Shown here: positions 1 to 64,000 of the stretch, one piece after another
How positions within the stretch are numbered: the stretch's first letter is position 1
Layout of the letters: each line of letters opens with the position of its first letter
Source: Ketogulonicigenium vulgare WSH-001
Lineage (GTDB): Bacteria; Pseudomonadota; Alphaproteobacteria; Rhodobacterales; Rhodobacteraceae
Reading direction: 5' to 3'
DNA: 64,000 bases
NCBI RefSeq assembly: GCF_000223375.1
Contig: NC_017386.1
Span: 62,001-126,000 of the forward strand
The notes under the pieces: model-generated
What the model saw: only the letters and a program-made list of their open reading frames with translations
Told to the model about the DNA's origin: nothing
Databases searched by the model: none
Program-made: the position numbers and the translations under genes

Positions 1-2
1 GC

Positions 3-2147
3 GTAGGCAGCAACTACCTAATCGAGCATTCCGCCGGTAGCGGCAAGAGCAACACCATCGGCTGGCTCACACACCGGCTGGCGTCACTTCATGACGACAA
101 GAACGCACGCGTGTTCGACAGCGTGGTCGTGATCACCGATCGCGTGGTGCTGGATAAGCAGTTGCAGGACACGATCTATCAGTTCGAGCATAAGCACGGC
201 GTCGTGCAGAAGATCGACGAAAGTTCGCGCCAGCTGGCGGAAGCCCTGGAAAGCGCCGTGCCGATCATCATCACTACCTTGCAGAAGTTCCCCTTCGTCT
301 CGCGTCAGCTCGCTAAGATGGCGGAGGAGCGCGGGGAAGCGAATAGCGGCACGCTAAGGTCACGGCACTGCGCCGTTATCATCGACGAAGCGCACAGCTC
401 GCAGGGCGGCGAAACGGCGACCGACCTCAAGGAGGTTCTGGGCGGCCAGGGCCTTCGCGAGGAAGCCGCGAAATACATGGCCGAGAACGACGAAGAGGAT
501 GTAGAGGAACTCTACCGCTCGATGGCGAAGCGCGGGCGGCAGGCGAACTTGAGCTTCTTTGCCTTCACCGCAACACCGAAGCACAAGACCTTCAAGGTTT
601 TCGGACGCGATGACAAGCCCGCCCATCGCTACACAATGCGGCAGGCGATCGAGGAAGGGTTCATCCTCGACGTGCTGAAGCACTACACGACCTACGCCAC
701 CTATTTCCGGCTCCTAAGGGCGAGCGAAGACGATCCGAACGTCGAGCGGAAGAAGGCTGCCCGCGCGCTCGCCCGCTTTCTCAAGCTGCATCCTCACAAT
801 ATCGCCCAGAAGACGGAGGTGATGATCGAGCATTTCCACGCCGCGACCCAGCACAAGATCGGTGGCCGTGCCAAGGCGATGGTAATCACGGGTTCGCGCC
901 TCGAAGCGGTCCGCTACAAGCAGAGCTTTGACCGCTATATTAAGGATAAGGGCTATGCCATCAAGTCGCTGGTGGCCTTCTCCGGCATTGTCACGGACGA
1001 CAGGCTGAAGGATGTCGCCTACACCGAAGAAGGGATGAATCTCGGCGTCCGTGAGAAGGAACTGCCAGAGGTTTTCTCCACGCAGGAGTATCAGGTGCTG
1101 CTCGTCGCCGAGAAGTACCAAACGGGCTTCGACCAACCCTTGTTGCACACAATGTATGTCGACAGGCGGCTTGCTGGCATTCAGGCAGTTCAAACGCTAT
1201 CGCGCCTGAACCGTATCCATCCGCTGAAAGAAGACACCTTCGTCCTCGATTTCGTCAACGAACGAGATGAAATCCGCGAGGCATTCAAGACCTATTTCGA
1301 GGGCGCCGAGGTAGGCGAGGACGTCGACCCAGCCCGAATGTATGAGATAAAGAGCGAACTCGACGCCGACGGAATCTATATCGGCGAGGACGTTGAACGC
1401 TTTAGCGCCGTCTATTTCAAGCCGCGCCAACGCCAGAGCCCGAACGATCATCAGTTGATGAATGCGGCACTTGATCCGTGCGTGGCCCGTTTCAAGGAGC
1501 TTCAGCAAGAAACTCCGGACGAGGCTGAGCTGTGGCGCGGCAAGCTATTGGCCTTCTGTAGCCTCTATGGGTTCCTCAGCCAGATCATTCCCTATCAGGA
1601 TACGGACCTTGAGCGCCTGTATGTTTTCCTGCGTCACCTCGCGACCAAGCTGCCGAAGCGCGGCGCTGGGCCGTCTTACCAGTTCGATGACGAGGTGCGG
1701 CTTGAGTATTATCGTCTGCAGAAGATCAGCGAAGGCTCGATCAGCCTGAGCAATGGCCAGGCCAACCGGCTCGATGGTCCCTCGGAAGTCGGAACCGGCG
1801 TGCTGCATGAGGAAGCGGTTCCACTGTCGCGGCTCATCGATGTCGTCAACGACCGTTTTGGTACTGATTTTAATCAGGCCGACCAGTTGTTCTTCGATCA
1901 GATTGTCGAAGCGGCAATCTCTGATGTGGCCCTGAAGCAGGCGGCGACTGTCAATCCGGGTGACAAGTTTGAGCTGGTGTTCAAGAATTTGCTGGAAGCA
2001 CTGTTCGTGGAGCGAATGGACCAGAACGAAGAAATTTTCGCCCGCTTCATGAACGACAAGTCCTTCCAAAAAGTCGTTACGGGTTGGCTGTCGTCTGAAG
2101 CCTATCGCAAGCTCAACCATTCGTTAGAAGATACACCTGCTGATTAA
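3..2147 (+). CDS. hsdR: Type I restriction enzyme R subunit, 3' part (5' end outside window)
   Basis: Motor part of a type I restriction endonuclease R (HsdR) subunit, which translocates DNA with ATP and cuts unmethylated DNA as part of an HsdRMS complex. The frame is open from base 3. Walker A (HSAGSGKS) lies at 27-50, upstream of the first in-frame GTG at 111, so the gene begins outside the window and 111 is not the true start. DEAH box (IIDEAHSS) near 377-400, SF2 motif III (FTATP) near 563, motif VI-like QTLSRLNR near 1189, then the usual helical C-terminal region to the TAA. The N-terminal nuclease domain, hsdM and hsdS are not visible and should lie to the left. No internal stop, so the visible part is intact. 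Confidence 0.95.
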   Translation, partial: VGSNYLIEHSAGSGKSNTIGWLTHRLASLHDDKNARVFDSVVVITDRVVLDKQLQDTIYQFEHKHGVVQKIDESSRQLAEALESAVPIIITTLQKFPFVSRQLAKMAEERGEANSGTLRSRHCAVIIDEAHSSQGGETATDLKEVLGGQGLREEAAKYMAENDEEDVEELYRSMAKRGRQANLSFFAFTATPKHKTFKVFGRDDKPAHRYTMRQAIEEGFILDVLKHYTTYATYFRLLRASEDDPNVERKKAARALARFLKLHPHNIAQKTEVMIEHFHAATQHKIGGRAKAMVITGSRLEAVRYKQSFDRYIKDKGYAIKSLVAFSGIVTDDRLKDVAYTEEGMNLGVREKELPEVFSTQEYQVLLVAEKYQTGFDQPLLHTMYVDRRLAGIQAVQTLSRLNRIHPLKEDTFVLDFVNERDEIREAFKTYFEGAEVGEDVDPARMYEIKSELDADGIYIGEDVERFSAVYFKPRQRQSPNDHQLMNAALDPCVARFKELQQETPDEAELWRGKLLAFCSLYGFLSQIIPYQDTDLERLYVFLRHLATKLPKRGAGPSYQFDDEVRLEYYRLQKISEGSISLSNGQANRLDGPSEVGTGVLHEEAVPLSRLIDVVNDRFGTDFNQADQLFFDQIVEAAISDVALKQAATVNPGDKFELVFKNLLEALFVERMDQNEEIFARFMNDKSFQKVVTGWLSSEAYRKLNHSLEDTPAD

Positions 2148-2248
2148 TGATCGGGTGTCAAAAAGCTTGTTAGATAGCGATTTCCAGGGAGTGTCGGTAT
2201 CGGTAGTTGCGTGTCCCCGCAACCAACGATACGCGCGTCTTCAAATAA

Positions 2249-2272
2249 CCTCCCGTAAAACGGAGGCTTTTT
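2249..2272 (+). terminator. Rho-independent terminator after hsdR
   Basis: CCTCC(C)GT and ACGGAGG form a stem with a short A-rich loop, followed by CTTTTT. It lies about 100 nt after the hsdR stop. The single bulged C is the only imperfection. Confidence 0.6.
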
Positions 2273-3007
2273 GCCGTTCGGATGCCAAGCCCGCAAAAAG
2301 AATCAAAACGCAAAACGCCAATAACCACAATCGCAGCTGACGCACACCAGCCGCGACAACCCTCAAATACAAAACGATAGACAACAAACTAGAAACGCAG
2401 CAGCGGAAAGGCGCCCTGAAAGCGCCTTTGAACGCGACGATAGGCCATAACAGCATGCGTCTTCTGTCGCCGGCACTGCCCAGTCGAGGCTCGCCATCCC
2501 GACCTTGATGGTCAGACAGAACCGGATCGCCTCGTCCAAGAACACAGAAGCGCATCGCTGGCGAGCATCATGCAGAGCGAGCCAGATCAGCGGCGACCCG
2601 CATGCGCGACGTCAAGCAGTGGAGCTGGGCCAGTTCGTCGGTGGGTAGCGGGCAGGTGTCGGCTGGCGCATAAAGATCGCCTAAACCCACGGGCTCACGA
2701 TGTGAAACCCGCGCGCTCAGAGTGCTGCTAAAACGCCAAGGGGCGGCGTCAATCTATCGAAATGATCGGCTATTTCGAATACTGGCTTGCGTTTTCGACC
2801 TGCACACCTCATCCTCGGGTAAGAACTTGGTCCTGCGTTGAGAAAACTCCGCCTGACACCGCTCGCCTTGATATCCGAAAATCGTCGCAACCCCCGTATG
2901 ACCGGGATCATTGCGACAGTTGGCTCTGACGTCGCATCGCACCCCTATAAGGGGTCACTCCCCATATCCGTTCCTCATCGGGACCGGACCATCAAAGGAA
3001 AATTCCC
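2273..3007. other. Intergenic region without an intact gene
   Basis: No convincing coding frame. It holds a symmetric hairpin at 2407-2429 (AAAGGCGC, 7-nt loop, GCGCCTTT) and a short IS5-like transposase remnant at about 2460-2545. The rest (2560-3000) shows no recognisable feature. A CCCCTATAAGGGG palindrome at about 2942-2954 lies just upstream of the small gene at 3008. Confidence 0.5.
2460..2545 (-). mobile_element. IS5-family transposase remnant (degraded)
   Basis: Minus-strand translation gives DEAIRFCLTIKV followed closely by ASLDWAVP. IS5-family transposases carry similar blocks, of the type DxAIxxCLTxKV ... GLDWAVPD, separated by about 25 residues. Here the intervening stretch is deleted and no catalytic DDE region remains. 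This is recognition from memory of the family pattern, not a search result. Inverted repeats and target duplications were not found. Confidence 0.4.
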
Positions 3008-3145
3008 GTGGCCAAGGAAAACAAACGCGGTAACCGCGAAGTCAAAAAGCCCAAACAGGTCAAGGCCACCACCGCCGTCGCGGTGCCCTTGTTCGAGAAA
3101 GCTGCCCGGATTGGCGCGGACGCGCCGAAGAAGAAAAAGTCTTGA
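3008..3145 (+). CDS. Small basic conserved protein (45 aa)
   Basis: A 45-residue lysine-rich protein starting MAKENKRGNREVKKPK and ending in KKKKS. GTG start at 3008 with AAAGGA seven bases upstream. Small proteins with an NRE(V/A/I)KKPK core are widespread in Proteobacteria as uncharacterised ORFs. I recognise the pattern but know no function. There is no signal peptide or membrane segment, and the charge suggests nucleic-acid or ribosome association (inference). Its TGA stop overlaps the putative TTG start of the glucan synthase (TTGA at 3142-3145), so the two genes may be translationally coupled. Confidence 0.7.
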   Translation: MAKENKRGNREVKKPKQVKATTAVAVPLFEKAARIGADAPKKKKS

Positions 3146-6100
3146 TCCGCCGCCTCCTCTTTGCTGCCGCGTTGCGACTAAAACCGGCCAGAAGGGGGGA
3201 GGCGAAAGCCGAGACAGACCATGGTTCGGACAGAGTGCTCGCGCGCGGAGCCAGCCTCTGGTCTGATACCGAACCCGTTCGGGCTGAACTGTTCAGTGTC
3301 GAGCGGCTGGAACAGCACGCTGCCACGCTGGCCGCGGCGCAGCCGGTTGCCGCCCGCGCCCGCAAAGTGCCGCCGCTGCGCCAGCGCCTTGACGATAACG
3401 CCAAGGTTCTGCTCGCGGCTTGGCGGGCAAGCGAGAATGAGCTGGCCGCCGGGCGGGACGTCGTGCCGGCCGCGAACTGGCTGATCGATAATTTCCACTT
3501 GGTCGAGGCGCAGATCCGCGAGATCCGCAACGACCTTCCCGATGGCTATTACCGCCTGCTGCCAAAGCTCGCCACCGGCCCTTTTGCGGGCTACCCGCGG
3601 GTCTTCGGGCTCGCTTGGGCCTTTGTCGCGCATACAGACAGCCACTTTGACCCAAAGACCCTGCGCCGCTTTTTGGTGGCCTATCAGACCGTCCAGCCGC
3701 TGACGATCGGTGAGACCTGGGCTGTTGCCATCACTTTGCGTATCGTGCTGATCGAAAACCTGCGCCGTCTGGCGGATCAGATGACGCGGGGCCGGGCCGA
3801 GCGGCTGGAAGCGGACAATTTTGCCGACCGCCTGTCGGTTCCGGGCCAGGCCCATGCCGCCCTTCTGTCTGAAGCGGCAAACCGGGCACGGGGGCCCTTG
3901 TCCGAGGTCTTTGCCGCACAGCTTGCCAAGCGACTGCGCGACCTTGATCCGCGCACCACCCCCGCGCTTGGCTGGCTCGAGGAGCGGCTGGCAGCTCAGG
4001 GCACCACGGTCGATACCGTGGTCCGCCACGCGCAAGAGCGCCAGGGGGCCTCAAACGTCACGCTGCGCAATATCGTCACCGCCATGCGCAGTATTTCGGC
4101 CACCGACTGGGCGGATATTTTTGAAAGCGTCAGTCTGGTCGAGGCGGGTCTTCTGGCCCATCCAGGCTATGGTGCGATGGATTTCCCAAGCCGCAATCTC
4201 TATCGCAGCGCGGTCGAAGATCTGGCGCGCGGCAGCGCATTGAGCGAGACGGCCGTGGTCGCTTTGGCCTGCGCGCAGGCGGCCGCAGAGCCGCCCGGGA
4301 CGGTAAAGGCAGATCCTGGCTGGTCGCTTATCGCTGCCGGTCGGCAGGCGTTTGAACAGAAAATCGGCTTTCGGGCGCCCGCCCGGTTGCGGTGTCGCCG
4401 CTGGGGGATTGCCAGCGGCCTCAGCGGGTATCTTGGCGCCATCGCCATTGTGACGCTGGCACTGCTGTCGTTTGGCGCGATGTGGATCGCAGGGGGCGCA
4501 ACCGGCTGGCTGTGGCTGCTGGCGATGGTGATTCCGGCCAGCGGCATTGCGGTGTTGTTGGTGGACCGCGTGGTCAGTGCAGGGGTTGGGGCGACGCTGC
4601 TGCCGGGGCTGGATCTGCGGGCGGGTGTGCCCTCTGCGCTGCGCACGGTGGTCGCAGTGCCTGTGCTGATCTCGGGGGCGGAGGAGCTGCGGGCACAGAT
4701 CGAGGCGCTTGAGGTGCATCACCTGTCGGGGGCCGGGGGAGATCTGACCTTCGTGCTGCTGACCGACGATCTGGATGCCCCCGAGGGCGTGATGCCCGGC
4801 GATGCAGCCCTGCTGACACAGGCGAGCGAGGGTATCGCAGCCCTGAACCAAAAGCATCCGCCCGGCCCTGCGGGGCCGCGTTTTTTGCACCTGCATCGCC
4901 CGCGGCAGTTCAACGCCGCCGAGGGTGTCTGGATGGGGTGGGAGCGTAAGCGCGGCAAGCTGCACGAACTGAACCGGCTTTTGCGCGGTGCAACAGATAC
5001 GGGTTTTCGCGATCCCGCAGGTCTGGTGCCGTCTGCTCCAACCGATGTGCGCTATGTTATTACGCTCGATGCCGATACGCGGATGCCCCGCGATACGGCG
5101 GCGCGGCTGATCGGCAAGATTGCACATCCGCTGAACCGCCCGGTGTTCGATCCGGCGCAGGGGCGCGTGATCAGCGGCTATGGCATCTTGCAACCGCGCG
5201 TCACCCCGGCGCTAGAGCCGGGCACCTCTGCGACGATCTACCAAAAAGCGACGGCCGGGCCCGGGGGGATGGACCCATATGCCGCCTCGGCATCGGATGT
5301 GTGGCAGGATATGTTCGGCGAGGGGTCGTTCACGGGCAAGGGCATCTACGACATCGACGCGTTCGAGGCGGCGATGCAGGGCCGGGTGCCCGACAATACC
5401 CTTCTGAGCCATGATCTGCTGGAGGGTATTTTCGCCCGCGCGGGCCTTGCATCCGATGTAGAGCTGGTCGAGGTTTTTCCGGGCCGTGTCGATGTCGCCG
5501 CCCGCCGTCAGCACCGCTGGACGCGCGGCGACTGGCAGCTGTTGCGCTGGCTGTTTGCGCCTGGTGTTCCGCTGCTGGGCCGGGTCAAGATGGCCGATAC
5601 GCTGCGCCGCGCGCTGATGGCACCTGCGATGATGGCAGCGCTGACGCTGGGGTGGATGCAGCCTGGCCCGGTCGCGCTGATTGCGACGGTGCTGCTGTTG
5701 GCCGCGCTTGCACTGCCGGTGATCTGGCCCGCCATCATCGGTGTCATTCCGCGCCGCTGGGGGTTTGATCCGTCAAGCCAGTTGCGCCAGTCGGCAGGGG
5801 ATCTGGGCATTGCGGGCCTGCAGGTGGGCCTGGGTGTGACGTTCCTTGCCGATACGGCGTGGCGGATGATGGATGCGGTGACGCGCACCCTCTGGCGGAT
5901 GGGCGTTTCGCACCGCCATTTGCTGGAATGGACGACGGCGGCGCAGGCCTCACGCGGGGGGGTGCCTGGTCTTTGGAGCATGGTGCGCTTTATGGCGGGG
6001 GGCATGGGCCTTGGCCTCGTGCTGGTGGCGGGTGCCGTGGCGCTTGCGCCCGGGGCGGCGCCCTTGGCGCTTCCTTTCGCAGCGCTGTGGATCTGTGCCC

Positions 6101-9100
6101 CGCTGATTGCATTGTGGATCAGCCGCCCGCCGGCTCTTTCCGAGCAGGCCACCCTGACCCCCGAGGCCGCGCGCGATCTGCGCCTGATCGCCCGCGCGAC
6201 CTGGCACTATTTCGAGACCTTTGTAACGGCAGAGCACAACCATCTGCCGCCCGACAACCACCAAGAGATCCCGGTGCCGCTGACGGCGGCGCGCACCTCA
6301 CCCACCAATATGGGCCTTTATCTGCTGTCCTGTGTTGCCGCACGCGACTTTGGATGGATCGGAACGGCGGCAGCCGCTGCACGGATAGAGGCCACACTGG
6401 CCACCATGCAGTCGCTGACAAAGCACAAGGGGCATTTCTACAACTGGTATAGCACGGCCGATGGCCAAGTCCTGAATCCGGCCTATGTATCGTCGGTCGA
6501 CAGCGGCAATCTGGCGGGGCATCTGATCGCGCTGGCGAATGCCTGCGAAGCCTGGGCCGAAGGCGGCGATCACCCGGACCCCGCCACCCTTCGGACAGGC
6601 CTTATGGACACGCTGCAGGTTGCGCGCGGGGCTTCGGACGCGGCCGGGATATCGGTCCTTTTGGATGGTATCGCCGCGGCAATCCTTGCCCCGGGGCCAC
6701 CGCAGGCCAACTGGCCTGTCGCCCTACGTCTGGCCATTCGGGCCAAGGCCGCGCTGCCGCCTGGCCCCGCGACCGATGATCTGCGCGCCTGGCTAGGCGT
6801 GTTTTGCGATCAATGCGCTGCCGCTGCGCAGACAGATCCGCTGCACGACCGGCTGATGGCGCTCGGGTCGCAGGCACGGGCCATGGCGCTGGCGATGGAT
6901 TTTGCCTTCCTGTTCGATCCTGACCGCAAACTTCTGTCGATTGGCTGGTCGCGGGACGAAAATGCGCTGGATGAAAGCTGCTATGATCTTCTGGCCTCCG
7001 AAGCCCGGCTGGCCAGCCTCTTTGCCATTGCGAAGGGCGATGCGCCGGTGCGTCACTGGTTCCGGCTGGCGCGCACCGCCACACCCGCGCGCGGCGGCGC
7101 GGTGCTGGTGTCCTGGTCGGGCTCGATGTTTGAATATTTGATGCCCGCGCTGGTGATGGAGGAACCCTCTGGCAGCCTGCTTGATCAGACCAATCGCCAG
7201 GTGGTGGCCGGGCAATGCGCCTATGGCCGCAGGCGCGGCGTCCCTTGGGGGGTGTCTGAATCCGGCTTCAACGCCCGCGATCTCAATATGAATTACCAGT
7301 ATTCCACCTTTGGCATTCCGTGGATGGGACTGAAACGCGGTCTGGCGAGTGATTTGGTGGTAGCGCCCTATGCCACGGGGCTGGCGGCGATGTTCATGCC
7401 GGATGAGGCTCATCGCAACTATGCCGCGCTGGATGCGGCGGGGGGGCGTGGTCGCTATGGGTTTTACGAGGCGCTGGATTTCACCCCCTCGCGCCTGCCC
7501 GAAGGGGACAAAGTCGCCGTGGTGCGCAGCTATATGGCGCATCATCAGGGCATGACCATTCTCGCCATCGCCAATGTCTTGCACGCGGGCCGGATGCGGA
7601 CGCATTTCCATACCGAGCCGATGATCCGGGCCAGCGAACTTTTGCTGCAGGAACGCATTCCGCGCAACATTCCGGCTGCGATCCAGCGCTCTGAAGCGAT
7701 GGAGGTGACGCCCGGCTCTACCGTGCTGGAACTGCACCGGATGATGCAGATTTTGGGTATGCCAGAGGGGCCGCCCGTCAGCCATATCCTGTCGAATGGA
7801 AACTATACGGTGATGCTGACCGCGACGGGCGGAGGCTATAGCCGCTGGGGCGAGATTGCGCTGACACGCTGGCAGGGCGATGCCACCCGTGACGCAGATG
7901 GCCCGCAGATATGGTTGCGCGACCTGCAAAGCGGGCAGATCCACGCAATGGCCGAGACCAATCGGTTCGATCACCGCGAGGTGCATTTCTTTGAGGACCG
8001 CGCTGTCATCTTGCGCAGCGACGGCACCCTGTCGAGCCAGATGGATGTGCTGGTCTCGGCCGAGGATGACGCCGAGGTGCGCCGCGTGTCTGTCAGCTCC
8101 ACCTCTCGTCGCGCGCGCGAGATCGAGCTGACGTCCTGCGCGGAGCTGGTCCTGACCACCCCGGCCGCGGATAACGCCCATCCCGCCTTTGCCAAGATGT
8201 TCGTTCAGACGGAATACCTGCCAGAGTTCGGCGCGATCATCGCGACGCGCAGGCCGCGCGCGCCCGATGATCCGGCGGTCTGGGCGGCACATTTTCTGGT
8301 AGTCGAGGGCGAGCCCACGGCGGCCCTGCAATATGAGACAGACCGTGCCGCTTTTATCGGGCGCGACAATGACCTGACCTGCGCGCAGGGCCTGAAGGCA
8401 GGCAGCAAGCTGGAGGGCGGTATCGGCACCGTCCTTGATCCGGTCTTTGCGCTGCGCCAGCGTGTCAGAATTCCGGCGGGTGGCACCGTGCGGGTCTCGT
8501 TCTGGACGGTGGCGGCGCCCACGCGCGCGGCGCTGCTCGACCTGATCGACCGTCACCATGACCGCAGTGCCTTTGACCGGGCAAAGACGCTGGCCTGGAC
8601 CCAGGCACAGGTGCAGTTGCGCCATCTGGGTATCACGCCCGCGCAGGCGGCGGCGTTTCAGCGCCTGACCGGCCCGATCCTATATGGCGATCTGCGGTTC
8701 CGCGCCCGGCCTGACCTGATCGCCCAGGGTGCGGGCAAGCAATCTGCGTTGTGGCCCATGGGGTTCTCGGGCGATTTGCCCATTGTGGTTTTGCGCATCG
8801 ACGATCCCGCCGATATGGCGCAGGTGCACGAGATGCTGCGGGCCCAGGAATATTGGCGCGGCAAGCGGCTTGCGGTCGATCTTGTGATCCTGAACGAGCA
8901 TCCGGCCTCTTATGTGCAAAGTCTGCAATCCGCGATCGAAGCGGCGCTGCGGGCCAGCCGCAGTCCCGATGAGGGCGCGGGGCGCGGACAGGCCTATGCC
9001 CTGCGCGCCGATCTGATGCTGCCTGCGGCGCGCGCATTGCTGATCTCGGTGGCGCGGGTCGTGCTGGTGGCACGGCGCGGCACGCTGGCCGAACAGGTCG

Positions 9101-11604
9101 CGGCCGTCCTGTCCGATGAGGTCCATACGCATCCGACACCGGCGCCGCGCCCCGCGCCTGTCACGACGCGCTCGCCCGCCGCACCTGCGGCGGTGGAGGA
9201 TCTGGAGTTTTTCAATGGTATGGGTGGCTTTGCCAAAGACGGGCGCGAATATGTCACGATCCTTCAGGACGGTATTTCGACACCTGCCCCTTGGGTCAAT
9301 ATCATCGCCAATGACGGATTTGGCTTTCACGTCTCGGCCACCGGCAGCACCAGCACTTGGGCCGAAAACAGCCGCGAGAACAGGCTGACGCCTTGGTCGA
9401 ACGACCCGGTCTGCGACCCGACCGGCGAGGCCTTTTACATCCGCGACGAGGCGAGCGGCGAGGTGTTTTCGCCTACGGCCCGGCCGTTGCGCCGCGCGGG
9501 GCCGCATGTTGCACGCCATGGCTTTGGCTACAGCCGGTTCGGGTACCAGGCGGGGGGGATTGCGTTCGAGCTGCTGCAATTCGTGCCGCTGACCGGGCCG
9601 GTGAAAATCTCTCGCCTGACGCTGCGCAACCGTTCAGCACGGGTGCGCCGGCTGACGGTGATGACCTTTGCCGAGCCTGTAATGGGCACCTCGCGCGCAG
9701 CTTCTGCGCCGTTTCTGACCACCCAATGTGATGACGATACCGGCGCGCTTTTTGCGCGCAACCCCTGGGGGGGCGCATTTCCCGACCGCGTGATGTTCGC
9801 GGATCTTGGCGGCACACAGACAGGGTTCACCGCCGACAGGACGGAATTTCTAGGCCGTGGGGGGGATCTTGGGGCACCGCAGGCGCTGTTGGGGGGGCTG
9901 CCCTTGCTGGGCACTACCGGGGCCGGTCTGGATCCCTGCATGGTGCTGGCCCGGACGGTAGAGCTGCCGCCGGGTGCCGATTTGACCATCGATCATTTTC
10001 TGGGCCAGACCTCGTCGTCACAGACCGCCCGCGCCCTGATCCGCCAGCTTCGCGCGAGCGACCTCGACGCGGCCTTGGCAGAGGTCACCGCGCATTGGGA
10101 CAGCGTTCTTGGCACCGTCCGGATTAAGACGCCAGACCGCGCGATCGATATTATGGTCAATGGCTGGTTGCCCTATCAGACGCTGGCCTGCCGCGTGCAG
10201 GCGCGGTCGGGGTTCTATCAGGCAAGCGGCGCCTATGGCTTTCGCGATCAGTTGCAAGATGGGATGGCGCTGACACTGTCGCAGCCCGCGCGTGTGCGCG
10301 CACATCTGCTGCGCGCCGCCGGGCGGCAGTTCCCCGAGGGTGACGTGCAGCACTGGTGGCTGCCCCATTCCGGGCAGGGTGTCCGTACGCGGATCTCGGA
10401 TGACAGCGTCTGGCTGGCCTATGCCGTGGCCGATTATGTTGCGGTGACTGGTGATAGGGCTGTGCTGGACGAGGAAATCCCCTTCGTTGAAGGGCCGCGG
10501 CTTGCCCCCGGTCAGCACGATGCTTTCTTCATGCCAGACGTGTCGGGGACATGGGCGAGCCTCTATCAGCACTGTGCGCTTGGTCTTGACCGGGCCATTG
10601 CGCTGACCGGAACGCTGGGCCTGCCGCTGATGGGAACAGGCGACTGGAATGACGGCATGAACCGGGTGGGCGAAGGCGGACAGGGCGAAAGTGTCTGGCT
10701 TGGCTGGCTGCTCCTCGACACGCTGTCACGGTTCATTCCGCTGGCCGAGTCCCGCGATCCGGCCAGTGCCGCACGTTGGCGCACCCACCATGGCGCGCTG
10801 CGCGCGGCGCTCGAGCGGGAGGCATGGGATGGGGAGTGGTATCGCCGCGCCACCTTTGATGACGGCACTTGGCTGGGTTCGGCCGCCGCAATGGCCTGCC
10901 GGATCGACTCTATCGCGCAAAGCTGGGCGGCACTGTCCGGCGAGGCCGATCCCGCGCGCGCCGTTCAGGCGATGGCCGCGGTCGAGCGGCACCTGATCCG
11001 CCAGGGTCCCGGGATAGCGCTGTTGTTCACGCCGCCACTCGACAATGCGGCACCCGATTTCGCCCATGATCCTGGCTATATCGCGGGCTACCCGCCCGGT
11101 CTGCGTGAAAACGGCGGCCAGTACAGCCATGCGGCGATGTGGGCGATCCTCGCCCATACCCGACTGCGCGACGGAGACGGCGCCTGGCGGCTCTTTGCCA
11201 TGCTGAACCCGATCAACCATGCGCTGACCCCGGCTGCGACCGAGCGATACAAGGTCGAGCCCTATGTCGTGGCCGCGGATGTCTATTCGGTCAGCCCGCA
11301 TGAGGGGCGCGGAGGCTGGACCTGGTACACGGGTTCTGCGGCCTGGATGTATCGTGCTGCGGTCGAGGGTATTCTAGGTATCCGACGTCAGGGCAATCAC
11401 GTGCGGATAGACCCTTGTCTGCCTTCGGGCTGGCCAGCCTTTTCAGCACGGGTACAGGTTGCCGGCACGGTCATCGATATCCGCGTGACGCAGGGTGGCC
11501 CCACGCCTTACGACGCCCGCACACCGGACGGCGACAATACCCTGGTCCCGCTGGACGGGGCGCAGCATGTCATTCAACTCCATCTCGGGGGTGGCGAGCC
11601 GTGA
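3142..11604 (+). CDS. ndvB: Cyclic beta-1,2-glucan synthase (NdvB/ChvB type)
   Basis: Inner-membrane enzyme that initiates, elongates and cyclises beta-1,2-glucan from UDP-glucose for export to the periplasm (osmoadaptation, host interaction). At 2820 aa it matches the roughly 2800-residue ChvB/NdvB family. Order: N-terminal cytoplasmic segment; membrane segments near residues 430-480; GT84 glycosyltransferase with VITLDADTRMP (DxD near residue 641) and an RRQHRWTRGDWQ block; more membrane segments near 830-870 and 950-985; a glucoamylase-like cyclisation domain from about 995; C-terminal GH94 phosphorylase-like region with YGFRDQLQDG and TGDWNDGMN (near 2498), which controls chain length. 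The start is uncertain: TTG at 3142 overlaps the upstream stop, and an in-frame GTG at 3235 is the alternative. Confidence 0.96.
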   Translation: MIRRLLFAAALRLKPARRGEAKAETDHGSDRVLARGASLWSDTEPVRAELFSVERLEQHAATLAAAQPVAARARKVPPLRQRLDDNAKVLLAAWRASENELAAGRDVVPAANWLIDNFHLVEAQIREIRNDLPDGYYRLLPKLATGPFAGYPRVFGLAWAFVAHTDSHFDPKTLRRFLVAYQTVQPLTIGETWAVAITLRIVLIENLRRLADQMTRGRAERLEADNFADRLSVPGQAHAALLSEAANRARGPLSEVFAAQLAKRLRDLDPRTTPALGWLEERLAAQGTTVDTVVRHAQERQGASNVTLRNIVTAMRSISATDWADIFESVSLVEAGLLAHPGYGAMDFPSRNLYRSAVEDLARGSALSETAVVALACAQAAAEPPGTVKADPGWSLIAAGRQAFEQKIGFRAPARLRCRRWGIASGLSGYLGAIAIVTLALLSFGAMWIAGGATGWLWLLAMVIPASGIAVLLVDRVVSAGVGATLLPGLDLRAGVPSALRTVVAVPVLISGAEELRAQIEALEVHHLSGAGGDLTFVLLTDDLDAPEGVMPGDAALLTQASEGIAALNQKHPPGPAGPRFLHLHRPRQFNAAEGVWMGWERKRGKLHELNRLLRGATDTGFRDPAGLVPSAPTDVRYVITLDADTRMPRDTAARLIGKIAHPLNRPVFDPAQGRVISGYGILQPRVTPALEPGTSATIYQKATAGPGGMDPYAASASDVWQDMFGEGSFTGKGIYDIDAFEAAMQGRVPDNTLLSHDLLEGIFARAGLASDVELVEVFPGRVDVAARRQHRWTRGDWQLLRWLFAPGVPLLGRVKMADTLRRALMAPAMMAALTLGWMQPGPVALIATVLLLAALALPVIWPAIIGVIPRRWGFDPSSQLRQSAGDLGIAGLQVGLGVTFLADTAWRMMDAVTRTLWRMGVSHRHLLEWTTAAQASRGGVPGLWSMVRFMAGGMGLGLVLVAGAVALAPGAAPLALPFAALWICAPLIALWISRPPALSEQATLTPEAARDLRLIARATWHYFETFVTAEHNHLPPDNHQEIPVPLTAARTSPTNMGLYLLSCVAARDFGWIGTAAAAARIEATLATMQSLTKHKGHFYNWYSTADGQVLNPAYVSSVDSGNLAGHLIALANACEAWAEGGDHPDPATLRTGLMDTLQVARGASDAAGISVLLDGIAAAILAPGPPQANWPVALRLAIRAKAALPPGPATDDLRAWLGVFCDQCAAAAQTDPLHDRLMALGSQARAMALAMDFAFLFDPDRKLLSIGWSRDENALDESCYDLLASEARLASLFAIAKGDAPVRHWFRLARTATPARGGAVLVSWSGSMFEYLMPALVMEEPSGSLLDQTNRQVVAGQCAYGRRRGVPWGVSESGFNARDLNMNYQYSTFGIPWMGLKRGLASDLVVAPYATGLAAMFMPDEAHRNYAALDAAGGRGRYGFYEALDFTPSRLPEGDKVAVVRSYMAHHQGMTILAIANVLHAGRMRTHFHTEPMIRASELLLQERIPRNIPAAIQRSEAMEVTPGSTVLELHRMMQILGMPEGPPVSHILSNGNYTVMLTATGGGYSRWGEIALTRWQGDATRDADGPQIWLRDLQSGQIHAMAETNRFDHREVHFFEDRAVILRSDGTLSSQMDVLVSAEDDAEVRRVSVSSTSRRAREIELTSCAELVLTTPAADNAHPAFAKMFVQTEYLPEFGAIIATRRPRAPDDPAVWAAHFLVVEGEPTAALQYETDRAAFIGRDNDLTCAQGLKAGSKLEGGIGTVLDPVFALRQRVRIPAGGTVRVSFWTVAAPTRAALLDLIDRHHDRSAFDRAKTLAWTQAQVQLRHLGITPAQAAAFQRLTGPILYGDLRFRARPDLIAQGAGKQSALWPMGFSGDLPIVVLRIDDPADMAQVHEMLRAQEYWRGKRLAVDLVILNEHPASYVQSLQSAIEAALRASRSPDEGAGRGQAYALRADLMLPAARALLISVARVVLVARRGTLAEQVAAVLSDEVHTHPTPAPRPAPVTTRSPAAPAAVEDLEFFNGMGGFAKDGREYVTILQDGISTPAPWVNIIANDGFGFHVSATGSTSTWAENSRENRLTPWSNDPVCDPTGEAFYIRDEASGEVFSPTARPLRRAGPHVARHGFGYSRFGYQAGGIAFELLQFVPLTGPVKISRLTLRNRSARVRRLTVMTFAEPVMGTSRAASAPFLTTQCDDDTGALFARNPWGGAFPDRVMFADLGGTQTGFTADRTEFLGRGGDLGAPQALLGGLPLLGTTGAGLDPCMVLARTVELPPGADLTIDHFLGQTSSSQTARALIRQLRASDLDAALAEVTAHWDSVLGTVRIKTPDRAIDIMVNGWLPYQTLACRVQARSGFYQASGAYGFRDQLQDGMALTLSQPARVRAHLLRAAGRQFPEGDVQHWWLPHSGQGVRTRISDDSVWLAYAVADYVAVTGDRAVLDEEIPFVEGPRLAPGQHDAFFMPDVSGTWASLYQHCALGLDRAIALTGTLGLPLMGTGDWNDGMNRVGEGGQGESVWLGWLLLDTLSRFIPLAESRDPASAARWRTHHGALRAALEREAWDGEWYRRATFDDGTWLGSAAAMACRIDSIAQSWAALSGEADPARAVQAMAAVERHLIRQGPGIALLFTPPLDNAAPDFAHDPGYIAGYPPGLRENGGQYSHAAMWAILAHTRLRDGDGAWRLFAMLNPINHALTPAATERYKVEPYVVAADVYSVSPHEGRGGWTWYTGSAAWMYRAAVEGILGIRRQGNHVRIDPCLPSGWPAFSARVQVAGTVIDIRVTQGGPTPYDARTPDGDNTLVPLDGAQHVIQLHLGGGEP

Positions 11605-12331
11605 AACCGCCGGCCGGTATGGGGCGCGGCGGGGCGTGGTGCGGCCGTCGGCACGGGTCAACCATGCGCGTCGCCACCTGAGTGAGGGGCATGCGCCCGA
11701 TGAGACCGCTCTTTTCGAAAAGCGCGCGCAGATCGGGGTCGGCATGCCCTATTCCCCGGAAACCTTCAGCACATCGATGCGCGCACATACCAACAGCATA
11801 GAAATTCCGCCGGTGATCAGCACCTATATTGACGGGCTGGACGACCGGCAGTTCAGCGGCGCTGCCATATGAACCGGTGAACCCGAGGGCGCCAAGATCG
11901 GCATGCAGATGCGTGACTGAACGGTGCGGCTTGCGCCACAGAGTGGTGCGCCGTGGTTGGGCGAGGCCAGTGGAGCTGGTCGTACTGGACCCTCTGCCTT
12001 GTCCACCCAGTCGAGTGGCCCTGAAAGCGCTCTGCAGGCATTATTCTGGCGCCACGATGCCAGGCATCACAAAAGATTCCTGATGTGAGGCGAGCGGATA
12101 CCGACCTTCGGCCGGCCTGTGCCGCACTGCAATGGCCGTCGAAGTCGCCAATCAGGGCAGTCTAGCCCAAGAGCTATGCGTATGCGTTATCGCTACATCT
12201 CGGATTAGTCTTACTCAGCCGCCCGAATGTTCTGCCAGGCTAAACGGATCACGCGGGTGGCCGAAGGCGCGATGCAGGTGCCGACGGCCAGCTCCGATGT
12301 GCAAAAACAAAGAACCTCGGGGAAGTACATC
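11605..12331. other. Intergenic region, no supported gene
   Basis: 727 bases between the glucan synthase and an ABC operon. Both strands have open stretches at 11570-11872. The + frame reads FEKRAQIGVGMPYSPETF and ends at 11872; the - frame reads DLRALFEKSGLIGRMPLTQ. Neither has a good ribosome site or a family I recognise, so one may be a gene remnant. From 11880 to 12300 I see no repeat, hairpin or promoter that stands out. The promoter of the downstream operon must lie here. Confidence 0.4.
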
Positions 12332-13927
12332 ATGAAATCAAACCGCTGCGCTTTCCGGCGCTATCTGTTGTCCGCATCTTTCGCCTCGCTTGTCGGCTTG
12401 CCTGCCATGGCGCAGCACATCGTCATGGCTGTCGATCCCGGATCGGCCGAGTCAAACCTCTATTGGGAAACCATCGGCGGGCTGATCACGCCGAATATGC
12501 AATCTTTGGTCGGCAATGACCCGGTCACCGGCGTCTATGACAATTCCGGCCTTGCCGAGAGCTGGGAGCATAACGAAGACTTTACCAGCTGGACCTTTAC
12601 CCTGAAGGAAAATGCCGCATTCAGCGGCGACTGGGGGCCGGTTACCGCGGCGGATGTGGTGCATTCCGTCGGACTGCATATCGGGGAATCCTCGCGCCTG
12701 AGCGGCATTCAGGCCCTGCGCGACGCGCGTGTGACCGCATTGGGCGAGCGGCAGGTGCGCTTTGACCTTGCCAACCCCGACCCCGATTTCCTGTTCATGC
12801 ATGCGGGCCGCGCGGTGCTGGTGATCTATTCCAAGGCCCAGTTCGATGCCGAGGGGCTGGAGGGCTATGCCGCCAATCCCGCCGGCAGCGGTCCCTTCAC
12901 CTTCGTCAGCCGCGACCTTGCCAATACACTGCGTCTGGACGCGGTCGAGGATTACTGGGGCGGGGTTGACGTCAGCTATGACACGCTGGAGCTGCGCTTT
13001 GTCGGCGAGCCCGCGACCCGTCTGGCCATGGTCCTGGCCGGTGAGGCCGATATCGTCAGCCTGCCGCGCGAATTGCAACCCGAGGCGGTGGCCGCAGGAA
13101 ATGAGATCATCGCCTCGGCGCAGGCCTCGATGCAAAGCGCGCTGGTGCTGTCCGGGCTGTTTCTTGACCCCGCCGGTCCGGCCAGCGATTTGAACTTGCC
13201 TTGGCAGGATATCCGCGTGCGCGAGGCGATGAACCGCGCGCTGGACCGCGAGGCATTGATCGAGATTCTGTATGACGGCCGCGCCGAGCCGCTGGTCGCC
13301 TTTTCGATGGACCCGCGCTTTGACGGCTATGCTGCGGATCTTGCGGATAAGTTCGAGGCTAACTATGGCTATGATCCCGATCGCGCCCGTGCCCTGCTGG
13401 CCGAGGCCGGCTATCCCGAGGCCTTCGCCAATCCCGTCATCCCGATCATCGCCACCGCGCTGGGGGGGAGCCCCGAGTTCGGCCTGATGGCGGAGCTGGC
13501 GCAGGCGCTGTTCGCCGAAGTCGGATTGCAGGCCGAGATCCGCGAGATGGACTGGCCAACGCTGCAAAATGCGCGACTGGGCTTTACTGCGGATTTCGTC
13601 CACCCGATGCGCAATGCGCCGGTGCGACCCAATGCGATCGGGGTTCTGGCCTCTTACACCTCGCAACTCAGCCCGGCCTATAGCGTCGGCAGCGCCGAGC
13701 TGAATGCCATGGGCGATCGCCTGATCGCCAACCATGTGCCTGCAGAACGTGCGGAAATTGTGTCCGAGATGTTCACCTACATCTTCGACAACTACACGCA
13801 CCTGCCGATCGCCACCGTCTCGGCCGAGGTGGTTGTGAATCCCGAACGGGTTCTGGGGTGGTCGTTCCCGGGGGCCTCGTCCAGCGGCTACAGCCACTTT
13901 CATCTGATCGAGACCGCTGCCGACTGA
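12332..13927 (+). CDS. ABC transporter substrate-binding protein, family 5 (peptide/nickel/opine type)
   Basis: Periplasmic solute receptor of an oligopeptide-type importer, 531 aa. Start ATG at 12332 follows GGGGAAG and is preferred over an upstream in-frame ATG at 12227 because it places a Sec signal peptide at the N-terminus (basic MKSNRCAFRR, hydrophobic core, cleavage near AMAQH). The mature part has the SBP_bac_5 layout: LAESWEHNEDFTSWTFTLK, then a PDFLFMHAG block and RVREAMNRALDREALIE. First gene of a five-gene operon with two permeases and two ATPases. The substrate cannot be read from sequence; peptides, opines or glycosides are all possible. Confidence 0.9.
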   Translation: MKSNRCAFRRYLLSASFASLVGLPAMAQHIVMAVDPGSAESNLYWETIGGLITPNMQSLVGNDPVTGVYDNSGLAESWEHNEDFTSWTFTLKENAAFSGDWGPVTAADVVHSVGLHIGESSRLSGIQALRDARVTALGERQVRFDLANPDPDFLFMHAGRAVLVIYSKAQFDAEGLEGYAANPAGSGPFTFVSRDLANTLRLDAVEDYWGGVDVSYDTLELRFVGEPATRLAMVLAGEADIVSLPRELQPEAVAAGNEIIASAQASMQSALVLSGLFLDPAGPASDLNLPWQDIRVREAMNRALDREALIEILYDGRAEPLVAFSMDPRFDGYAADLADKFEANYGYDPDRARALLAEAGYPEAFANPVIPIIATALGGSPEFGLMAELAQALFAEVGLQAEIREMDWPTLQNARLGFTADFVHPMRNAPVRPNAIGVLASYTSQLSPAYSVGSAELNAMGDRLIANHVPAERAEIVSEMFTYIFDNYTHLPIATVSAEVVVNPERVLGWSFPGASSSGYSHFHLIETAAD

Positions 13928-13940
13928 GGATTGCATGCAA

Positions 13941-13962
13941 GGTCCGGGATGTGCCCCGGACC
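13941..13962 (+). other. Stem-loop after the substrate-binding protein gene
   Basis: GGTCCGGG, 6-nt loop, CCCGGACC: an 8-bp GC-rich stem 14 bases after the SBP stop and before the permease ribosome site. No U-tract follows, so it probably protects the SBP mRNA end or partially attenuates the operon. Confidence 0.5.
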
Positions 13963-13982
13963 CAGCCCCCCGGAGAAACTCC

Positions 13983-14897
13983 ATGCCAAAATTCCTGCTC
14001 GTCCGCTCGCTCGAGGCATTGGTAGCCCTATGGGTGATCACGCTGATCGTGTTCGGACTGACTCATCTGTCCGGTAATCCTGTCGGGGCGCTGCTGCCCG
14101 ATGATGCCAGCCAAGAACAGATCGATTTCCTGATCGCGCGACTTGGCCTCGATCAGCCTCTGCCGGTGCAATACTGGCGCTTTTTGACCAATGCCCTGCA
14201 GGGGGATTTCGGGCAGTCGATGAAATGGCCCGGCGAATCCGCGATGCAGGTGGTTCTGACCCGTATGCCGGCGACGCTACAACTGGGCGGCACCGCAATG
14301 TTGATCAGCATTGTCATCGCCATCCCGCTGGGTGTGGTCGCGGCGGCGCGGCGCGGCAGCTGGGTGGACTCGACCGCGCAGGCCATCGCGCTGGTCGGAC
14401 AGTCGATGCCGAGCTTTTGGCTGGGGATCATCCTGATCTGGGTGCTGTCCGTCTGGCTGGGTTGGTTCCCGACGTCTGGCGCCGGCAGCCTCTGGCATCT
14501 GGTGCTGCCGGCCGTGTCCATCGCCTGGTTTCAAATCTCGGCGCTGACCCGGCTGACCCGCTCGGCGATGCTCGAGGTGATGGACGCCGAATACATCAAG
14601 CTGGCCAGGGCCAAGGGCGTGTCAGAGGTCAAGATCACCTGGAAGCACGCGCTGCGCAACGCCGCGATCGTGCCCCTGACCTATTTCGGCGTGCTGGCCG
14701 GTTCGGTCCTAACCGGCTCGGTGGTGATCGAGACGGTGTTCTCTTGGCCCGGCCTTGGCTGGATCGCCATCGAGGCGATCAAGGCCCGCGATTTTCCGGT
14801 CGTGCAATCCGTGGTGATCGTCTTTGCGGTCATCTTCATATTGGCAAACCTTTTGGTGGACCTCCTATATGCTTATGTTGACCCCCGGATCCGCTGA
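13983..14897 (+). CDS. ABC transporter permease, DppB/OppB type
   Basis: First inner-membrane permease subunit of the oligopeptide-type importer, 304 aa. ATG at 13983 has GGAGAAA just upstream and is preferred over an in-frame ATG at 13935. Six hydrophobic segments, an N-terminal extracytoplasmic segment with LGLDQPLPVQYWRFL, and the ATPase-coupling EAA loop EYIKLARAKGVSEVKI near residue 205. Ends VDLLYAYVDPRIR, the usual DppB terminus. It sits between the SBP gene and the DppC-like gene, which starts inside its 3' end. Confidence 0.93.
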   Translation: MPKFLLVRSLEALVALWVITLIVFGLTHLSGNPVGALLPDDASQEQIDFLIARLGLDQPLPVQYWRFLTNALQGDFGQSMKWPGESAMQVVLTRMPATLQLGGTAMLISIVIAIPLGVVAAARRGSWVDSTAQAIALVGQSMPSFWLGIILIWVLSVWLGWFPTSGAGSLWHLVLPAVSIAWFQISALTRLTRSAMLEVMDAEYIKLARAKGVSEVKITWKHALRNAAIVPLTYFGVLAGSVLTGSVVIETVFSWPGLGWIAIEAIKARDFPVVQSVVIVFAVIFILANLLVDLLYAYVDPRIR

Positions 14898-15786
14898 CAG
14901 CGCCGTGTCGTCCATCCGTGTGAGCGAGAGGCCGCGCCGGCGCCGCCGCTCGTTCTTGCGGCCCGGCGGCTGGCCGGTGCTGCCGATCCTGATCCTCTTG
15001 GCCGTGCTGATCATTCCGGCGCTGTTCTCGACCTGGATCGCGCCCTATGGCCCTGAACAGACCGACCTGCGCGCGCGGCTAAAGCCGCCGGTGTTCTTTG
15101 GCGGGGACTGGGCGCATCCCTTTGGCACCGACCGGCTGGGTCGTGATATCCTGGCGCGCACCATGCATGGCGCCTGGTATGCGCTGTCGATCTCGGCCGT
15201 CGGTATTTTTGTCGGCGTCTTCATCGGCAGCACGCTGGGTATCATCGCGGGATATACGCGCGGCTGGTTCGACACGGTCATCATGCGTCTGGTCGATATC
15301 TCTTTCGCGCTGCCGGCAATGCTGCTGGCGCTGGCGCTGTCGGCACTGTCGGGACCTAGCTTTTCCTCGGTCATCATCGTCGTGGCCTTTGTACTCTGGG
15401 CGTATTTCGCCAGACAGGTGCGGGCCGAGGTGCTGAGCCTGCGCGAAAGGGATTTCGTCGCCCGTGCCGTCGTGGCGGGCACGCCCCATCTGACCATTCT
15501 GCGCCGCCATATCCTTGCCAATGTCACCAATACCATCGTGGTTCTGGCGACCTTGCAGGTCGGCGTTGTCATCACGCTAGAGGCTTCGCTCAGCTTTTTG
15601 GGCATTGGCATTCCCCGTCCGACCCCGACCTGGGGGCTGATGGTGGCCGATGGCCGGCAGCTTTTGACCAGCGCCTGGTGGATGTCGTTCTTTCCCGGCA
15701 TGGCGATCCTGCTGACCGTGCTGTCCGTAAACCTTTTCGGGGACTGGCTGCGCGACCGGCTGGACCCGCGGCATAGGGACCTATGA
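14869..15786 (+). CDS. ABC transporter permease, DppC/OppC type
   Basis: Second permease subunit, about 305 aa. Carries the OppC N-terminal signature HPFGTDRLGRDILART and the coupling loop around VVAGTPHLTILRRHILANV, with five to six membrane segments. The start is uncertain: ATG 14869 (or 14875) overlaps the upstream permease by 29 bases, and GTG at 14905 after the upstream stop is possible but has no clear ribosome site. The arginine-rich stretch PRRRRR before the first membrane segment suits a cytoplasmic N-terminus. Confidence 0.9.
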   Translation: MLMLTPGSADSAVSSIRVSERPRRRRRSFLRPGGWPVLPILILLAVLIIPALFSTWIAPYGPEQTDLRARLKPPVFFGGDWAHPFGTDRLGRDILARTMHGAWYALSISAVGIFVGVFIGSTLGIIAGYTRGWFDTVIMRLVDISFALPAMLLALALSALSGPSFSSVIIVVAFVLWAYFARQVRAEVLSLRERDFVARAVVAGTPHLTILRRHILANVTNTIVVLATLQVGVVITLEASLSFLGIGIPRPTPTWGLMVADGRQLLTSAWWMSFFPGMAILLTVLSVNLFGDWLRDRLDPRHRDL

Positions 15787-15787
15787 G

Positions 15788-16783
15788 ATGACCCAGACCG
15801 ACACTGCGCCGATCCTGTCCGTGCGCGACCTTCAAACCCTGATTTCCACCAAGCGCGGCGATTTTCTTGCCGTCGACGGTGTCAGTTTTGACCTGCACCG
15901 GGGCGAGACACTGGGTATCGTCGGCGAATCCGGCAGTGGCAAATCCATGACCGGCATGTCTCTGATGCGGCTGTTGCCACCGCGTACCGGACAGGTCGCT
16001 GCCGGCAGCATCACCCTTGCGGGGCGAGAGCTGACCACGCTGTCTGATCGCGAGATGCGCCGGGTGCGTGGCCGCGACATCGCGATGATCCTGCAGGACC
16101 CGCAAACCTCGTTGAACCCCGCGTTCACCATCGGCGACCAGATCGCCGAGGCGCTGCGCCTGCATGGCAAGCCGGGGCAGGGGGGCTATATGGCGATGGC
16201 GGTGGACGCCCTGCGCAAGGTGCAGGTCGCGGCGCCAGAGATGAGGGTAAAGGCCTATCCGCATCAGATGAGCGGGGGGATGCGCCAACGCGCGGTCGGT
16301 GCCATCGCCATTTCCTGTCAGCCGCAAGTCATCATCGCGGACGAGCCGACAACCGCGCTGGATGTGACGGTGCAGGCGCAATATTTGCGGCTGCTGCGCC
16401 AGTTGCAGCAAGAGACCGGCATGGGGATCCTATTCATCACCCATGATTTCGGCATTGTCGCCCGTGTCTGCCACAGTCTGGCGGTGATGTATGCCGGGCA
16501 GATCGTTGAAAGCGGACCGGTGCGCAGGATATTTGACCGTCCATCGCATCCCTATACGCGGGCTTTGCTGGACTCGGTGCCTAAGCTGCACAACCAGTCG
16601 GGGCGATTGCCGGCGATCGACGGTCAGCCACCGGCGCTATGGGCGAAACCGCCGGGCTGCCGTTTTGCGCCGCGCTGCGGCTTTGCCACCGATACCTGCC
16701 GGACCACGCCGCCGCCGCTGACCGAACTGGGCGGGTCTGGGCGCGAAAGACATTCTGCAAGTTGCTGGAGGCTGGTGCCATGA
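15788..16783 (+). CDS. ABC transporter ATPase, DppD/OppD type
   Basis: Energising subunit of the importer, 331 aa. Walker [12 protein letters not shown] near residue 40, Q-loop [10 protein letters not shown], signature MSGGMRQRA, Walker [15 protein letters not shown]-loop ITHDFG. The C-terminal extension ends with the cysteine pattern [14 protein letters not shown] seen in oligopeptide ATPases, several of which bind an iron-sulfur cluster there. Starts two bases after the permease stop and overlaps the next ATPase by ATGA. Confidence 0.95.
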
Positions 16784-17754
16784 CCCATCCCGTTCTGGAA
16801 GTGCGGGATCTGGCCCGCCATTTCACGCTGGGCACTGGCCTGCTCGGTGGCGCCCCCAGGATGGTCAAGGCCGTGGACGGCATGGATTTTGCCATCCCCG
16901 CCGGCAAGACTCTGGCGCTGGTCGGAGAATCCGGCTGTGGCAAGACAACGGCCACGCGGATGATCCTGCGGCTGGACCAGCCGACCCGCGGTCGCGTGTT
17001 GGTCGACGGGCAGGATATCCATGCGCTGAAGGGGGCGGCGCTGCGCCTCTTCCGCTCGAAGGTGCAGGCCGTGTTCCAGGACCCGTGGTCCTCGCTCAAT
17101 CCCCGGATGCGTGTGCGCGATCTGGTCGCGGAACCCTTGATGGCCAGCCGCAAGCTGACGCGCAAGGAAGTCGACATGCGGGTCGACAAAGTATTGGGCG
17201 ATGTGGGCTTGCGTCCTGATCAGGCGCGCAACTTTCCGCATGAGTTCTCGGGTGGGCAGCGGCAGCGGATCGCTATCGCCTCGGCCCTGATCGCCGAGCC
17301 GAAGCTAATCGTGCTGGACGAGCCGGTCTCGGCGCTGGATGTCTCGATCCGGTCGCAGATCATGAACCTGTTCAAGGATATCCAGCAGGAATATGGCGTC
17401 AGCTATCTGCTGGTCGCGCATGATCTGGCCACCACCCGATATCTCGCGGATGAGGTGGCAGTGATGTATCTGGGCCGGGTGGTGGAGACCGGAGCGGCGG
17501 ATGCGATTTTCAGCGCCCCGCGCCACCCCTATACGCGTGCGCTGTTCTCGGCGGCGCTGCCGGGTCATCCCGATGATCCGCATGACGAAATCATCTTGAG
17601 CGGAGAGCTGCCCTCGCCGCTGAATCCCCCCACAGGCTGTGCCTTTCATCCGCGCTGTCAGATGAAGCTGGGAGAAATCTGCGCGACGCAGGCCCCGATT
17701 CTGCTCGATCCGGGCAGGCTGGGCCCCGTGGCCTGTCACCACTACCCGACCTGA
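16780..17754 (+). CDS. ABC transporter ATPase, DppF/OppF type
   Basis: Second ATPase of the importer, 324 aa, last gene of the operon. Start ATG at 16780 lies in an ATGA overlap with the preceding gene; the longer frame back to 16639 is the shadow of that gene. Walker A GESGCGKTTATRM, Q-loop FQDPWSSLNPRM, signature FSGGQRQRIAIA, Walker B LIVLDEPVSALDV, H-loop VAHDLA, C-terminal CAFHPRCQMKLGEIC. The pair with DppD completes a five-component importer. Confidence 0.95.
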   Translation: MTHPVLEVRDLARHFTLGTGLLGGAPRMVKAVDGMDFAIPAGKTLALVGESGCGKTTATRMILRLDQPTRGRVLVDGQDIHALKGAALRLFRSKVQAVFQDPWSSLNPRMRVRDLVAEPLMASRKLTRKEVDMRVDKVLGDVGLRPDQARNFPHEFSGGQRQRIAIASALIAEPKLIVLDEPVSALDVSIRSQIMNLFKDIQQEYGVSYLLVAHDLATTRYLADEVAVMYLGRVVETGAADAIFSAPRHPYTRALFSAALPGHPDDPHDEIILSGELPSPLNPPTGCAFHPRCQMKLGEICATQAPILLDPGRLGPVACHHYPT

Positions 17755-17773
17755 GACCGAGGCGGGGCGATAC

Positions 17774-17808
17774 AAAAGGCGGCGCCGGGATATCCCTGCG
17801 CCGCTTTT
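17774..17808. terminator. Bidirectional terminator between two convergent operons
   Basis: AAAAG-GCGGCGC, about 12-nt loop, GCGCCGC-TTTT. The A-run and T-run on opposite sides let it act on the ABC operon (+) and on the minus-strand operon ending at 17828. Confidence 0.75.
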
Positions 17809-17827
17809 GTGTAATGTGAAGGAGACC

Positions 17828-18706
17828 CTAACCTTTCAAAGCGGATGCGGCATAGCCTTCGACGTTTTCGCTGAGCTTTGCCAAGTCGCTTTGAATGCGC
17901 GCAAAGCCTGCAGATTTCGCGCGCGTTGCCTCATCCATATAAAGGGCGCGATTGACCTCAATCTGTACAGAGTGACGGCCACGTGCGGGGTCGCAGTAGC
18001 GCCGGATCAGCTCTGCGCCGCGGAAGGGTTTGTTCAGAACCACATCATAGCCCATGTCTGACAGGCTGGTTTTGATCATGTCGACAAACGATCGCTCTGC
18101 ACTTTGCCCGTCAAAGTCACCGATGACAAAATCGGGTCGCCGTGTTCCTGCGGGATCGGGCGACAATGCGTGGCCAAAGGCCGGCATTGAATGGCAATTG
18201 ATATGATAGACACGGCCAAACGCTTGATAGGTCTGGTCCAGCAAGGCTTTGAGGCGATTGTGATAGGGCGTCCAGTACTGATCGATGCGATTTTGCATCT
18301 CGGCAACGGTGAGAAGGCGGTCATGCATCAGCGTATCGCCCCAGGCAAAACGCCATGCGAGGCCCATGCCTCGCTGGGCCGCCGAAGAACCTGCGACCGG
18401 ATAAGGCCAATGGCCCTCGATCATTGCAAGGTCGACGTCATTCTCGGCGCGGTTCACGTCAAGAAAACTGCGGGGAAATAACGCGCGCAGCAATGGGGCC
18501 CCCGTATGCGGCGCATGGGCGAATAGCTCATCCACATAACTGTCCGAGGCCTTTAAAACCATCTCTTGGTCAACCGCAGGATGAAAGTCGCGTGGCAGAT
18601 CAAGGCCGCTATGCGGGCTGTCATAGACCACGCAGCGCGGCGAAGTGATGGGGCCCTGGACGTCAAGTACGCCAGGGATGCTGGAAAGTAACGATGCAGG
18701 GATCAT
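17828..18706 (-). CDS. N-formylglutamate amidohydrolase family protein
   Basis: FGase-family zinc hydrolase, 292 aa, usual family length. The founder (HutG) releases formate and glutamate from N-formylglutamate; relatives cleave other N-acyl amino acids. Family blocks seen: VYDSPHSGLDLP near the N-terminus, FLDVNRAENDVDLAM near residue 85, INCHSMPAFGH near 165 and SVQIEVNRALYM near the C-terminus, carrying the metal-binding His/Glu residues. Last gene of the minus-strand operon, three bases after ggt. With a gamma-glutamyltransferase and a peptide-type importer next to it, the likely substrate is an N-substituted glutamate (inference). Confidence 0.88.
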   Translation of the reverse strand: MIPASLLSSIPGVLDVQGPITSPRCVVYDSPHSGLDLPRDFHPAVDQEMVLKASDSYVDELFAHAPHTGAPLLRALFPRSFLDVNRAENDVDLAMIEGHWPYPVAGSSAAQRGMGLAWRFAWGDTLMHDRLLTVAEMQNRIDQYWTPYHNRLKALLDQTYQAFGRVYHINCHSMPAFGHALSPDPAGTRRPDFVIGDFDGQSAERSFVDMIKTSLSDMGYDVVLNKPFRGAELIRRYCDPARGRHSVQIEVNRALYMDEATRAKSAGFARIQSDLAKLSENVEGYAASALKG

Positions 18707-18709
18707 GCT

Positions 18710-20269
18710 TTACCTTTGGGCTGGTGCTGCGGCAGCAGGAGGGTAGGAGGTGTCTGGCATACCGATAAAGACATCGCCATCGCGGCCGGTCATGGCCGGC
18801 GAGGCAAAGGGCCGGGGCATAACCTCGTTTTGCGCGGCACGGATTGGGCCGATGGCCGCGACCGCAGCTATTTCGTCATCTGTCATATCGACATTCACCG
18901 TCATGGTCGGTGTTGGGCCGGCATCAATACGCGGATGGCTGACGGCTTGATCGACGCTATAGCCCGCAACAAGATGCATGGCGGTGATCTGGGCCAGTGC
19001 GGGAACAATCATATTGCCGCCCGAGGCACCAAGCACTGCGACTGATTTGCCATGCGCCGCAATGGCAACGGGGCACATGTTATTATGTGCATATGCGTTG
19101 GGTGCCATTGAGCTGATTTTCCCCGGACGCGGATCGAACCAGGCCATACCGTTATTGAGCAAGATCCCCGTGCTGGGCGACATGGCATAGGCGCCAAATC
19201 GGTTCAGCAGCGTGAAGGTGATCGCGACAAACCGGCCCTCGCGATCAACCGCATTGATCTGTGTGGTCGAGCCGTTTTTATCATGCTCGTTCACGGTAAG
19301 GGGCGCGATCTTTTCGCAATAGGCATGGCGCAATGCGGTCGCGAAATCGGCATAGAATTTGGGGCCGACCGCGCCTGATGCGCCGAAAAGCTGCTCGAAC
19401 CTCAAAAGCGCAAGACGCAAACGGGCGCCACCGCTGGTGGGCCCAGGGGTAAAGATCGTATGCCCGGCAAAGGTAAAGGGCAGGGAGGGGTAGATTTTCG
19501 GCGCATATGCGGCCAGATCCCCGGCGGTGATCGAACTGCCGCCGGCATTCAGATCTGCGACCAGCGCGGCTGCGGTCTGTCCGGTGTAAAGATCCTCGGG
19601 GCCATTGTCGTGCAAGCGGGCAAGTGTAGCTGCCAACTGGGGGTTGTGCAGCACCGCGCCCGGCCCCGGGATCTTGCCGCCGGGTTGATAGACGGCCTGC
19701 ATCACAGGATCTGCACGCATCTCGCCGTGACCCAGGCCGATCGCAAGCGAAGTGTGCCAATCGACGGTCATCCCTTTGGCCGCTTGATCACGGGCGGGGC
19801 GGATCGCGCGATCAAAGCCGATCGTGCCATAACGCTGCAATGCCAGCGCAAAACCACGCACCGCGCCGGGGATCACGGCCGATGTCATGCCGCGCACGTT
19901 TGCGCCGTTTTTAGATAGCGCATTGCCGTTGAAATAGGTCGCGCCGCTGTCGTCGGGCGCATAGACCTGCATGTCCAACTTTGCCGGCAGACGCCCCGTG
20001 AATTCGATCGTTTCGGCGCTGCCGTCCGGATGCAGGATCTGCATATAGCCGCAAGCGGCAAGGCCTGACATCCAGGGCTCGACCGTTTGCATGGTCAGCG
20101 CGGTTGTCACTGCGGCGTCAACCGCGTTCCCGCCTTCCTCCAGCACGCGGGCGCCGGCCTCGGCGGCGATATAATGCTGGGCTGTAACGACGCCATTCGC
20201 ACTTTTTCCGGCGGGCTTGTGGCGCAGCCACCGTTCGTGACGGGCGGATTCGATGTCAGATCTGTGCAT
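18710..20269 (-). CDS. ggt: Gamma-glutamyltransferase family hydrolase
   Basis: Ntn-hydrolase of the gamma-glutamyltranspeptidase family, 519 aa, translated as a proenzyme that cuts itself before a catalytic threonine. N-terminal blocks VVTAQHYIAAEAGARVLEEG and GNAVDAAVTTAL are typical; the predicted nucleophile lies in DKNGSTTQINAVD near residue 327, and GASGGNMI near 415 is the oxyanion-hole region. Classical GGT has TTH; here it is TTQ, as in some GGT-like acylases. No signal peptide, so it is probably cytoplasmic, unlike E. coli Ggt, which suits hydrolysis of imported gamma-glutamyl compounds. Its start overlaps the RraA-like gene by 14 bases. Confidence 0.9.
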   Translation of the reverse strand: MHRSDIESARHERWLRHKPAGKSANGVVTAQHYIAAEAGARVLEEGGNAVDAAVTTALTMQTVEPWMSGLAACGYMQILHPDGSAETIEFTGRLPAKLDMQVYAPDDSGATYFNGNALSKNGANVRGMTSAVIPGAVRGFALALQRYGTIGFDRAIRPARDQAAKGMTVDWHTSLAIGLGHGEMRADPVMQAVYQPGGKIPGPGAVLHNPQLAATLARLHDNGPEDLYTGQTAAALVADLNAGGSSITAGDLAAYAPKIYPSLPFTFAGHTIFTPGPTSGGARLRLALLRFEQLFGASGAVGPKFYADFATALRHAYCEKIAPLTVNEHDKNGSTTQINAVDREGRFVAITFTLLNRFGAYAMSPSTGILLNNGMAWFDPRPGKISSMAPNAYAHNNMCPVAIAAHGKSVAVLGASGGNMIVPALAQITAMHLVAGYSVDQAVSHPRIDAGPTPTMTVNVDMTDDEIAAVAAIGPIRAAQNEVMPRPFASPAMTGRDGDVFIGMPDTSYPPAAAAPAQR

Positions 20270-20939
20270 TTTTCAGCTCGTCTTCGACAAAATTCTGCGC
20301 GGCCGAGGGCGGCATAACTTCGCCTGCGCGGACTTTGGCAATGAAGTCGTTATAGCGCGCCTGGCGCATCAGCGCGTGGTCACAGACGGCATCTGCTTCG
20401 TCCGGCGGCAGCACAATGACACCCGTTGCGTCTGCGATCACAACATCGCCGGGCATGACAGGCGTATTGCCGACCGATACGGGAACATTCATCGCGCCGC
20501 CGCGGTTGTAAACGCGCGTCGTGATATGCGAAAAGCCGCGCGACCAGCAGGGCAGATCCAGTTCGAGGATCTCGTCAGGGTCGGTGCAGGGGCCATCAAT
20601 AACCACACCTGCGGCGCCGCGCAGTTTCAGCATCTGCCCCGTGCCGCCACCGATGGGTGCATGGCGGTCATCGCCCAGGCGGTCAATCATCAGAAAATCA
20701 CCCGGCCGCAGCTGTTTGATTGCGTAATGCAGCATCGTCGAGTCGTCCGAGGGAATGGCCACTGTCACCGCCGTGCCGACGACGGTGCCCGGTTTACGCA
20801 AGATGGGCTGGATCGCGCGATGTACAAAGCCGCGATCCCGGAAATGCCCGACCATCGCCACCTCGACCCCGCTATAGCGCGCAAGCTTTTCCGCATCGAT
20901 CTGGGGGGGCATTGGGTTGATCTTGTATTTGGGGATCAT
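20256..20939 (-). CDS. RraA-like / HMG aldolase family protein
   Basis: RraA superfamily, 227 aa. Members are divalent-metal 4-hydroxy-4-methyl-2-oxoglutarate/oxaloacetate aldolases or regulators of RNase E. Seen: GDDRHAPIGGGTG loop, GAAGVVIDGPCTDPDEI, and the C-terminal PGDVVIADATGVIVLPPDEA. In active aldolases the last part of the DG-x-x-RD motif carries a substrate-binding Arg before the metal-binding Asp; here it is Thr-Asp, so the Asp remains but the Arg is replaced. Whether it is an aldolase on another substrate is open. Encoded between the transporter ATPase and ggt, so probably part of the same catabolic route. Confidence 0.85.
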   Translation of the reverse strand: MIPKYKINPMPPQIDAEKLARYSGVEVAMVGHFRDRGFVHRAIQPILRKPGTVVGTAVTVAIPSDDSTMLHYAIKQLRPGDFLMIDRLGDDRHAPIGGGTGQMLKLRGAAGVVIDGPCTDPDEILELDLPCWSRGFSHITTRVYNRGGAMNVPVSVGNTPVMPGDVVIADATGVIVLPPDEADAVCDHALMRQARYNDFIAKVRAGEVMPPSAAQNFVEDELKNAQI

Positions 20940-20942
20940 TTT

Positions 20943-22574
20943 CTACTCCGTGTATCGGGATTGATCTGCTGCCCGGGGCACCCAGCCCGCACCGGGAACG
21001 GCGGACAGCAATTGCCGCGTGTATGCGGCCGATGGATTTTGGAACAACTGCGCGGGCTCGCCGATCTCGACCAACTGACCCCGTTGCATCACGGCGATCC
21101 GGTCGCAAAGCTGGCTGGCAACGCGCAGATCATGCGTGACGAACAACAGCCCAAACTGCAGCTTGCTTTGGATATCAGCCAAAAGCGCAAGGATTTGCGC
21201 CTGCACTGACACATCCAGTGCCGAGACACTTTCATCCGCGATCAGCAGCGATGGCTCGAGCGCAAGTGCGCGGGCGATGCAGATGCGTTGGCGTTGACCG
21301 CCCGAAAACTGATGGGGAAACCGATCTGCGGCGCTCGCATCCAGCCCGACCGCTTTGAGCAATTCGGCGGTCCGTTTGGCGGCTTGCGCCATGCTGGCGC
21401 CGTGGATCACTTGCCCCTCGGCAATGGCATCACCAACCTTTTGTCGCGGATCAAGCGCGGTATAGGGATCTTGGAAAATGATCTGCACATGGCGCCTTGC
21501 ATCGCGCAAAGCACGTTTGCCAAGCTGATCAAAGCGAATGCCGTCGATTTCGATCACGCCGCTATCGGGCTGAACCATGCGGATTATGCATTGCGCCAGC
21601 GTCGATTTTCCCGAGCCGCTTTCGCCCACCAGTCCCAAAGTTTCGCCCCGGCGCAGGGTCAGTGTAACGTCATCGACCGCCTTAATATCCTTTCGCCCCT
21701 GCGAGAGACTGCGCAGCGAAAAGGTTTTCTTGACGTTTTCGGCCCGCAGGACCGCAGGCCCCAGGTTTTGCCGGGCGTTACGGGGAAGCAGGCGCGGCAC
21801 CGCAGCGACAAGGCTTTTGGTATATTCATGCTGTGGGTCGTTCAGCACCTGCGCCACCGCGCCAATCTCGACCACCTGCCCGTGCCGCATGACCGCAACG
21901 CGGTCTGCAATTTCAGCCACCACGCCAAAGTCATGGGTAATGAACAAAATACCGGTGCCGTGGCTTTCGCGCAGACGCAGCATCAGTTTCAGGATCTGCG
22001 CCTGCGTCGTCACATCCAGCGCCGTCGTCGGCTCATCGGCAATCAGGACTTGGGGGTTAAGCGCAAGTGCCGATGCGATCATCACGCGTTGGCACTGACC
22101 GCCCGATAGCTGATGCGGATAGCTGCGATAGATCCGTTCGGGGTCTGGCAGCAGTACCTCGTCAAAAAGGGCCAGAACCTTTTGCCTGATCTGGGCCTTG
22201 GACAGGTCGGTATGGATGCGGAACGTTTCGCTGACCTGCTGCCCGACCGTGTAAAACGGGTTCAGAGAGGCCATCGGCTCTTGGAAAATCATCGAGATTT
22301 TGCCGCCGATCTTTTGCGCGCGTTGCCGTTCGTTCAGATCCAGCAGGTTGTCTGGGCCAAAATAGATGCCGCCTTGCGGCTTGTCGAATTGTGCCTCTAA
22401 CAAGCCCATCGTGGACAGCGCAGTCAGCGATTTTCCTGATCCGCTTTCGCCGACGATACACAGAATTTCATGCGGCGCTAATGTCAGCGACAGATCCTGA
22501 ACCGCATATGCGCGATCGGCGTTGCCCGGCAGTGGGATGGTCAAGTTTTCATAACGAAGCAGGGGCGATGACAT
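20943..22574 (-). CDS. Dual ABC ATPase of a peptide-type importer (DppD-DppF fusion)
   Basis: Two complete nucleotide-binding domains in one 543-residue chain. N-half: Walker [14 protein letters not shown], signature LSGGQCQRVMIA, Walker [15 protein letters not shown]-half: [37 protein letters not shown]. Note ADES instead of ADEP in the second Walker B, which leaves the catalytic Glu in place. Start ATG 22574 has AGAGAG upstream and fits better than an in-frame ATG at 22628. It replaces separate D and F subunits in the operon. Confidence 0.93.
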   Translation of the reverse strand: MSSPLLRYENLTIPLPGNADRAYAVQDLSLTLAPHEILCIVGESGSGKSLTALSTMGLLEAQFDKPQGGIYFGPDNLLDLNERQRAQKIGGKISMIFQEPMASLNPFYTVGQQVSETFRIHTDLSKAQIRQKVLALFDEVLLPDPERIYRSYPHQLSGGQCQRVMIASALALNPQVLIADEPTTALDVTTQAQILKLMLRLRESHGTGILFITHDFGVVAEIADRVAVMRHGQVVEIGAVAQVLNDPQHEYTKSLVAAVPRLLPRNARQNLGPAVLRAENVKKTFSLRSLSQGRKDIKAVDDVTLTLRRGETLGLVGESGSGKSTLAQCIIRMVQPDSGVIEIDGIRFDQLGKRALRDARRHVQIIFQDPYTALDPRQKVGDAIAEGQVIHGASMAQAAKRTAELLKAVGLDASAADRFPHQFSGGQRQRICIARALALEPSLLIADESVSALDVSVQAQILALLADIQSKLQFGLLFVTHDLRVASQLCDRIAVMQRGQLVEIGEPAQLFQNPSAAYTRQLLSAVPGAGWVPRAADQSRYTE

Positions 22575-22599
22575 CGAATTCTCTCTGATCGGCGCGGGG

Positions 22600-22620
22600 G
22601 CGGCCACTTTACGTGGCCGC
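22600..22620 (-). other. Stem-loop between SBP and ATPase genes
   Basis: GCGGCCAC, 5-nt loop, GTGGCCGC: a perfect 8-bp stem directly after the SBP stop on the minus strand. No U-tract. Probably stabilises the SBP message. Confidence 0.5.
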
Positions 22621-22627
22621 TGATGCA

Positions 22628-24205
22628 TTAAGCTAAGGACAGATAGCCACCGAACATGCGCATCTCGGAACCTGCTGGGTGCCAGGTAACCCCGTCACGC
22701 ACGGCAAAGCTGCCCACCTGACGCCACATGAACAAGGCCGGGGTGACCTCTTGCCAAGCGGCGGAGAGATCCTTGAATGCGGTGAACCGTTCCTCGAATG
22801 TCAACGCGCTGTTAAAGCGGGCACCGGCAGCGATGTAATCTGCGGAGGGCGCCCATGTTTTCCAATCCGCGCGCGAGCGGTTCGCCTCGGGGTTCCAGTC
22901 CATCCACAGCGGCTGATAGGGATCGCCGGGGATGAAGGATGTGGCATTGCCGAAATTCATCAGATGGAACGGCCGCTGATAGACCATCGAGAAATTGTCC
23001 AGCACACGCATTTCCACGTTGATGCCGACCTCGGCCCATTGGGCCACCATGATTTCGGCCGCCGTCTCGTAATTGGGATAGAAGCTGCGCGTGATATGCC
23101 AGATCAGCGGTTGACCATCGTAATCGGTTTGCGCGACCAAGGCGCGCGCCGCGTCGGGGTCATAGGGCAGGTTCGACTGCAGGTCCGGCTCATAGAATTC
23201 GCCGTATTCGGGGAAGTTGAACGGAACTGCGGGGTGGAATGTCGTATCGCCAAATAGCGCTTGGACGATCAAGTCCATATCGACAGCCTGCACCATCGCA
23301 TAGCGCAGGCGCGCATCCACAAGTGGATTGTCGACCGGATCGGGCAGCGTGTTGAACGCGACCGCTGCATAGCTGCTAAAGGGAACGCTAATGACATTGA
23401 CGCCGTCATAGCTGGCCAATTGCGCCTCTTGATCGGTCGGGATGCCGACCATGACGTGGTATTCACCCGATACGACCCCCGCCATACGGGCGGCAAATTC
23501 AGGCACGACATGCCATTCAAGACGGCTGACCGGCGCGGCATCCCCCCAATATTGGTCAAAGGCCTCAAGCACCATGATCTCGCCCGAGCGGAAAGTCGTC
23601 ACACGATAAGGGCCGGTGCCGATCGGTTCCTGCCCAAAGGCATCGACGCCTTTTTCCAGATAATAGGCCTTTGGCACGATAATCCCGCCGACGCTGGAAA
23701 GCTTTGCCGGCACGTGAATATCAGGGCTCTGGGTTTCGATCTCTAGCGTGTATCGGTCGATCGCCTCGACACGGATAAAGCCTTCGGTAAAGGTCGCGCC
23801 GCGCGGCTCATAGGCGTCATCCGCGCGATAACGTTCGTCCGACAGCGTAAAGGCGGCATCCTCGGCCGTCATCTCTTCGCCATTATGGAAAAGCACGCCC
23901 TCGCGCATTTTCACCGTCCAAACCGCCCCGTCGCGTTCAAAGCTTTCCGCAAGCTGGTTGACGACGACCGAGCCATTGGGATCAGCCAGATAGTCAACCA
24001 CGGTGAAACGTTCATAGAAATTGCAGTAGATACGTGCAGAGCTGGTGGCAAAGCCGGTGACCGGCGACATGGTTTGCCACAGCGAGTCGACGGCCACCTT
24101 CAGCAGCTGAGTGTTTTGTGCAGCAGCGGGGCGGGCCAATACGCCGGTATAGGCCAAGGTGCTTGCGCCCAGCAAAAGAGAATTGAAAATGCGACGTGTA
24201 ATCAT
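22628..24205 (-). CDS. ABC transporter substrate-binding protein, family 5
   Basis: Periplasmic receptor of the gamma-glutamyl operon, 525 aa. ATG at 24205 follows AAAGGA and starts MITRRIFNSLLLGAS; the twin arginine followed by a hydrophobic stretch and a cut near AAAQN suggests Tat or Sec export. SBP_bac_5 features: LAESFERDGAVWTVKMREGV, GTGPYRVTTFRSGE, RYAMVQAVDMDLIVQALFG. Third gene in the operon, after two permeases, an order less common than SBP first. Ligand unknown; neighbours suggest gamma-glutamyl or N-acyl glutamate compounds. Confidence 0.9.
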   Translation of the reverse strand: MITRRIFNSLLLGASTLAYTGVLARPAAAQNTQLLKVAVDSLWQTMSPVTGFATSSARIYCNFYERFTVVDYLADPNGSVVVNQLAESFERDGAVWTVKMREGVLFHNGEEMTAEDAAFTLSDERYRADDAYEPRGATFTEGFIRVEAIDRYTLEIETQSPDIHVPAKLSSVGGIIVPKAYYLEKGVDAFGQEPIGTGPYRVTTFRSGEIMVLEAFDQYWGDAAPVSRLEWHVVPEFAARMAGVVSGEYHVMVGIPTDQEAQLASYDGVNVISVPFSSYAAVAFNTLPDPVDNPLVDARLRYAMVQAVDMDLIVQALFGDTTFHPAVPFNFPEYGEFYEPDLQSNLPYDPDAARALVAQTDYDGQPLIWHITRSFYPNYETAAEIMVAQWAEVGINVEMRVLDNFSMVYQRPFHLMNFGNATSFIPGDPYQPLWMDWNPEANRSRADWKTWAPSADYIAAGARFNSALTFEERFTAFKDLSAAWQEVTPALFMWRQVGSFAVRDGVTWHPAGSEMRMFGGYLSLA

Positions 24206-24232
24206 GGGTTGATCCTTTGACAAAGGGTGCAG

Positions 24233-25069
24233 TCAGGTTCGGGCACGCAAAGCAGGGTCGAGACGGTCGCGCAGCGCATCGCCAAGCACGCTGATCGACA
24301 AGGTGACCAGGAAAATGATCAGCCCCGGCCAAACAGCGATCCACCATGCGGTTGCAAGATAATCGCGGCCTTCGCCTAGAATTTGACCCAAGCTGGTATT
24401 GGGGGGCTGAATGCCCATCCCCAGAAAGCTGAGCGCACTTTCCAGCAAGATGATGGCGGGAACGGTCAGGGTGAGTTGGACGATGAGTGCGCTGGCAATA
24501 TTGGGCAGAATATGGCGCAGATAGAGCCTGGCCGGTGATGCGCCCAATGCGATGACGGCCTGTGAATAGGCTTGTCGCTTTGCGGACAGGACAAGGCCGC
24601 GGGCAAGGCGGGCATAGGTCTCCCAGCCATAAAGCCCCATCAGTATGATGAACAAGGTAAACGAGTTGCCGAAGAAGGCGACGCAAGTCAGGGCAATCAA
24701 GATGAAGGGCAGCGAGAGCTGGATATCGACAATCGTCATCAGCACGCTGTCAATTTTGCCTTCGAAGTGACCCGATAGCACGCCGATAAGCGATCCAAAC
24801 ACGGCGCCGATCACCGTCCCCAGCAGCGCAACCAGCACCGATATCTGCGTCGCAACGATCAACCGTGCCAGCATGTCGCGGCCCAATCTGTCGGTGCCCA
24901 GCGGGTGCGCCCAGCTGCCTTTTTCGGTCCAAAACGGCCCGACAAGACGCGACAAAAGATTCTGCTTTGCCGGGTCGACTTGCCAGATAAAACTGCCGAA
25001 AAACATCATGAAAACAATGCAGCCCAGGATTAACGCGGCGATGGCAAGAACCATTCTCGATCGGGTCAT
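24233..25069 (-). CDS. ABC transporter permease, DppC type
   Basis: Permease subunit, 278 aa. N-terminal membrane segment, then HPLGTDRLGRDMLARL (DppC signature), coupling loop IALGASPARLYLRHILPNI near residue 175, C-terminal VLGDALRDRLDPALRART. Overlaps the upstream DppB-like gene by four bases (ATGA) and precedes the SBP gene by 27 bases. Confidence 0.93.
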   Translation of the reverse strand: MTRSRMVLAIAALILGCIVFMMFFGSFIWQVDPAKQNLLSRLVGPFWTEKGSWAHPLGTDRLGRDMLARLIVATQISVLVALLGTVIGAVFGSLIGVLSGHFEGKIDSVLMTIVDIQLSLPFILIALTCVAFFGNSFTLFIILMGLYGWETYARLARGLVLSAKRQAYSQAVIALGASPARLYLRHILPNIASALIVQLTLTVPAIILLESALSFLGMGIQPPNTSLGQILGEGRDYLATAWWIAVWPGLIIFLVTLSISVLGDALRDRLDPALRART

Positions 25070-25989
25070 GTGCGGCTCCTGACGCGTGGATCCAGAAGCC
25101 CGTAGGACAGGTCTACAAGCAGGTTAACCGTAACCATCGAGACAGCGATCAGGACAACGAGCGCCTGAACAACAGCCATATCCTTTGAGGACACGGCAGT
25201 GATCAGCAGGCGACCGACCCCGGGCCATGCGAATACGGTTTCAACGACGACGGTGCCCGCGACCAGATTGCCCAGCATCAATCCCATGATGGTCACCAGC
25301 GGAATGGCCGCATTGGGCAAGGCATGGAACAGCGTGCGCCGCCATTTCGAGACACCTTTGGCCTGCGCGGCACGCACATAAAGTTTGGACTGCACATCCA
25401 GCATGGCGGAACGGGTAAAGCGCGCAAGGATCGCGGCGAGGCTGAGGCCAAGGGCCGCAGCGGGCATGATGAAGTGCAGAAAGGTCGTCGAACCCGAGCT
25501 GGGCAGCCATTGCAATGTCAGCGAGAACAGCAGGATCATCAAAATGCCGAGAAAGAAATTCGGCAAGGCGAACCAGACGACCGAAAAAATCATGACAAGG
25601 CGATCAAGCGCCGAACCCCGATAAAGCGCAGCAAGAATGCCCAGCGGGACGCCTATCAAGATGGCGATCAAATAGGACAGCCCTCCAAGCGCAAGGGTCT
25701 TGGGAATACGTTCGGCGATCAGATCAACCACAGGTCGCCCATCCCTGAACGACATGCCGAAATTACCGGTCAATGCGTTTTTGATATACACTAGATATTG
25801 CTCGAACAGCGATCGATCCAACAACCACTTTTCTCGAAAGAGCGCGATTTCGCGCTGGGTTGCATCGGGGCCAAGCATAGCCTGGGCCGGATCATATGCT
25901 GACCTTAAAGCTATGAAAGTAAAAGTCAAAACGACAAATATCGTAAGGGACATACGTCCCAACTTGACCAGCCAAAACTGTGCTGTCAC
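25066..25989 (-). CDS. ABC transporter permease, DppB type
   Basis: First gene of the minus-strand operon, 307 aa, DppB/OppB-type permease. MLGPDATQREIALFREKW and LFEQYLVYIKNALTGNFGMSF form the periplasmic N-terminal domain; coupling loop LYVRAAQAKGVSKWRRTLF near residue 205; ends VDLSYGLLDPRVRSRT. It reads divergently from the LysR gene at 26336, and the shared 346-base spacer contains a LysR-type box. Confidence 0.93.
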   Translation of the reverse strand: MTAQFWLVKLGRMSLTIFVVLTFTFIALRSAYDPAQAMLGPDATQREIALFREKWLLDRSLFEQYLVYIKNALTGNFGMSFRDGRPVVDLIAERIPKTLALGGLSYLIAILIGVPLGILAALYRGSALDRLVMIFSVVWFALPNFFLGILMILLFSLTLQWLPSSGSTTFLHFIMPAAALGLSLAAILARFTRSAMLDVQSKLYVRAAQAKGVSKWRRTLFHALPNAAIPLVTIMGLMLGNLVAGTVVVETVFAWPGVGRLLITAVSSKDMAVVQALVVLIAVSMVTVNLLVDLSYGLLDPRVRSRT

Positions 25990-26335
25990 CCAAATCTCCG
26001 TGTTGTCTTGCCGGTGTCTGCGACCAGCTTGCCATTATGGTTAGCCAAGTCATTCACGGTGTCATAGCCCGCAGTTCAAATTATTTTCATATGCAGTGAA
26101 TATGAATAAGCGTCAGGTGACGGCAAACGGAAACTGCCGCGATGACAGGGGCGGCTTCAAAAACGGGCAATTTGTTTGGTTCTGGCTATGATTATTGGCA
26201 CAGGCTTCTCAGATCAGCGGGTTTTGCGCAGATTTTCATGCGCTGCACTGGTCCATTCGCGGCCCGATCTGGACAAGTGTCAGCGAGGCCGGCAGTATTA
26301 AAATACAGAATGTATGGGTTTGATATGTATCAGGT
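25990..26335. promoter_or_regulatory. Divergent promoter region of the transport operon and lysR
   Basis: 346 bases without a gene, AT-richer than the flanks. It must carry the start sites of both units. The main recognisable element is the inverted repeat at 26086-26106. No clear sigma-70 -35/-10 pair can be fixed by eye. Confidence 0.6.
26086..26106. promoter_or_regulatory. LysR-type regulator box
   Basis: TTCATAT-N7-ATATGAA, a perfect 7-bp inverted repeat. It contains ATAT-N7-ATAT, which fits the LysR-family T-N11-A rule with a dyad centre. It lies about 100 bases upstream of the minus-strand operon and 230 bases upstream of lysR, the expected place for an activator that also represses itself. 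Confidence 0.6.
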
Positions 26336-27256
26336 ATGAGCACACAGATAGAACTCAGACATTTCCGATATTTCTCTGTGCTTGCCGAGGAACTGCACTT
26401 CGGCCGCGCCGCCGAGCGTTTGAATATGGCGCAGGCGCCGTTAAGCCAACAAATACGGCAGCTCGAAGAACGTATCGGGGTCCCGCTTTTTCATCGCACC
26501 ACACGCCATGTGCAACTCAGCGCTGCGGGTCATCGTTTTTTGCCCTATGCGCAACGTATCCTTGAGGATGTGGACGAGGCTATCCGCTTTACGCGCGTGC
26601 AATCCAGTGACGAGGTGGGAAAGATCAGGGTGGGCTGCATCAATATGGTGCTGGCAACGATCCTTCCGGGTGCAATCCGGATGCTGAAACAATTACATCC
26701 GGCGACCAGTGTTATACCCGTCACCCAAACAACCGGCATTCAGATCGAGATGCTATTGGATGACCGGTTGGACTTGGCGCTTACCCGCCCGACATCACTG
26801 CCCAATTATTTGCATGGAGAGATTATATTTCGCGAAACTTTTTGTGCCGCGATCCCAAGTGATCATCCTTTGGCCCATCTGGAAACGCTTGAGGCGACGG
26901 ATCTGGACAATGTCGAACTGATGAATTTTGCAGCCAAGCTGGGTACCGGCTATGAGCGTGAAATACATCGTGCCATCAAGCGCGCAGGCGCACATCCGGT
27001 GACCGGGTCGGAATTCACCGATACCAGTTCCGCCCTTTGTCTGGTCGGGGCGGGCGACGGCATTGCGATACTGCCGCGATCGGTTGCGATGACGGCGCAG
27101 CCAGGTGTGGTATTTCGTCCGATTAACCTGCCCGGAGCGACCGCAGATATCATGCTCGTCTCGCGCAATATCTCGTCGGATGTAAAAACACGCGATCTGG
27201 CTGCATTCATTCGTAAAATTGCCACTGCGCAAAGTGGACAGACAGGTGTTGAATGA
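26336..27256 (+). CDS. LysR family transcriptional regulator
   Basis: 306 aa, normal LTTR length. N-terminal winged helix-turn-helix: ELRHFRYFSVLAEELHFGRA then AERLNMAQAPLSQQIRQLEE, residues about 6-65; C-terminal type 2 periplasmic-binding fold with IRVGCINMVLATILPG from about 92. The N-terminus resembles the BenM/CatM/CbnR group. Divergent from the gamma-glutamyl transport operon, so its likely regulator; the effector may be the imported compound or a breakdown product. Confidence 0.93.
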   Translation: MSTQIELRHFRYFSVLAEELHFGRAAERLNMAQAPLSQQIRQLEERIGVPLFHRTTRHVQLSAAGHRFLPYAQRILEDVDEAIRFTRVQSSDEVGKIRVGCINMVLATILPGAIRMLKQLHPATSVIPVTQTTGIQIEMLLDDRLDLALTRPTSLPNYLHGEIIFRETFCAAIPSDHPLAHLETLEATDLDNVELMNFAAKLGTGYEREIHRAIKRAGAHPVTGSEFTDTSSALCLVGAGDGIAILPRSVAMTAQPGVVFRPINLPGATADIMLVSRNISSDVKTRDLAAFIRKIATAQSGQTGVE

Positions 27257-27392
27257 ACTGCGCGCCTTTGATGCCTGACTTTACAGCGGATGCCGATCAT
27301 ATGGCCGGTCGCATCTATTTACAGATGCGCCGTGCGCGATCAGATGTCCGACCGCGCACGGCCAACGATTGGATTGACCACGAAATCAAAGA

Positions 27393-27563
27393 TCAGCGGT
27401 GTTGCCGATTTTCTTGGTCACGCTTTTCACTCTCCGAGCGCGGGTTTTTATCGCGCTGGTTTTCGTGATTTTGTGAGCCGCCAGCTTGGCCCGGACGATT
27501 GCCGTCCTGTTGCTTCTGCTGATTTTGCGGATCGCGTGGCTTGTCTTGGTTTTGATTTGCCAT
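27393..27563 (-). CDS. Small Q/N-rich hydrophilic protein (56 aa)
   Basis: ATG at 27563 with GAGGAG eight bases upstream; reads MANQNQDKPRDPQNQQKQQ... to TGA. Of 56 residues most are Gln, Asn, Asp, Lys, Arg or Glu, with hardly any hydrophobic residue, so it should be intrinsically disordered and resembles hydrophilin-like stress proteins. An exact EcfG-type promoter lies 52 bases upstream (27615-27639), which is strong support that this is a real gene despite its size. No family recognised. Confidence 0.7.
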   Translation of the reverse strand: MANQNQDKPRDPQNQQKQQDGNRPGQAGGSQNHENQRDKNPRSESEKRDQENRQHR

Positions 27564-27614
27564 ATCCATAACTCCTCAATTTGGATAGCTGGCCTCCTCT
27601 GCCAGCGCTTTAGA

Positions 27615-27639
27615 AACGATCAAGGCGTATGGGTGTTCC
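27615..27639 (-). promoter_or_regulatory. EcfG-type promoter, exact match
   Basis: On the minus strand GGAAC-N16-CGTT (seen as AACG-N16-GTTCC on +). It ends 52 bases before the Q/N-rich small gene. Confidence 0.75.
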
Positions 27640-27732
27640 GCGTGCGGTACCCTCACAAATGAGTGATACATGCGTGATCTCGCGATTGGTCAATGAATAT
27701 CCGGGCTTAACGTTTGCAAATGACCGGTCGCA

Positions 27733-27921
27733 TCAATCGTCTTCGACTTTATCGGGCAGCCCGTCATGCGGTGTCGACGCCAGCTCATCCAGCTCTGCCT
27801 CGGTCATCGTGTCATACATCTCTTTGGATGCACCGACCAAATCTTTGACGGCTGTCTCGCCGCGCTTGGCCGACAGTGCGGCCCCGGCTGCTTTTTGTTG
27901 GGCTTTTGATTTTGCAGGCAT
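27733..27921 (-). CDS. DUF3008 family protein (62 aa)
   Basis: MPAKSKAQQKAAGAALSAKRGE near the N-terminus and ASKEMYDTMTEAELDELAST in the second half match the DUF3008 family, small stress-associated proteins of unknown role in alpha- and gammaproteobacteria. I chose ATG 27921 because the family begins MPAKSK; the frame runs further up to 27975. GAGGAGA precedes it. A near-consensus EcfG promoter lies 28 bases upstream (27949-27973). Confidence 0.85.
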   Translation of the reverse strand: MPAKSKAQQKAAGAALSAKRGETAVKDLVGASKEMYDTMTEAELDELASTPHDGLPDKVEDD

Positions 27922-27948
27922 GTTGGTCTCTCCTCGCATTTTGGACGC

Positions 27949-27973
27949 AATGCTTTTCGTTGGATTTAGTTCC
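27949..27973 (-). promoter_or_regulatory. EcfG-type promoter, one mismatch
   Basis: Minus strand GGAAC-N16-CATT, 28 bases before the DUF3008 start. The same CATT variant precedes tspO. Confidence 0.55.
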
Positions 27974-28261
27974 ATTGTGCAGCGTTTCTGCCCAGGATTA
28001 TCACCGCTGACCTCCGCCCCGAATGCCGGCTCGTGCTATCGGCAGGCCATGTAAAGTGCCCGCAACAGGGCGAGACGCGAAATTTACGCCCCAGCGAGGG
28101 AACAAACGCATTTTCTACCGATTGAATTGCTGAATTTGATACCTGCGTCATGGCGAGGCAGGGACAGGGCGGCCCTCACGCGATGCATGATTTGCATGGC
28201 GCATTCACCGTTTAAGTACATGTTTATAAATGATTATTTTATAAATATTTGCTTAATTAAT
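27974..28261. other. Intergenic region, no gene seen
   Basis: Between the DUF3008 and PRC-barrel promoters. The stretch 28224-28260 is very AT-rich (runs of TTTATAAAT) and lies directly upstream of an EcfG-type -35 element, so it could act as an UP element. Nothing else recognisable. Confidence 0.4.
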
Positions 28262-28287
28262 GGAACGATAGACGGATAGCGTGCGTT
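28262..28287 (+). promoter_or_regulatory. EcfG-type promoter, exact match (N17 spacing)
   Basis: GGAAC-N17-CGTT, ending 51 bases before the PRC-barrel gene at 28339, preceded by a strongly AT-rich tract. Confidence 0.75.
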
Positions 28288-28338
28288 GTTTAAGCAGGCC
28301 TCACCTGAGGCAACATTATCATGATAGGAAAATTTGAA

Positions 28339-29208
28339 ATGAAATCCCTCATGCTCACCTCCGCAATCGTTCTCGTGACCATGGGCGCGGCAAATGCCCA
28401 GCAGAATGTCGATGAAGCAATGAACGTGCCAGGATTCCGTGCAACGGATTTCAACGGCATGGATTTGCACACGCTGAGCCCTGACGCGATTGTCGAGCTG
28501 CGCGCCGCGACCCCGGCCAACCCTGCTTGGAACGAACGCAATGCGGCATGGACCAGTAGCGATACCTTTATCGCGGGCCGCGACCAGTGGGAGAATATCG
28601 GCGCGATCAACGATATCGTCCTGAGCCAAGACGGCGAAGTACAGGGCGTCTTGCTGGATGTCGGCGGCTTCCTTGGTATTGGCGTGCGCACGGTGCTGGT
28701 TGATTTCCAAGACCTCTACTTTGTGCGCGAGAATGCTGACGGCGAGAACCTTGGCGATTTCTTCGTCGTGGCGAATCTTTCGCGTGAGCAGCTCGAGGCG
28801 CTGCCCGAATGGGACGACGAGAACCTTGCCATCGGTTACGCCTGGGACAATGGCGCCGCGATGGACGCTGCCGCCCCGATGGGTGTCGCCGATAGCGCCG
28901 CGCCGCAGATCGCCGCGCCAATGGCCGACACCGGCCTTGCCACGCCCACCGCAGAAGAGCTTACCGGCGCGACAGTGGTTGATGGCGCAGGCAACGCGAT
29001 CGGCAGCGTCAGTGATCTGCGCCTCGAAGGCGACATGGTGACTGGTGCGATTATTGATGTTGGCGGATTTCTGGGCATGGGCGCAAAGCCTGTCCTCTTG
29101 CCGATTGATGCCCTCAGCGTCGTCCGCAACCCCGACGGCACAGCGATGCATGTTGCAACGTCCATGACCCGCGAGCAGTTGGAAGCACTGCCCGAGCACG
29201 CACAGTAA
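28339..29208 (+). CDS. Exported protein with two PRC-barrel domains
   Basis: 289 aa with a Sec signal peptide (MKSLMLTSAIVLVTMGAANAQ). Two PRC-barrel units: about residues 85-150 (DVGGFLGIGVRTVLVDFQDL) and about 205-285 (GSVSDLRLEGDMVTGAIIDV, DVGGFLGMGAKPVLLPIDAL), joined by an Ala/Pro-rich linker. PRC barrels are small beta-barrels found in photosynthetic reaction centre H subunits, RimM and many stress proteins; the periplasmic role here is unknown. ATG 28339 follows AGGAAA; ATG 28321 is an alternative. Under an exact EcfG-type promoter, and probably cotranscribed with the next PRC-barrel gene. Confidence 0.85.
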   Translation: MKSLMLTSAIVLVTMGAANAQQNVDEAMNVPGFRATDFNGMDLHTLSPDAIVELRAATPANPAWNERNAAWTSSDTFIAGRDQWENIGAINDIVLSQDGEVQGVLLDVGGFLGIGVRTVLVDFQDLYFVRENADGENLGDFFVVANLSREQLEALPEWDDENLAIGYAWDNGAAMDAAAPMGVADSAAPQIAAPMADTGLATPTAEELTGATVVDGAGNAIGSVSDLRLEGDMVTGAIIDVGGFLGMGAKPVLLPIDALSVVRNPDGTAMHVATSMTREQLEALPEHAQ

Positions 29209-29237
29209 ACTGGTTTAGCGATAGAAGGAGATCCAAG

Positions 29238-29615
29238 ATGAGCAGTCCCGTAACATCGTATAATCCCGCAGAGGCTTCGCACCTTCTGTCAGCCGTGGAC
29301 GAAATCAAAGGCACCAAAGTGTTCAGCCCCGCAGGCGACGATCTGGGCCATATTGATGACGTCATGATCGACGCGACCAGCGGCAAGGTGGTTTACGGCG
29401 TTCTTCAATTTGGGGGTTTTCTGGGTATCGGCTCGGACTACCACCCCATTCCGTTCGGCAAGTTGACCTATGATCAGGCGCGCCATGGTTACACGACGAA
29501 TCTGACGAAAGAGGAGTTGGAAGGTGCACCGCGCTATAGCGATGACTGGCGCACCAACCGCGAGTGGCAGCAGCAGTCGTATGACTACTTTGGTGTCGCC
29601 CCATATTGGCCGTAA
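29238..29615 (+). CDS. PRC-barrel domain protein (125 aa)
   Basis: Single PRC-barrel protein without signal peptide. AAGGAGAT ribosome site before ATG 29238. ASHLLSAVDEIKGTKVFSPA, then LGHIDDVMIDATSGKVVYG and LQFGGFLGIGSDYHPIPFGK define the barrel; the C-terminus (NREWQQQSYDYFGVAPYWP) is short and aromatic. It is 29 bases after the two-barrel gene and probably in its stress operon. Similar proteins are induced in stationary phase in alphaproteobacteria; molecular role unknown. Confidence 0.88.
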   Translation: MSSPVTSYNPAEASHLLSAVDEIKGTKVFSPAGDDLGHIDDVMIDATSGKVVYGVLQFGGFLGIGSDYHPIPFGKLTYDQARHGYTTNLTKEELEGAPRYSDDWRTNREWQQQSYDYFGVAPYWP

Positions 29616-29634
29616 AGTCGGCTAACAATCTATT

Positions 29635-29662
29635 AAAACCGGCCCATTGGGCCGGTTTTTTT
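29635..29662. terminator. Bidirectional terminator
   Basis: AAAACCGGCCC, ATT loop, GGGCCGGTTTT followed by further T. A perfect 11-bp stem with A and T flanks, serving the PRC-barrel operon (+) and tspO (-). Confidence 0.9.
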
Positions 29663-29663
29663 G

Positions 29664-30113
29664 TCAGTTGAGGACTAGGATTGAAACCGTAAGAAGCGTG
29701 GCGAATGACACCCAGGCAAGATAGGGCATGAACAGCCATGCGCTAGTGCGGTCTGCGGTGAACGCACGGGCCACAAAGGCGATGATTGTCACCATAAGTG
29801 CGATGATAATCGCCGTTGCCAGCGCTATGTTCTGCAAGCCGAAAAAGCTGGGAGACCATAGGTAGTTAAGGCCCATCTGTGCCGCCCACAGGACCTTTAG
29901 CGACAGGTCTGTGCCGCGCCAACTGCGCCATCCAACTATTCCAATTATGATGTAAAGTGCGCTCCAGACAGGGGAAAATATCCAGTTGGGCGGGTTGAAG
30001 GGTGGCTTTGCAAGGCCCTGATACCACGCGCCGGGTATATTGGTTGCGCCAATGATCAAGCCCACGGCAAGAACCACGACGATGAATGCGACCAGCCCGA
30101 TTTTACCTGCCAT
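29664..30113 (-). CDS. tspO: TspO/MBR family membrane protein
   Basis: 149 aa, five hydrophobic segments. Family motifs: AKPPFNPPNWIFSPVWSALY near residues 34-54, WAAQMGLNYLWSPSFFGLQN near 77-97, and LFMPYLAWVSFATLL near 127-141. TspO binds porphyrins and cholesterol-like ligands; in Rhodobacter it lies in the outer membrane and modulates pigment genes with oxygen and light. AAGGAGG precedes the ATG. A near-consensus EcfG promoter (CATT variant) lies 44 bases upstream, and the LOV kinase gene is divergent. Confidence 0.93.
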   Translation of the reverse strand: MAGKIGLVAFIVVVLAVGLIIGATNIPGAWYQGLAKPPFNPPNWIFSPVWSALYIIIGIVGWRSWRGTDLSLKVLWAAQMGLNYLWSPSFFGLQNIALATAIIIALMVTIIAFVARAFTADRTSAWLFMPYLAWVSFATLLTVSILVLN

Positions 30114-30157
30114 ATGGCCTCCTTAGCACGATGCGTGTGCAATTGATGTGATGCTAA

Positions 30158-30182
30158 AATGTGCAGCCTGCTGATAAGTTCC
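30158..30182 (-). promoter_or_regulatory. EcfG-type promoter, one mismatch, upstream of tspO
   Basis: Minus strand GGAAC-N16-CATT, 44 bases before the tspO start. Confidence 0.5.
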
Positions 30183-30201
30183 CAAAAATCTGATTATCGA
30201 T

Positions 30202-30226
30202 GGAACCTTACCTGCCCAGGGTGGTT
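30202..30226 (+). promoter_or_regulatory. Possible EcfG-type promoter, one mismatch
   Basis: GGAAC-N16-GGTT on the plus strand, 240 bases before the LOV kinase. Its ends form an imperfect dyad (GGAACC...GGTTC), so chance or an operator are alternatives. A terminator-like hairpin lies about 105 bases downstream. Confidence 0.35.
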
Positions 30227-30232
30227 CAAAAC

Positions 30233-30359
30233 ATGCCTCCCGTCAGATCCCGTTTATCGTGCCGCCTTGACACCCTGCTGGGCTGGACGCGTAGGCCACC
30301 AATTCAATACAACTAAATAGCTGTTTTATAATGCAAATCCGTTGTGACTTGCATTTTTT
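30233..30359 (+). ncRNA. Candidate small RNA (promoter to terminator, no ORF)
   Basis: Expected transcript between the GGAAC-N16-GGTT site at 30202-30226 and the hairpin at 30330-30355 followed by T-run. About 125 nt, no ORF with a ribosome site, and a CCTCCC stretch early in the transcript that could pair with ribosome-binding sites. Speculative, with no homology known to me. Confidence 0.22.
30330..30359 (+). terminator. Terminator-like hairpin upstream of the LOV kinase
   Basis: AATGCAA, 12-nt loop, TTGCATT followed by TTTTC. Weak AT-rich 7-bp stem but with a U-tract. It sits inside an intergenic region, so it would end a transcript that starts upstream of the kinase gene. Confidence 0.4.
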
Positions 30360-30465
30360 CTCTTTGGAGCTAGCATGACGTCACGCCTAATTTTGAACCA
30401 TATTGTGCAGCCCGACACGTTGTCGCCTCTGGCGATCACGCAACCTGAGTGAGAGCTAAGTTATT

Positions 30466-31917
30466 ATGATGAGCGGTACACAGGCCGTGCAGCCAGAAAG
30501 CTTGGGGCGTGAATTCGAAGGCAACCCATTTTTTATCGCGGCGCTGGCGACGCCGATGCCCATGTTGGTTACCGATCCAAGGCGGCCTGACAATCCAATC
30601 GTATTTGTAAATGCCGCGTTTTGCGCGCTGACGGGATACGAACGCGATGACGTCATCGGTCGGAATTGCCGCTTTTTGCAGGGCCCAGGTACCAACCGGG
30701 GTGACATTGCGCGGCTGCGCACCGCCATCGCGGATCGCCAACCCATCGAACTTGATTTGCTGAATTATCGTAAAGATGGGTCGTCGTTCTGGAACCGCCT
30801 GGTCGTGTCGCCCGTTTTCGCAGGGGATGGGCAGGCACTGTATTTCACGGCGTCGCAGTTCGACATATCGCCCGAGCGAAACCGGTTGGCCGAGCTGAAG
30901 AAGAACAAGGATCAGCTGCAGGCCGAGATCGAGATCCGTATGCGCGACATCGCCGCGACCGAAGCCCGATTGAAATTCATCCTCGGTGCAAGCCGTATGG
31001 GCAGCTGGACGCTCGACATTGCCAGCCAGCGGCTGGATGCAACGGCCCAGTGCAAAATGATCTTCGGTCGGCGCCCGCAAGACAGCTTCAGCTACGCAGA
31101 TTTGCGCGCATCCATCCACCCGGATGATCTGGATCGGTGGCAGGCCGAGGTGGGACGCGTGATAGACGGGCGCACAGAGCTTGCCATCGAGTATCGTATC
31201 GTGACGCCCGATGCACAAAACAGATGGGTCGAGGTGCGCGGCCATATTCAGGCGGAAAGCGCACCGCTTTCACCGATTATGATTGGCATTTCGCAAGATA
31301 TTACGGCGCGTAAGGAGCTAGAGGAACAGCGCAAGATCATGTCGCGTGAGCTTGTTCACCGCGTAAAGAATACGATGGCCGCCGCACAGTCGATCTTTAA
31401 CCATTCGCTGCGCAATGCCACCGACTTACAAGATGCAAAGCATCGCGCCGGTGGCAGAATCCGCGCATTGGCCGCCGCGCAGGACCTGCTGATATTAGAG
31501 GGCTGGACCTCGGCCGATACAAAGGCCGTGGTGGCCAAAGGTATCGCACCATTTTACGGTCACGCGATTACCTTTGATGGCCCGGATTTGGTATTGGACG
31601 AAGTGGGGGTTTCGGCGCTTACTCTCGGCCTCTACGAGCTTGCGACGAATTCGATAAAATACGGTGCGCTGAGCGTCGAGACAGGCGCCGTTAATATTCG
31701 CTGGTCTATCATCAAAGGCCAGGAAAACTACTTTATGTTCGAATGGCAGGAACGCGGCGGGCCACCCGCCGTCAAGCCAAAGGCACGCGGGTTCGGCTCG
31801 ACCATCATGGAAACCGTCGTGCCAAATCAGTTCAGGGGGTCTAGCGAAATGCTGTTTGAGGACGCCGGATTGACTTATCGCATTACAGCGCCGGTGCCGC
31901 ATGTGCCGGTCAGATAG
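30466..31917 (+). CDS. LOV-PAS-HWE sensor histidine kinase (blue light)
   Basis: 483 aa, cytoplasmic, no membrane segment. LOV domain about residues 20-130 with GRNCRFLQGP, whose Cys68 is the flavin-adduct cysteine, and the following LDLLNYRKDGSSFWN block. Second PAS/PAC about 165-285. HWE/HisKA_2 kinase: phospho-acceptor LVHRVKNTMAAAQS (His near 297), then LGLYELATNSIKYGAL (N-box) and FGSTIMETVVPNQF. HWE kinases commonly feed PhyR-type regulators. Given the linked EcfG/NepR system, it may pass blue-light or redox input to the stress response (inference). ATG 30466 or 30469; weak ribosome site. Confidence 0.92.
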   Translation: MMSGTQAVQPESLGREFEGNPFFIAALATPMPMLVTDPRRPDNPIVFVNAAFCALTGYERDDVIGRNCRFLQGPGTNRGDIARLRTAIADRQPIELDLLNYRKDGSSFWNRLVVSPVFAGDGQALYFTASQFDISPERNRLAELKKNKDQLQAEIEIRMRDIAATEARLKFILGASRMGSWTLDIASQRLDATAQCKMIFGRRPQDSFSYADLRASIHPDDLDRWQAEVGRVIDGRTELAIEYRIVTPDAQNRWVEVRGHIQAESAPLSPIMIGISQDITARKELEEQRKIMSRELVHRVKNTMAAAQSIFNHSLRNATDLQDAKHRAGGRIRALAAAQDLLILEGWTSADTKAVVAKGIAPFYGHAITFDGPDLVLDEVGVSALTLGLYELATNSIKYGALSVETGAVNIRWSIIKGQENYFMFEWQERGGPPAVKPKARGFGSTIMETVVPNQFRGSSEMLFEDAGLTYRITAPVPHVPVR

Positions 31918-31939
31918 CGGGTGGCTTGGGGCCACCCGC
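31917..31939. terminator. Hairpin between convergent genes
   Basis: GCGGGTGGC, TTGGG loop, GCCACCCGC: perfect 9-bp stem between the kinase and the DUF892 gene. No T-run on either side, so termination may be weak. Confidence 0.55.
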
Positions 31940-31947
31940 CGCATGGA

Positions 31948-32445
31948 TTAGGCTGCCTTTTGCGCAGCAGCGTTTACCGCATCACCTGCAAGCGCGGTGA
32001 GCGCCTCGTCTGTCGCGCTTTCTTCATCCAGCGTTTTGGACAGGAGATCAGCAGCGTCGTTCATGCCAAGCTGCTTTGCCCACGCGCGTAGCGTGCCGTA
32101 ACGCGTGATCTCATAATGCTCGACCGCTTGGGCTACGGCAAGCAGCCCAGCGTCAAGGGCCGGGCTGCCCTTATACTCTTCGATAATTTCGGCCCCTTCT
32201 TCGACGATGCCTTCGATGGCGGCGCAGGTTTTGCCACGGGGGTTTTTCCCCAGCATTTCAAAGATCAATTGAAGGCGCTCGATATGGCCCTCGGTCTCTT
32301 CGTGATGCGTTTTGAACGCGGCTTTCAGGTTCTGATCCTGTGCGGCCCGCGCCATCTTGGGAAGGGTGGACAGGATTTTGCGCTCTGCATAGTAGATGTC
32401 ACGCAAAGTGTCATGGAACAGGGTGTCCAGTGTTTTCTCGGCCAT
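31948..32445 (-). CDS. DUF892 ferritin-like protein (YciE/YciF type)
   Basis: 165 aa, all-helical. LFHDTLRDIYYAERKILSTL at the N-terminus and HHEETEGHIERLQLIFEMLG near residues 42-61 match the YciF/DUF892 ferritin-like family, whose Glu and His residues form a di-metal site; a later VEHYEITRYGTL block holds the second half of the site. E. coli YciE/YciF are stress-induced. ATG 32445 chosen for the GGAG upstream and family start; an in-frame start at 32484 would overlap its promoter. Exact EcfG-type promoter 30 bases upstream. Confidence 0.92.
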   Translation of the reverse strand: MAEKTLDTLFHDTLRDIYYAERKILSTLPKMARAAQDQNLKAAFKTHHEETEGHIERLQLIFEMLGKNPRGKTCAAIEGIVEEGAEIIEEYKGSPALDAGLLAVAQAVEHYEITRYGTLRAWAKQLGMNDAADLLSKTLDEESATDEALTALAGDAVNAAAQKAA

Positions 32446-32475
32446 GGTTCTAACTCCGTTTGCGACTGTCTGAGT

Positions 32476-32500
32476 AACGGCCACGCCGGGCGCTTGTTCC
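32476..32500 (-). promoter_or_regulatory. EcfG-type promoter, exact match
   Basis: Minus strand GGAAC-N16-CGTT, 30 bases before the DUF892 start. Confidence 0.8.
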
Positions 32501-32678
32501 CAATCTGCGTCATTTTTCTTGCAACGTCACATCATGCGCAAAAATCCGCAGACATGATGCGGTCTGCGCAAGAGGCCTTTGGCCAAAAGGCGCTGCCCGC
32601 GCGCGATCTGCCTGCGCGAAATTGAGCGCGGACTATAAAGCGTTATGATGACATCGGATGAGTGGGAGCAGGTGCAAG

Positions 32679-33908
32679 ATGGGGCGATACAACGCGCGGA
32701 CGCGCAAGGACGATTTGCGTATCGGCACACCTATCTGGGTTAAAACCCCACATTCAACGGTCGAGGCCAATCACGCGTTGCCTAACGGCGCGTTCGATGT
32801 CGTCGTGGTCGGGGCTGGCGTGTCAGGCGCCCTGGTGAGCGAGGCGCTAACCCGCGCCGGCCATCGCGTATTGATCGTGGATCGCAGGCCGCCTGCGCGC
32901 GGCTCGACTGCGGCGTCGACCGCGATGATACAACATGAGATTGACGTTCCACTTGTTCATCTAAGGCGCAAAATCGGTGTGCAAAAAGCCGATCGCGCTT
33001 GGCTGCGTTCTGTCAAAGCGGTCAAAGACCTGACAGATCTGGTTCAGGACTTAAAGATAGACTGCCAATTTGCGCCAAAGCCTGCGCTTTACCTTTGCGG
33101 GAACCAGATGGGCCATCGCGCTATGACGGCCGAGGCTGCTGCGCGGAACAAGATAGGCATTAAAGCAGAATATCTGAGCGGCGGGGCTTTAAAAGATCGT
33201 TTTAATATATCCAGAACGGGGGCGATATTGTCGCAGGATTCTGCATCCGCCAATCCAGCGCAATTGACCGCCGGGCTTTTAGAGGTAGCAATTGCGCGAG
33301 GGGCATGTCTCGTCTCACCACTCGAGGTCACCGATATATCAGAAATGTCGGGTGTCGTCTCTATTGCAACAGGTGACGGGCATTCTATTAGTGCGCGCGA
33401 TATTGTCTTTTGCACGGGCTATGAACATCTCGTGCAGATGCGGTCTAAAGCACACCGCGTGACATCCACTTGGGCCCTTGCGTCCTATCCAACCACGCCG
33501 CTGCCCCGCTGGATGGAAGACACAATCGTCTGGGAGGCATCAGACCCCTATTTATATTTTCGAACCGATGCACATGGGCGCGTCATCGTCGGCGGTGAAG
33601 ACGAGGATGCGGCCCATGCGAATGAGAGTGAAAGAAAACTAAAGCGTAAATCACATCTTATACAAGAAAAGCTCGCCACGCTCACAGGCGTCACTTTACA
33701 GGACCCTGATTATGCCTGGGCCGCACCGTTTAGTGCCACAGTTGATGGGCTGCCTATTATTGATCGCGTGCCGGGATTTAAAAACGCCTATTCGCTTATG
33801 GGATTTGGGGGGAATGGGATAACCTTCTCAATGATTGGCGCACAGATCATATCGGCCGCAATTGCAGGCGATCAAGATCCAGATTCCGATATATTCCGTT
33901 ATCGCTAA
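32679..33908 (+). CDS. FAD-dependent oxidoreductase, DAO family
   Basis: 409 aa. Rossmann FAD-binding motif DVVVVGAGVSGALVSEAL near residues 39-57, DRRPPARGSTAASTAM (substrate/FAD loop) near 73-90, C-terminal GLPIIDRVPGFKNAYSLMGF and GGNGITFSM. These are DadA/glycine-oxidase-like family blocks; the amine or amino acid substrate is not predictable. ATG 32679 has GGAGCAGG upstream; ATG 32658 is an alternative. No EcfG motif was found upstream, unlike its neighbours. Its stop overlaps by four bases the stop of the convergent CheB-CheR kinase gene. Confidence 0.88.
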   Translation: MGRYNARTRKDDLRIGTPIWVKTPHSTVEANHALPNGAFDVVVVGAGVSGALVSEALTRAGHRVLIVDRRPPARGSTAASTAMIQHEIDVPLVHLRRKIGVQKADRAWLRSVKAVKDLTDLVQDLKIDCQFAPKPALYLCGNQMGHRAMTAEAAARNKIGIKAEYLSGGALKDRFNISRTGAILSQDSASANPAQLTAGLLEVAIARGACLVSPLEVTDISEMSGVVSIATGDGHSISARDIVFCTGYEHLVQMRSKAHRVTSTWALASYPTTPLPRWMEDTIVWEASDPYLYFRTDAHGRVIVGGEDEDAAHANESERKLKRKSHLIQEKLATLTGVTLQDPDYAWAAPFSATVDGLPIIDRVPGFKNAYSLMGFGGNGITFSMIGAQIISAAIAGDQDPDSDIFRYR

Positions 33909-36900
33909 AATTTAGACTTTTCAGTGGCATAGGGCGACAGGGGGATCGTGATCGTCGCACGAAATCCGGTCTTTTCATAAACCTTCTTGATCTCACCGCT
34001 GAGGCGATAAGATATTTCGCCCTCTAGCAATTCGAATCCAAAGCCGTTTTCAGACGGCTCTTTCGCGCCCGGCCCACCCGTTTCCGACCAATCAATCGTA
34101 AGTTGGCTGTTCTCGAACTGCCATTGCACTTTCACCAGACCCGCATCGACCGAAAGCGCGCCATATTTGGCCGCATTCGTTGTTAACTCGTGGGCGACCA
34201 TGGTGAGTGAAAGACCGATTTGCACCGGCAGCGATAAATCGGGGCCCTCAATGTGAAAAGCACTATGCCCAAACGGCGCAAGTTCCGCAGTGAATATGTC
34301 AGCGATCGAGGAATCGACCCATTGATCCCGCGAGAGAGATCCATATGCGCGGCTTAAGGCCGCCAATCGTCCACTAAACGCGCGCTCAAATGTTGAAACG
34401 GATTGAGACTTTTCAATCGTGCGCTTGGCAATAGATCCCACGACGAGGAGCAGGTTTTTAACACGATGGTTGAGTTCCTCCACCAGAACATGCTGCATAT
34501 GCTCGGCTTCGGCCAATTGTGTAACATCTACAAAAGTGACGATCACACCATCTATTTCGTTCCCGTCGGTGCGGTATGGGATAACGCGCACAAGATATTG
34601 CTGCCCGTCGCGGTCTTTTGCGACATGATGATCCAAAGCATCGCCCGAGGCGAAAACGGCTCTTATATCTTCGCTCAGGCTGGGATAATCGAGTTGGCTG
34701 GACAGTTCTGTCAGGGGGCGACCGACATCATTCGTGCGCAGATTGAAGAATTGGGCGGCTTCAGGTGTAAAGGTACGAATAACAAGTCCACGATCCAAGA
34801 AGATCGTTGCAATGCGGGTGCTTTCAAAAAGATTGCGCAAATCATTATTGGCGCGATCTAGCTCCTCAATCTTTCCGTTCAATTCGGAATTTATGGTATT
34901 TAATTCTTCGTTGAGCGACTGCATCTCCTCTTTGGATGCCTCCAGCTCTTCGTTACTTGATTGGACTTCTTCATTCACAGAAACAAGCTCCTCATTCGAG
35001 GATTTAAGCTCTTCAAGCGCTGTTTCGTATTCTTCAATCGTTGATTGAAGCCGTTCTTTGGTATCCCGCAACTCGTGTTCAAGCTCTGTGTGCCGGTCGT
35101 CCGACAGGCTGTACTGGCCACCCAGTGCCTGTGCGGATGGCGGGGACTTCGCCTCGAACACAACAAGATAGAGCTGTTCCGCACCGGCCCGATCGCTGAT
35201 TGGCTCGATGGTGAAATCTACGATTTGCACCTCATCGCTTTCGCGTTCGGCCAGCAGATTTTGGCGCGTCACCCTTTTTTGCGTTGAAACGCATTCACTT
35301 AGCGCAGCGCGCAGATCCAGACGTAGCCCCTTTCGTGCGAGGGTCATCAATTGACGGCTCGGAACGCCTTGGGGCGCTTCTAGAAAGGGCGAGGTTCCCG
35401 CAGAATAATAAACGATATCCGCATCAGAGTTCACCACAACATGCGCGGGGGCAAACCGTTCCAGAATGCGGGATTCCACTTTGCTTCGCAGCGAGGTGTC
35501 CCGCTCCTTTTGCGAGCTCGCGCTGGCATCCGTGAAAAGGAAAGACCGATTGTGGCTGACATTCGACGTCAGTCGCAGCGCTTTTGGCGAATGGTCGCGG
35601 GCCTGGAAAATACGGTGCTTTTTATCGAGCGTGCTAAAAAGATGGCTATGTTTGCCAATACTTTCCGAGCTGCCAAGAAACAGATACCCACGCGGGCGCA
35701 AAGAATAGTGAAACACCGGGATCACATCGCGCTGCACCTCGGGGCCAAAATAGATCAGTAGATTACGGCACGACACCATATCCATGCGCGAAAACGGCGG
35801 GTCGCGCACCAGACTATGGGGCGAGAAAACACACATCTCGCGCACTTCGTTGATGATCACAAAGCTCGCGCCATCGGGGCGCACATAGCGCCGACGACGC
35901 TCCGCCGACAGGCCGTCGAGCAATGCCTCTGGATAGCGCCCGGCGCGCGCAACAGAGAGTGCAGCCTCGTCGATGTCGGTCGCAAATATCTGCACGCGCG
36001 GGGCATTCGGATGCCGCTCAATGAATTCGCGCATCAAGATTGCAATGGAATAGACCTCTTCGCCCGTTGCACATCCGGGCACCCAAATGCGCAGGGTATC
36101 AGAAGACTTTTTATGTTCGAAAAGTTTCGGAATAATCTCTTTTTCCAGTAACTTGAACGCGTCTTCGTCCCGAAAAAAGCTCGTGACGTTGATCAGAAGA
36201 TCACGAAAAAGGTTCGTTACCTCTGTCGGGTCCTTGCGCAACAAATCAATATAATTGTCCAGTGTCTCGCTTTGCTGAACCTGCATCCGTCTGCGAACAC
36301 GCCGGAAAAACGTCTTGGTTTTGTAGCCTGAAAAGTCATGGGTCGAGTGGCCTGCAAGTATGGCGCAGATTTCACGATGCGCACGCTGCAGATCCGTCCG
36401 GGTCAACTCGTCGCTTGCGCGGCTTACGGCCTCCAGCGTGTCAAAGCTGCGTGCAAAAATCCGAAGGCGGTCGGGGATTTCTTCGACAGGGATGGCAAGG
36501 TCGATGATGTTGATGCTGATAGCGCTTTGCGGCATGTCAGGGTTGAGCGCTTCGTCATCATCAAGGGATTGGGCAAGCGTCAGACCGCCCGCTTCGCGAA
36601 TGGCCTTGGCGCCCAAGGTTCCGTCTGCGTTTCCGCCCGAAAGTATGACCCCAACGGCATATTCGCGCTGATCTTGGGCAAGGTCGGCAAAGAACACATC
36701 CACGGGCTTACGCTCGCGCTTGGCCATGTCCGGCGCGTTTGACCGCAGCACGCCATCCTCGATCGTCAGGATTGCATCCGCGGGCATGATGTAAACGGTG
36801 TTAGACGCAACAGGCGTATCTGCGGCTGCGACAGCGACGGGCATACCGGTCCAGCCTGCGATGGCGTCGCAAACATCGCTGTCGCGAAGCTCCTCTAGGT

Positions 36901-37027
36901 GCATCACAATAACGATGGCGAACCCCGGGTTCGGCTCGAGCGTCTCGAAAAATGTCTCGAGCGCGGGAAGGGCGCTTTGGGCGCAACCGATTGAGACGAT
37001 AGGAAACCTGTCAGACAAGCGCAGCAT
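33905..37027 (-). CDS. CheB-CheR-PAS-HWE histidine kinase fusion
   Basis: 1040 aa, soluble. CheB-like methylesterase about 8-185; CheR methyltransferase about 210-480 with SAM-binding WVPGCATGEEVYS and SCRNLLIYF; linker; long coiled coil about 640-725 made of SSNEEL/SLNEEL repeats; PAS about 730-840; HWE kinase with LVEELNHRVKNLLLVV (acceptor His near 857) and MVAHELTTNAAKYGAL. The CheB nucleophile motif G-x-S-x-G-G reads GCAQSA, so Ala16 replaces the catalytic Ser, while His43 and Asp135 remain. The esterase is therefore probably inactive and may act in binding or sensing. Such hybrids can feed general stress regulators. No promoter identified. Confidence 0.93.
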   Translation of the reverse strand: MLRLSDRFPIVSIGCAQSALPALETFFETLEPNPGFAIVIVMHLEELRDSDVCDAIAGWTGMPVAVAAADTPVASNTVYIMPADAILTIEDGVLRSNAPDMAKRERKPVDVFFADLAQDQREYAVGVILSGGNADGTLGAKAIREAGGLTLAQSLDDDEALNPDMPQSAISINIIDLAIPVEEIPDRLRIFARSFDTLEAVSRASDELTRTDLQRAHREICAILAGHSTHDFSGYKTKTFFRRVRRRMQVQQSETLDNYIDLLRKDPTEVTNLFRDLLINVTSFFRDEDAFKLLEKEIIPKLFEHKKSSDTLRIWVPGCATGEEVYSIAILMREFIERHPNAPRVQIFATDIDEAALSVARAGRYPEALLDGLSAERRRRYVRPDGASFVIINEVREMCVFSPHSLVRDPPFSRMDMVSCRNLLIYFGPEVQRDVIPVFHYSLRPRGYLFLGSSESIGKHSHLFSTLDKKHRIFQARDHSPKALRLTSNVSHNRSFLFTDASASSQKERDTSLRSKVESRILERFAPAHVVVNSDADIVYYSAGTSPFLEAPQGVPSRQLMTLARKGLRLDLRAALSECVSTQKRVTRQNLLAERESDEVQIVDFTIEPISDRAGAEQLYLVVFEAKSPPSAQALGGQYSLSDDRHTELEHELRDTKERLQSTIEEYETALEELKSSNEELVSVNEEVQSSNEELEASKEEMQSLNEELNTINSELNGKIEELDRANNDLRNLFESTRIATIFLDRGLVIRTFTPEAAQFFNLRTNDVGRPLTELSSQLDYPSLSEDIRAVFASGDALDHHVAKDRDGQQYLVRVIPYRTDGNEIDGVIVTFVDVTQLAEAEHMQHVLVEELNHRVKNLLLVVGSIAKRTIEKSQSVSTFERAFSGRLAALSRAYGSLSRDQWVDSSIADIFTAELAPFGHSAFHIEGPDLSLPVQIGLSLTMVAHELTTNAAKYGALSVDAGLVKVQWQFENSQLTIDWSETGGPGAKEPSENGFGFELLEGEISYRLSGEIKKVYEKTGFRATITIPLSPYATEKSKF

Positions 37028-37327
37028 CCAAAATTAAGACCTGTTGCGGTGCATTCTAGTGATAGGTGCGCAGTTTGTCAGGGTATGAAGTGGCGCAAGT
37101 GTGGGACTTGTCGCGTCGCGGCGCGCTTCTTGGCATGAACGGACGATCCTTATCGATGTGATCGCTGCGCCGCTGCGCCGCAACAAGCTCGGCTGCATAG
37201 CTGAATTTTGTCTAGGCATAACGGCCAGACGGGAACCGAATCAGGGCAGCGGGAATTTGACTAGTGCTTGGGAGAGGGCGGCCTGCAATTTCAGCGCATG
37301 CCTTGCATCCGGTGGGGGGATTTATCG
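37028..37327. other. Divergent spacer between kinase fusion and ecfG
   Basis: 300 bases with no gene. A GGAAC at about 37230 has no CGTT at the right distance, so autoregulation of ecfG by its own product is not supported here. Nothing else recognised. Confidence 0.4.
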
Positions 37328-37924
37328 ATGACTGAGTTTGGCCTGTTGTCGGCGCGTGACAGTGTCCATGCACATTTGGACGCCGACAGGCTTTTTGCGC
37401 AAGGGACGCGTAAACTTGCCAAATCGCCAAGCATGATACGCAAAGTCGAGCGGATCAATGTGGTCGCGCACATACCCGCGCTTCGCCTGTTCGCACGCAG
37501 CCTTTGCCGTAATAACGCGGATGCCGACGATCTGTTGCAAGACACGCTGTTGCGCGCCATCGAAAAGGCAGCACAGTTCGAGCCTGGGACGAATTTACGC
37601 GCCTGGCTCTGCACCATCATGCGCAACCGGTTCTACACACTCTGGCACAAGCGCCAGCGGGAATATACCGGCGGCCCCGAATGTATCGCCGATGAGATTT
37701 CGATCGAAGTCGACGGCCAGTATTGGAATCTCAGGCTGGTCGAAATGGAACAAGCCATCGCAAAATTGCCTTTGCATCACCGCGAAGCGATCATGGTCAT
37801 CGCGGTGATGGGCGAAAGCTATACGCACGCGGCCGAGGTCTTTGGCTGTGATGTCGGCACAGTGAAAAGCCGGCTGAGCAGAGCCAGAGCGGCGCTGCGC
37901 GAACAGCTAGATCTGGACAGCTAA
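37328..37924 (+). CDS. ecfG: EcfG-type general stress sigma factor
   Basis: 198 aa ECF15-type sigma factor. Region 2 about residues 40-110 (HIPALRLFARSL, NNADADDLLQDTLLRAIEK, LRAWLCTIMRNRFYTLWHK) and region 4 about 135-195 (LPLHHREAIMVIAVMGESY, CDVGTVKSRLSRARAALRE). It directs RNA polymerase to GGAAC-N16/17-CGTT promoters and is held by NepR until a PhyR-type regulator is phosphorylated. Exact promoter sites around it support this. ATG 37328 follows a GGGGGG stretch; the 35 residues before MIRKVERIN are an N-terminal extension, and ATG 37433 is the alternative start. Convergent with nepR. Confidence 0.92.
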   Translation: MTEFGLLSARDSVHAHLDADRLFAQGTRKLAKSPSMIRKVERINVVAHIPALRLFARSLCRNNADADDLLQDTLLRAIEKAAQFEPGTNLRAWLCTIMRNRFYTLWHKRQREYTGGPECIADEISIEVDGQYWNLRLVEMEQAIAKLPLHHREAIMVIAVMGESYTHAAEVFGCDVGTVKSRLSRARAALREQLDLDS

Positions 37925-37933
37925 ATCTCGGGG

Positions 37934-38170
37934 CTATTCCCTGTCGGGGGTGGCGTTTAGACGATCTGCTTCAGAGGCTTGCTTCTGTTCTTGGGCGCGC
38001 TCCAGCGCCTCGCCCAAGGCGATTGCCAGCTTTGTAAGGTGGTCAGGCAACGGCTCCATCGCCACGGCGCCGACCATTGCACGCAGGTTGTCGCGGATCT
38101 CCGGCATCAGTGCTTCGGATGCGCGTTCCGCTTGGTCGGAAAGATGTGTTAACTTATCGTTTGACGTCAT
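37934..38170 (-). CDS. nepR: NepR-like anti-sigma factor
   Basis: 78 aa, helical and charged. The block EIRDNLRAMVGAVAMEP then LPDHLTKLAIALGEAL (residues 24-56) fits the NepR core, LR-x-x-Y-x-x-V-x-x-EP-x-P followed by an L-rich helix, which binds the sigma factor. The usual Tyr is Val here. It lies ten bases from the stop of ecfG on the opposite strand and 54 bases after the response regulator gene, so it is probably cotranscribed with the regulator. In most alphaproteobacteria nepR is instead in an operon with ecfG. The call rests on motif and context. Confidence 0.78.
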   Translation of the reverse strand: MTSNDKLTHLSDQAERASEALMPEIRDNLRAMVGAVAMEPLPDHLTKLAIALGEALERAQEQKQASEADRLNATPDRE

Positions 38171-38224
38171 AATCTACCTGACTGCGGATAATGCGGGACC
38201 ACTGCGCTAAGGGATTGAATGTCC

Positions 38225-38878
38225 CTATATCATATACTCACGACCGTAACGCATGAACTCGCGTTCAAGTTTCTGAAAAAGAAAAGGTGTGACATTCATT
38301 TCATCAAGCATCGCTGTCTGTGAAATCGATTTTTCCAGTGTGGCGGCCACCAGCCGATCTGCCGCCGCCTGATCATATACAAGCTGCCTTGCGCGCATCC
38401 GCAGGAAGGGCAGCAGGCTAAAAACCTTATCCTTCAGGGGGATATCGCGATTTTGCAGATCGAGGTCAGCAAGAAGCGCCAGTGTCGACGTCGGTTTATT
38501 ATGCAGGCTTGCCGTGCGTAATGCATCGGGCAACGCCCGCGGCGAGAAAGAGGTATAAAACAAAAAAGGGCAACGCCGCATACGCAGCTTCATCGCAAGA
38601 TCGAACGTATTGAGCCGACCCAGCCGGATATCCAATATAGCAGCCTGCGCCTCGGCTATGAACGGGGCTGCGGCCTCAATCGATGCGAAGGGGCCAACGA
38701 CAGTATTTCCGGTCATCTCAATATCGCTGACGATTTGGTCCGACATCATAAAATCGTCTTCAGCGACCAGTATTCTTACTGCTTTTTTGTGGGAAAGCGC
38801 ATGGCCGAATGTGCCAAGACTTTGGCCTTCGGACGGGTCATTCGCCGCGCTAAATTTCTGTTCAAGATATGCCATCAC
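38225..38878 (-). CDS. Response regulator with C-terminal sigma-2-like domain (atypical PhyR)
   Basis: 217 aa. Receiver domain about 34-145 with all key residues: Glu40/Asp41/Asp42, phospho-acceptor Asp83 (ILDIRLG), Thr109 (FYTS), Lys128 (HNKP). Residues 150-217 are not a DNA-binding domain; residues 152-185 align without gap to region 2 of the neighbouring EcfG (its residues 45-78) with 14 of 34 identical. Canonical PhyR has sigma-2 and sigma-4 mimics first and the receiver last. Here the order is reversed and no sigma-4 part is visible. With nepR next to it, the likely role is a phosphorylation-controlled NepR sponge (anti-anti-sigma), by inference. Confidence 0.82.
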   Translation of the reverse strand: MMAYLEQKFSAANDPSEGQSLGTFGHALSHKKAVRILVAEDDFMMSDQIVSDIEMTGNTVVGPFASIEAAAPFIAEAQAAILDIRLGRLNTFDLAMKLRMRRCPFLFYTSFSPRALPDALRTASLHNKPTSTLALLADLDLQNRDIPLKDKVFSLLPFLRMRARQLVYDQAAADRLVAATLEKSISQTAMLDEMNVTPFLFQKLEREFMRYGREYMI

Positions 38879-39199
38879 GCGTCCCTCCTTTATGCGGGGA
38901 TGCGGCGCACAACCGGACTTGTGAAGCCGTATAGATTCCTAGGCGTTGGATGGAATGCGCCAGCCGTTGACCGATCGTTCTGGCACGAACCTAACGGTTT
39001 CAGTTTGTATAGACCGGGCGCAGGATGACAACTGGAATCGTCGCTTGCAGGGGTATGAGGGCGGCGTCTCATGGCGAAACCCGGACGGGCAGCGCGGTTT
39101 TCCGCCAGCCGTGATCGGGGAAAATGGCGGGTTTCCTCGCAGTTTTGCGCGCATCAGGGCCGCGGGCCGCTTTACCCCGCTTGGGGCCCAGAATGACAT
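38879..39199. other. Intergenic region, no gene seen
   Basis: Upstream of the response regulator (minus) and of the PRC-barrel gene (plus). GGAGGGAC-type ribosome site of the regulator lies at its left edge. No exact EcfG site was found for the regulator itself. Open stretches on both strands lack ribosome sites and family resemblance. Confidence 0.35.
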
Positions 39200-39224
39200 G
39201 GAACTATCGCAGCGTCAGCCGGTT
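39200..39224 (+). promoter_or_regulatory. EcfG-type promoter, one mismatch
   Basis: GGAAC-N16-GGTT, 49 bases before the PRC-barrel gene at 39274. Confidence 0.5.
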
Positions 39225-39273
39225 TCCCTCATATGGCTGCCAAGTGGCGGCATGAACATGATCGGAATATCCA

Positions 39274-39759
39274 ATGAAAACCTTCATGCTAACGAGCGCT
39301 ATTGTTTTAACCGCCGCAACCGCGGGCTGGGCCCAGCAAGCCGCTGAACCGCCCGCCGGGGCACCGGCAATGCCTGCCCCAGAGGCGACAGCAGCGCCGC
39401 CCGAAGATGCAGGTGCGGGCCCGTCGGGTACGACCACCCTTGATGGACAGGCTGTTGATCCGGCCGCGCCGCGCACGGATGCTGGTATGGCCGCGCCCTC
39501 TGCCCAAGAGTTGACCGGTGCGACAGTCCTGGATGCTTCGGGAGAGACGATCGGCACCGTCACTGATTTGGAAGTGGACGGCGACGCCGTCACCGCTGTC
39601 TTGATCGATGTCGGCGCCTATATCGGCGGCGAGAGCAAAATCGTGCACCTGCCGATTGACGCATTCCATGTTGCCCGCGCGGGCGATGGCTCTGCCACGC
39701 ATATTGAGGCCTCGGTCACGCGGGCCGAGCTGGAAGCCATGGACCCCCATCAGGATTAA
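39274..39759 (+). CDS. Exported PRC-barrel domain protein (161 aa)
   Basis: Signal peptide MKTFMLTSAIVLTAATAGWA shares MLTSAIVL with the signal peptide of the two-barrel protein at 28339, so the two are probably paralogues. Mature part: Ala/Pro-rich low-complexity linker (about residues 22-80), then one PRC barrel (ELTGATVLDASGETIGTVTD, LIDVGAYIGGESKIVHLPID) to the C-terminus. The GGFLGIG turn of the other barrels is changed to GAYIGGE. Function unknown; probably periplasmic. Confidence 0.85.
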   Translation: MKTFMLTSAIVLTAATAGWAQQAAEPPAGAPAMPAPEATAAPPEDAGAGPSGTTTLDGQAVDPAAPRTDAGMAAPSAQELTGATVLDASGETIGTVTDLEVDGDAVTAVLIDVGAYIGGESKIVHLPIDAFHVARAGDGSATHIEASVTRAELEAMDPHQD

Positions 39760-39782
39760 GTCCTGCGCCTTTTCGGGATTGA

Positions 39783-39808
39783 GCCGGGCGTTTTCGCCCG
39801 GCCTTTCC
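39783..39808. terminator. Terminator between PRC-barrel gene and SDR gene
   Basis: GCCGGGCG, TTTT loop, CGCCCGGC followed by CTTTCC. Perfect 8-bp stem between convergent genes. Confidence 0.75.
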
Positions 39809-39809
39809 A

Positions 39810-40697
39810 TTAAATCATCGGTCTGCCGCCCGTCACAGCGATTGTCGCACCTGATGTATAGCTGGAAATCGGATCTGCCAGCATGACATAGGCCGACGCC
39901 AGCTCGGCGGGCTGTCCCGGACGGCCCATTGGGCTATTTGCACCAAATTGTGCGACATCCTCGGCGGATTTTGACGCCGGCTGCAATGGGGTCCAGACGG
40001 GTCCGGGCGCGACGCAGTTCACACGAATTGCGCGTTTGGCCAAAAGATGCGCCAAGCCCCCTGTGAAATTTTGAATCGCGCCTTTTGTCGCCGCATAGGC
40101 CACCATAGCCGGGCTTGGCTGGTCAGCGTTCACAGAGGTCGAATTAATGATCGACGCGCCCGCCTGCATATGCGGAACTGCGGCCTTCACCAGATAAAAC
40201 ATCGCGTGAATGTTGACGGCGAATGTCTTTTCCCATTCGGCATCAGCATAGTCCTCGATTTCGGAAAACTCTGACTGATGGGCGGCGTTGTTGACCAGAA
40301 TATCAATGCCGCCAAAGGCCTCGACCACGCGGGCAATAGCGCTGCGACAAAAATCTGCATCTGCGATATCGCCGGGGATCAACAGGCCGCGTTGGCCTGC
40401 GGCCTCGATCATGCGCAACGTGTCCTTGGCATCGGCGTCTTCGGCGTCATTCAGATATCCGATCGCGACATCGGCACCTTCGCGGGCAAATGCGATCGCG
40501 ACAGCGCGACCAATGCCGCTATCACCGCCGGTGATGAAAGCCCTTTTTCCCGTTAGCCTGCCGCTGCCCTTATAGGTTGTCTCGCCATGATCGGGCCGGG
40601 GGTCCATTTTAAGAAACGAACCCGGCGCGGGCTGTGTTTGCGCAGGGTAGGGTGGCATGGGATATGCGGGATGCGCCGTGTTCTTATCATCGCTCAT
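39810..40697 (-). CDS. SDR family oxidoreductase, general-stress type (YghA/YhdF-like)
   Basis: 295 aa. NAD(P)-binding FITGGDSGIGRAVAIAFARE near residue 54, NNAAHQ motif, catalytic Ser (INSTSVN) and YAATK (Tyr-x3-Lys). The N-terminal extension, PPYPAQTQPAPGSFLKMDPR followed by PDHGETTYKGSGRLTGK, is typical of the YghA/YhdF/GsiB-linked stress dehydrogenases. ATG 40697 follows AAGGAGA. Exact EcfG-type promoter 26 bases upstream. Physiological substrate of the family is not established. Confidence 0.93.
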   Translation of the reverse strand: MSDDKNTAHPAYPMPPYPAQTQPAPGSFLKMDPRPDHGETTYKGSGRLTGKRAFITGGDSGIGRAVAIAFAREGADVAIGYLNDAEDADAKDTLRMIEAAGQRGLLIPGDIADADFCRSAIARVVEAFGGIDILVNNAAHQSEFSEIEDYADAEWEKTFAVNIHAMFYLVKAAVPHMQAGASIINSTSVNADQPSPAMVAYAATKGAIQNFTGGLAHLLAKRAIRVNCVAPGPVWTPLQPASKSAEDVAQFGANSPMGRPGQPAELASAYVMLADPISSYTSGATIAVTGGRPMI

Positions 40698-40723
40698 TTT
40701 CTGTCTCCTTGATGCAAGAAGAA

Positions 40724-40748
40724 AACGGGCAGGGTGGCCAATTGTTCC
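40724..40748 (-). promoter_or_regulatory. EcfG-type promoter, exact match, for the SDR gene
   Basis: Minus strand GGAAC-N16-CGTT, 26 bases before the SDR start. Confidence 0.8.
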
Positions 40749-40929
40749 AGACAATGTCCCCCATGCGCCGTCCCGCTTTGGCCTGATTTCAAACGGCGGG
40801 CCTGAATTGGAACGCTGGGGTGATCCGCGTCGCGCAGCGACCACATCTGATGGTCACCGGCCTTGTCTATAACGGCCGGCTGCGCGGGTTTCGTCTGTGC
40901 TGGATCAAACTTGGCGGACGCCGTGAAGG
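40749..40929. other. Spacer between two divergent stress promoters
   Basis: About 180 bases with no gene seen, separating the exact EcfG sites of the SDR gene and the catalase gene. Confidence 0.4.
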
Positions 40930-40954
40930 GGAACCTATACCGGGCGAGATCGTT
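40930..40954 (+). promoter_or_regulatory. EcfG-type promoter, exact match, for catalase
   Basis: GGAAC-N16-CGTT, ending 71 bases before the catalase ATG. Confidence 0.8.
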
Positions 40955-41025
40955 GGAAGGGAGAGCGGTTTGAACCGTAACGTCGGCGCGCCCGGCGAGG
41001 CCCACCTCATACCAAAGGCAGGAAG

Positions 41026-43074
41026 ATGACGCGCAAGCCCTATGAAAGCAAAATTGGAAATGGTGGCGAGACCCAGCAGACGGGTGGCGCAGCACTGACA
41101 ACCAATCACGGTATACCGATATCGGATAACCAGAATTCATTGACCGCTGGCCAGCGTGGCCCCACACTTTTGGAGGACTTTCTTCTACGCGAGAAGATCT
41201 TTCATTTCGATCACGAGCGCATCCCCGAGCGCATTGTCCATGCACGCGGGTCCGCCGCCCATGGGGTGTTCACCTGCACCGATCCGATCCCGGAACTTTC
41301 CCGCGCAACTCTGTTTGCCGCAAAAGGCAAAGAGACCCCGGTCTTTGTACGCTTTTCGACGGTCGCGGGGGGCGCGGGGTCTGTTGACACACCGCGCGAT
41401 GTGCGCGGCTTTGCGGTTAAGTTCTACACCGACGAGGGCAACTGGGACCTTGTCGGGAACAATATCCCCGTCTTTTTCATCCAAGACGCGATCAAGTTCC
41501 CGGATTTGATCCATTCCGTGAAGATGGAGGCGGATCGTGGATTTCCGCAGGCCGCCTCTGCTCATGACACGTTTTGGGACTTTATCTCGCTGATGCCGGA
41601 ATCGCTTCATACGGTGATCTGGGCCATGTCCGACCGCGCCATTCCGCGAAGCCTGCGCATGATGGAAGGCTTTGGGGTCCATACCTTTAAGTTGGTCAAT
41701 GCCGAGGGTGAAAGTCATTTTGTGAAGTTTCACTGGAAGCCGGTGCTGGGGACGCAATCGCTGGTCTGGGATGAAAGCGCAAAGCTGCAGGGTGCCGACA
41801 ATGATTATCACCGGCGCGACCTCTATGAGGCTATCGCGGCAGGCGATTACCCGTCATGGGATTTCGCGGTGCAGATCTTTGACCAAGATTTCGCCGATAG
41901 CCTGCCCTATGATGTTCTCGACCCCACGAAGATTATCCCCGAAGAACTTGTGCCGCTGCGGGTGATCGGTCGCCTGACCCTCAATCGAAACCCCGACAAT
42001 CATTTCGCTGAGAACGAGCAGGCGGCCTTCCTGCCCTCGAATGTCGTGCCGGGTATTGATTTTTCGGACGATCCGCTGCTGCAGGGTCGGCTTTTCAGCT
42101 ATCTTGATACGCAAAAGTCGCGCCTTGGAACGACGAATTTCCACCAGATCCCGGTGAACGCCCCGAAATGTCCCTATGCCAATATGATGCGCGATGGCCT
42201 GATGCAGACCGCCGTGCCCAAAGGGCGCGCGAATTACGAACCAAATAGCCTTGATGAATTAGGCGAGAACCCCGGCCCACGTCCCAGCGCCCAGGGCTTT
42301 GCAACCGCGAGGCAGGCGGTGCAGGGTGATAAGCAGCGATTGCGGCCGCAAAGTTTCGGCGATCACTACAGCCAGCCGCGCATGTATTGGCACTCGATGA
42401 CGGATAATGAACGCGCGCATATTGCGTCTGCTTTCGTCTTTGAACTGTCAAAAGTCCAGGCTGATCACGTGCGTCAGCGGGTGCTGTCGCATCTGCGGGT
42501 CATCGACGAAAAGCTTGGCGCGCGTGTGGCGCGCGGTCTGGGCGTGGCTTTGCCGCAGGCTGCCACCCCATTCGTGGCGCCGCAAGATTTGGGAACCTCG
42601 GCCGCGCTGTCAATCCAATCGAACTGGCATGCAAAGCTAGAGGGCCGCAAGGTCGGCGTGCTGATCGCCGAAGGGTCAGACAAGCAGGCGTTGGATGATC
42701 TCATTGCCGCGATCGAGGGCGAGGGCGGTCAGGCATTTATTGTGGCACCGAAGGTTGGAGAATTGCAGCTCAAGGGTGGCACGATCAAGGCAGATGGCCA
42801 GCTTGCGGGCTCCCCTTCGGTGCTGTTCGATGCGATCGCTATGATCTTGATGCCCAAGCAGGCCGAGGCGCTGGCAAAAGAGGCCGCCGCGATCGCATTT
42901 GTCATGGATGCCTATGCGCATCTGAAGGCCATCGGGCACTGCAAGGGCTCGCAAGTCATTTTGGACCGGGCGGGGATCGCAGATGGTGAAGGCATTGGCA
43001 CCAACGCCCAATTGGCCGAGATGGCGAAATACCGCTATTGGTCGCGCGAAGCGACGCTGCGCGATTTGGCGTAA
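41026..43074 (+). CDS. katE: Large-subunit monofunctional catalase (HPII/KatE type)
   Basis: 682 aa clade 2 catalase, heme enzyme that dismutates hydrogen peroxide. Catalytic His in [10 protein letters not shown] (near 72), distal Asn in [13 protein letters not shown] (near 145), proximal heme Tyr in [15 protein letters not shown] (near 358). The C-terminal 150 residues ([20 protein letters not shown] and onward) form the flavodoxin/DJ-1-like domain specific to large catalases. AGGAAG ribosome site. Under an exact EcfG-type promoter, consistent with general stress control, as katE is under RpoS in E. coli. Confidence 0.97.
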
Positions 43075-43087
43075 GAGCGGGTATTGC

Positions 43088-43127
43088 GGTGGGGCGTCTT
43101 ATGCGCGGGCGCCCCACCCGTATTTTT
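43088..43127 (+). terminator. Terminator after catalase
   Basis: GGTGGGGCG, 13-nt loop, CGCCCCACC followed by CGTATTTTT. Perfect 9-bp GC stem with U-tract. Confidence 0.85.
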
Positions 43128-43391
43128 GCGGCGCGATCTGGCGCGCGGTGTTGCACGGTGGGCATGGTCGATCCCGCGCCTTAAAAGACGCCGCCGCGGC
43201 CTGATCGCTGTCGCTCTTATTGGACGAACCGGTCCGGTTTGCCGCATATGAAACGCGAAACTTATTCTTTTCATCTGATGACTTAGCCGCTGAACTTACC
43301 CCCCGTCGCACACAAATCTGTCCGGCAGGGCGGATGAGTTGATAGGCCATCAGAGCGCGTGCAATATGCGTTTACCACCAAGGGAAATATC
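43128..43391. other. Intergenic region, uncertain short frame
   Basis: A minus-strand frame ending near 43099 reads SDSDQAAAASFKARDRPC then PPCNTARQIAPQKYGWGARA, which looks gene-like (CPPC motif), but no start with a ribosome site was found and it runs into the catalase terminator. No other feature seen. Confidence 0.25.
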
Positions 43392-43634
43392 ATGACGAAA
43401 TACGCGGCGTTTATGTGTTTAACCCTCGTTGCGGCCTGCGCCCCGTCAGTCGCACAGCGCCCGATGGACGAGGTGCCACAGCAGCAGGTGCTGGCCAATG
43501 GTGAGCGTGCCTATCAATTTGAGAATGGATGCGTGGTGACCCTCGAGCCGCGCCGCGCGGTTCTGCGCCATGAGAGCGCTGCCTGCGCGCTTTATCACCG
43601 CGATATTGCCCTGCTATACGCCTCTGCTGATTAG
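43392..43634 (+). CDS. Small putative lipoprotein (80 aa)
   Basis: ATG 43392 follows AGGGAAA. MTKYAAFMCLTLVAACAPS is a lipoprotein signal with lipobox LVAAC, so Cys16 should be lipidated. The mature part is short with two further cysteines (ENGCVVTLEPRRAVLRHESA then ACALYHRD), which could form a disulfide in the periplasm. Family not recognised. Its stop overlaps a GTG and is two bases from the ATG of the glycosylase gene, suggesting cotranscription. Confidence 0.65.
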   Translation: MTKYAAFMCLTLVAACAPSVAQRPMDEVPQQQVLANGERAYQFENGCVVTLEPRRAVLRHESAACALYHRDIALLYASAD

Positions 43635-43636
43635 TG

Positions 43637-44191
43637 ATGTCATTGCCCGCCTTTCCGCCGTTTGACCCCTCTTTGGATGTATGCACGCTTGCAAAGCTGT
43701 TGCTGGGCGCGACCTTGACCGTACGCGGGGTCGTCGGGGGCGTGATCATCGAGACCGAAGCCTATGGCGCAACCGATCCCGCGTCGCATAGCTTTCGCGG
43801 GCCAACCCTGCGTAATGGCGCGATGTTCGGGCCAGCGGGGCACGCTTATGTATACCTCTCTTATGGAATCCACGTCTGTCTGAATGTGGTTGGCCGGCCC
43901 GGTGAAGCGGTCCTTATCCGCGCCCTGCGGCCGCAATGGGGGCTTGATCACATGCGTGCACGGCGCCCGACAGGCCCGCTTTGCGCAGGACCGGGGCGAC
44001 TGACCCAGGCGTTGAATGTCCAGCTCTCAGATAATGGCCGCCCCTTCGATGGCACCGATCTTGCGCTGACATTTGATGACAGATCGAACAAAGACATTCT
44101 TTGCGGCCCGCGCATTGGCATCACGCGGGCCAAAGATGTGCCGTGGCGTTTTGGATTGGCTGGAGAGCCGGGGCTTAGTCGAAAGTTCTGA
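43637..44191 (+). CDS. DNA-3-methyladenine glycosylase (AAG/MPG family)
   Basis: 184 aa from ATG 43637 (GTG 43634 is an overlapping alternative). Base-excision repair enzyme removing alkylated purines. The catalytic Glu lies in GVIIETEAYGATDPASHSF near residue 38; RNGAMFGPAGHAYVYLSYGI and CLNVVGRPGEAVLIRALRP are family blocks; GPGRLTQALNV near 115 forms the DNA-binding part. Belongs to the mammalian-AAG-like family, unrelated to AlkA. Fits a stress island as a repair function, though no stress promoter of its own was found. Confidence 0.93.
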   Translation: MSLPAFPPFDPSLDVCTLAKLLLGATLTVRGVVGGVIIETEAYGATDPASHSFRGPTLRNGAMFGPAGHAYVYLSYGIHVCLNVVGRPGEAVLIRALRPQWGLDHMRARRPTGPLCAGPGRLTQALNVQLSDNGRPFDGTDLALTFDDRSNKDILCGPRIGITRAKDVPWRFGLAGEPGLSRKF

Positions 44192-44388
44192 AATTGCGGC
44201 GCGCGGGCGGGTTGTCGCAGGTCTTCCGATGATTAAACCTCGCGTGACCTTTGCAGAAACAAGCGTCAGATGGGGCGGACCACTCAAGGCTGTGGAGCAT
44301 AGGAGGCGAGCGGCAGCATCCTGTTATCGGGGGCGTCACAGCCGTCTGCCGAAGGCGCCTTGCCAAGGAAAACAGTGCAGCCATTGCG
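44192..44388. other. Intergenic stretch after the glycosylase gene
   Basis: No convincing gene. Overlapping open frames on both strands have arginine/cysteine-rich shadow composition. Confidence 0.35.
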
Positions 44389-44414
44389 GGAACCGCCCAA
44401 GCCTTTCCCGCGTT
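44389..44414 (+). promoter_or_regulatory. EcfG-type promoter, exact match (N17 spacing)
   Basis: GGAAC-N17-CGTT. The nearest downstream frame is a 50-codon ORF at 44450; the osmF operon starts 428 bases on. It could serve either. Confidence 0.55.
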
Positions 44415-44449
44415 AGTTGCGCAGTTGCTGCCCGTCCTATCGACGCGCG

Positions 44450-44602
44450 ATGTCGGCAGGGTGCGGGTTATGCGAAACGCCTCAAAAGGTGCCATATGCG
44501 CGCTATCGCAAGAACGGTCTCTTTTTCAGCATCGATTCCGACTATCGTGATTGTGGGGACAAGCGGCAGGATGTTTCATCCGATCCGACAAGATCGTTTT
44601 GA
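44450..44602 (+). CDS. Possible small Cys-rich protein (50 aa)
   Basis: MSAGCGLCETPQKVPYARYR, then a segment with IDSDYRDCGDKRQDV and a stop. Starts 36 bases after an exact EcfG-type -10 element. Weak ribosome site. An overlapping frame (ATG 44570 to 44774, ending RSTRTPGEDESAK) is equally open, so at most one is real. No family recognised. Confidence 0.3.
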   Translation: MSAGCGLCETPQKVPYARYRKNGLFFSIDSDYRDCGDKRQDVSSDPTRSF

Positions 44603-44841
44603 TGCGAAATCGAACGTAGTCCATGATGTATTGATCAAGGATGACCCGCTATTGCCGATGATTGAGGGGGTTTTCTTCGTTCAGAAGACGCAGGCGAATG
44701 AGGCGCTCGGTGCTTTGTTTCTACAGTTTGACAGATCCACGCGCACGCCCGGCGAAGATGAAAGCGCAAAGTAAGGTAAATCTTTTCGGCGGGACAGATG
44801 CCGATTCAATCACAACACGCGATCCTCGAAAGGATATCATT

Positions 44842-45741
44842 ATGAGACTTGCTTTGGCTTCTCTTGCGCTGATCGGCCTGACCGGTGCGGCTGCCGCCGA
44901 TGTCGTTGTGTCCTCCAAAATCGACACCGAAGGCGGCGTCCTTGGCAATATCATCCTTGCGGTGCTGGAAAATGCCGGCATCCCGACGCAAGATCGCGTC
45001 CAACTGGGCGGCACACCGATCATGCGTCAGGCCCTGCTGGCGGGCGAGATCGACATCTATCCCGAATATACCGGCAATGCCGCCTATTTCTTTGATCGCG
45101 CCGATGAGCCGATCTGGCAGGACGCCGATCAGGCCTATCAGATCGCCAAAGAGCTGGATTTTGCCGCCAATCAGATCGTCTGGCTGACACCCGCGCCGGC
45201 AAATAACACCTGGGGCATTGCGCTCCGTCAGGATGTGGCAAGCGCGAATGGCATCACCACCTTTTCCGACTTTAGCGCCTTTATCCGCGACGGCGGCACG
45301 GTGAAACTTGCGGCGGCTGCCGAATTCGTAAACTCGCCGCCCGCCCTGCCTGCGTTTCAGACCGCCTATGATTTCACACTGACGGCGGATCAGCTGATTG
45401 TGCTTTCGGGCGGCGATACGGCGGCAACGATCCAGGCCGCCGCACAGCAAACCAGTGGCGCGAATGCGGCCATGGTCTATGGCACCGACGGGGGGATCGC
45501 CTTCTCGGGCCTGCAGGTGCTGGAGGATGATCTGCATGTGCAGCCGGTTTACGAGCCTGCGCCCATCATCCGCAGTGCCGTTCTGGACGAATACCCCCAG
45601 ATTGAAACGCTGCTCGATCCGGTCTTTTCCGCCCTCTCGCTGGAAACGCTACAGATGCTGAACGGGCGTGTGCAGGTCGAAGGCGTTCCGGCCGAGGATG
45701 TCGCCCGTGACTGGTTGACGGAAAACGCCTTTATCGACTGA
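44842..45741 (+). CDS. osmF: Osmoprotectant ABC transporter substrate-binding protein (OsmF/YehZ-like)
   Basis: 299 aa, OpuAC/ProX-type periplasmic receptor for glycine betaine, choline or related compounds. Signal peptide MRLALASLALIGLTGAAAAD; then SKIDTEGGVLGNIILAVLEN, RQALLAGEIDIYPEYTGNAA (the YPEYTG block is diagnostic) and a C-terminal LQMLNGRVQVEGV then PAEDVARDWL. ATG 44842 follows AAAGGA and is preferred over longer in-frame starts. First of four genes ordered as in E. coli yehZYXW. E. coli OsmF is RpoS-dependent; here an EcfG site lies 428 bases upstream. Confidence 0.92.
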   Translation: MRLALASLALIGLTGAAAADVVVSSKIDTEGGVLGNIILAVLENAGIPTQDRVQLGGTPIMRQALLAGEIDIYPEYTGNAAYFFDRADEPIWQDADQAYQIAKELDFAANQIVWLTPAPANNTWGIALRQDVASANGITTFSDFSAFIRDGGTVKLAAAAEFVNSPPALPAFQTAYDFTLTADQLIVLSGGDTAATIQAAAQQTSGANAAMVYGTDGGIAFSGLQVLEDDLHVQPVYEPAPIIRSAVLDEYPQIETLLDPVFSALSLETLQMLNGRVQVEGVPAEDVARDWLTENAFID

Positions 45742-45746
45742 AGCTG

Positions 45747-46885
45747 ATGCGTCTTGATCCGCTCTCGCTGGTGCTGGGCCTGCCAGCACTGGCCTCCTTC
45801 GGGTTCGCGGCCTTCGGGGCGCGGGCCTCGCGCATTTCTGCTGCCGAGCCGCGTAGCCTGTTCGATGCCTTTCCAACCTACGGGCCGGCGCTGTTCGCGG
45901 GCGCCATCGTGCTGATTGTCGCAATGTGCCTCGCGCGGAAGCCCCCCTGCGCCTTGCCCTATCCCTAGGGGCGTTACTTGCGACACTGCTGATCGCGGGG
46001 CTGGGCACGACGGTGATCGCGGCAGATCTTGGGCAATATGGGCGCGTGTCCATCGGCCCGGCCCTATGGATCTGGCTGAGTGTTGCGGGGCTTTGGACGG
46101 CAGATAGCCTGACACGCAGCGGCGCGTCCGAGCTGTTCCGCCTGTGCATCGGGCTTGGGTTGATCGGCGTGGTTGCGGCTTTGGCCGCCACGGGACTGTT
46201 CGACAACATATCGGTGGTCGCGGAGTATCACGCCCGCGCCCGCACCTTCCTGCGCGAGATTAATACCCATCTCTTCCTGACATTTGGCGCATTCGCGGCC
46301 GCGCTTTTGATCGGTATCCCGCTGGGGCTGTTCCTGCATATGCGCGCAAGATGGCGCGGCGTAACATTGGGCGCGCTGACGGCGGTTCAGACCGTGCCAT
46401 CGATTGCGCTGTTTGGACTGATGATCCTGCCGCTGGGTTGGATGGCGAATAACCTGCCCTTGGCTGCGGCCCTCGGGATCAAAGGCATCGGGTTTGCGCC
46501 TGCATTCATGGCACTGACACTTTATGCACTGCTCCCCATCGTGGCGAATACGGTCAGCGGCCTGCAAGCCGTCAGCCCGTCGGTGCAGGATGCGGCACGC
46601 GCGATGGGAATGACGGATCGCCAGCGTCTGTGGCAGGTCGATGTGCCGCTTGCCTTGCCTGTCATCTTGACCGGCGCCCGGATCGTGCTGGTGCAATCCA
46701 TCGGCCTTGCGACTGTTGGCGCGCTGATTGGCGCGGGCGGGCTTGGCACGTTCGTCTTTCAAGGCCTTGCGCAGGGGGCGATGGATTTGGTGCTGCTGGG
46801 GGCGCTGCCGACGGTCATTCTTGCCGCAATCATTGCCAAGATTTTTGATGTGCTGATCGTTTTTACCGCAAAGGTGCCGTCATGA
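45747..46885 (+). CDS. yehY: Osmoprotectant ABC permease, YehY-like, split by a frameshift
   Basis: E. coli YehY is one protein of about 385 aa. Here the N-terminal part (MRLDPLSLVLGLPALASFGF onward) runs in one frame from 45747 to a stop at 45968, and the rest (GALLATLLIAGLGTTVIAAD onward) continues in another frame from GTG 45926 to 46885. Together they give about 379 residues, so a single indel splits the gene, most likely at the C6 run 45942-45947. The second part alone keeps the whole permease core, including the EAA loop QDAARAMGMTDRQRLWQVD. Real mutation, base-calling error or programmed slippage are all open. Confidence 0.85.
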
Positions 46886-47817
46886 TTGAAATTCGGAACC
46901 TGACCAAAAGTTTTGGCGATATGCGCGCGGTCGATGATGTGTCGCTTACACTCGAGCGCGGCTCGATCACCGCGATTGTCGGCACCTCGGGCTCGGGCAA
47001 GTCCACGCTTTTGCGCATGGTCAACCGCTTGGTTGAACCCGATGGCGGAGAGGTTCTGCTGAACGGCCAATCGACCCGATCCGTGCCGCAGGCAGCGCTA
47101 TGCCGCCAGATGGGATATGTGATCCAGGATCACGGCCTGTTCCCGCATTGGACCGTGCGCCGCAATATCGGCACCGTGCCGCAACTGCTAGGCTGGCAGC
47201 GGGCGCGTATAGATGCACGCGTTGACGAGGTCATGCGACTGCTGCAGCTTGACCCAAGTATCTTTGCCGGTCGCTATCCGCATGAGCTTTCCGGCGGCCA
47301 GTCGCAGCGTGTGGGCGTCGCCCGCGCGATTGCAGCCGCGCCGGATGTGCTGCTGATGGACGAGCCGTTCGGGGCGCTGGACCCTGTCATTCGCGCCGAT
47401 GCACAGCAGGTGCTGCGCGATGTGCATCGCGCCTCTGGAACCACAATCCTGATGGTCACCCATGATATGGGCGAGGCGATGCTGCTGGCGGACCGGATTG
47501 CCGTGATGGATGCGGGACGGATCGTGCAATGCGATGCGCCGGACCGTATTATCACCCATCCGGCGAATGCCTTTGTCCGGGCGCTGATCACGGAGAGCGA
47601 GCGCGCCTTTCGCCACCTTGCCCTGCTGCCTGCAGCCCCGCTGATCACCGATATGCCCGCCGCGGGCGAGGCTCTACCCCGAAACAGCACACTTGCAGCA
47701 GTGCTTGCTGCGATGATCTGGTCTGGCCGCAGCCAAGTCCCGATGGCAGACGATACGGGGCAAGTGATTGGCAGTATTGAGTTATCCGACGTTATACAGG
47801 CGGGGCGCCCGACATGA
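46882..47817 (+). CDS. yehX: Osmoprotectant ABC transporter ATPase (YehX-like)
   Basis: 311 aa. Walker A GTSGSGKSTLLRMVNRL near residue 35, Q-loop GYVIQDHGLFPHWTV, signature LSGGQSQRVGVARA, Walker B VLLMDEPFGALDP, H-loop VTHDMGEA. The C-terminal 70 residues carry a degenerate CBS-like regulatory region, as in OpuCA/YehX. ATGA overlap with the permease upstream and with yehW downstream. Confidence 0.95.
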   Translation: MIEIRNLTKSFGDMRAVDDVSLTLERGSITAIVGTSGSGKSTLLRMVNRLVEPDGGEVLLNGQSTRSVPQAALCRQMGYVIQDHGLFPHWTVRRNIGTVPQLLGWQRARIDARVDEVMRLLQLDPSIFAGRYPHELSGGQSQRVGVARAIAAAPDVLLMDEPFGALDPVIRADAQQVLRDVHRASGTTILMVTHDMGEAMLLADRIAVMDAGRIVQCDAPDRIITHPANAFVRALITESERAFRHLALLPAAPLITDMPAAGEALPRNSTLAAVLAAMIWSGRSQVPMADDTGQVIGSIELSDVIQAGRPT

Positions 47818-48551
47818 GACGCTACATCGGCCTTATCCTTGGCATGATCATCACCGCAGCCATGATCATCTGGCCGCCGCTCTTCTCGCCCCTCATCGGT
47901 CTGGTTGCGCCGGCGAATGGCCCCGTTCTGTATGATCGCAGCAGCATGATGGCGCTGACATTGTCCCATATCGGCATGGTGGCCTTTGCGGTCCTTCCGG
48001 CAACGCTTCTCGCCGTTGCGGTGGCGGCTCTGGTGAACCGTCCGGCGGGTGCGCCGTTTCTGCCCATCGCGCGTTCGCTGGTCAATCTGGGGCAAACCAT
48101 CCCCCCTGTTGCCGTGCTGGCGCTTTGCGTGCCGCTGATGGGTTTCGGAACATGGCCGACGATTACGGCGCTTTTCCTCTATAGCCTTTTGCCCATTTTC
48201 GAGAATGCGCTGGCAGGGCTGCGCGGTGTTCCCACCGCAACACGACTATCGGCGCGCGCGATGGGCATGTCCGAATTGCAGATCTTTTGGCGCCTCGACC
48301 TGCCCCTTGCCGCCCCGCTGATCATCGCCGGCATCCGCATCGCAGCGGTCATTGCCATATCGACGGCGACCATCGGCTCGACCGTCGCGGCAAGCAGCCT
48401 TGGCGAGGTGATTATCGCGGGGCTGAACCTGAACAATCAGGCCTTCATCTTGCAAGGCGCGCTTTTAACCGCAGCGCTTGCCCTGATCATCCACGGATCG
48501 CTGGGCGTTTTGGCCGCATGTTTTCAGTACAGAGGCGTGAGGTCTGATTAG
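47814..48551 (+). CDS. yehW: Osmoprotectant ABC permease (YehW-like)
   Basis: 245 aa, about six membrane segments. TIPPVAVLALCVPLMGFGTW and the coupling loop TATRLSARAMGMSELQIFWR style block (GVPTATRLSARAMGMSELQ) near residue 145 are typical of OpuCB/YehW permeases; IAISTATIGSTVAASSLGE follows. Last gene of the osmF-yehYXW operon. A PRC-barrel gene with its own promoter follows. Confidence 0.94.
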   Translation: MRRYIGLILGMIITAAMIIWPPLFSPLIGLVAPANGPVLYDRSSMMALTLSHIGMVAFAVLPATLLAVAVAALVNRPAGAPFLPIARSLVNLGQTIPPVAVLALCVPLMGFGTWPTITALFLYSLLPIFENALAGLRGVPTATRLSARAMGMSELQIFWRLDLPLAAPLIIAGIRIAAVIAISTATIGSTVAASSLGEVIIAGLNLNNQAFILQGALLTAALALIIHGSLGVLAACFQYRGVRSD

Positions 48552-48626
48552 ATTATAATTTGTTTTTTTATCAGTCACTTATGTAAATATATCAGGCCCA
48601 AAAAGACACAAGACAATCGCAGCGAG

Positions 48627-48651
48627 GGAACTTTCCTGATCAGAAAACGTT
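48627..48651 (+). promoter_or_regulatory. EcfG-type promoter, exact match
   Basis: GGAAC-N16-CGTT, ending 40 bases before the PRC-barrel gene at 48692. Confidence 0.8.
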
Positions 48652-48691
48652 TCTTTTACAGAAGATCATGACGTGAGAGGAGCGAAATGCC

Positions 48692-48988
48692 ATGGACCAT
48701 ACCAGACATATCCGCCTGAACGACACCGAGCTGACCGAGGCTGTGCTGAATGGTGCAACCATCTACGGCCCCGCAGACGAGAAGATCGGCCATGTATCCG
48801 AAGTACACGGTCAAGGCAGCGGCGCGCATGTCGTTGTCGACATCGGTGGCTTTTTGGGCATTGGCGCAAAGCCCGTCGCCTTACTGGCAAGCGATCTGGA
48901 TTTCATGCGTGACGAGGACAATACCGTTCATGCACTGACCCGCTGGACCAAGGACGAGCTAAAGGCACTGCCCGAGCATCGTCACTGA
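48692..48988 (+). CDS. PRC-barrel domain protein (98 aa)
   Basis: Single cytoplasmic PRC barrel, no signal peptide. NDTELTEAVLNGATIYGPAD, then VVVDIGGFLGIGAKPVALLA and TRWTKDELKALPEHRH at the end. The C-terminal pattern (DELKALPEH) is nearly the same as in the two-barrel protein at 28339 (REQLEALPEH), indicating shared ancestry. GAGGAG ribosome site; ATG 48692 chosen because ATG 48687 leads to a 10-codon dead end. Confidence 0.88.
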   Translation: MDHTRHIRLNDTELTEAVLNGATIYGPADEKIGHVSEVHGQGSGAHVVVDIGGFLGIGAKPVALLASDLDFMRDEDNTVHALTRWTKDELKALPEHRH

Positions 48989-49005
48989 CAGACGACCGAA
49001 CAAGG

Positions 49006-49044
49006 CAACAGCCGCTCATACCTTTCGGGAATGGGCGGCTGTTG
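49006..49044. terminator. Strong hairpin after the PRC-barrel gene
   Basis: CAACAGCCGCTCAT pairs with ATGGGCGGCTGTTG (14 bp with one G-U) around an 11-nt loop. No U-tract follows, so it may be a factor-dependent or 3'-protecting structure. Confidence 0.6.
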
Positions 49045-49175
49045 ACGCGTTCCAAGGGCGTTGACCTTATCTTTTGAAAACCACAATCTTTTACGAACCA
49101 CAGCGCCCCAAGGCGCGGCGCGATATTTCAGACTGCACAAATCAACACGCATGAACGATGGCACGGCGGTTGGTC

Positions 49176-49661
49176 TTACTCGCTGCGCACGGCGACGACC
49201 TCGATCTCGACCAGCCAGTTGGGATTGGCGAGACCCGCGACCTCAAAGACCGAGCGGGTCGGCAGGTTGGGTTGGGCATCCGTGCCAAAGAATTGGACAT
49301 AGCCATCCATGAACCCTTGGAAATCCATCGCACCGCTATCGTCGGCGACCAGATAGACCTGCATTTTCACCACATCGCCCATCGTCATGCCAAGGTCGGT
49401 CAGATTGGCGGTGATGCGGTTCAGAACCGAAACCGTCTGCGCCTCGGTATCGCCAAAGGCCTCGGGGGTGTTCGGGGCTGCGGCCTCGTTCGTGACGCCC
49501 GGCACCACACCGCTGAGATAAACCAGCGTCGCATCAGGCGGAATTTCAACAGCGCGCAGGATCGGAAAAGTCGATCCGGGCGTGGTGTGGCGGATCACTT
49601 CGGCAGTGGCCGTGCCAGCAAAGCCAAGCGCGATCGCGGCGGCGACAGCAAGCGTTTTCAT
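49176..49661 (-). CDS. Secreted RidA/YjgF family protein
   Basis: 161 aa. RidA proteins hydrolyse reactive enamine/imine intermediates to ketones and ammonia, usually in the cytoplasm. This one has a signal peptide (MKTLAVAAAIALGFAGTATA) and should be periplasmic. Core blocks: LVYLSGVVPGVTNEA, AQTVSVLNRITANLTDLGMT, VVKMQVYLVADD, LPTRSVFEVAGLANPNWLVE. The catalytic Arg is present in PTRSVFEV. ATG 49661 preferred over TTG 49667; AGAGG upstream. Third gene of an amine oxidase-cytochrome c-RidA group. Confidence 0.9.
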   Translation of the reverse strand: MKTLAVAAAIALGFAGTATAEVIRHTTPGSTFPILRAVEIPPDATLVYLSGVVPGVTNEAAAPNTPEAFGDTEAQTVSVLNRITANLTDLGMTMGDVVKMQVYLVADDSGAMDFQGFMDGYVQFFGTDAQPNLPTRSVFEVAGLANPNWLVEIEVVAVRSE

Positions 49662-49735
49662 CGTCAAACCTCTTTTTCAGTTCTTGGGGAGGGATGCTGG
49701 CCCGGCACCGAGGGAGCGGGCGCCGGGCCAACGGG

Positions 49736-50130
49736 TCACCGCGCGGCGGAGACCATTTCGGGCGTTGCCGCCGGATCGGCAAAGGCATTCCCGAAAGCGG
49801 TGCGGATATAGTTCACCACATCGGCGACCTGCTGGTCATCCAGCAGCGCGCCCAAGGGGGGCATTGCGCCCTGACCATGCAAGGTGATGTAGATCGACCG
49901 GTCAGGCGCGGTCAGCGCAGCGTTACCGGCAAGCGCGGGATAGAGGCCGCCCCCACCGCCCCTGCGCCATCGGGCATGTGGCAGCCCGCGCAAACGGCAT
50001 TATAGATGCCTTCGCCGGTTTGCTGCGTCAGCTTTGAGCCGCTTTCGAACCAACGTTGGCTGTCATCGGCGGCAGCGGCCGTAGCGGTGGCAAGGATGCA
50101 GCTTGCTGCGATCAAAACGAGGCTGCGCAT
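49736..50130 (-). pseudogene. Class I cytochrome c, split by a frameshift
   Basis: ATG 50130 with GGAGAG upstream: signal peptide MRSLVLIAASCILATATAAA, then heme motif CAGCH (NAVCAGCHMPDGAG). That frame then runs into SIPRLPVTLR instead of the family sequence. A neighbouring frame carries the rest: YPALAGNAAL, HGQGAMPPLG (Met heme ligand) and DDQQVADVVNYIRTAFGN, ending at 49736. Joining them needs one indel in the G/C-rich stretch 49950-49962 (C5 and C4 runs on +). With repair it would be about a 130-residue periplasmic electron carrier, starting just after the amine oxidase stop. Whether the frameshift is real is undecided. Confidence 0.85.
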
Positions 50131-50131
50131 C

Positions 50132-51757
50132 TTATTGCTCTCCTGCATTGGCGGTTGCGACGGCGTGCAGGCGGGTGATGGCGTCCAGCGACGACAGCAC
50201 GGCCCCCTCCATCCATGCGGGCAGATAGGACAGATGCTCGCCCGCCATGACGACGCGGCGGTCCATCGCGACAGCGTCTTGATATTGCGCCTCTTTATCG
50301 CGCCACTGGCCATAGCAGCCATGTGTCCACGGCACGCGGTGCCATGCAACGGCAACGCCTGCTTTGAACTCGTCATGCATTTGCGGGTGGATCTGTGCGC
50401 CAAAATCCAGCGTCCGCTGGATGCGTTCCTCGGGCGCCATGGACGAGAACTGATAGGCCGTCGCGCCCCAGGCATAGGCGGCCAGCAGCACGCCCGGCTT
50501 GTTCGACAGATAATCGTTCGACGGATACGAGATCTGCGCGATGGGCAAATCGGTATAGGTCGTCCCGCCGTAAATATGCTCGTCCTCTTCCCAGAAGCGG
50601 CGCTTGAATTCGATCCCAACCTTGATCGAGGAGGCATAGTACATCGAGTCGATGACCTCCCACAGCGGGTCCGAGAAGTCGTGCTCGATCTTGCTGAGGA
50701 TCGAGAAGGGGATCGTGCAAACGCAGTAAGGCGCGGTTGTCGTGACCTCGGCGCCGCCGTTGTCCATGTCCTGATAGGTCACGGTAACTTGGCTGTCGTC
50801 CTGATTGATCCGGATGACGCGTTTGTTGTATTTGACCAGATCGCCAAGGTTCGCCGCCATCGCGCGGGCAATCATATCCATGCCGCCTTTGGGCTGGAAG
50901 ATCGGCATCGAGCCGTTCAGCGCCTCGCTGGTGGCAAGCGAGCGCCACAGGCCGGAGTCCAGAAGCGTGGAAAGTTCGATCGGATCGTTCGCGATCGGCG
51001 CGCCGTCCACACCGCCACCCGGGGCGCGCTCATAGCCGCGCCGCGCGCTGGCGTTGTTCGACTGCAGATAGGCGTTATCCGCATCCAGCCCGCCAAAGGT
51101 GCGCAGGCCCGCCAGCAGGTTGGTCTTGTCGGCGTCGCTCAGCACCTCGTCCAGCAGGCCCTGGTTCGTGACCTTGGACAGCAGATCCGAGATATGGCCG
51201 CGGAAATCCGAATTGATCTCGCGATAGCGGATCGGCTTGCCGTCAAACTTTGTCGCGGAATGCAGATAGGAATTGTTATTGATCTGGATCAGCGCCTCCA
51301 TCTCGACGCCGAGGCGGCGGCAATAGTCCAAAATACCATAGTGGTTATAGGGGACGCGCCACGGGCCGGGGTTGAAATAGTTGCCCTCAGCGAAATCGAC
51401 GGTCTGGACGAAGCCGCCCAGTTCTTCATAGGTGTCGCCCGCGCGCAGCGTCCAGCACCGGCCGCCGGCCACGTCACGGAACTCGATCACCTCGACCTCA
51501 TAACCGGCATCGCGCAGCTCCATCGCGGCGACCATGCCTGCGATGCCCGCGCCCAGCACCAGCACTTTGGTATTGGGCGGCGCACTGCCCAGATCGATTT
51601 TACCGGCATAGGGCGAGGCATGCGCCATGCCCATCATCCCCATGACCTGATACATCACAGCCGCGCCGCCCAGGGCGCCAACCATGGTCAAAAACTGTCG
51701 TCTTGTCGGGGGGGTGTCGGCGGTTTGCGCAACCTGCTGCGCGGATCTTTCATCCAT
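50132..51757 (-). CDS. Tat-exported flavin monoamine oxidase/dehydrogenase
   Basis: 541 aa. Twin-arginine signal TPPTRRQFLTMVGALGG, so it is exported folded with FAD. Dinucleotide motif KVLVLGAGIAGMVAAMEL near residue 64, then VIEFRDVAGGRCWTLRAGD (the GGR motif), and C-terminal VVMAGEHLSYLPAWMEGAVL, all typical of MAO/LAAO-type amine oxidases. AAGGAAG ribosome site. Followed directly by cytochrome c and secreted RidA genes. Nicotine oxidoreductase NicA2 is a known relative that passes electrons to a cytochrome c instead of oxygen; the same is inferred here. Amine substrate unknown. Confidence 0.9.
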   Translation of the reverse strand: MDERSAQQVAQTADTPPTRRQFLTMVGALGGAAVMYQVMGMMGMAHASPYAGKIDLGSAPPNTKVLVLGAGIAGMVAAMELRDAGYEVEVIEFRDVAGGRCWTLRAGDTYEELGGFVQTVDFAEGNYFNPGPWRVPYNHYGILDYCRRLGVEMEALIQINNNSYLHSATKFDGKPIRYREINSDFRGHISDLLSKVTNQGLLDEVLSDADKTNLLAGLRTFGGLDADNAYLQSNNASARRGYERAPGGGVDGAPIANDPIELSTLLDSGLWRSLATSEALNGSMPIFQPKGGMDMIARAMAANLGDLVKYNKRVIRINQDDSQVTVTYQDMDNGGAEVTTTAPYCVCTIPFSILSKIEHDFSDPLWEVIDSMYYASSIKVGIEFKRRFWEEDEHIYGGTTYTDLPIAQISYPSNDYLSNKPGVLLAAYAWGATAYQFSSMAPEERIQRTLDFGAQIHPQMHDEFKAGVAVAWHRVPWTHGCYGQWRDKEAQYQDAVAMDRRVVMAGEHLSYLPAWMEGAVLSSLDAITRLHAVATANAGEQ

Positions 51758-51789
51758 AACGTCTTCCTTCTTGGCTAAAATAGCTAGGC

Positions 51790-51819
51790 GTGACAGTTTG
51801 TCACATGCGACATTATGTC
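51790..51819. promoter_or_regulatory. Two adjacent dyads, probable operator
   Basis: GTGACA-GTT-TGTCAC (51790-51804) and GACAT-T-ATGTC (51809-51819), both perfect, centres 17 bases apart. Each is built from GACA/TGTC-like half sites. They start 33 bases upstream of the amine oxidase ATG, a position suiting repression. Confidence 0.5.
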
Positions 51820-52355
51820 AAGACGGGTTGTGCTGAATATTTTTGCGATCAGAAAAAATATATCTGTCTAAAACGTGCAATTAGAAGAATTGCGACCAAT
51901 AACTACGCATAGAAGTATGATATTCTCCTATGATCCGTTGTTGCTGCGCGGCGAAATATCAGATTCTGGGCGGCATTCGCTCCTTGCAGGCCATTCGCCG
52001 GCCGCGGCGGTGACGCGTCACATCCACCCAACTGGATCAGGTCGCAGCGATAAAAATATCGGCATGGGCCGCCCCAAGGGCACCTGCACACCGCAGCGCC
52101 GTTCAAGGCTTTTCATCCACCGCAGGTGACGGGAATTTCGCAGATGCCGGTGCGGCCTTGCGCGAATCGCATATCGTGCCGCGCGCACGCGCAGCCCTAA
52201 AATGGGCTCTCATCCGCATTGGCGTCAGGCGAGCTACAAATTTTTATCATGGGTTTATCCGCGCCTGAGTGGGAAATGGTCGGTCAATCCCGGAATTCAG
52301 TAAGAAGTTTTTCTGCTGGAACGGCCAAACGACACCAATCAACCCATTAAAAATA

Positions 52356-52375
52356 ATCATTGATCGCGCAATGAT
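52356..52375. promoter_or_regulatory. Inverted repeat upstream of the monooxygenase gene
   Basis: ATCATTG-ATCGCG-CAATGAT, a perfect 7-bp repeat 130 bases before the LLM monooxygenase. Possible binding site for the LysR regulator encoded at 59056-59985. Confidence 0.4.
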
Positions 52376-52504
52376 AACTCATTTGAAGCGCGGATGATCG
52401 GCTGACTAGATCGGCGAAACACCTGTCCAAATCATGGGCAGCGGGCCTGTCGCGACCGTCTTTCGCTGCGTGGGGTCCGCCTTTGGATCAACACGGAGAC
52501 GCAA

Positions 52505-53824
52505 ATGACATCGAAACGGCAGATCAAGCTTGGGCTGGTGCCAATGGGCGCGGGCGGCCCGTCGAAACATAACACCTGGCTTGATCCAGAGATCCCCGCC
52601 GATGCCAGTGTGAATATTGATTGGTTCATTGAGATCGCCAAACAGGCCGAAGCTGCGAAATTCGATCTGATCTTTATTGTCGACAGCCAGTTCATCACAC
52701 CCCATTCGCCGCCGCATTATCTGAACCGGCTAGAGCCGCTGACCCTGCTGTCGGCGCTGGCGACCCATACAAAGCATCTGGGTTTGGTCGGGACGCTGAC
52801 AACCTCGTATAACGAGCCGTATAACGTGGCGCGGCGTTTGGCGTCGCTTGATCTGATCAGCCATGGGCGTGCGGGCTGGAATCTGGTGACCAGCGGCGAT
52901 GCGGGCACCGCGCGCAACTACAACCGCGAGGATCATTACGATTACGATACCCGCTATGGCCGCGCGCTGGAACATGTAGAGGTGTCCAAAGGTCTGTGGA
53001 AGTCTTACCACGATGGTGCCTTCCCGCGCGACCGCAGCACCGGTCAGTTCCTTGATCCCTCAAAGCTGCAACCCCTTAACCACAAGGGACAGTATTTCCG
53101 CGTGGACGGCCCGCTGAATATCGAACGCTCGGCACAGGGCGAGCCGGTGCTGTTTCAGGCGGGCGATTCCGATCAGGGGCGTGATTTTGGCGCGCGCGTG
53201 GCCGAAGGGATCTTTACCCATGCCGCTTCGCTGGAAAGCGGGCAGGCGTTTTACAAAGATATCAAATCGCGCGCCGCAGCCTATGGCCGCCAACCGGACG
53301 AGATTGTCATCCTGCCCGGCGCGGAAATTGTCGTCGGCGATACCGATGCAGAGGCCCGCGATCTCGAGCGTCATTATCATTTTGCAGATCAAAGCTTTGA
53401 TCAGGCTTTGGCCGAATTCGGCCGCTCGTTCGGCTGGCATGACTTCCGCCAATACGATCTTGATGCGCCATTTCCGGTCGGCGCTTTGGAATATGCGCGC
53501 AACAGCTTTTTCACCCGGTCAAAGCAGTTGACCGAGCTTGCGGTCGCGCGGGGCTATACCCTGCGCCAAATGATCGAACATATCCGCGAGCCGCACCCCG
53601 GGGCCTTTGTCGGCAGCGCCGAGACGGTCGCGCGCGAGATTATCCGCTGGTTCGACGCCGAGGCGTTTGACGGGCTGAATGTACGGCTGGGGCACCCCGC
53701 CAATTTCCGCCGCTTTACCGACGAGGTCATCCCGATCCTGCAAGCGCGCGGCTATTTCCGCACGGATTACGAGGCCACGACACTGCGCGGCAATCTGGGT
53801 CTGCGCATTCCGACAAACGCGTGA
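52505..53824 (+). CDS. LLM class flavin-dependent monooxygenase (NtaA/SnaA/DszA type)
   Basis: 439 aa. Two-component FMNH2-dependent monooxygenase family whose members act on nitrilotriacetate, EDTA, dibenzothiophene sulfone or alkyl sulfur compounds and need a separate flavin reductase. Blocks seen: NTWLDPEIPADASVNIDWFI, FDLIFIVDSQFI, GLVGTLTTSYNEPYNVARRL, ISHGRAGWNLVTSGDAGTAR, NYNREDHYDYDTRYGRALE, SQGEPVLFQAGDSDQGRDF-like region near residue 210. First gene of an operon with a complete oligopeptide-type importer, suggesting that the imported compound is its substrate. No reductase gene is in the window. Confidence 0.93.
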   Translation: MTSKRQIKLGLVPMGAGGPSKHNTWLDPEIPADASVNIDWFIEIAKQAEAAKFDLIFIVDSQFITPHSPPHYLNRLEPLTLLSALATHTKHLGLVGTLTTSYNEPYNVARRLASLDLISHGRAGWNLVTSGDAGTARNYNREDHYDYDTRYGRALEHVEVSKGLWKSYHDGAFPRDRSTGQFLDPSKLQPLNHKGQYFRVDGPLNIERSAQGEPVLFQAGDSDQGRDFGARVAEGIFTHAASLESGQAFYKDIKSRAAAYGRQPDEIVILPGAEIVVGDTDAEARDLERHYHFADQSFDQALAEFGRSFGWHDFRQYDLDAPFPVGALEYARNSFFTRSKQLTELAVARGYTLRQMIEHIREPHPGAFVGSAETVAREIIRWFDAEAFDGLNVRLGHPANFRRFTDEVIPILQARGYFRTDYEATTLRGNLGLRIPTNA

Positions 53825-53854
53825 TGTATTTCATAAAAACAAGGGATTAGGATC

Positions 53855-55366
53855 ATGGCGTATAGAATGAAATTGGCCGGTTTTGTTGCGGGAATCGCGC
53901 TGGCCTTCGGCGCAAGCGGCGCGGCGGCGCAAGACGATCCGTCAGTGCTGCGGTGGGCTGCGCCCCTTGTGCCGCATTGGGACCCGATCGTGCAGGGCAG
54001 CGGCTATGGGTTTAACCAAACCTATCTGGCCTATGCGCCGCTGACCGAAATCGACGAAAACGGCAATGCTGTACCCGGTTTGGCCGAAAGCTGGACCTAT
54101 AACGCGGCGGGGGATCAGGTCACATTCCACCTGCGTCCGGGCCTGACCTTTCACGATGGCAGTCCCGTCAACGCCGAGGCGGTGAAACGCTATCTTGAAC
54201 GGGCACAGACACAGACCAATTCGGCGCTGGCGGGCGATCTTACCTCGATCCGCGAGATCACCGCCGATAGCGAGACCGATGTCACGCTGCATCTGACGCA
54301 GGTGGATTACCAGATCCCGCTGCTATTGGGCAGCCGCGTGGCGCAGATCACCAGCCCCGTGGCCGCCGAAGATCCTGCCGCGCTCAATCAATGGCCGGTA
54401 GGTGCCGGCCCATTCCGTGTCGTCGAATACGTCCCGGAATCCCATATCTTCTTTGAGAAATTCGACGGCTATTGGAATGCCGAGAATATCTTTATCGACC
54501 GTGTCGAGCTTTATGCCGAGCCCGAGCCCTCGCAATTGGTCGCAGCACTGCAAACCGGTGTGTATGACTTTGCCTATGGTCTTGCCCCAAGCCAGGCTGA
54601 TCTGGCGCGGCGCGCCGGGCTGGATGTCATTGCCTATCCTGTTTATTCGGCGTGGAACCTCAGCATCAATGTAAATGTCCCGCCCTTTGACAACCCGGCG
54701 GTTGTTGACGCCATCCGCCACGGTATCAACCGCCAAGAGCTGGTCGACGTTGTCACCTTTGGGGCAGGGACGCCCACGACGCAGCCTTTCCCGGCCCATT
54801 ACGTCGCCTATGACCCCCAATCCGCCGATCTGTGGCCCTATGACCCCGCGCTGGCGCGTCAGATTTTGGCCGATGCGGGCTTTGGCCCCGGCGATATCAC
54901 GGTGGATTTTGCCGTGCGCAACCAGCCCGGCACCGGCCAAGCCACGAACGAGCTGTTGCAAGCCCAGCTGGCGGCGATTGGCATCAACGCCCAATTGCGG
55001 GTAATCGCGGACTGGGCGACGCCATTCTTTGGCAAAGACCTGGCTCTGTCGACCTATTCGACGACAGGGCGCGAGTCCCCGGTCCAGACGTTAACGGCGC
55101 ATTTCGGGCCACGTGGGCCGCTGAACCTGTCGGGCGGCTATGTGCCAGAGGGATTTGACGAGGCGATCAAGCTGGCCCGCGAAACTCCCCTCGATTCCCC
55201 GGATTATGCCGCCAATTTGCAAGCCGCCACGCGCGCCGCGCTGCAAAGCCGGGCCTTGGTCTTCACCTTTTCGCTGCCGGTCACCATCGTGAAATCGCCG
55301 CGGGTTTCTGACCCGCCGCTGATCCCCGGACAGATCCACCTGACCGGCGTGCGGATTTCTGACTGA
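53855..55366 (+). CDS. ABC transporter substrate-binding protein, family 5
   Basis: 503 aa. Signal peptide MAYRMKLAGFVAGIALAFGA with cleavage near GAAAQD. SBP_bac_5 features: VPGLAESWTYNAAGDQVTFH, LRPGLTFHDGSPVNAEAVKR, WPVGAGPFRVVEYVPESHIF, VVDAIRHGINRQELVDVV. AGGA before ATG 53855; ATG 53867 is an alternative. Receptor for the importer of the monooxygenase operon; ligand likely a small organic nitrogen or sulfur compound (inference). Confidence 0.92.
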   Translation: MAYRMKLAGFVAGIALAFGASGAAAQDDPSVLRWAAPLVPHWDPIVQGSGYGFNQTYLAYAPLTEIDENGNAVPGLAESWTYNAAGDQVTFHLRPGLTFHDGSPVNAEAVKRYLERAQTQTNSALAGDLTSIREITADSETDVTLHLTQVDYQIPLLLGSRVAQITSPVAAEDPAALNQWPVGAGPFRVVEYVPESHIFFEKFDGYWNAENIFIDRVELYAEPEPSQLVAALQTGVYDFAYGLAPSQADLARRAGLDVIAYPVYSAWNLSINVNVPPFDNPAVVDAIRHGINRQELVDVVTFGAGTPTTQPFPAHYVAYDPQSADLWPYDPALARQILADAGFGPGDITVDFAVRNQPGTGQATNELLQAQLAAIGINAQLRVIADWATPFFGKDLALSTYSTTGRESPVQTLTAHFGPRGPLNLSGGYVPEGFDEAIKLARETPLDSPDYAANLQAATRAALQSRALVFTFSLPVTIVKSPRVSDPPLIPGQIHLTGVRISD

Positions 55367-55379
55367 CAGCCTTCACCCC

Positions 55380-55409
55380 TGTAACGGCGCAGCGTCCTGC
55401 GCCGTTACA
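55380..55409 (+). other. Perfect stem-loop between SBP and permease genes
   Basis: TGTAACGGCGCAG, CGTC loop, CTGCGCCGTTACA: a perfect 13-bp stem 13 bases after the SBP stop, without U-tract. Probably protects the SBP message and lowers expression of the permeases. Confidence 0.65.
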
Positions 55410-55433
55410 TTGATACAGCGACGGGACTGACCG

Positions 55434-56444
55434 ATGACTGAACTGCCCCCTGCTTTTGCACCGCGCCCATGGTTTGGCACCGCAATCGGCGCAACGCTGC
55501 GTGTCATCGGACAGATGATCGTGGTGTTCGTGACCGTGTTCTTTTTCGCAACTTTGGTGACATTCGGGCTGCAGGCCCTCAGCGGTCTTAGCCCCGCGCA
55601 TCTGCAACTGGCCGAATCCGCGACACCCGAAGCGATTGCGGCGCTGGAACATGAATGGGGTCTGGATCGCCCCCTGTGGGAAAGATATCTCAGCTGGCTT
55701 GCCGGGATCGCGGTCGGTGATCTGGGCCGCAGTTGGTATAATGGGGCCAGCGTATCGGCGCTGTTGGCGGCACGCGCGGCGGTCAGCCTGTCTGTTGCGG
55801 GTCTGGCCCTGATCATTGGCGTTGTCTTGGGTTTCTTGCTGGGCGTGCTATCGGCGCGTCTGCAAGGTAGCTGGGTCGATCGCGGCATTACGGCCTTCAC
55901 CACCTTTATGGGGGTTATGCCGCCTTTCGTCGTGGGCACAGCGCTGGTCGCAATTTTCGCCGTCGGCCTGAACTGGTTTCCCTCGGCCGGATATGTCCCG
56001 ATCGGGCGCGGGGGTGTGTGTCTGTGGTTGCATCACCTGTGGTTGCCCGCCATCGCGCTCAGCTTTGACACGGTTGCGGATATTGCCCGCCAATTGCGGG
56101 CCGGCCTTGTGCAGGCGCAGCGCGAAAATTACGTCACCGGCGCGATTGTGCGCGGCCTCTCGCCCGAGCGTGTCTTTTGGACACAGGCGCTGCGGGGCGG
56201 CAGCGGGCCCGCGCTGACCATGCTGGGCATGAAATTCCCCAATCTATTGGGCGGCGCTGTGGTGACCGAGGCGGTCTTTGGCCTCGCAGGCTATGGCAAA
56301 TTCGCAGCCGATAGCGCCAATCGCGGCGATGTGCCGGCGGTGCAGGGCGTTCTGGTTGTCGCCATCGTGCTGGTTGTCGCCTTTAACCTGCTGATCAACC
56401 TGCTGCTCTTGCGGCTTAATCCCGCTGCGGCGCGCGGCGTTTAG
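55434..56444 (+). CDS. ABC transporter permease, DppB type
   Basis: 336 aa. N-terminal membrane segment near residues 28-50, periplasmic domain with HEWGLDRPLWERYLSWLAGI, coupling loop QRENYVTGAIVRGLSPERVF near 230 and C-terminal LLINLLLLRLNPAAARGV. The pattern is somewhat divergent from classical DppB (the usual YxxxDPR end is replaced by LNPAAARGV). Next gene starts 12 bases on. Confidence 0.9.
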   Translation: MTELPPAFAPRPWFGTAIGATLRVIGQMIVVFVTVFFFATLVTFGLQALSGLSPAHLQLAESATPEAIAALEHEWGLDRPLWERYLSWLAGIAVGDLGRSWYNGASVSALLAARAAVSLSVAGLALIIGVVLGFLLGVLSARLQGSWVDRGITAFTTFMGVMPPFVVGTALVAIFAVGLNWFPSAGYVPIGRGGVCLWLHHLWLPAIALSFDTVADIARQLRAGLVQAQRENYVTGAIVRGLSPERVFWTQALRGGSGPALTMLGMKFPNLLGGAVVTEAVFGLAGYGKFAADSANRGDVPAVQGVLVVAIVLVVAFNLLINLLLLRLNPAAARGV

Positions 56445-56456
56445 GGGGAAATGCCA

Positions 56457-57329
56457 ATGATCCGCAAAATCTGGTCGCTGCCGTCCGGGCGTATCTCGAT
56501 CCTCTTCTTGCTTTTTATCCTGACGCTTGCGGTCTTTGGCCCGTGGCTGGCGCCCTATGATCCGCTGCGCGGCTCTGCGGCGGTGCTGGCCCATCCCAGC
56601 GCCGCGCATTGGCTGGGCACGGATTATATGGGCCGTGATGTCCTTAGCCGCATTCTGGCGGGATCGACCATCAGCGTGTTCGGATCGGTTCAGGTGGCCA
56701 TCATCGCGCTGGTGGTGGGTGCCATTCCGGGGATCTTGTCGGTCTACCTGGGGCGCAGCTTTGAATGGCTGACCTTGCGGCTGGTCGACACATTGATCGC
56801 ACTGCCGTTTCTGGTGTTCGCCGTCGCGGTCACAGCCCTTCTAGGAAATGCCATTCCGCAGGCGATGCTGGTGGTCGGGGTGATGGTCTCGCCGGTCTTT
56901 TACCGCGTGGCGCGTGCCGCAACACTGGGCATCTCGCGCGCGCAATATGTCGAGGCGGCGATGCTATCGGGGGCCTCGACCGGATGGATCGTGCGCCACC
57001 ATGTCTGGTCAAAGGTGATGCCGGCCATTGCCGTGGCGCTTGCAAATACAATGGGCACCGGGTTTGTGGTCGTCTCTAGCCTGACATTCCTTGGGATTGG
57101 CGTGCAGCCGCCCGCGCCGACCTGGGGCGGGGTGCTGGCCTCTGACCTCGGCTATCTGGGCTTTCGGCCCTATGCGCCCATTTTCACCACCGTGCTAATC
57201 GTGCTGACGGTGCTGGCGTTTAACCTGCTGGCGGATGTGATCCGCGATGTGACGGGCGAGGCGGGGCGCAGTTTGCTGTTGCGCCGCAAGACCGCGCCCA
57301 TGCCCGCAACCGCAACCGGAGGGAACTGA
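56457..57329 (+). CDS. ABC transporter permease, DppC type
   Basis: 290 aa. HWLGTDYMGRDVLSRILAGS is the DppC signature; coupling loop EAAMLSGASTGWIVRHHVWS near 175; GIGVQPPAPTWGGVLASDLG near 215. ATG 56457 is eight bases from AGGGGGA, a better spacing than ATG 56451 directly beside it. The TGA stop overlaps the ATG of the ATPase gene (TGATG). Confidence 0.92.
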   Translation: MIRKIWSLPSGRISILFLLFILTLAVFGPWLAPYDPLRGSAAVLAHPSAAHWLGTDYMGRDVLSRILAGSTISVFGSVQVAIIALVVGAIPGILSVYLGRSFEWLTLRLVDTLIALPFLVFAVAVTALLGNAIPQAMLVVGVMVSPVFYRVARAATLGISRAQYVEAAMLSGASTGWIVRHHVWSKVMPAIAVALANTMGTGFVVVSSLTFLGIGVQPPAPTWGGVLASDLGYLGFRPYAPIFTTVLIVLTVLAFNLLADVIRDVTGEAGRSLLLRRKTAPMPATATGGN

Positions 57330-59059
57330 TGTCGTTCAATCGCCCGCTTTCAACGCAAGACCATATCGCCGCAGGGCCCCAGCCACCGCGCGACAGCACA
57401 CCGCTGCTGCAGGTGGCAGACCTGCATATTGGCAATCTGGCAACCGGCGAGGATCAGGTGCGCGGCGTATCTTTCAGCCTGCATCCACGGCAGGTGATCG
57501 GGATCGTTGGCGAATCTGGTTCTGGTAAGACACTGACATGTCGCGCGATTTTGGGCATTCTACCGCAGCTCTTTACCGTCTCGGCTGGCCAGATTGCGCT
57601 ATTTGGCAAGGATGCCGCGGCGCTGACACCCAAACAGTGGACGGCGCTGCGTGGCCTTTCGCTGACCGCGATTTTCCAAGATCCGGGATCTTATCTGAAC
57701 CCTTCTGCGCATGTCGGCCCGCAAATCGCCGAAACGCTGCGGCTAAAGCGGGGCCTGAACCGCCGCGCGGCCAATGCACATGCCCTGCAAATGCTGCGCG
57801 ATGTGCGTCTGCATGACCCCGAACGCGTCTTCAACCAATATCCGTTTGAGCTATCGGGCGGCATGTTGCAGCGCGTGCTGATCGCCGCCGCCATCTCGCT
57901 GGACCCGCAGATCCTGATCGCGGATGAGGTGACGACCGCGCTGGATGTGACCGTGCAGGCCGAGGTTCTCGACCTGCTGGTCGAGCTGAAAGACAAGAAC
58001 GGGCTGGCGTTGATCGTCATCTCGCATGATCTGGCGGTTGTCGCGCAGATCTGCGACGAGGTTCTGGTGATGCGCGCGGGCGAAGTGGTGGAACATGGGC
58101 CCACCCGGCAGGTGCTGCACCACCCCCGCCACAGCTATACAAAGCTGCTGATCTCGGAACATGCGCAATACGGGCTCGAGCGGTTCTTGGATGGCACGCC
58201 CGACCTGCCCACAGGTGATGAGACCGCCCGCGATGCGATTGCCGTGACGGGCCTGTCGGTCAGTCTGGGGCAGGGGCGGCAGGCGAAATCCGTACTGCAC
58301 GGGATCGATCTGCGCGTCACCGCTGGCAGCGCCGTTGGTATCATTGGCGAGACCGGCTCAGGCAAGACCACATTGGCACGCACGCTGGTCGGCCTTGTGC
58401 AGGCGCGCGCGGGTCAGATCCGTATCAATGGCGAAGAGGTCACCGCATTCACGCCCGCGCAATGGCGCGATTTTCGGCGGCGCGGCGTGATCCAGTATGT
58501 TTTTCAAGATCCGCTGCGCAGCCTCGACCCCGAGGCAACCATCGCCCAATCCTTGGCCGAACCGCTGCTGCTGCGGGGGCTGCCGCGCGCACAGATCGAT
58601 GCCCGCATCGCGGCGCAGATCCAGCGGGTCGATCTGGCGGCAGAGCTGCTGCAGCGTTTCCCCGGCGAGCTGTCGGGCGGCCAGCGCCAGCGTGTTCTGC
58701 TGGCACGGGCATTGGTAACCGCGCCTGCCATTTTGGTGCTGGATGAGCCTGTCAGTGCATTGGACGCGGCCAATCGGGTGCAAGTTCTGGAAATACTGAA
58801 TGCGTTGCGCGCGGGGGGCACAACCTTGGTCTTTATCTCGCATGACCTGGGATCGGTTGCGGGGGTCACGGATCGTGTGGCGGTGCTGTATCGTGGCCGC
58901 ATCGTCGAATACGCCCCCACGCCCGAGGTGATCAATCGGCCGCAGCACCCCTATACCCGTCTGCTGGTCGGCTCTGCCCCGGTTCTGAACGGCGGATCGG
59001 ATCGCCGGGCGGATCGCGCAAAACGACAGGCCCTGCGCCGCGCGCTAGAGCAGCTTTAA
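57329..59059 (+). CDS. Dual ABC ATPase (DppD-DppF fusion)
   Basis: 576 aa with two nucleotide-binding domains. N-half: GESGSGKTLTCRA, LSGGMLQRVLIA, ILIADEVTTALDV (Val replaces Pro after the catalytic Glu). C-half: GETGSGKTTLART, LSGGQRQRVLLARA, ILVLDEPVSALDA. C-terminal tail QHPYTRLLVGSAPVLNG is short and lacks the cysteine motif seen in the separate ATPases at 15788-17754. Last gene of the monooxygenase operon; its stop overlaps that of the convergent lysR gene. Confidence 0.94.
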   Translation: MSFNRPLSTQDHIAAGPQPPRDSTPLLQVADLHIGNLATGEDQVRGVSFSLHPRQVIGIVGESGSGKTLTCRAILGILPQLFTVSAGQIALFGKDAAALTPKQWTALRGLSLTAIFQDPGSYLNPSAHVGPQIAETLRLKRGLNRRAANAHALQMLRDVRLHDPERVFNQYPFELSGGMLQRVLIAAAISLDPQILIADEVTTALDVTVQAEVLDLLVELKDKNGLALIVISHDLAVVAQICDEVLVMRAGEVVEHGPTRQVLHHPRHSYTKLLISEHAQYGLERFLDGTPDLPTGDETARDAIAVTGLSVSLGQGRQAKSVLHGIDLRVTAGSAVGIIGETGSGKTTLARTLVGLVQARAGQIRINGEEVTAFTPAQWRDFRRRGVIQYVFQDPLRSLDPEATIAQSLAEPLLLRGLPRAQIDARIAAQIQRVDLAAELLQRFPGELSGGQRQRVLLARALVTAPAILVLDEPVSALDAANRVQVLEILNALRAGGTTLVFISHDLGSVAGVTDRVAVLYRGRIVEYAPTPEVINRPQHPYTRLLVGSAPVLNGGSDRRADRAKRQALRRALEQL

Positions 59060-59985
59060 GCGCTGCCCTCGTCGTCTGGCGGGCCCGTCAACTGGCTGTC
59101 CAGCACCGAGAGCAGCTCGATCACGAAACGGGCGGTGGCACTGGGCATATCGCTGCGCATGATCGCGCGCAGCCGTACCGTGCCCAATGTCGCAGGCAAA
59201 GGCGTACCACTGGGCAGGTTATAGACCGGATGCACCCCGCGCGGGCGCCCCAATGCGGTGCGGGCGGTGATCCCGATCCCCGCTTCGACCGCAGCCCATA
59301 TGCCCGTCAGGCTGGTGCTGGTGAAGGCAAGGCGCCAAGGAATACCTGCCGCATCCAAAGCCGCAATCGCACGATCACGGAACATGCAAGGCGCGCCCAT
59401 CAACACCAGCGGCACCGGCGCGCCCGGCACCAGCCGTGTGGCGCGCGCGCCAATCCAATCCGTTGTATAGGCAGAGATATCTCGATAGTGCAAAGCGCTG
59501 TCGTCGTTATCCACCTGTTGTTCGTTGCGCCACACCACTGCGATATCCAGCGCCTTTGCGACCAGATCCTCGATCAGCTTACGGTTACGATCAACGCGCG
59601 CCTCGACCAGCATTTCGGGATGGGTATGCGCCAGCCGCATCAAGACTTTGGGCAAGCAGATTTCAGCGACATCGGGCGGAATGCCAAGGCGGGTTTCGCC
59701 CGCAACATCCTGTGACCGCAGCGTCGCGACCACCTCGTCATTCATATCCAAAATACGCAGCGCATAGCGATAGAGGGTCTCGCCCGTCGGGCTGAGGATC
59801 AGGCCGCGCCCCTGTTTTTCCAGCAGACGCACCCCTGTGATTTGTTCCAACCGTTTGATCTGCAAGCTGATCGCGGATTGCGTGCGCCCGATCTGTTGGG
59901 CGGCCTGCGAAAAGCTACCCAGTTGCACGCCGGTCACAAAGGTGCGCAGCAGATTTATTTCCAAATTTGCCTTGTTCGCACGCAT
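59056..59985 (-). CDS. LysR family transcriptional regulator
   Basis: 309 aa. HTH residues about 8-67: INLLRTFVTGVQLGSFSQAA, QQIGRTQSAISLQIKRLEQ. Effector domain from about 92 with GETRLGIPPDVAEICLPKVL. ATG 59985 follows AGGAG; the frame extends upstream to 60105 but over a perfect palindrome and without ribosome site. Convergent with the monooxygenase-ABC operon, so its likely regulator, although it could also govern other genes. Confidence 0.92.
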   Translation of the reverse strand: MRANKANLEINLLRTFVTGVQLGSFSQAAQQIGRTQSAISLQIKRLEQITGVRLLEKQGRGLILSPTGETLYRYALRILDMNDEVVATLRSQDVAGETRLGIPPDVAEICLPKVLMRLAHTHPEMLVEARVDRNRKLIEDLVAKALDIAVVWRNEQQVDNDDSALHYRDISAYTTDWIGARATRLVPGAPVPLVLMGAPCMFRDRAIAALDAAGIPWRLAFTSTSLTGIWAAVEAGIGITARTALGRPRGVHPVYNLPSGTPLPATLGTVRLRAIMRSDMPSATARFVIELLSVLDSQLTGPPDDEGSA

Positions 59986-60051
59986 CACCGCTCCTGTGAT
60001 CTGGTGCACCCTGCCAATGCACGCGATTGCCATCGGATCGAAAGCGCAGCA

Positions 60052-60069
60052 GTCCCATCGCGATGGGAC
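60052..60069. promoter_or_regulatory. Perfect 18-bp palindrome upstream of lysR
   Basis: GTCCCATCGCGATGGGAC, 67 bases before the lysR ATG. Likely a regulator binding site, possibly autoregulatory. It shares the central ATCGCG with the inverted repeat at 52356. Confidence 0.55.
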
Positions 60070-60215
60070 CGGTATTGCTGCTTTTCCGGTGGATGGATCA
60101 CGCAAGAAACCTCACAGATAATCGCCCGAATTGGAATAGTTTGGACGTATTGATTTGTGGGCCGGCAAGAGAACAATCGATCGCCTTTGCGATCATACGC
60201 GCAAGATATACGCTA

Positions 60216-60247
60216 TGTGGGGCGGCACCCATCGGCGCCGCCCCACA
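60216..60247 (-). terminator. Hairpin after tctA
   Basis: TGTGGGGCGGC, 10-nt loop, GCCGCCCCACA: perfect 11-bp stem directly after the tctA stop. No U-tract on the minus strand. Confidence 0.65.
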
Positions 60248-60251
60248 GGCA

Positions 60252-61763
60252 TCAGGCAGATGTGCTGCGCTTGCGCATCAGCATTGGCTTGAACCCCCAA
60301 AGCAGGATCAACAGCGTAAAGCCCAATACAACCGCACTGATGGGACGGTCGATAAAGGTCGCGAAATCACCGCGCGACAGCAGCATGGCGCGGCGGAAAT
60401 GCTCTTCCATCATCGGGCCCAGCACAAAGCCCAGCAGCATCGGCGCCGGCGGAAACCCCAGCACGCGCAGCGCATAGCCAAGCCCGCCAAATGCCATCAC
60501 CAGCAGCACATCGAACGCACTGTTGTTCACGCTGTAAGTGCCGATGCAGATGAACATCAAAACCGCCGGAAACAGCCAGTTGTAAGGCACCATCAACAGG
60601 CGCACCCAGACACCGATCAGCGGCACATTCAGGATCACCAGCAGCACGTTGCCGATCCAAAAGCTCATCACCAGCCCCCAAAACAGCGAGGGTTGCTCGG
60701 TCATCAGCTGCGGGCCGGGCGCGATGCCATGGATCATCAGCGCGCCCAGCATCAGCGCCATGGTCGCGCTGCCGGGAATGCCCAGGGCAAGGGTGGGGAT
60801 GAAGCTGGTCTGATCAGCGGCATTATTGGCGGATTCGGGCGCCATAATCCCTTCGATCGCGCCTTTGCCGAACCGCTCGGGCTGCTTTGCGACGCGTTTT
60901 TCAATCGCATAGGCCATGAAAGCTGCAATCGAAGGGCCGGTACCCGGCAGCGTGCCAAAGAACGACCCGATAGACGATCCGCGCACCATCGGCATCCACG
61001 AGCGGCGCATATCATCGCGCGTCGGTTTCATCGCCGAAAGGCTGACCGATTTGGGATCGACATCCTTGCCGTTAACCTTGCCAATGCTGGCGATCACCTC
61101 GGATACACCGAACAATCCCATCGCAAGGGCGATCAGGTTGATACCATCGGCCAGATCCAGAACGCCAAAATCGAACCGACGCGCACCGGTATAGATATCG
61201 CTGCCGACCAGCCCGAACAGCACGCCAAGCGCCACCATGATCAGGCTTTTGACGATCGAGCCGTTGGAAATATTCGATGCGGCCACCAGCCCCAGCAGCA
61301 TGAGCGAGAAATACTCGGCCGATGAAAAGTTCAGCGCATAGGCGCTGATCGTGCCGGCAAAGGCCATCAGCAGAATGATCCCGACCGAGCCGCCGACAAA
61401 GGACGCAACCGTCGTCATCAACAATGCAATGCCGCCGCGGCCCTGTTTGGTCATCGGATAGCCGTCAAGGCAGGTGATCGCATTTGACGGCGACCCCGGC
61501 ACATTCAGCAAGATCGACGCCGTATTTCCGCCATAGCTGGTGCCATACCAAATGCCTGCTAACATGATCAGCGCGGCTGTCGGCTCAAGCTGAAAGGTCA
61601 GCGGGAACAGCATCGAAATGGCCGCCAGCACGCCGATACCGGGAATGACCCCCAGCAGCGTGCCCAGAAACACCCCGACAAAACACCACAGCAGATTGTA
61701 CCAGCTAAGGGCGGTTTCCAGTCCCAAAAGGACATTGTCCAGATAGCTCATCAGAAGGGCCAC
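60252..61763 (-). CDS. tctA: Tripartite tricarboxylate transporter, large membrane subunit TctA
   Basis: 503 aa, about 11-12 membrane segments. TctA family blocks: [20 protein letters not shown] near 32-51, [20 protein letters not shown] near 85, [20 protein letters not shown] near 260, [20 protein letters not shown] near 322. With TctB and TctC it imports carboxylates by a secondary, ion-driven mechanism. Overlaps tctB by 13 bases. Confidence 0.96.
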
Positions 61764-62209
61764 TCCATCAACTTAAAGTTCATGCCGAGGGCGAATTTAA
61801 AGATCAAAAAGGCCAGCACGCTGAGGATCGCACTGAGGATCACCGTGGTTTTCACCGTCGCGCCTTTGTCCGCATAGGCCGATGTCGCAACCACCGCGAT
61901 GACCGCCGGGAACAGGCCTGCGGTATTGATCAGCACCGAAAACAGCACGACCGAGGTCAGCACCAGCACAGCGGCGCGCCAGTTAATTTCGGGGATGCGC
62001 TCGGCGGGAATCATGCGCAGGGCCGCCGTCAGCGTCAGCAACACGCCTAGCACCCCGATAATGACGCCAAGGGCCGTAGGGAACATCCCCGGCCCCATGC
62101 GCCGCACGGTGCCAATATTGTAATGGGTTGCCGCGTAAACGGCGACGATCGTGCCAAAAACAGCGATGATCACGCCGGCAATGATGTCCGGATAGCTGCG
62201 GTCTGACAT
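61751..62209 (-). CDS. tctB: Tripartite tricarboxylate transporter, small membrane subunit TctB
   Basis: 152 aa, four membrane segments. MSDRSYPDIIAGVIIAVFGT at the N-terminus, RRMGPGMFPTALGVIIGVLG (the conserved GPG-x-FP motif) near 36-55. GGAGGT precedes ATG 62209; the longer frame to 62380 runs back into tctC. Small subunit required for TctA function, role unclear. Confidence 0.92.
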   Translation of the reverse strand: MSDRSYPDIIAGVIIAVFGTIVAVYAATHYNIGTVRRMGPGMFPTALGVIIGVLGVLLTLTAALRMIPAERIPEINWRAAVLVLTSVVLFSVLINTAGLFPAVIAVVATSAYADKGATVKTTVILSAILSVLAFLIFKFALGMNFKLMEWPF

Positions 62210-62236
62210 GCCGACCTCCATGGAATGTAACGGGAA

Positions 62237-62258
62237 ATGCCCCGGATAACCGGGGCAT
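62237..62258 (-). other. Stem-loop between tctC and tctB
   Basis: ATGCCCCGG, ATAA loop, CCGGGGCAT: perfect 9-bp stem after the tctC stop. On the minus strand it is followed by TTTCCC. Probable partial terminator or mRNA stabiliser for the abundant binding protein. Confidence 0.65.
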
Positions 62259-62282
62259 CTTTGGGGTGAATTGCGGATAGGG

Positions 62283-63254
62283 TCAGTTGACCGTCGCGCC
62301 CGATGCCCGCACCACCTCGGCCCAGGTTTCAACCTGTTCGGCAAGGAAGGCTTGGAATTCTTCTGGGGTGCCACCGACAACGACGCTGCCTTCTGCCTCG
62401 AGCGCGGCGCGCAGGGTCGGATCTTCGAGGGCGGCGTTGATGGCGGTGTTCAGCGTGGCAACCACCTCGGGCGAGAGGTTCGCGGGGCCGACAATCGCTT
62501 TCCAATCGGCGGTGTTGAAACCCTCGAACCCGAATTCGGCGACAGCCGGGGTTTCGGGCAGGGCGGGGTTGCGTTCGGGCGCCGTCACCGCCAGCGCGCG
62601 CAGGCTGCCTGAACGGATATGCGGCAAAACGCTGGGCACGCTGCCGACATAGATATCGACGCCGCCCGCCATCACATCGCTGATCGCCTGTGCGATACCC
62701 GGATAGGGGACATGCGCCATCTCGAGGCCGTTTTCCGTCGACAGCAGCTCGACCGACAGATGCGCGACGGTGCCAGCGCCGGGGGTGCCATACAGCACAT
62801 CACCGGGGGCGGCGCGGGCCGCCTCGATCACATCGGCAAAGGTCTCGAACGGCGATCCGGCATGGGTGACAATCGCCATCGGCTGCGAGGTCACAACCGC
62901 GATCGGCGTGAAATCGTTCAAGACGTCATAGGGAATATCGGGATACAGCGTCGGGTTCACGGCCAGGTTCGACGTCTGGCCCATGCCGATATTCATGCCA
63001 TCGGGCGTGGTGCGTGCCACCTGCGCAAGGCCGATGTTACCGCCCGCACCCGGTTGGTTCTGCACGACAAAGGTCCATCCGGTCTGGCGCGAGATACTGT
63101 CCACGATCATGCGCGCCGGAATGTCGGTCCCGCCGCCCGGCGGAAAGGGCACGGTGAATGTGATATTGCCGCGCGGATAATCCTGCGCCGCAGCGGCGCT
63201 GGCACAAGCGATCAAAGCCGCTGCTGCCGCGGTGGTGATGCTTTGGAATTTCAT
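62283..63254 (-). CDS. tctC: Tripartite tricarboxylate transporter substrate-binding protein TctC (Bug family)
   Basis: 323 aa. Signal peptide MKFQSITTAAAAALIACASA; mature blocks ITFTVPFPPGGGTDIPARMI, VQNQPGAGGNIGLAQVARTT, PDGMNIGMGQTSNLAVNPTL and YPDIPYDVLNDFTPIAVVTS are classic Bug/TctC. Ligand carboxylate not predictable. AGGAGG precedes the ATG. Thirty-one bases after iclR, so the regulator and transporter probably form one operon. Confidence 0.96.
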   Translation of the reverse strand: MKFQSITTAAAAALIACASAAAAQDYPRGNITFTVPFPPGGGTDIPARMIVDSISRQTGWTFVVQNQPGAGGNIGLAQVARTTPDGMNIGMGQTSNLAVNPTLYPDIPYDVLNDFTPIAVVTSQPMAIVTHAGSPFETFADVIEAARAAPGDVLYGTPGAGTVAHLSVELLSTENGLEMAHVPYPGIAQAISDVMAGGVDIYVGSVPSVLPHIRSGSLRALAVTAPERNPALPETPAVAEFGFEGFNTADWKAIVGPANLSPEVVATLNTAINAALEDPTLRAALEAEGSVVVGGTPEEFQAFLAEQVETWAEVVRASGATVN

Positions 63255-63285
63255 TTGCTAACCTCCTCTGTCGCAAACTCGATTT

Positions 63286-63981
63286 TCAGCCGGTGGGTGC
63301 TCCCAAAATGGCTGATATCCGCCGCGCCCCCTCCAAAAGGTGCGGCAGGAATTCGTTGATCTTCTCATCGTCGAAACGCGACAGCGGGCCGGTCAGAACG
63401 ACCGAGCCGAACAGCTTGCCGCCAATCGTCCAAACCGGCACCGCAAGGCTGGCAACCTCGGGGTCACGCTCGCCGCGGGTGACGTGATAGCCGCGGGCGC
63501 GGATTGTGGCGCAGGGCTCGCCCGCCTCGCCATCAAAGGCCATCATGACCCATCCCGCCGCGCCCTTGTTGATCGGCATCGCATCACCGATGCGGGCCGA
63601 ATGGCGGATCGCTTGGGTGGAATCGTGGCGCAACAGGCAGACGCGCTTGTCGCCCTCGCGGATATAGATCGCCGCGCTTTCGCCTGTGGCCGCACTGAGG
63701 ATCGCAAGTTCAGGGGCGATATGCTTTTCGGGGATAAAGCTGGCGGTATAGCGCGCGCCGTAATGCGCCAGCTTTGGCCCCAGCCGCCATGTGGAATCGC
63801 TGCCCTGAACCATAAGCCCGCCCGTCGCCATCGTGCGGGAGATGCGCAGCACCGTCGATTTATCAAGGCCGGTTCTGCGCGCAAGTTCGGCCAAGGACAA
63901 AGTGGTATCGCCCTCTTGAAATACATCAAGAAGCGCAATGGCGCGTTCGACCGCTATGACAGCAGTTGCATTGCCCGGCAT
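63286..63981 (-). CDS. IclR family transcriptional regulator
   Basis: 231 aa. N-terminal winged HTH (VERAIALLDVFQEGDTTLSL, ELARRTGLDKSTVLRISRTM) residues about 8-60; C-terminal IclR effector domain with HDSTQAIRHSARIGDAMPIN and GAAGWVMMAFDGEAGE. ATG 63981 has GGGGGGAGAG upstream at the right edge of the window. First gene of the iclR-tctCBA group, probably controlling uptake in response to the carboxylate or its breakdown product. Confidence 0.94.
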   Translation of the reverse strand: MPGNATAVIAVERAIALLDVFQEGDTTLSLAELARRTGLDKSTVLRISRTMATGGLMVQGSDSTWRLGPKLAHYGARYTASFIPEKHIAPELAILSAATGESAAIYIREGDKRVCLLRHDSTQAIRHSARIGDAMPINKGAAGWVMMAFDGEAGEPCATIRARGYHVTRGERDPEVASLAVPVWTIGGKLFGSVVLTGPLSRFDDEKINEFLPHLLEGARRISAILGAPTG

Positions 63982-64000
63982 CTCACTCTCCCCCCAAAAG

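Follow-up and report, generated by a model that had tools for sequence, protein, structure and literature searches.

Regulatory genes of the plasmid-1 interval

The window, a 64-kb stretch of plasmid 1 of the vitamin-C bacterium Ketogulonicigenium vulgare, contains a 21.6-kb interval (27393-48988) in which a regulatory core is surrounded by putative target genes. The response regulator of this core, WP_013368454 (38225-38875, - strand; NCBI name 'histidine kinase'), is composed of a receiver (residues ~31-145) followed by a three-helix sigma2 domain (~147-215), and is here termed the receiver-sigma2 protein. Pfam matches the receiver at residues 36-112 and sigma2 at 155-193, and the same order is found in its relatives. 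This order, with the receiver N-terminal and the ECF-type sigma2 C-terminal, is the reverse of that in PhyR. The K. vulgare protein shows no sigma4 family in Pfam at E 1, and its sequence stops after the three sigma2 helices. Its receiver scores 17.6 bits against a Pfam cut-off of 30.2, while the phosphorylation residues are intact across the family (46-row alignment).

The small gene that follows the receiver-sigma2 gene and converges on ecfG1 encodes a NepR-like protein of 78 aa (37934-38170, -), a probable anti-sigma factor. It matches PF18557 with E 3.8e-4 and 20.5 bits, below the Pfam NepR cut-off of 25.7, and the plasmid-2 NepR is below it too (22.3 bits); eight of ten NepR-like proteins receive no Pfam NepR score. 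Profile-profile comparison with canonical NepR, in which one of the 11 canonical rows is a wrong-strand ORF, gives a score of 36.2 (probability 88%) against at most 11.0 for shuffled profiles, and the protein contains a conserved P..L..LA..L stretch. The preliminary description of this DNA lacks this unusual feature, namely a receiver-sigma2 protein in place of PhyR adjoining a divergent NepR-like protein.

That description placed ecfG within the cluster, and an EcfG-type ECF sigma factor gene, ecfG1, is indeed located at 37328-37924 (+; NCBI start). EcfG1 is tentatively placed in the EcfG group from the Pfam families Sigma70_r2 (61 bits) and Sigma70_r4_2 (46 bits) together with a tree. In the tree, EcfG1 groups on a long branch with ECFs linked to receiver-sigma2 genes, which form their own clade near canonical EcfG and apart from phyR-linked EcfG. 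Two HWE histidine kinases are also encoded. The CheB-CheR-PAS-HWE kinase (33905-37027, -; Pfam CheB, CheR, PAS_10, HWE_HK) is a candidate switch kinase, and the LOV/PAS-HWE kinase (30466-31917, +; Pfam PAS_9, PAS_3, HWE_HK) a candidate blue-light input, with an NCRFLQ motif found by eye that we take to be the LOV signature.

The sigma2 domain of the response regulator

Whole-protein structure comparison matched only the receiver among the 50 entries listed, and the C-terminal domain was therefore predicted and searched alone. Sequence homology and the predicted structure together identify a sigma2 fold of three helices with homology to the sigma2 of ECF factors. In a viral-structure search the top matches were mostly receivers, response regulators and kinases, and this search is left out of the argument.

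The family profile of the C-terminal domain reaches a median of 44 bits with EcfG sigma2 versus 20 bits with PhyR sigma2, which disfavours a simple permuted PhyR as its origin. As a counterpoint, the sigma2 part of the K. vulgare protein scores 41.6 bits with PRK09191, the PhyR model of NCBIfam (cut-off 240; plasmid-2 PhyR, 334.9), and the protein has no match to NCBIfam sigma-factor models at E 0.01. The closer relation to EcfG sigma2 thus holds for the family profile, not for the K. vulgare member alone.

The sigma2 domain might bind RNA polymerase instead of NepR, acting as a phosphorylation-gated competitor for the core enzyme. The family's proximity to true ECF sigma2 rather than to that of PhyR fits this proposal, as does the concentration of most near-invariant residues in the first two sigma2 helices. 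We nevertheless consider it improbable: the EcfG residues just after WL..LM, presumably region 2.3-2.4, are not conserved in the K. vulgare protein, and the steady neighbour of the receiver-sigma2 gene is the NepR-like gene.

EcfG-type promoters in the interval

Eight exact GGAAC-N16/17-CGTT sites are present in the window, against 0.87 expected in 64 kb and a maximum of five in 100 dinucleotide shuffles; the preliminary description had estimated about one. All eight lie inside the interval and none in the remainder of the window. Among 360 permutations of the motif, counting the original, the mean is 0.41 exact sites in the interval, and the best other motif has three. The promoter-site cluster is real. 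The motif scan recovers, at the same positions, all seven exact and four one-mismatch sites described before, and adds an eighth exact site (30791-30816, +), which lies within the LOV-kinase coding sequence and is probably no promoter.

Six of the exact sites precede genes of putative target proteins. The site at 27615-27639 (-) lies 45 nt before the gene of a hydrophilic, Gln/Asn-rich 58-aa protein (27393-27569, -; no Pfam family at E 0.1), and that at 28262-28287 (+) lies 33 nt before the gene of an exported protein with two PRC-barrels (28321-29208, +; PF05239 in two stretches), or 63 nt before its NCBI start. A further PRC-barrel gene (29238-29615, +; PF05239, 44 bits) is likely on the same transcript, judging from the spacing. 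The gene of a DUF892 ferritin-like protein (31948-32445, -; PF05974, 205 bits; NCBI start) follows the site at 32476-32500 (-) by 30 nt. The short-chain dehydrogenase (SDR) gene (39810-40697, -; PF13561, 198 bits; NCBI start) and the long catalase gene (41026-43074, +; PF00199, 597 bits) are preceded by sites at 40724-40748 (-, 26 nt) and 40930-40954 (+, 71 nt). The last site (48627-48651, +) is 40 nt before the gene of a 98-aa PRC-barrel protein (48692-48988, +; NCBI name), whose PF05239 score of 18.9 bits is just under the cut-off.

The four one-mismatch sites are the well-placed members of a set of 12 -10 variants of this kind in the interval; the remainder of the window has six more. Two with CATT lie 27 nt before a DUF3008 gene (site 27949-27973, -; gene 27733-27921, -; PF11450, 100 bits; NCBI start) and 44 nt before the gene of a TspO/MBR protein (site 30158-30182, -; gene 29664-30113, -; PF03073, 136 bits), both putative targets. 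One with GGTT (39200-39224, +) is 49 nt before the gene of an exported PRC-barrel protein, also a putative target, if this starts at 39274 (39274-39759, +; PF05239, 32 bits). N16 matches with at most one mismatch anywhere number 20 (five exact) against 12.6 expected. As a class the one-mismatch sites barely exceed chance and are weak, and for this reason they are not used as independent evidence.

The earlier claim that nine of the 11 sites end 26-71 nt before a start codon holds with plausible starts, but the site at 39200 requires the start at 39274, the NCBI start being 145 nt away. The two exceptions are both doubtful: the GGTT variant at 30202-30226 (+), 239 nt before the LOV kinase, and the exact site at 44389-44414 (+), 81 nt ahead of a 92-aa ORF annotated by NCBI (44496-44774).

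Distribution of sites in the genome

The whole genome (3,277,101 bp) contains 53 exact sites, and a reversed control pattern has 125 matches. Promoter position, defined as lying between genes and being followed by a start at a distance of 10-150 nt (genes from a crude gene caller), applies to 22 of the 53: 10 on the 2.77-Mb chromosome, three on plasmid 2, six in the interval and three elsewhere on plasmid 1. The interval, 0.66% of the genome, thus has six of 22 against 0.14 expected (binomial P ~6e-9), and none of 20,000 random placements reaches six. The enrichment over genome background that the preliminary description proposed to examine is therefore strong, and its view of the sites as EcfG-type promoters agrees with the EcfG consensus given in the available text of three papers (PMC12148442, PMC4814048, PMC7083833).

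The shuffle, permutation and genome controls reject chance clustering of the exact sites. That a short motif piled up by chance near unrelated genes and a decayed PhyR is very hard to credit, even though the one-mismatch sites are close to chance; the phosphorylation residues are intact, and where other receiver-sigma2 genes occur, neighbouring members of the cluster's gene families have promoters of this type too.

The preliminary interpretation stands in part. The linkage of promoters and genes recurs elsewhere, but the notion of one physically linked stress regulon is not supported. Only six of the 22 promoter-position sites lie in the interval; others are on the chromosome and at the canonical general stress response (GSR) locus of plasmid 2 with its own EcfG, where the three plasmid-2 sites mark ecfG-nepR-phyR. 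The cluster is part of a regulon, not the whole, and the genome encodes five EcfG-like sigma factors as candidate users of these sites.

Recurrence in other genomes

The receiver-sigma2 gene is found in 14 genomes, K. vulgare included, with 22 loci counted. A scan of genome contigs, in which weak patterns came up, gives at least 22 loci, of which two are full-length relatives (L048, L049) and the other 20 are excluded from the locus counts. A NepR-like gene is situated no more than 9 kb away at 19 of the 22 counted loci (absent at L072, L073 and L090). An ECF of the separate clade is present at 12 loci, and a CheB-CheR-HWE kinase homologue at nine, including K. vulgare; no ECF was found near the receiver-sigma2 gene at 10. 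EcfG-type promoters are present on eight of 23 target homologues at these loci (control mean 0.03) but on none of six SDR homologues, and clear site enrichment is lacking at 10 of the 22 loci. The module is plasmid-borne in K. vulgare and six other named records. T. mobilis (G548) and G323 have a receiver-sigma2 gene, a NepR-like gene and, elsewhere, an EcfG-like ECF outside the separate clade, with no match to full-length PhyR at E 1e-5; in both, the receiver-sigma2 system may be the sole GSR-type switch. One other genome of the genus Ketogulonicigenium gives no match to PhyR or NepR.

These data bear on a different reading, in which the canonical plasmid-2 EcfG serves the cluster and the plasmid-1 core only modulates the response, for example as a brake, with either the receiver-sigma2 protein or the NepR-like protein in competition for PhyR, NepR or the sigma factor. 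The site type is identical at both loci, two NepR paralogues of M. are cited for it, and in K. vulgare the motif scan finds no exact site before ecfG1, the receiver-sigma2 gene or the CheB-CheR kinase. We regard it as unlikely, though the most serious rival, given that receiver-sigma2 genes repeatedly have a linked ECF from a single separate clade and that T. mobilis and G323 have the parts without a full-length PhyR match.

A candidate second partner switch

We propose, with a probability of roughly 0.6, that plasmid 1 encodes a further general-stress-response module, separate from the canonical plasmid-2 locus and with part of its targets around it. It is supported in K. vulgare by site enrichment, gene content, domain order, phosphorylation residues, and sigma2 homology with the predicted fold. 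In addition, cross-genome linkage of the parts, the separate ECF clade and conserved promoters on some target homologues support it.

The best reading of these sequences is a second, often plasmid-borne partner switch, in which the NepR-like protein would be captured by the receiver-sigma2 protein and the ECF thereby freed. The receiver would be phosphorylated by an HWE kinase, namely the CheB-CheR-HWE kinase and perhaps the LOV kinase as well, the C-terminal sigma2 domain of the activated protein would bind the NepR-like protein, and this capture would release the EcfG-type sigma factor. EcfG1 could then transcribe the catalase, DUF892, SDR, PRC, TspO and DUF3008 genes from GGAAC-N16/17-CGTT promoters. 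We infer the protein contacts, the direction of the switch, the kinase-regulator pairing and the sigma factor using the promoters.

Sigma-factor mimicry by a response regulator may have arisen a second time, through a receiver joined to an EcfG-type sigma2 independently of PhyR, which would form, together with a reduced NepR and an ECF clade of its own, a self-contained, plasmid-travelling switch carrying target genes. We hold this tentatively, at slightly under even odds, because the sigma2 part of the K. vulgare member matches the NCBIfam PhyR model. If sigma2 alone suffices to pull NepR off the sigma factor, the picture of the minimal partner switch changes.

The control of extra, often plasmid-borne EcfG copies was called unexplained for Rhizobium etli in 2013, in the available part of PMC3892343. 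The plasmid-1 module is a concrete candidate for such control, offering a NepR-like protein of its own and a receiver-sigma2 protein as antagonist. The two genes are easily overlooked, being annotated 'hypothetical' (the NepR-like partner in seven annotated records, K. vulgare included) and 'histidine kinase'. We found no description of the module in the subset of PubMed Central that was searched, which mostly leaves out subscription papers. On the K. vulgare chromosome no PhyR was found and NepR only at E 0.8, so that the general stress core would sit wholly on two plasmids.

Comparison with known systems

The module resembles PhyR-NepR-EcfG of Alphaproteobacteria in its EcfG-type sigma factor, NepR-like protein, regulator with a sigma-like domain, HWE kinases and GGAAC-N16/17-C/GGTT promoters. 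It differs from the canonical system in that its NepR-like protein is below the Pfam cut-off, its ECF belongs to a separate clade and the module is plasmid-borne in K. vulgare and the six other named records. The sigma-like domain of PhyR comprises sigma2 and sigma4 (PMC4598750 and PMC12148442, in the text available), whereas the K. vulgare regulator has its receiver N-terminal and a C-terminal sigma-like part of sigma2 only, of a family nearer EcfG sigma2.

Like the non-canonical EcfG2 of R. etli p42f (PMC3892343, available part), EcfG1 is a plasmid-borne EcfG paralogue. The presumed R. etli EcfG2 gene adjoins DUF892 and cytochrome P450 genes, as in the Martelella module, and in the tree its product joins the receiver-sigma2-linked side weakly, on a long branch (88/93). 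The accessible text of that paper reports neither a response-regulator nor an anti-sigma gene in its vicinity, and no receiver-sigma2 or NepR-like gene was found in p42f 45-85 kb; with the weak long-branch placement, p42f is rejected as a further member.

Rubellimicrobium thermophilum, as described in the part of PMC12148442 at hand, likewise has two GSR loci per species, LOV/HWE kinases and the same promoters, but both of its PhyRs place the sigma-like domain first and the receiver last (structures 9BY5, 9CB6), unlike the receiver-sigma2 protein. In Methylobacterium, divergent NepR proteins and a sigma2-only EcfG paralogue, Mext_0132, are already on record; for Mext_0132 the available portion of PMC4814048 describes no fused receiver.

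EcfG-type promoter sites in plasmid 1 and in the genome

The K. vulgare genome (3,277,101 bp) is distributed over three replicons, and the window covers bases 62001-126000 of the 267,986-bp plasmid 1. The region at 37-46 kb of the window is 99.9-100% identical in three K. vulgare plasmid 1 records and 98.3% identical in a fourth; the plasmid 1 copy of strain Hbe602 is typed as conjugative in PLSDB.

All eleven EcfG-type sites of the preliminary description (seven exact GGAAC-N16/17-CGTT, four with one mismatch) were found at their window positions, and one further exact site (30791+, within a kinase gene) raises the exact sites to eight, against 0.87 expected per 64 kb. All eight fall in the 21.6-kb interval 27393..48988, where the average over a set of 360 motif permutations, which includes the real motif, is 0.41 sites. 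The genome contains 53 exact sites; reading the surroundings of all of them showed 22 to lie between genes, 10-150 nt ahead of a start, counts that rest on a crude gene caller with approximate starts. These 22 are divided among the chromosome (10), plasmid 2 (three) and plasmid 1 (nine, six of them in the interval). The expected enrichment over the genome background is thus borne out (6/22, binomial P ~ 6e-9), whereas the idea of one physically linked regulon is not, given the sites on the chromosome and plasmid 2. The site cluster is real, yet the regulon is genome-wide, because its promoter-position sites are spread over the genome.

Some chromosomal targets are, by eye, presumably GlsB-type, ExoD-like and glycosyl-hydrolase proteins. 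An identical site sequence occurs at two chromosomal places, 790805-790829 (-) and 1519526-1519550 (+), each ~1-2 kb from one of two near-identical EcfG-like sigma genes (788542 and 1520820); these pairs probably reflect a recent duplication.

A receiver-sigma2 regulator within the cluster

The exact, well-placed sites precede genes for a 58-aa hydrophilic protein, two PRC-barrel proteins, DUF892, SDR and catalase, and one-mismatch sites stand before the genes for DUF3008, TspO and a third PRC protein. Between these genes lie those for a LOV/PAS-HWE kinase, a CheB-CheR-PAS-HWE kinase, the EcfG-type sigma factor EcfG1 (37328-37924, +), a small NepR-like protein (37934-38170, -; 78 aa) and an unusual response regulator (38225-38875, -). 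The core genes of this plasmid-1 module carry no exact EcfG-type site. The NCBI name of the regulator, 'histidine kinase' (WP_013368454), is a misannotation.

The regulator has an N-terminal receiver and a C-terminal sigma2, the reverse of the PhyR order, and by domain order, lack of sigma4 and NCBIfam score it is not a PhyR. The literature, as far as its text was accessible, yielded no description of a receiver-then-sigma2 order. The boldest reading, a second, PhyR-independent origin of sigma-factor mimicry, is weakened because the K. vulgare protein itself matches the NCBIfam PhyR model, and we place it slightly below even odds.

Distribution and conserved neighborhood

Full-length receiver-sigma2 genes were found in 8/292 genomes of the order, 4/385 of the class and 5/394 of the family, overlapping samples that each include K. 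vulgare, giving 14 distinct genomes. In the order sample 97 genomes match at E 1e-15, and besides the eight, none of the matches listed extends to the model end. A tblastn search of named plasmids returned 20 records, 13 at >= 80% coverage. In one Rhodobacterales genome (G094) the gene lies ~12 kb from canonical nepR-phyR (C4:3029453 and 3041481-3041975).

Across 22 distinct loci (window included, mostly 12-19 kb each; L175 duplicates L087), a NepR-like gene lies within 9 kb of the regulator gene in 19, and within ~110 bp in 10; none was found at L072, L073 and L090. Seven family members, including that of the window, were chosen by eye, and the profile built from them, with a second round, recovered NepR-like genes at 12 of the 15 remaining loci, L049 weakly (26 bits). 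With the K. vulgare protein excluded, profile comparison supports a probable relation of this family to NepR: the score is 36.2, and none of 60 column-shuffled runs (three gave an error) exceeded 11.0, with one of the 11 rows on the NepR side a wrong-strand ORF. Pfam NepR matches 2/10 NepR-like proteins, both under the cut-off.

An EcfG-type ECF lies inside the stretch at 11/22 loci, and at 11.5 kb in G175. In the tree, support of 99/96 separates these 12 receiver-sigma2-linked ECFs from 11 that are linked to phyR; the branch to EcfG1 is long, and its side also takes in three chromosomal ECFs of K. vulgare. CheB-CheR-HWE kinases occur at 9/22 loci. The set is clearest on a named Martelella mediterranea plasmid, where it comprises a CheR-family kinase, response regulator, ferritin-like protein, ECF, P450, NepR-like small hypothetical protein and DUF3008.

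At other loci, GGAAC-N16/17-C/GGTT stands near the approximate start in 8/23 homologues of K. vulgare target families, which count one locus twice (L087/L175) and include six SDR homologues, none with a site; 29 permuted -35s gave a mean of 0.03 and a maximum of 1. Core-gene matches, receiver-only ones included, carry it in 8/66 cases, or six distinct sites (permuted mean 0.10, maximum 2). The site count exceeds every permuted -35 in 12/22 loci, and does not in 10.

A second, canonical stress core

Genome searches with PF22029 and PF18557 located a phyR of the canonical kind, with nepR-ecfG running divergently from it, on plasmid 2 (119963-121393; stretches L077, L180). This locus carries three exact sites, and its NepR (22.3 bits) is also below the Pfam cut-off. 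A PhyR query (E 1e-5) gave one full-length and one receiver-only match in K. vulgare, both on plasmid 2. Its neighbors are two PRC-barrel genes and one for a PQQ-dependent glucose/sorbosone dehydrogenase, a setting that may be relevant to making vitamin-C precursors.

A single further genome of the genus was searched (G895, 2.7 Mb), and it has no match for PhyR_sigma2 (E 1e-6), NepR (0.05), PhyR (1e-5) or the receiver-sigma2 profile (1e-36); the stress core may therefore come and go with plasmids. Tistrella mobilis (G548) and G323 possess the regulator, a NepR-like gene and, elsewhere, an EcfG-like ECF outside the linked clade, with no full-length PhyR match in the genome search (E 1e-5), and thus provide natural test cases. 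In G306, the PhyR match is likewise to the receiver only.

Comparison with known systems

Because its parts fit the logic of the PhyR-NepR-EcfG switch, we propose a capture-and-release switch for the plasmid-1 module, based on homology, linkage and conservation. An HWE kinase would phosphorylate the receiver-sigma2 protein, which would then capture the NepR-like protein, setting its ECF free.

Rhizobium etli p42f carries the known plasmid-borne EcfG2, and neither a receiver-sigma2 nor a NepR-like gene was found in its 45-85 kb region. In that region (L179, 8886-11657) the putative EcfG2 gene adjoins DUF892 and cytochrome P450 genes, and in the Martelella receiver-sigma2 module the ECF likewise has these two as neighbors, making a common ancestor possible.
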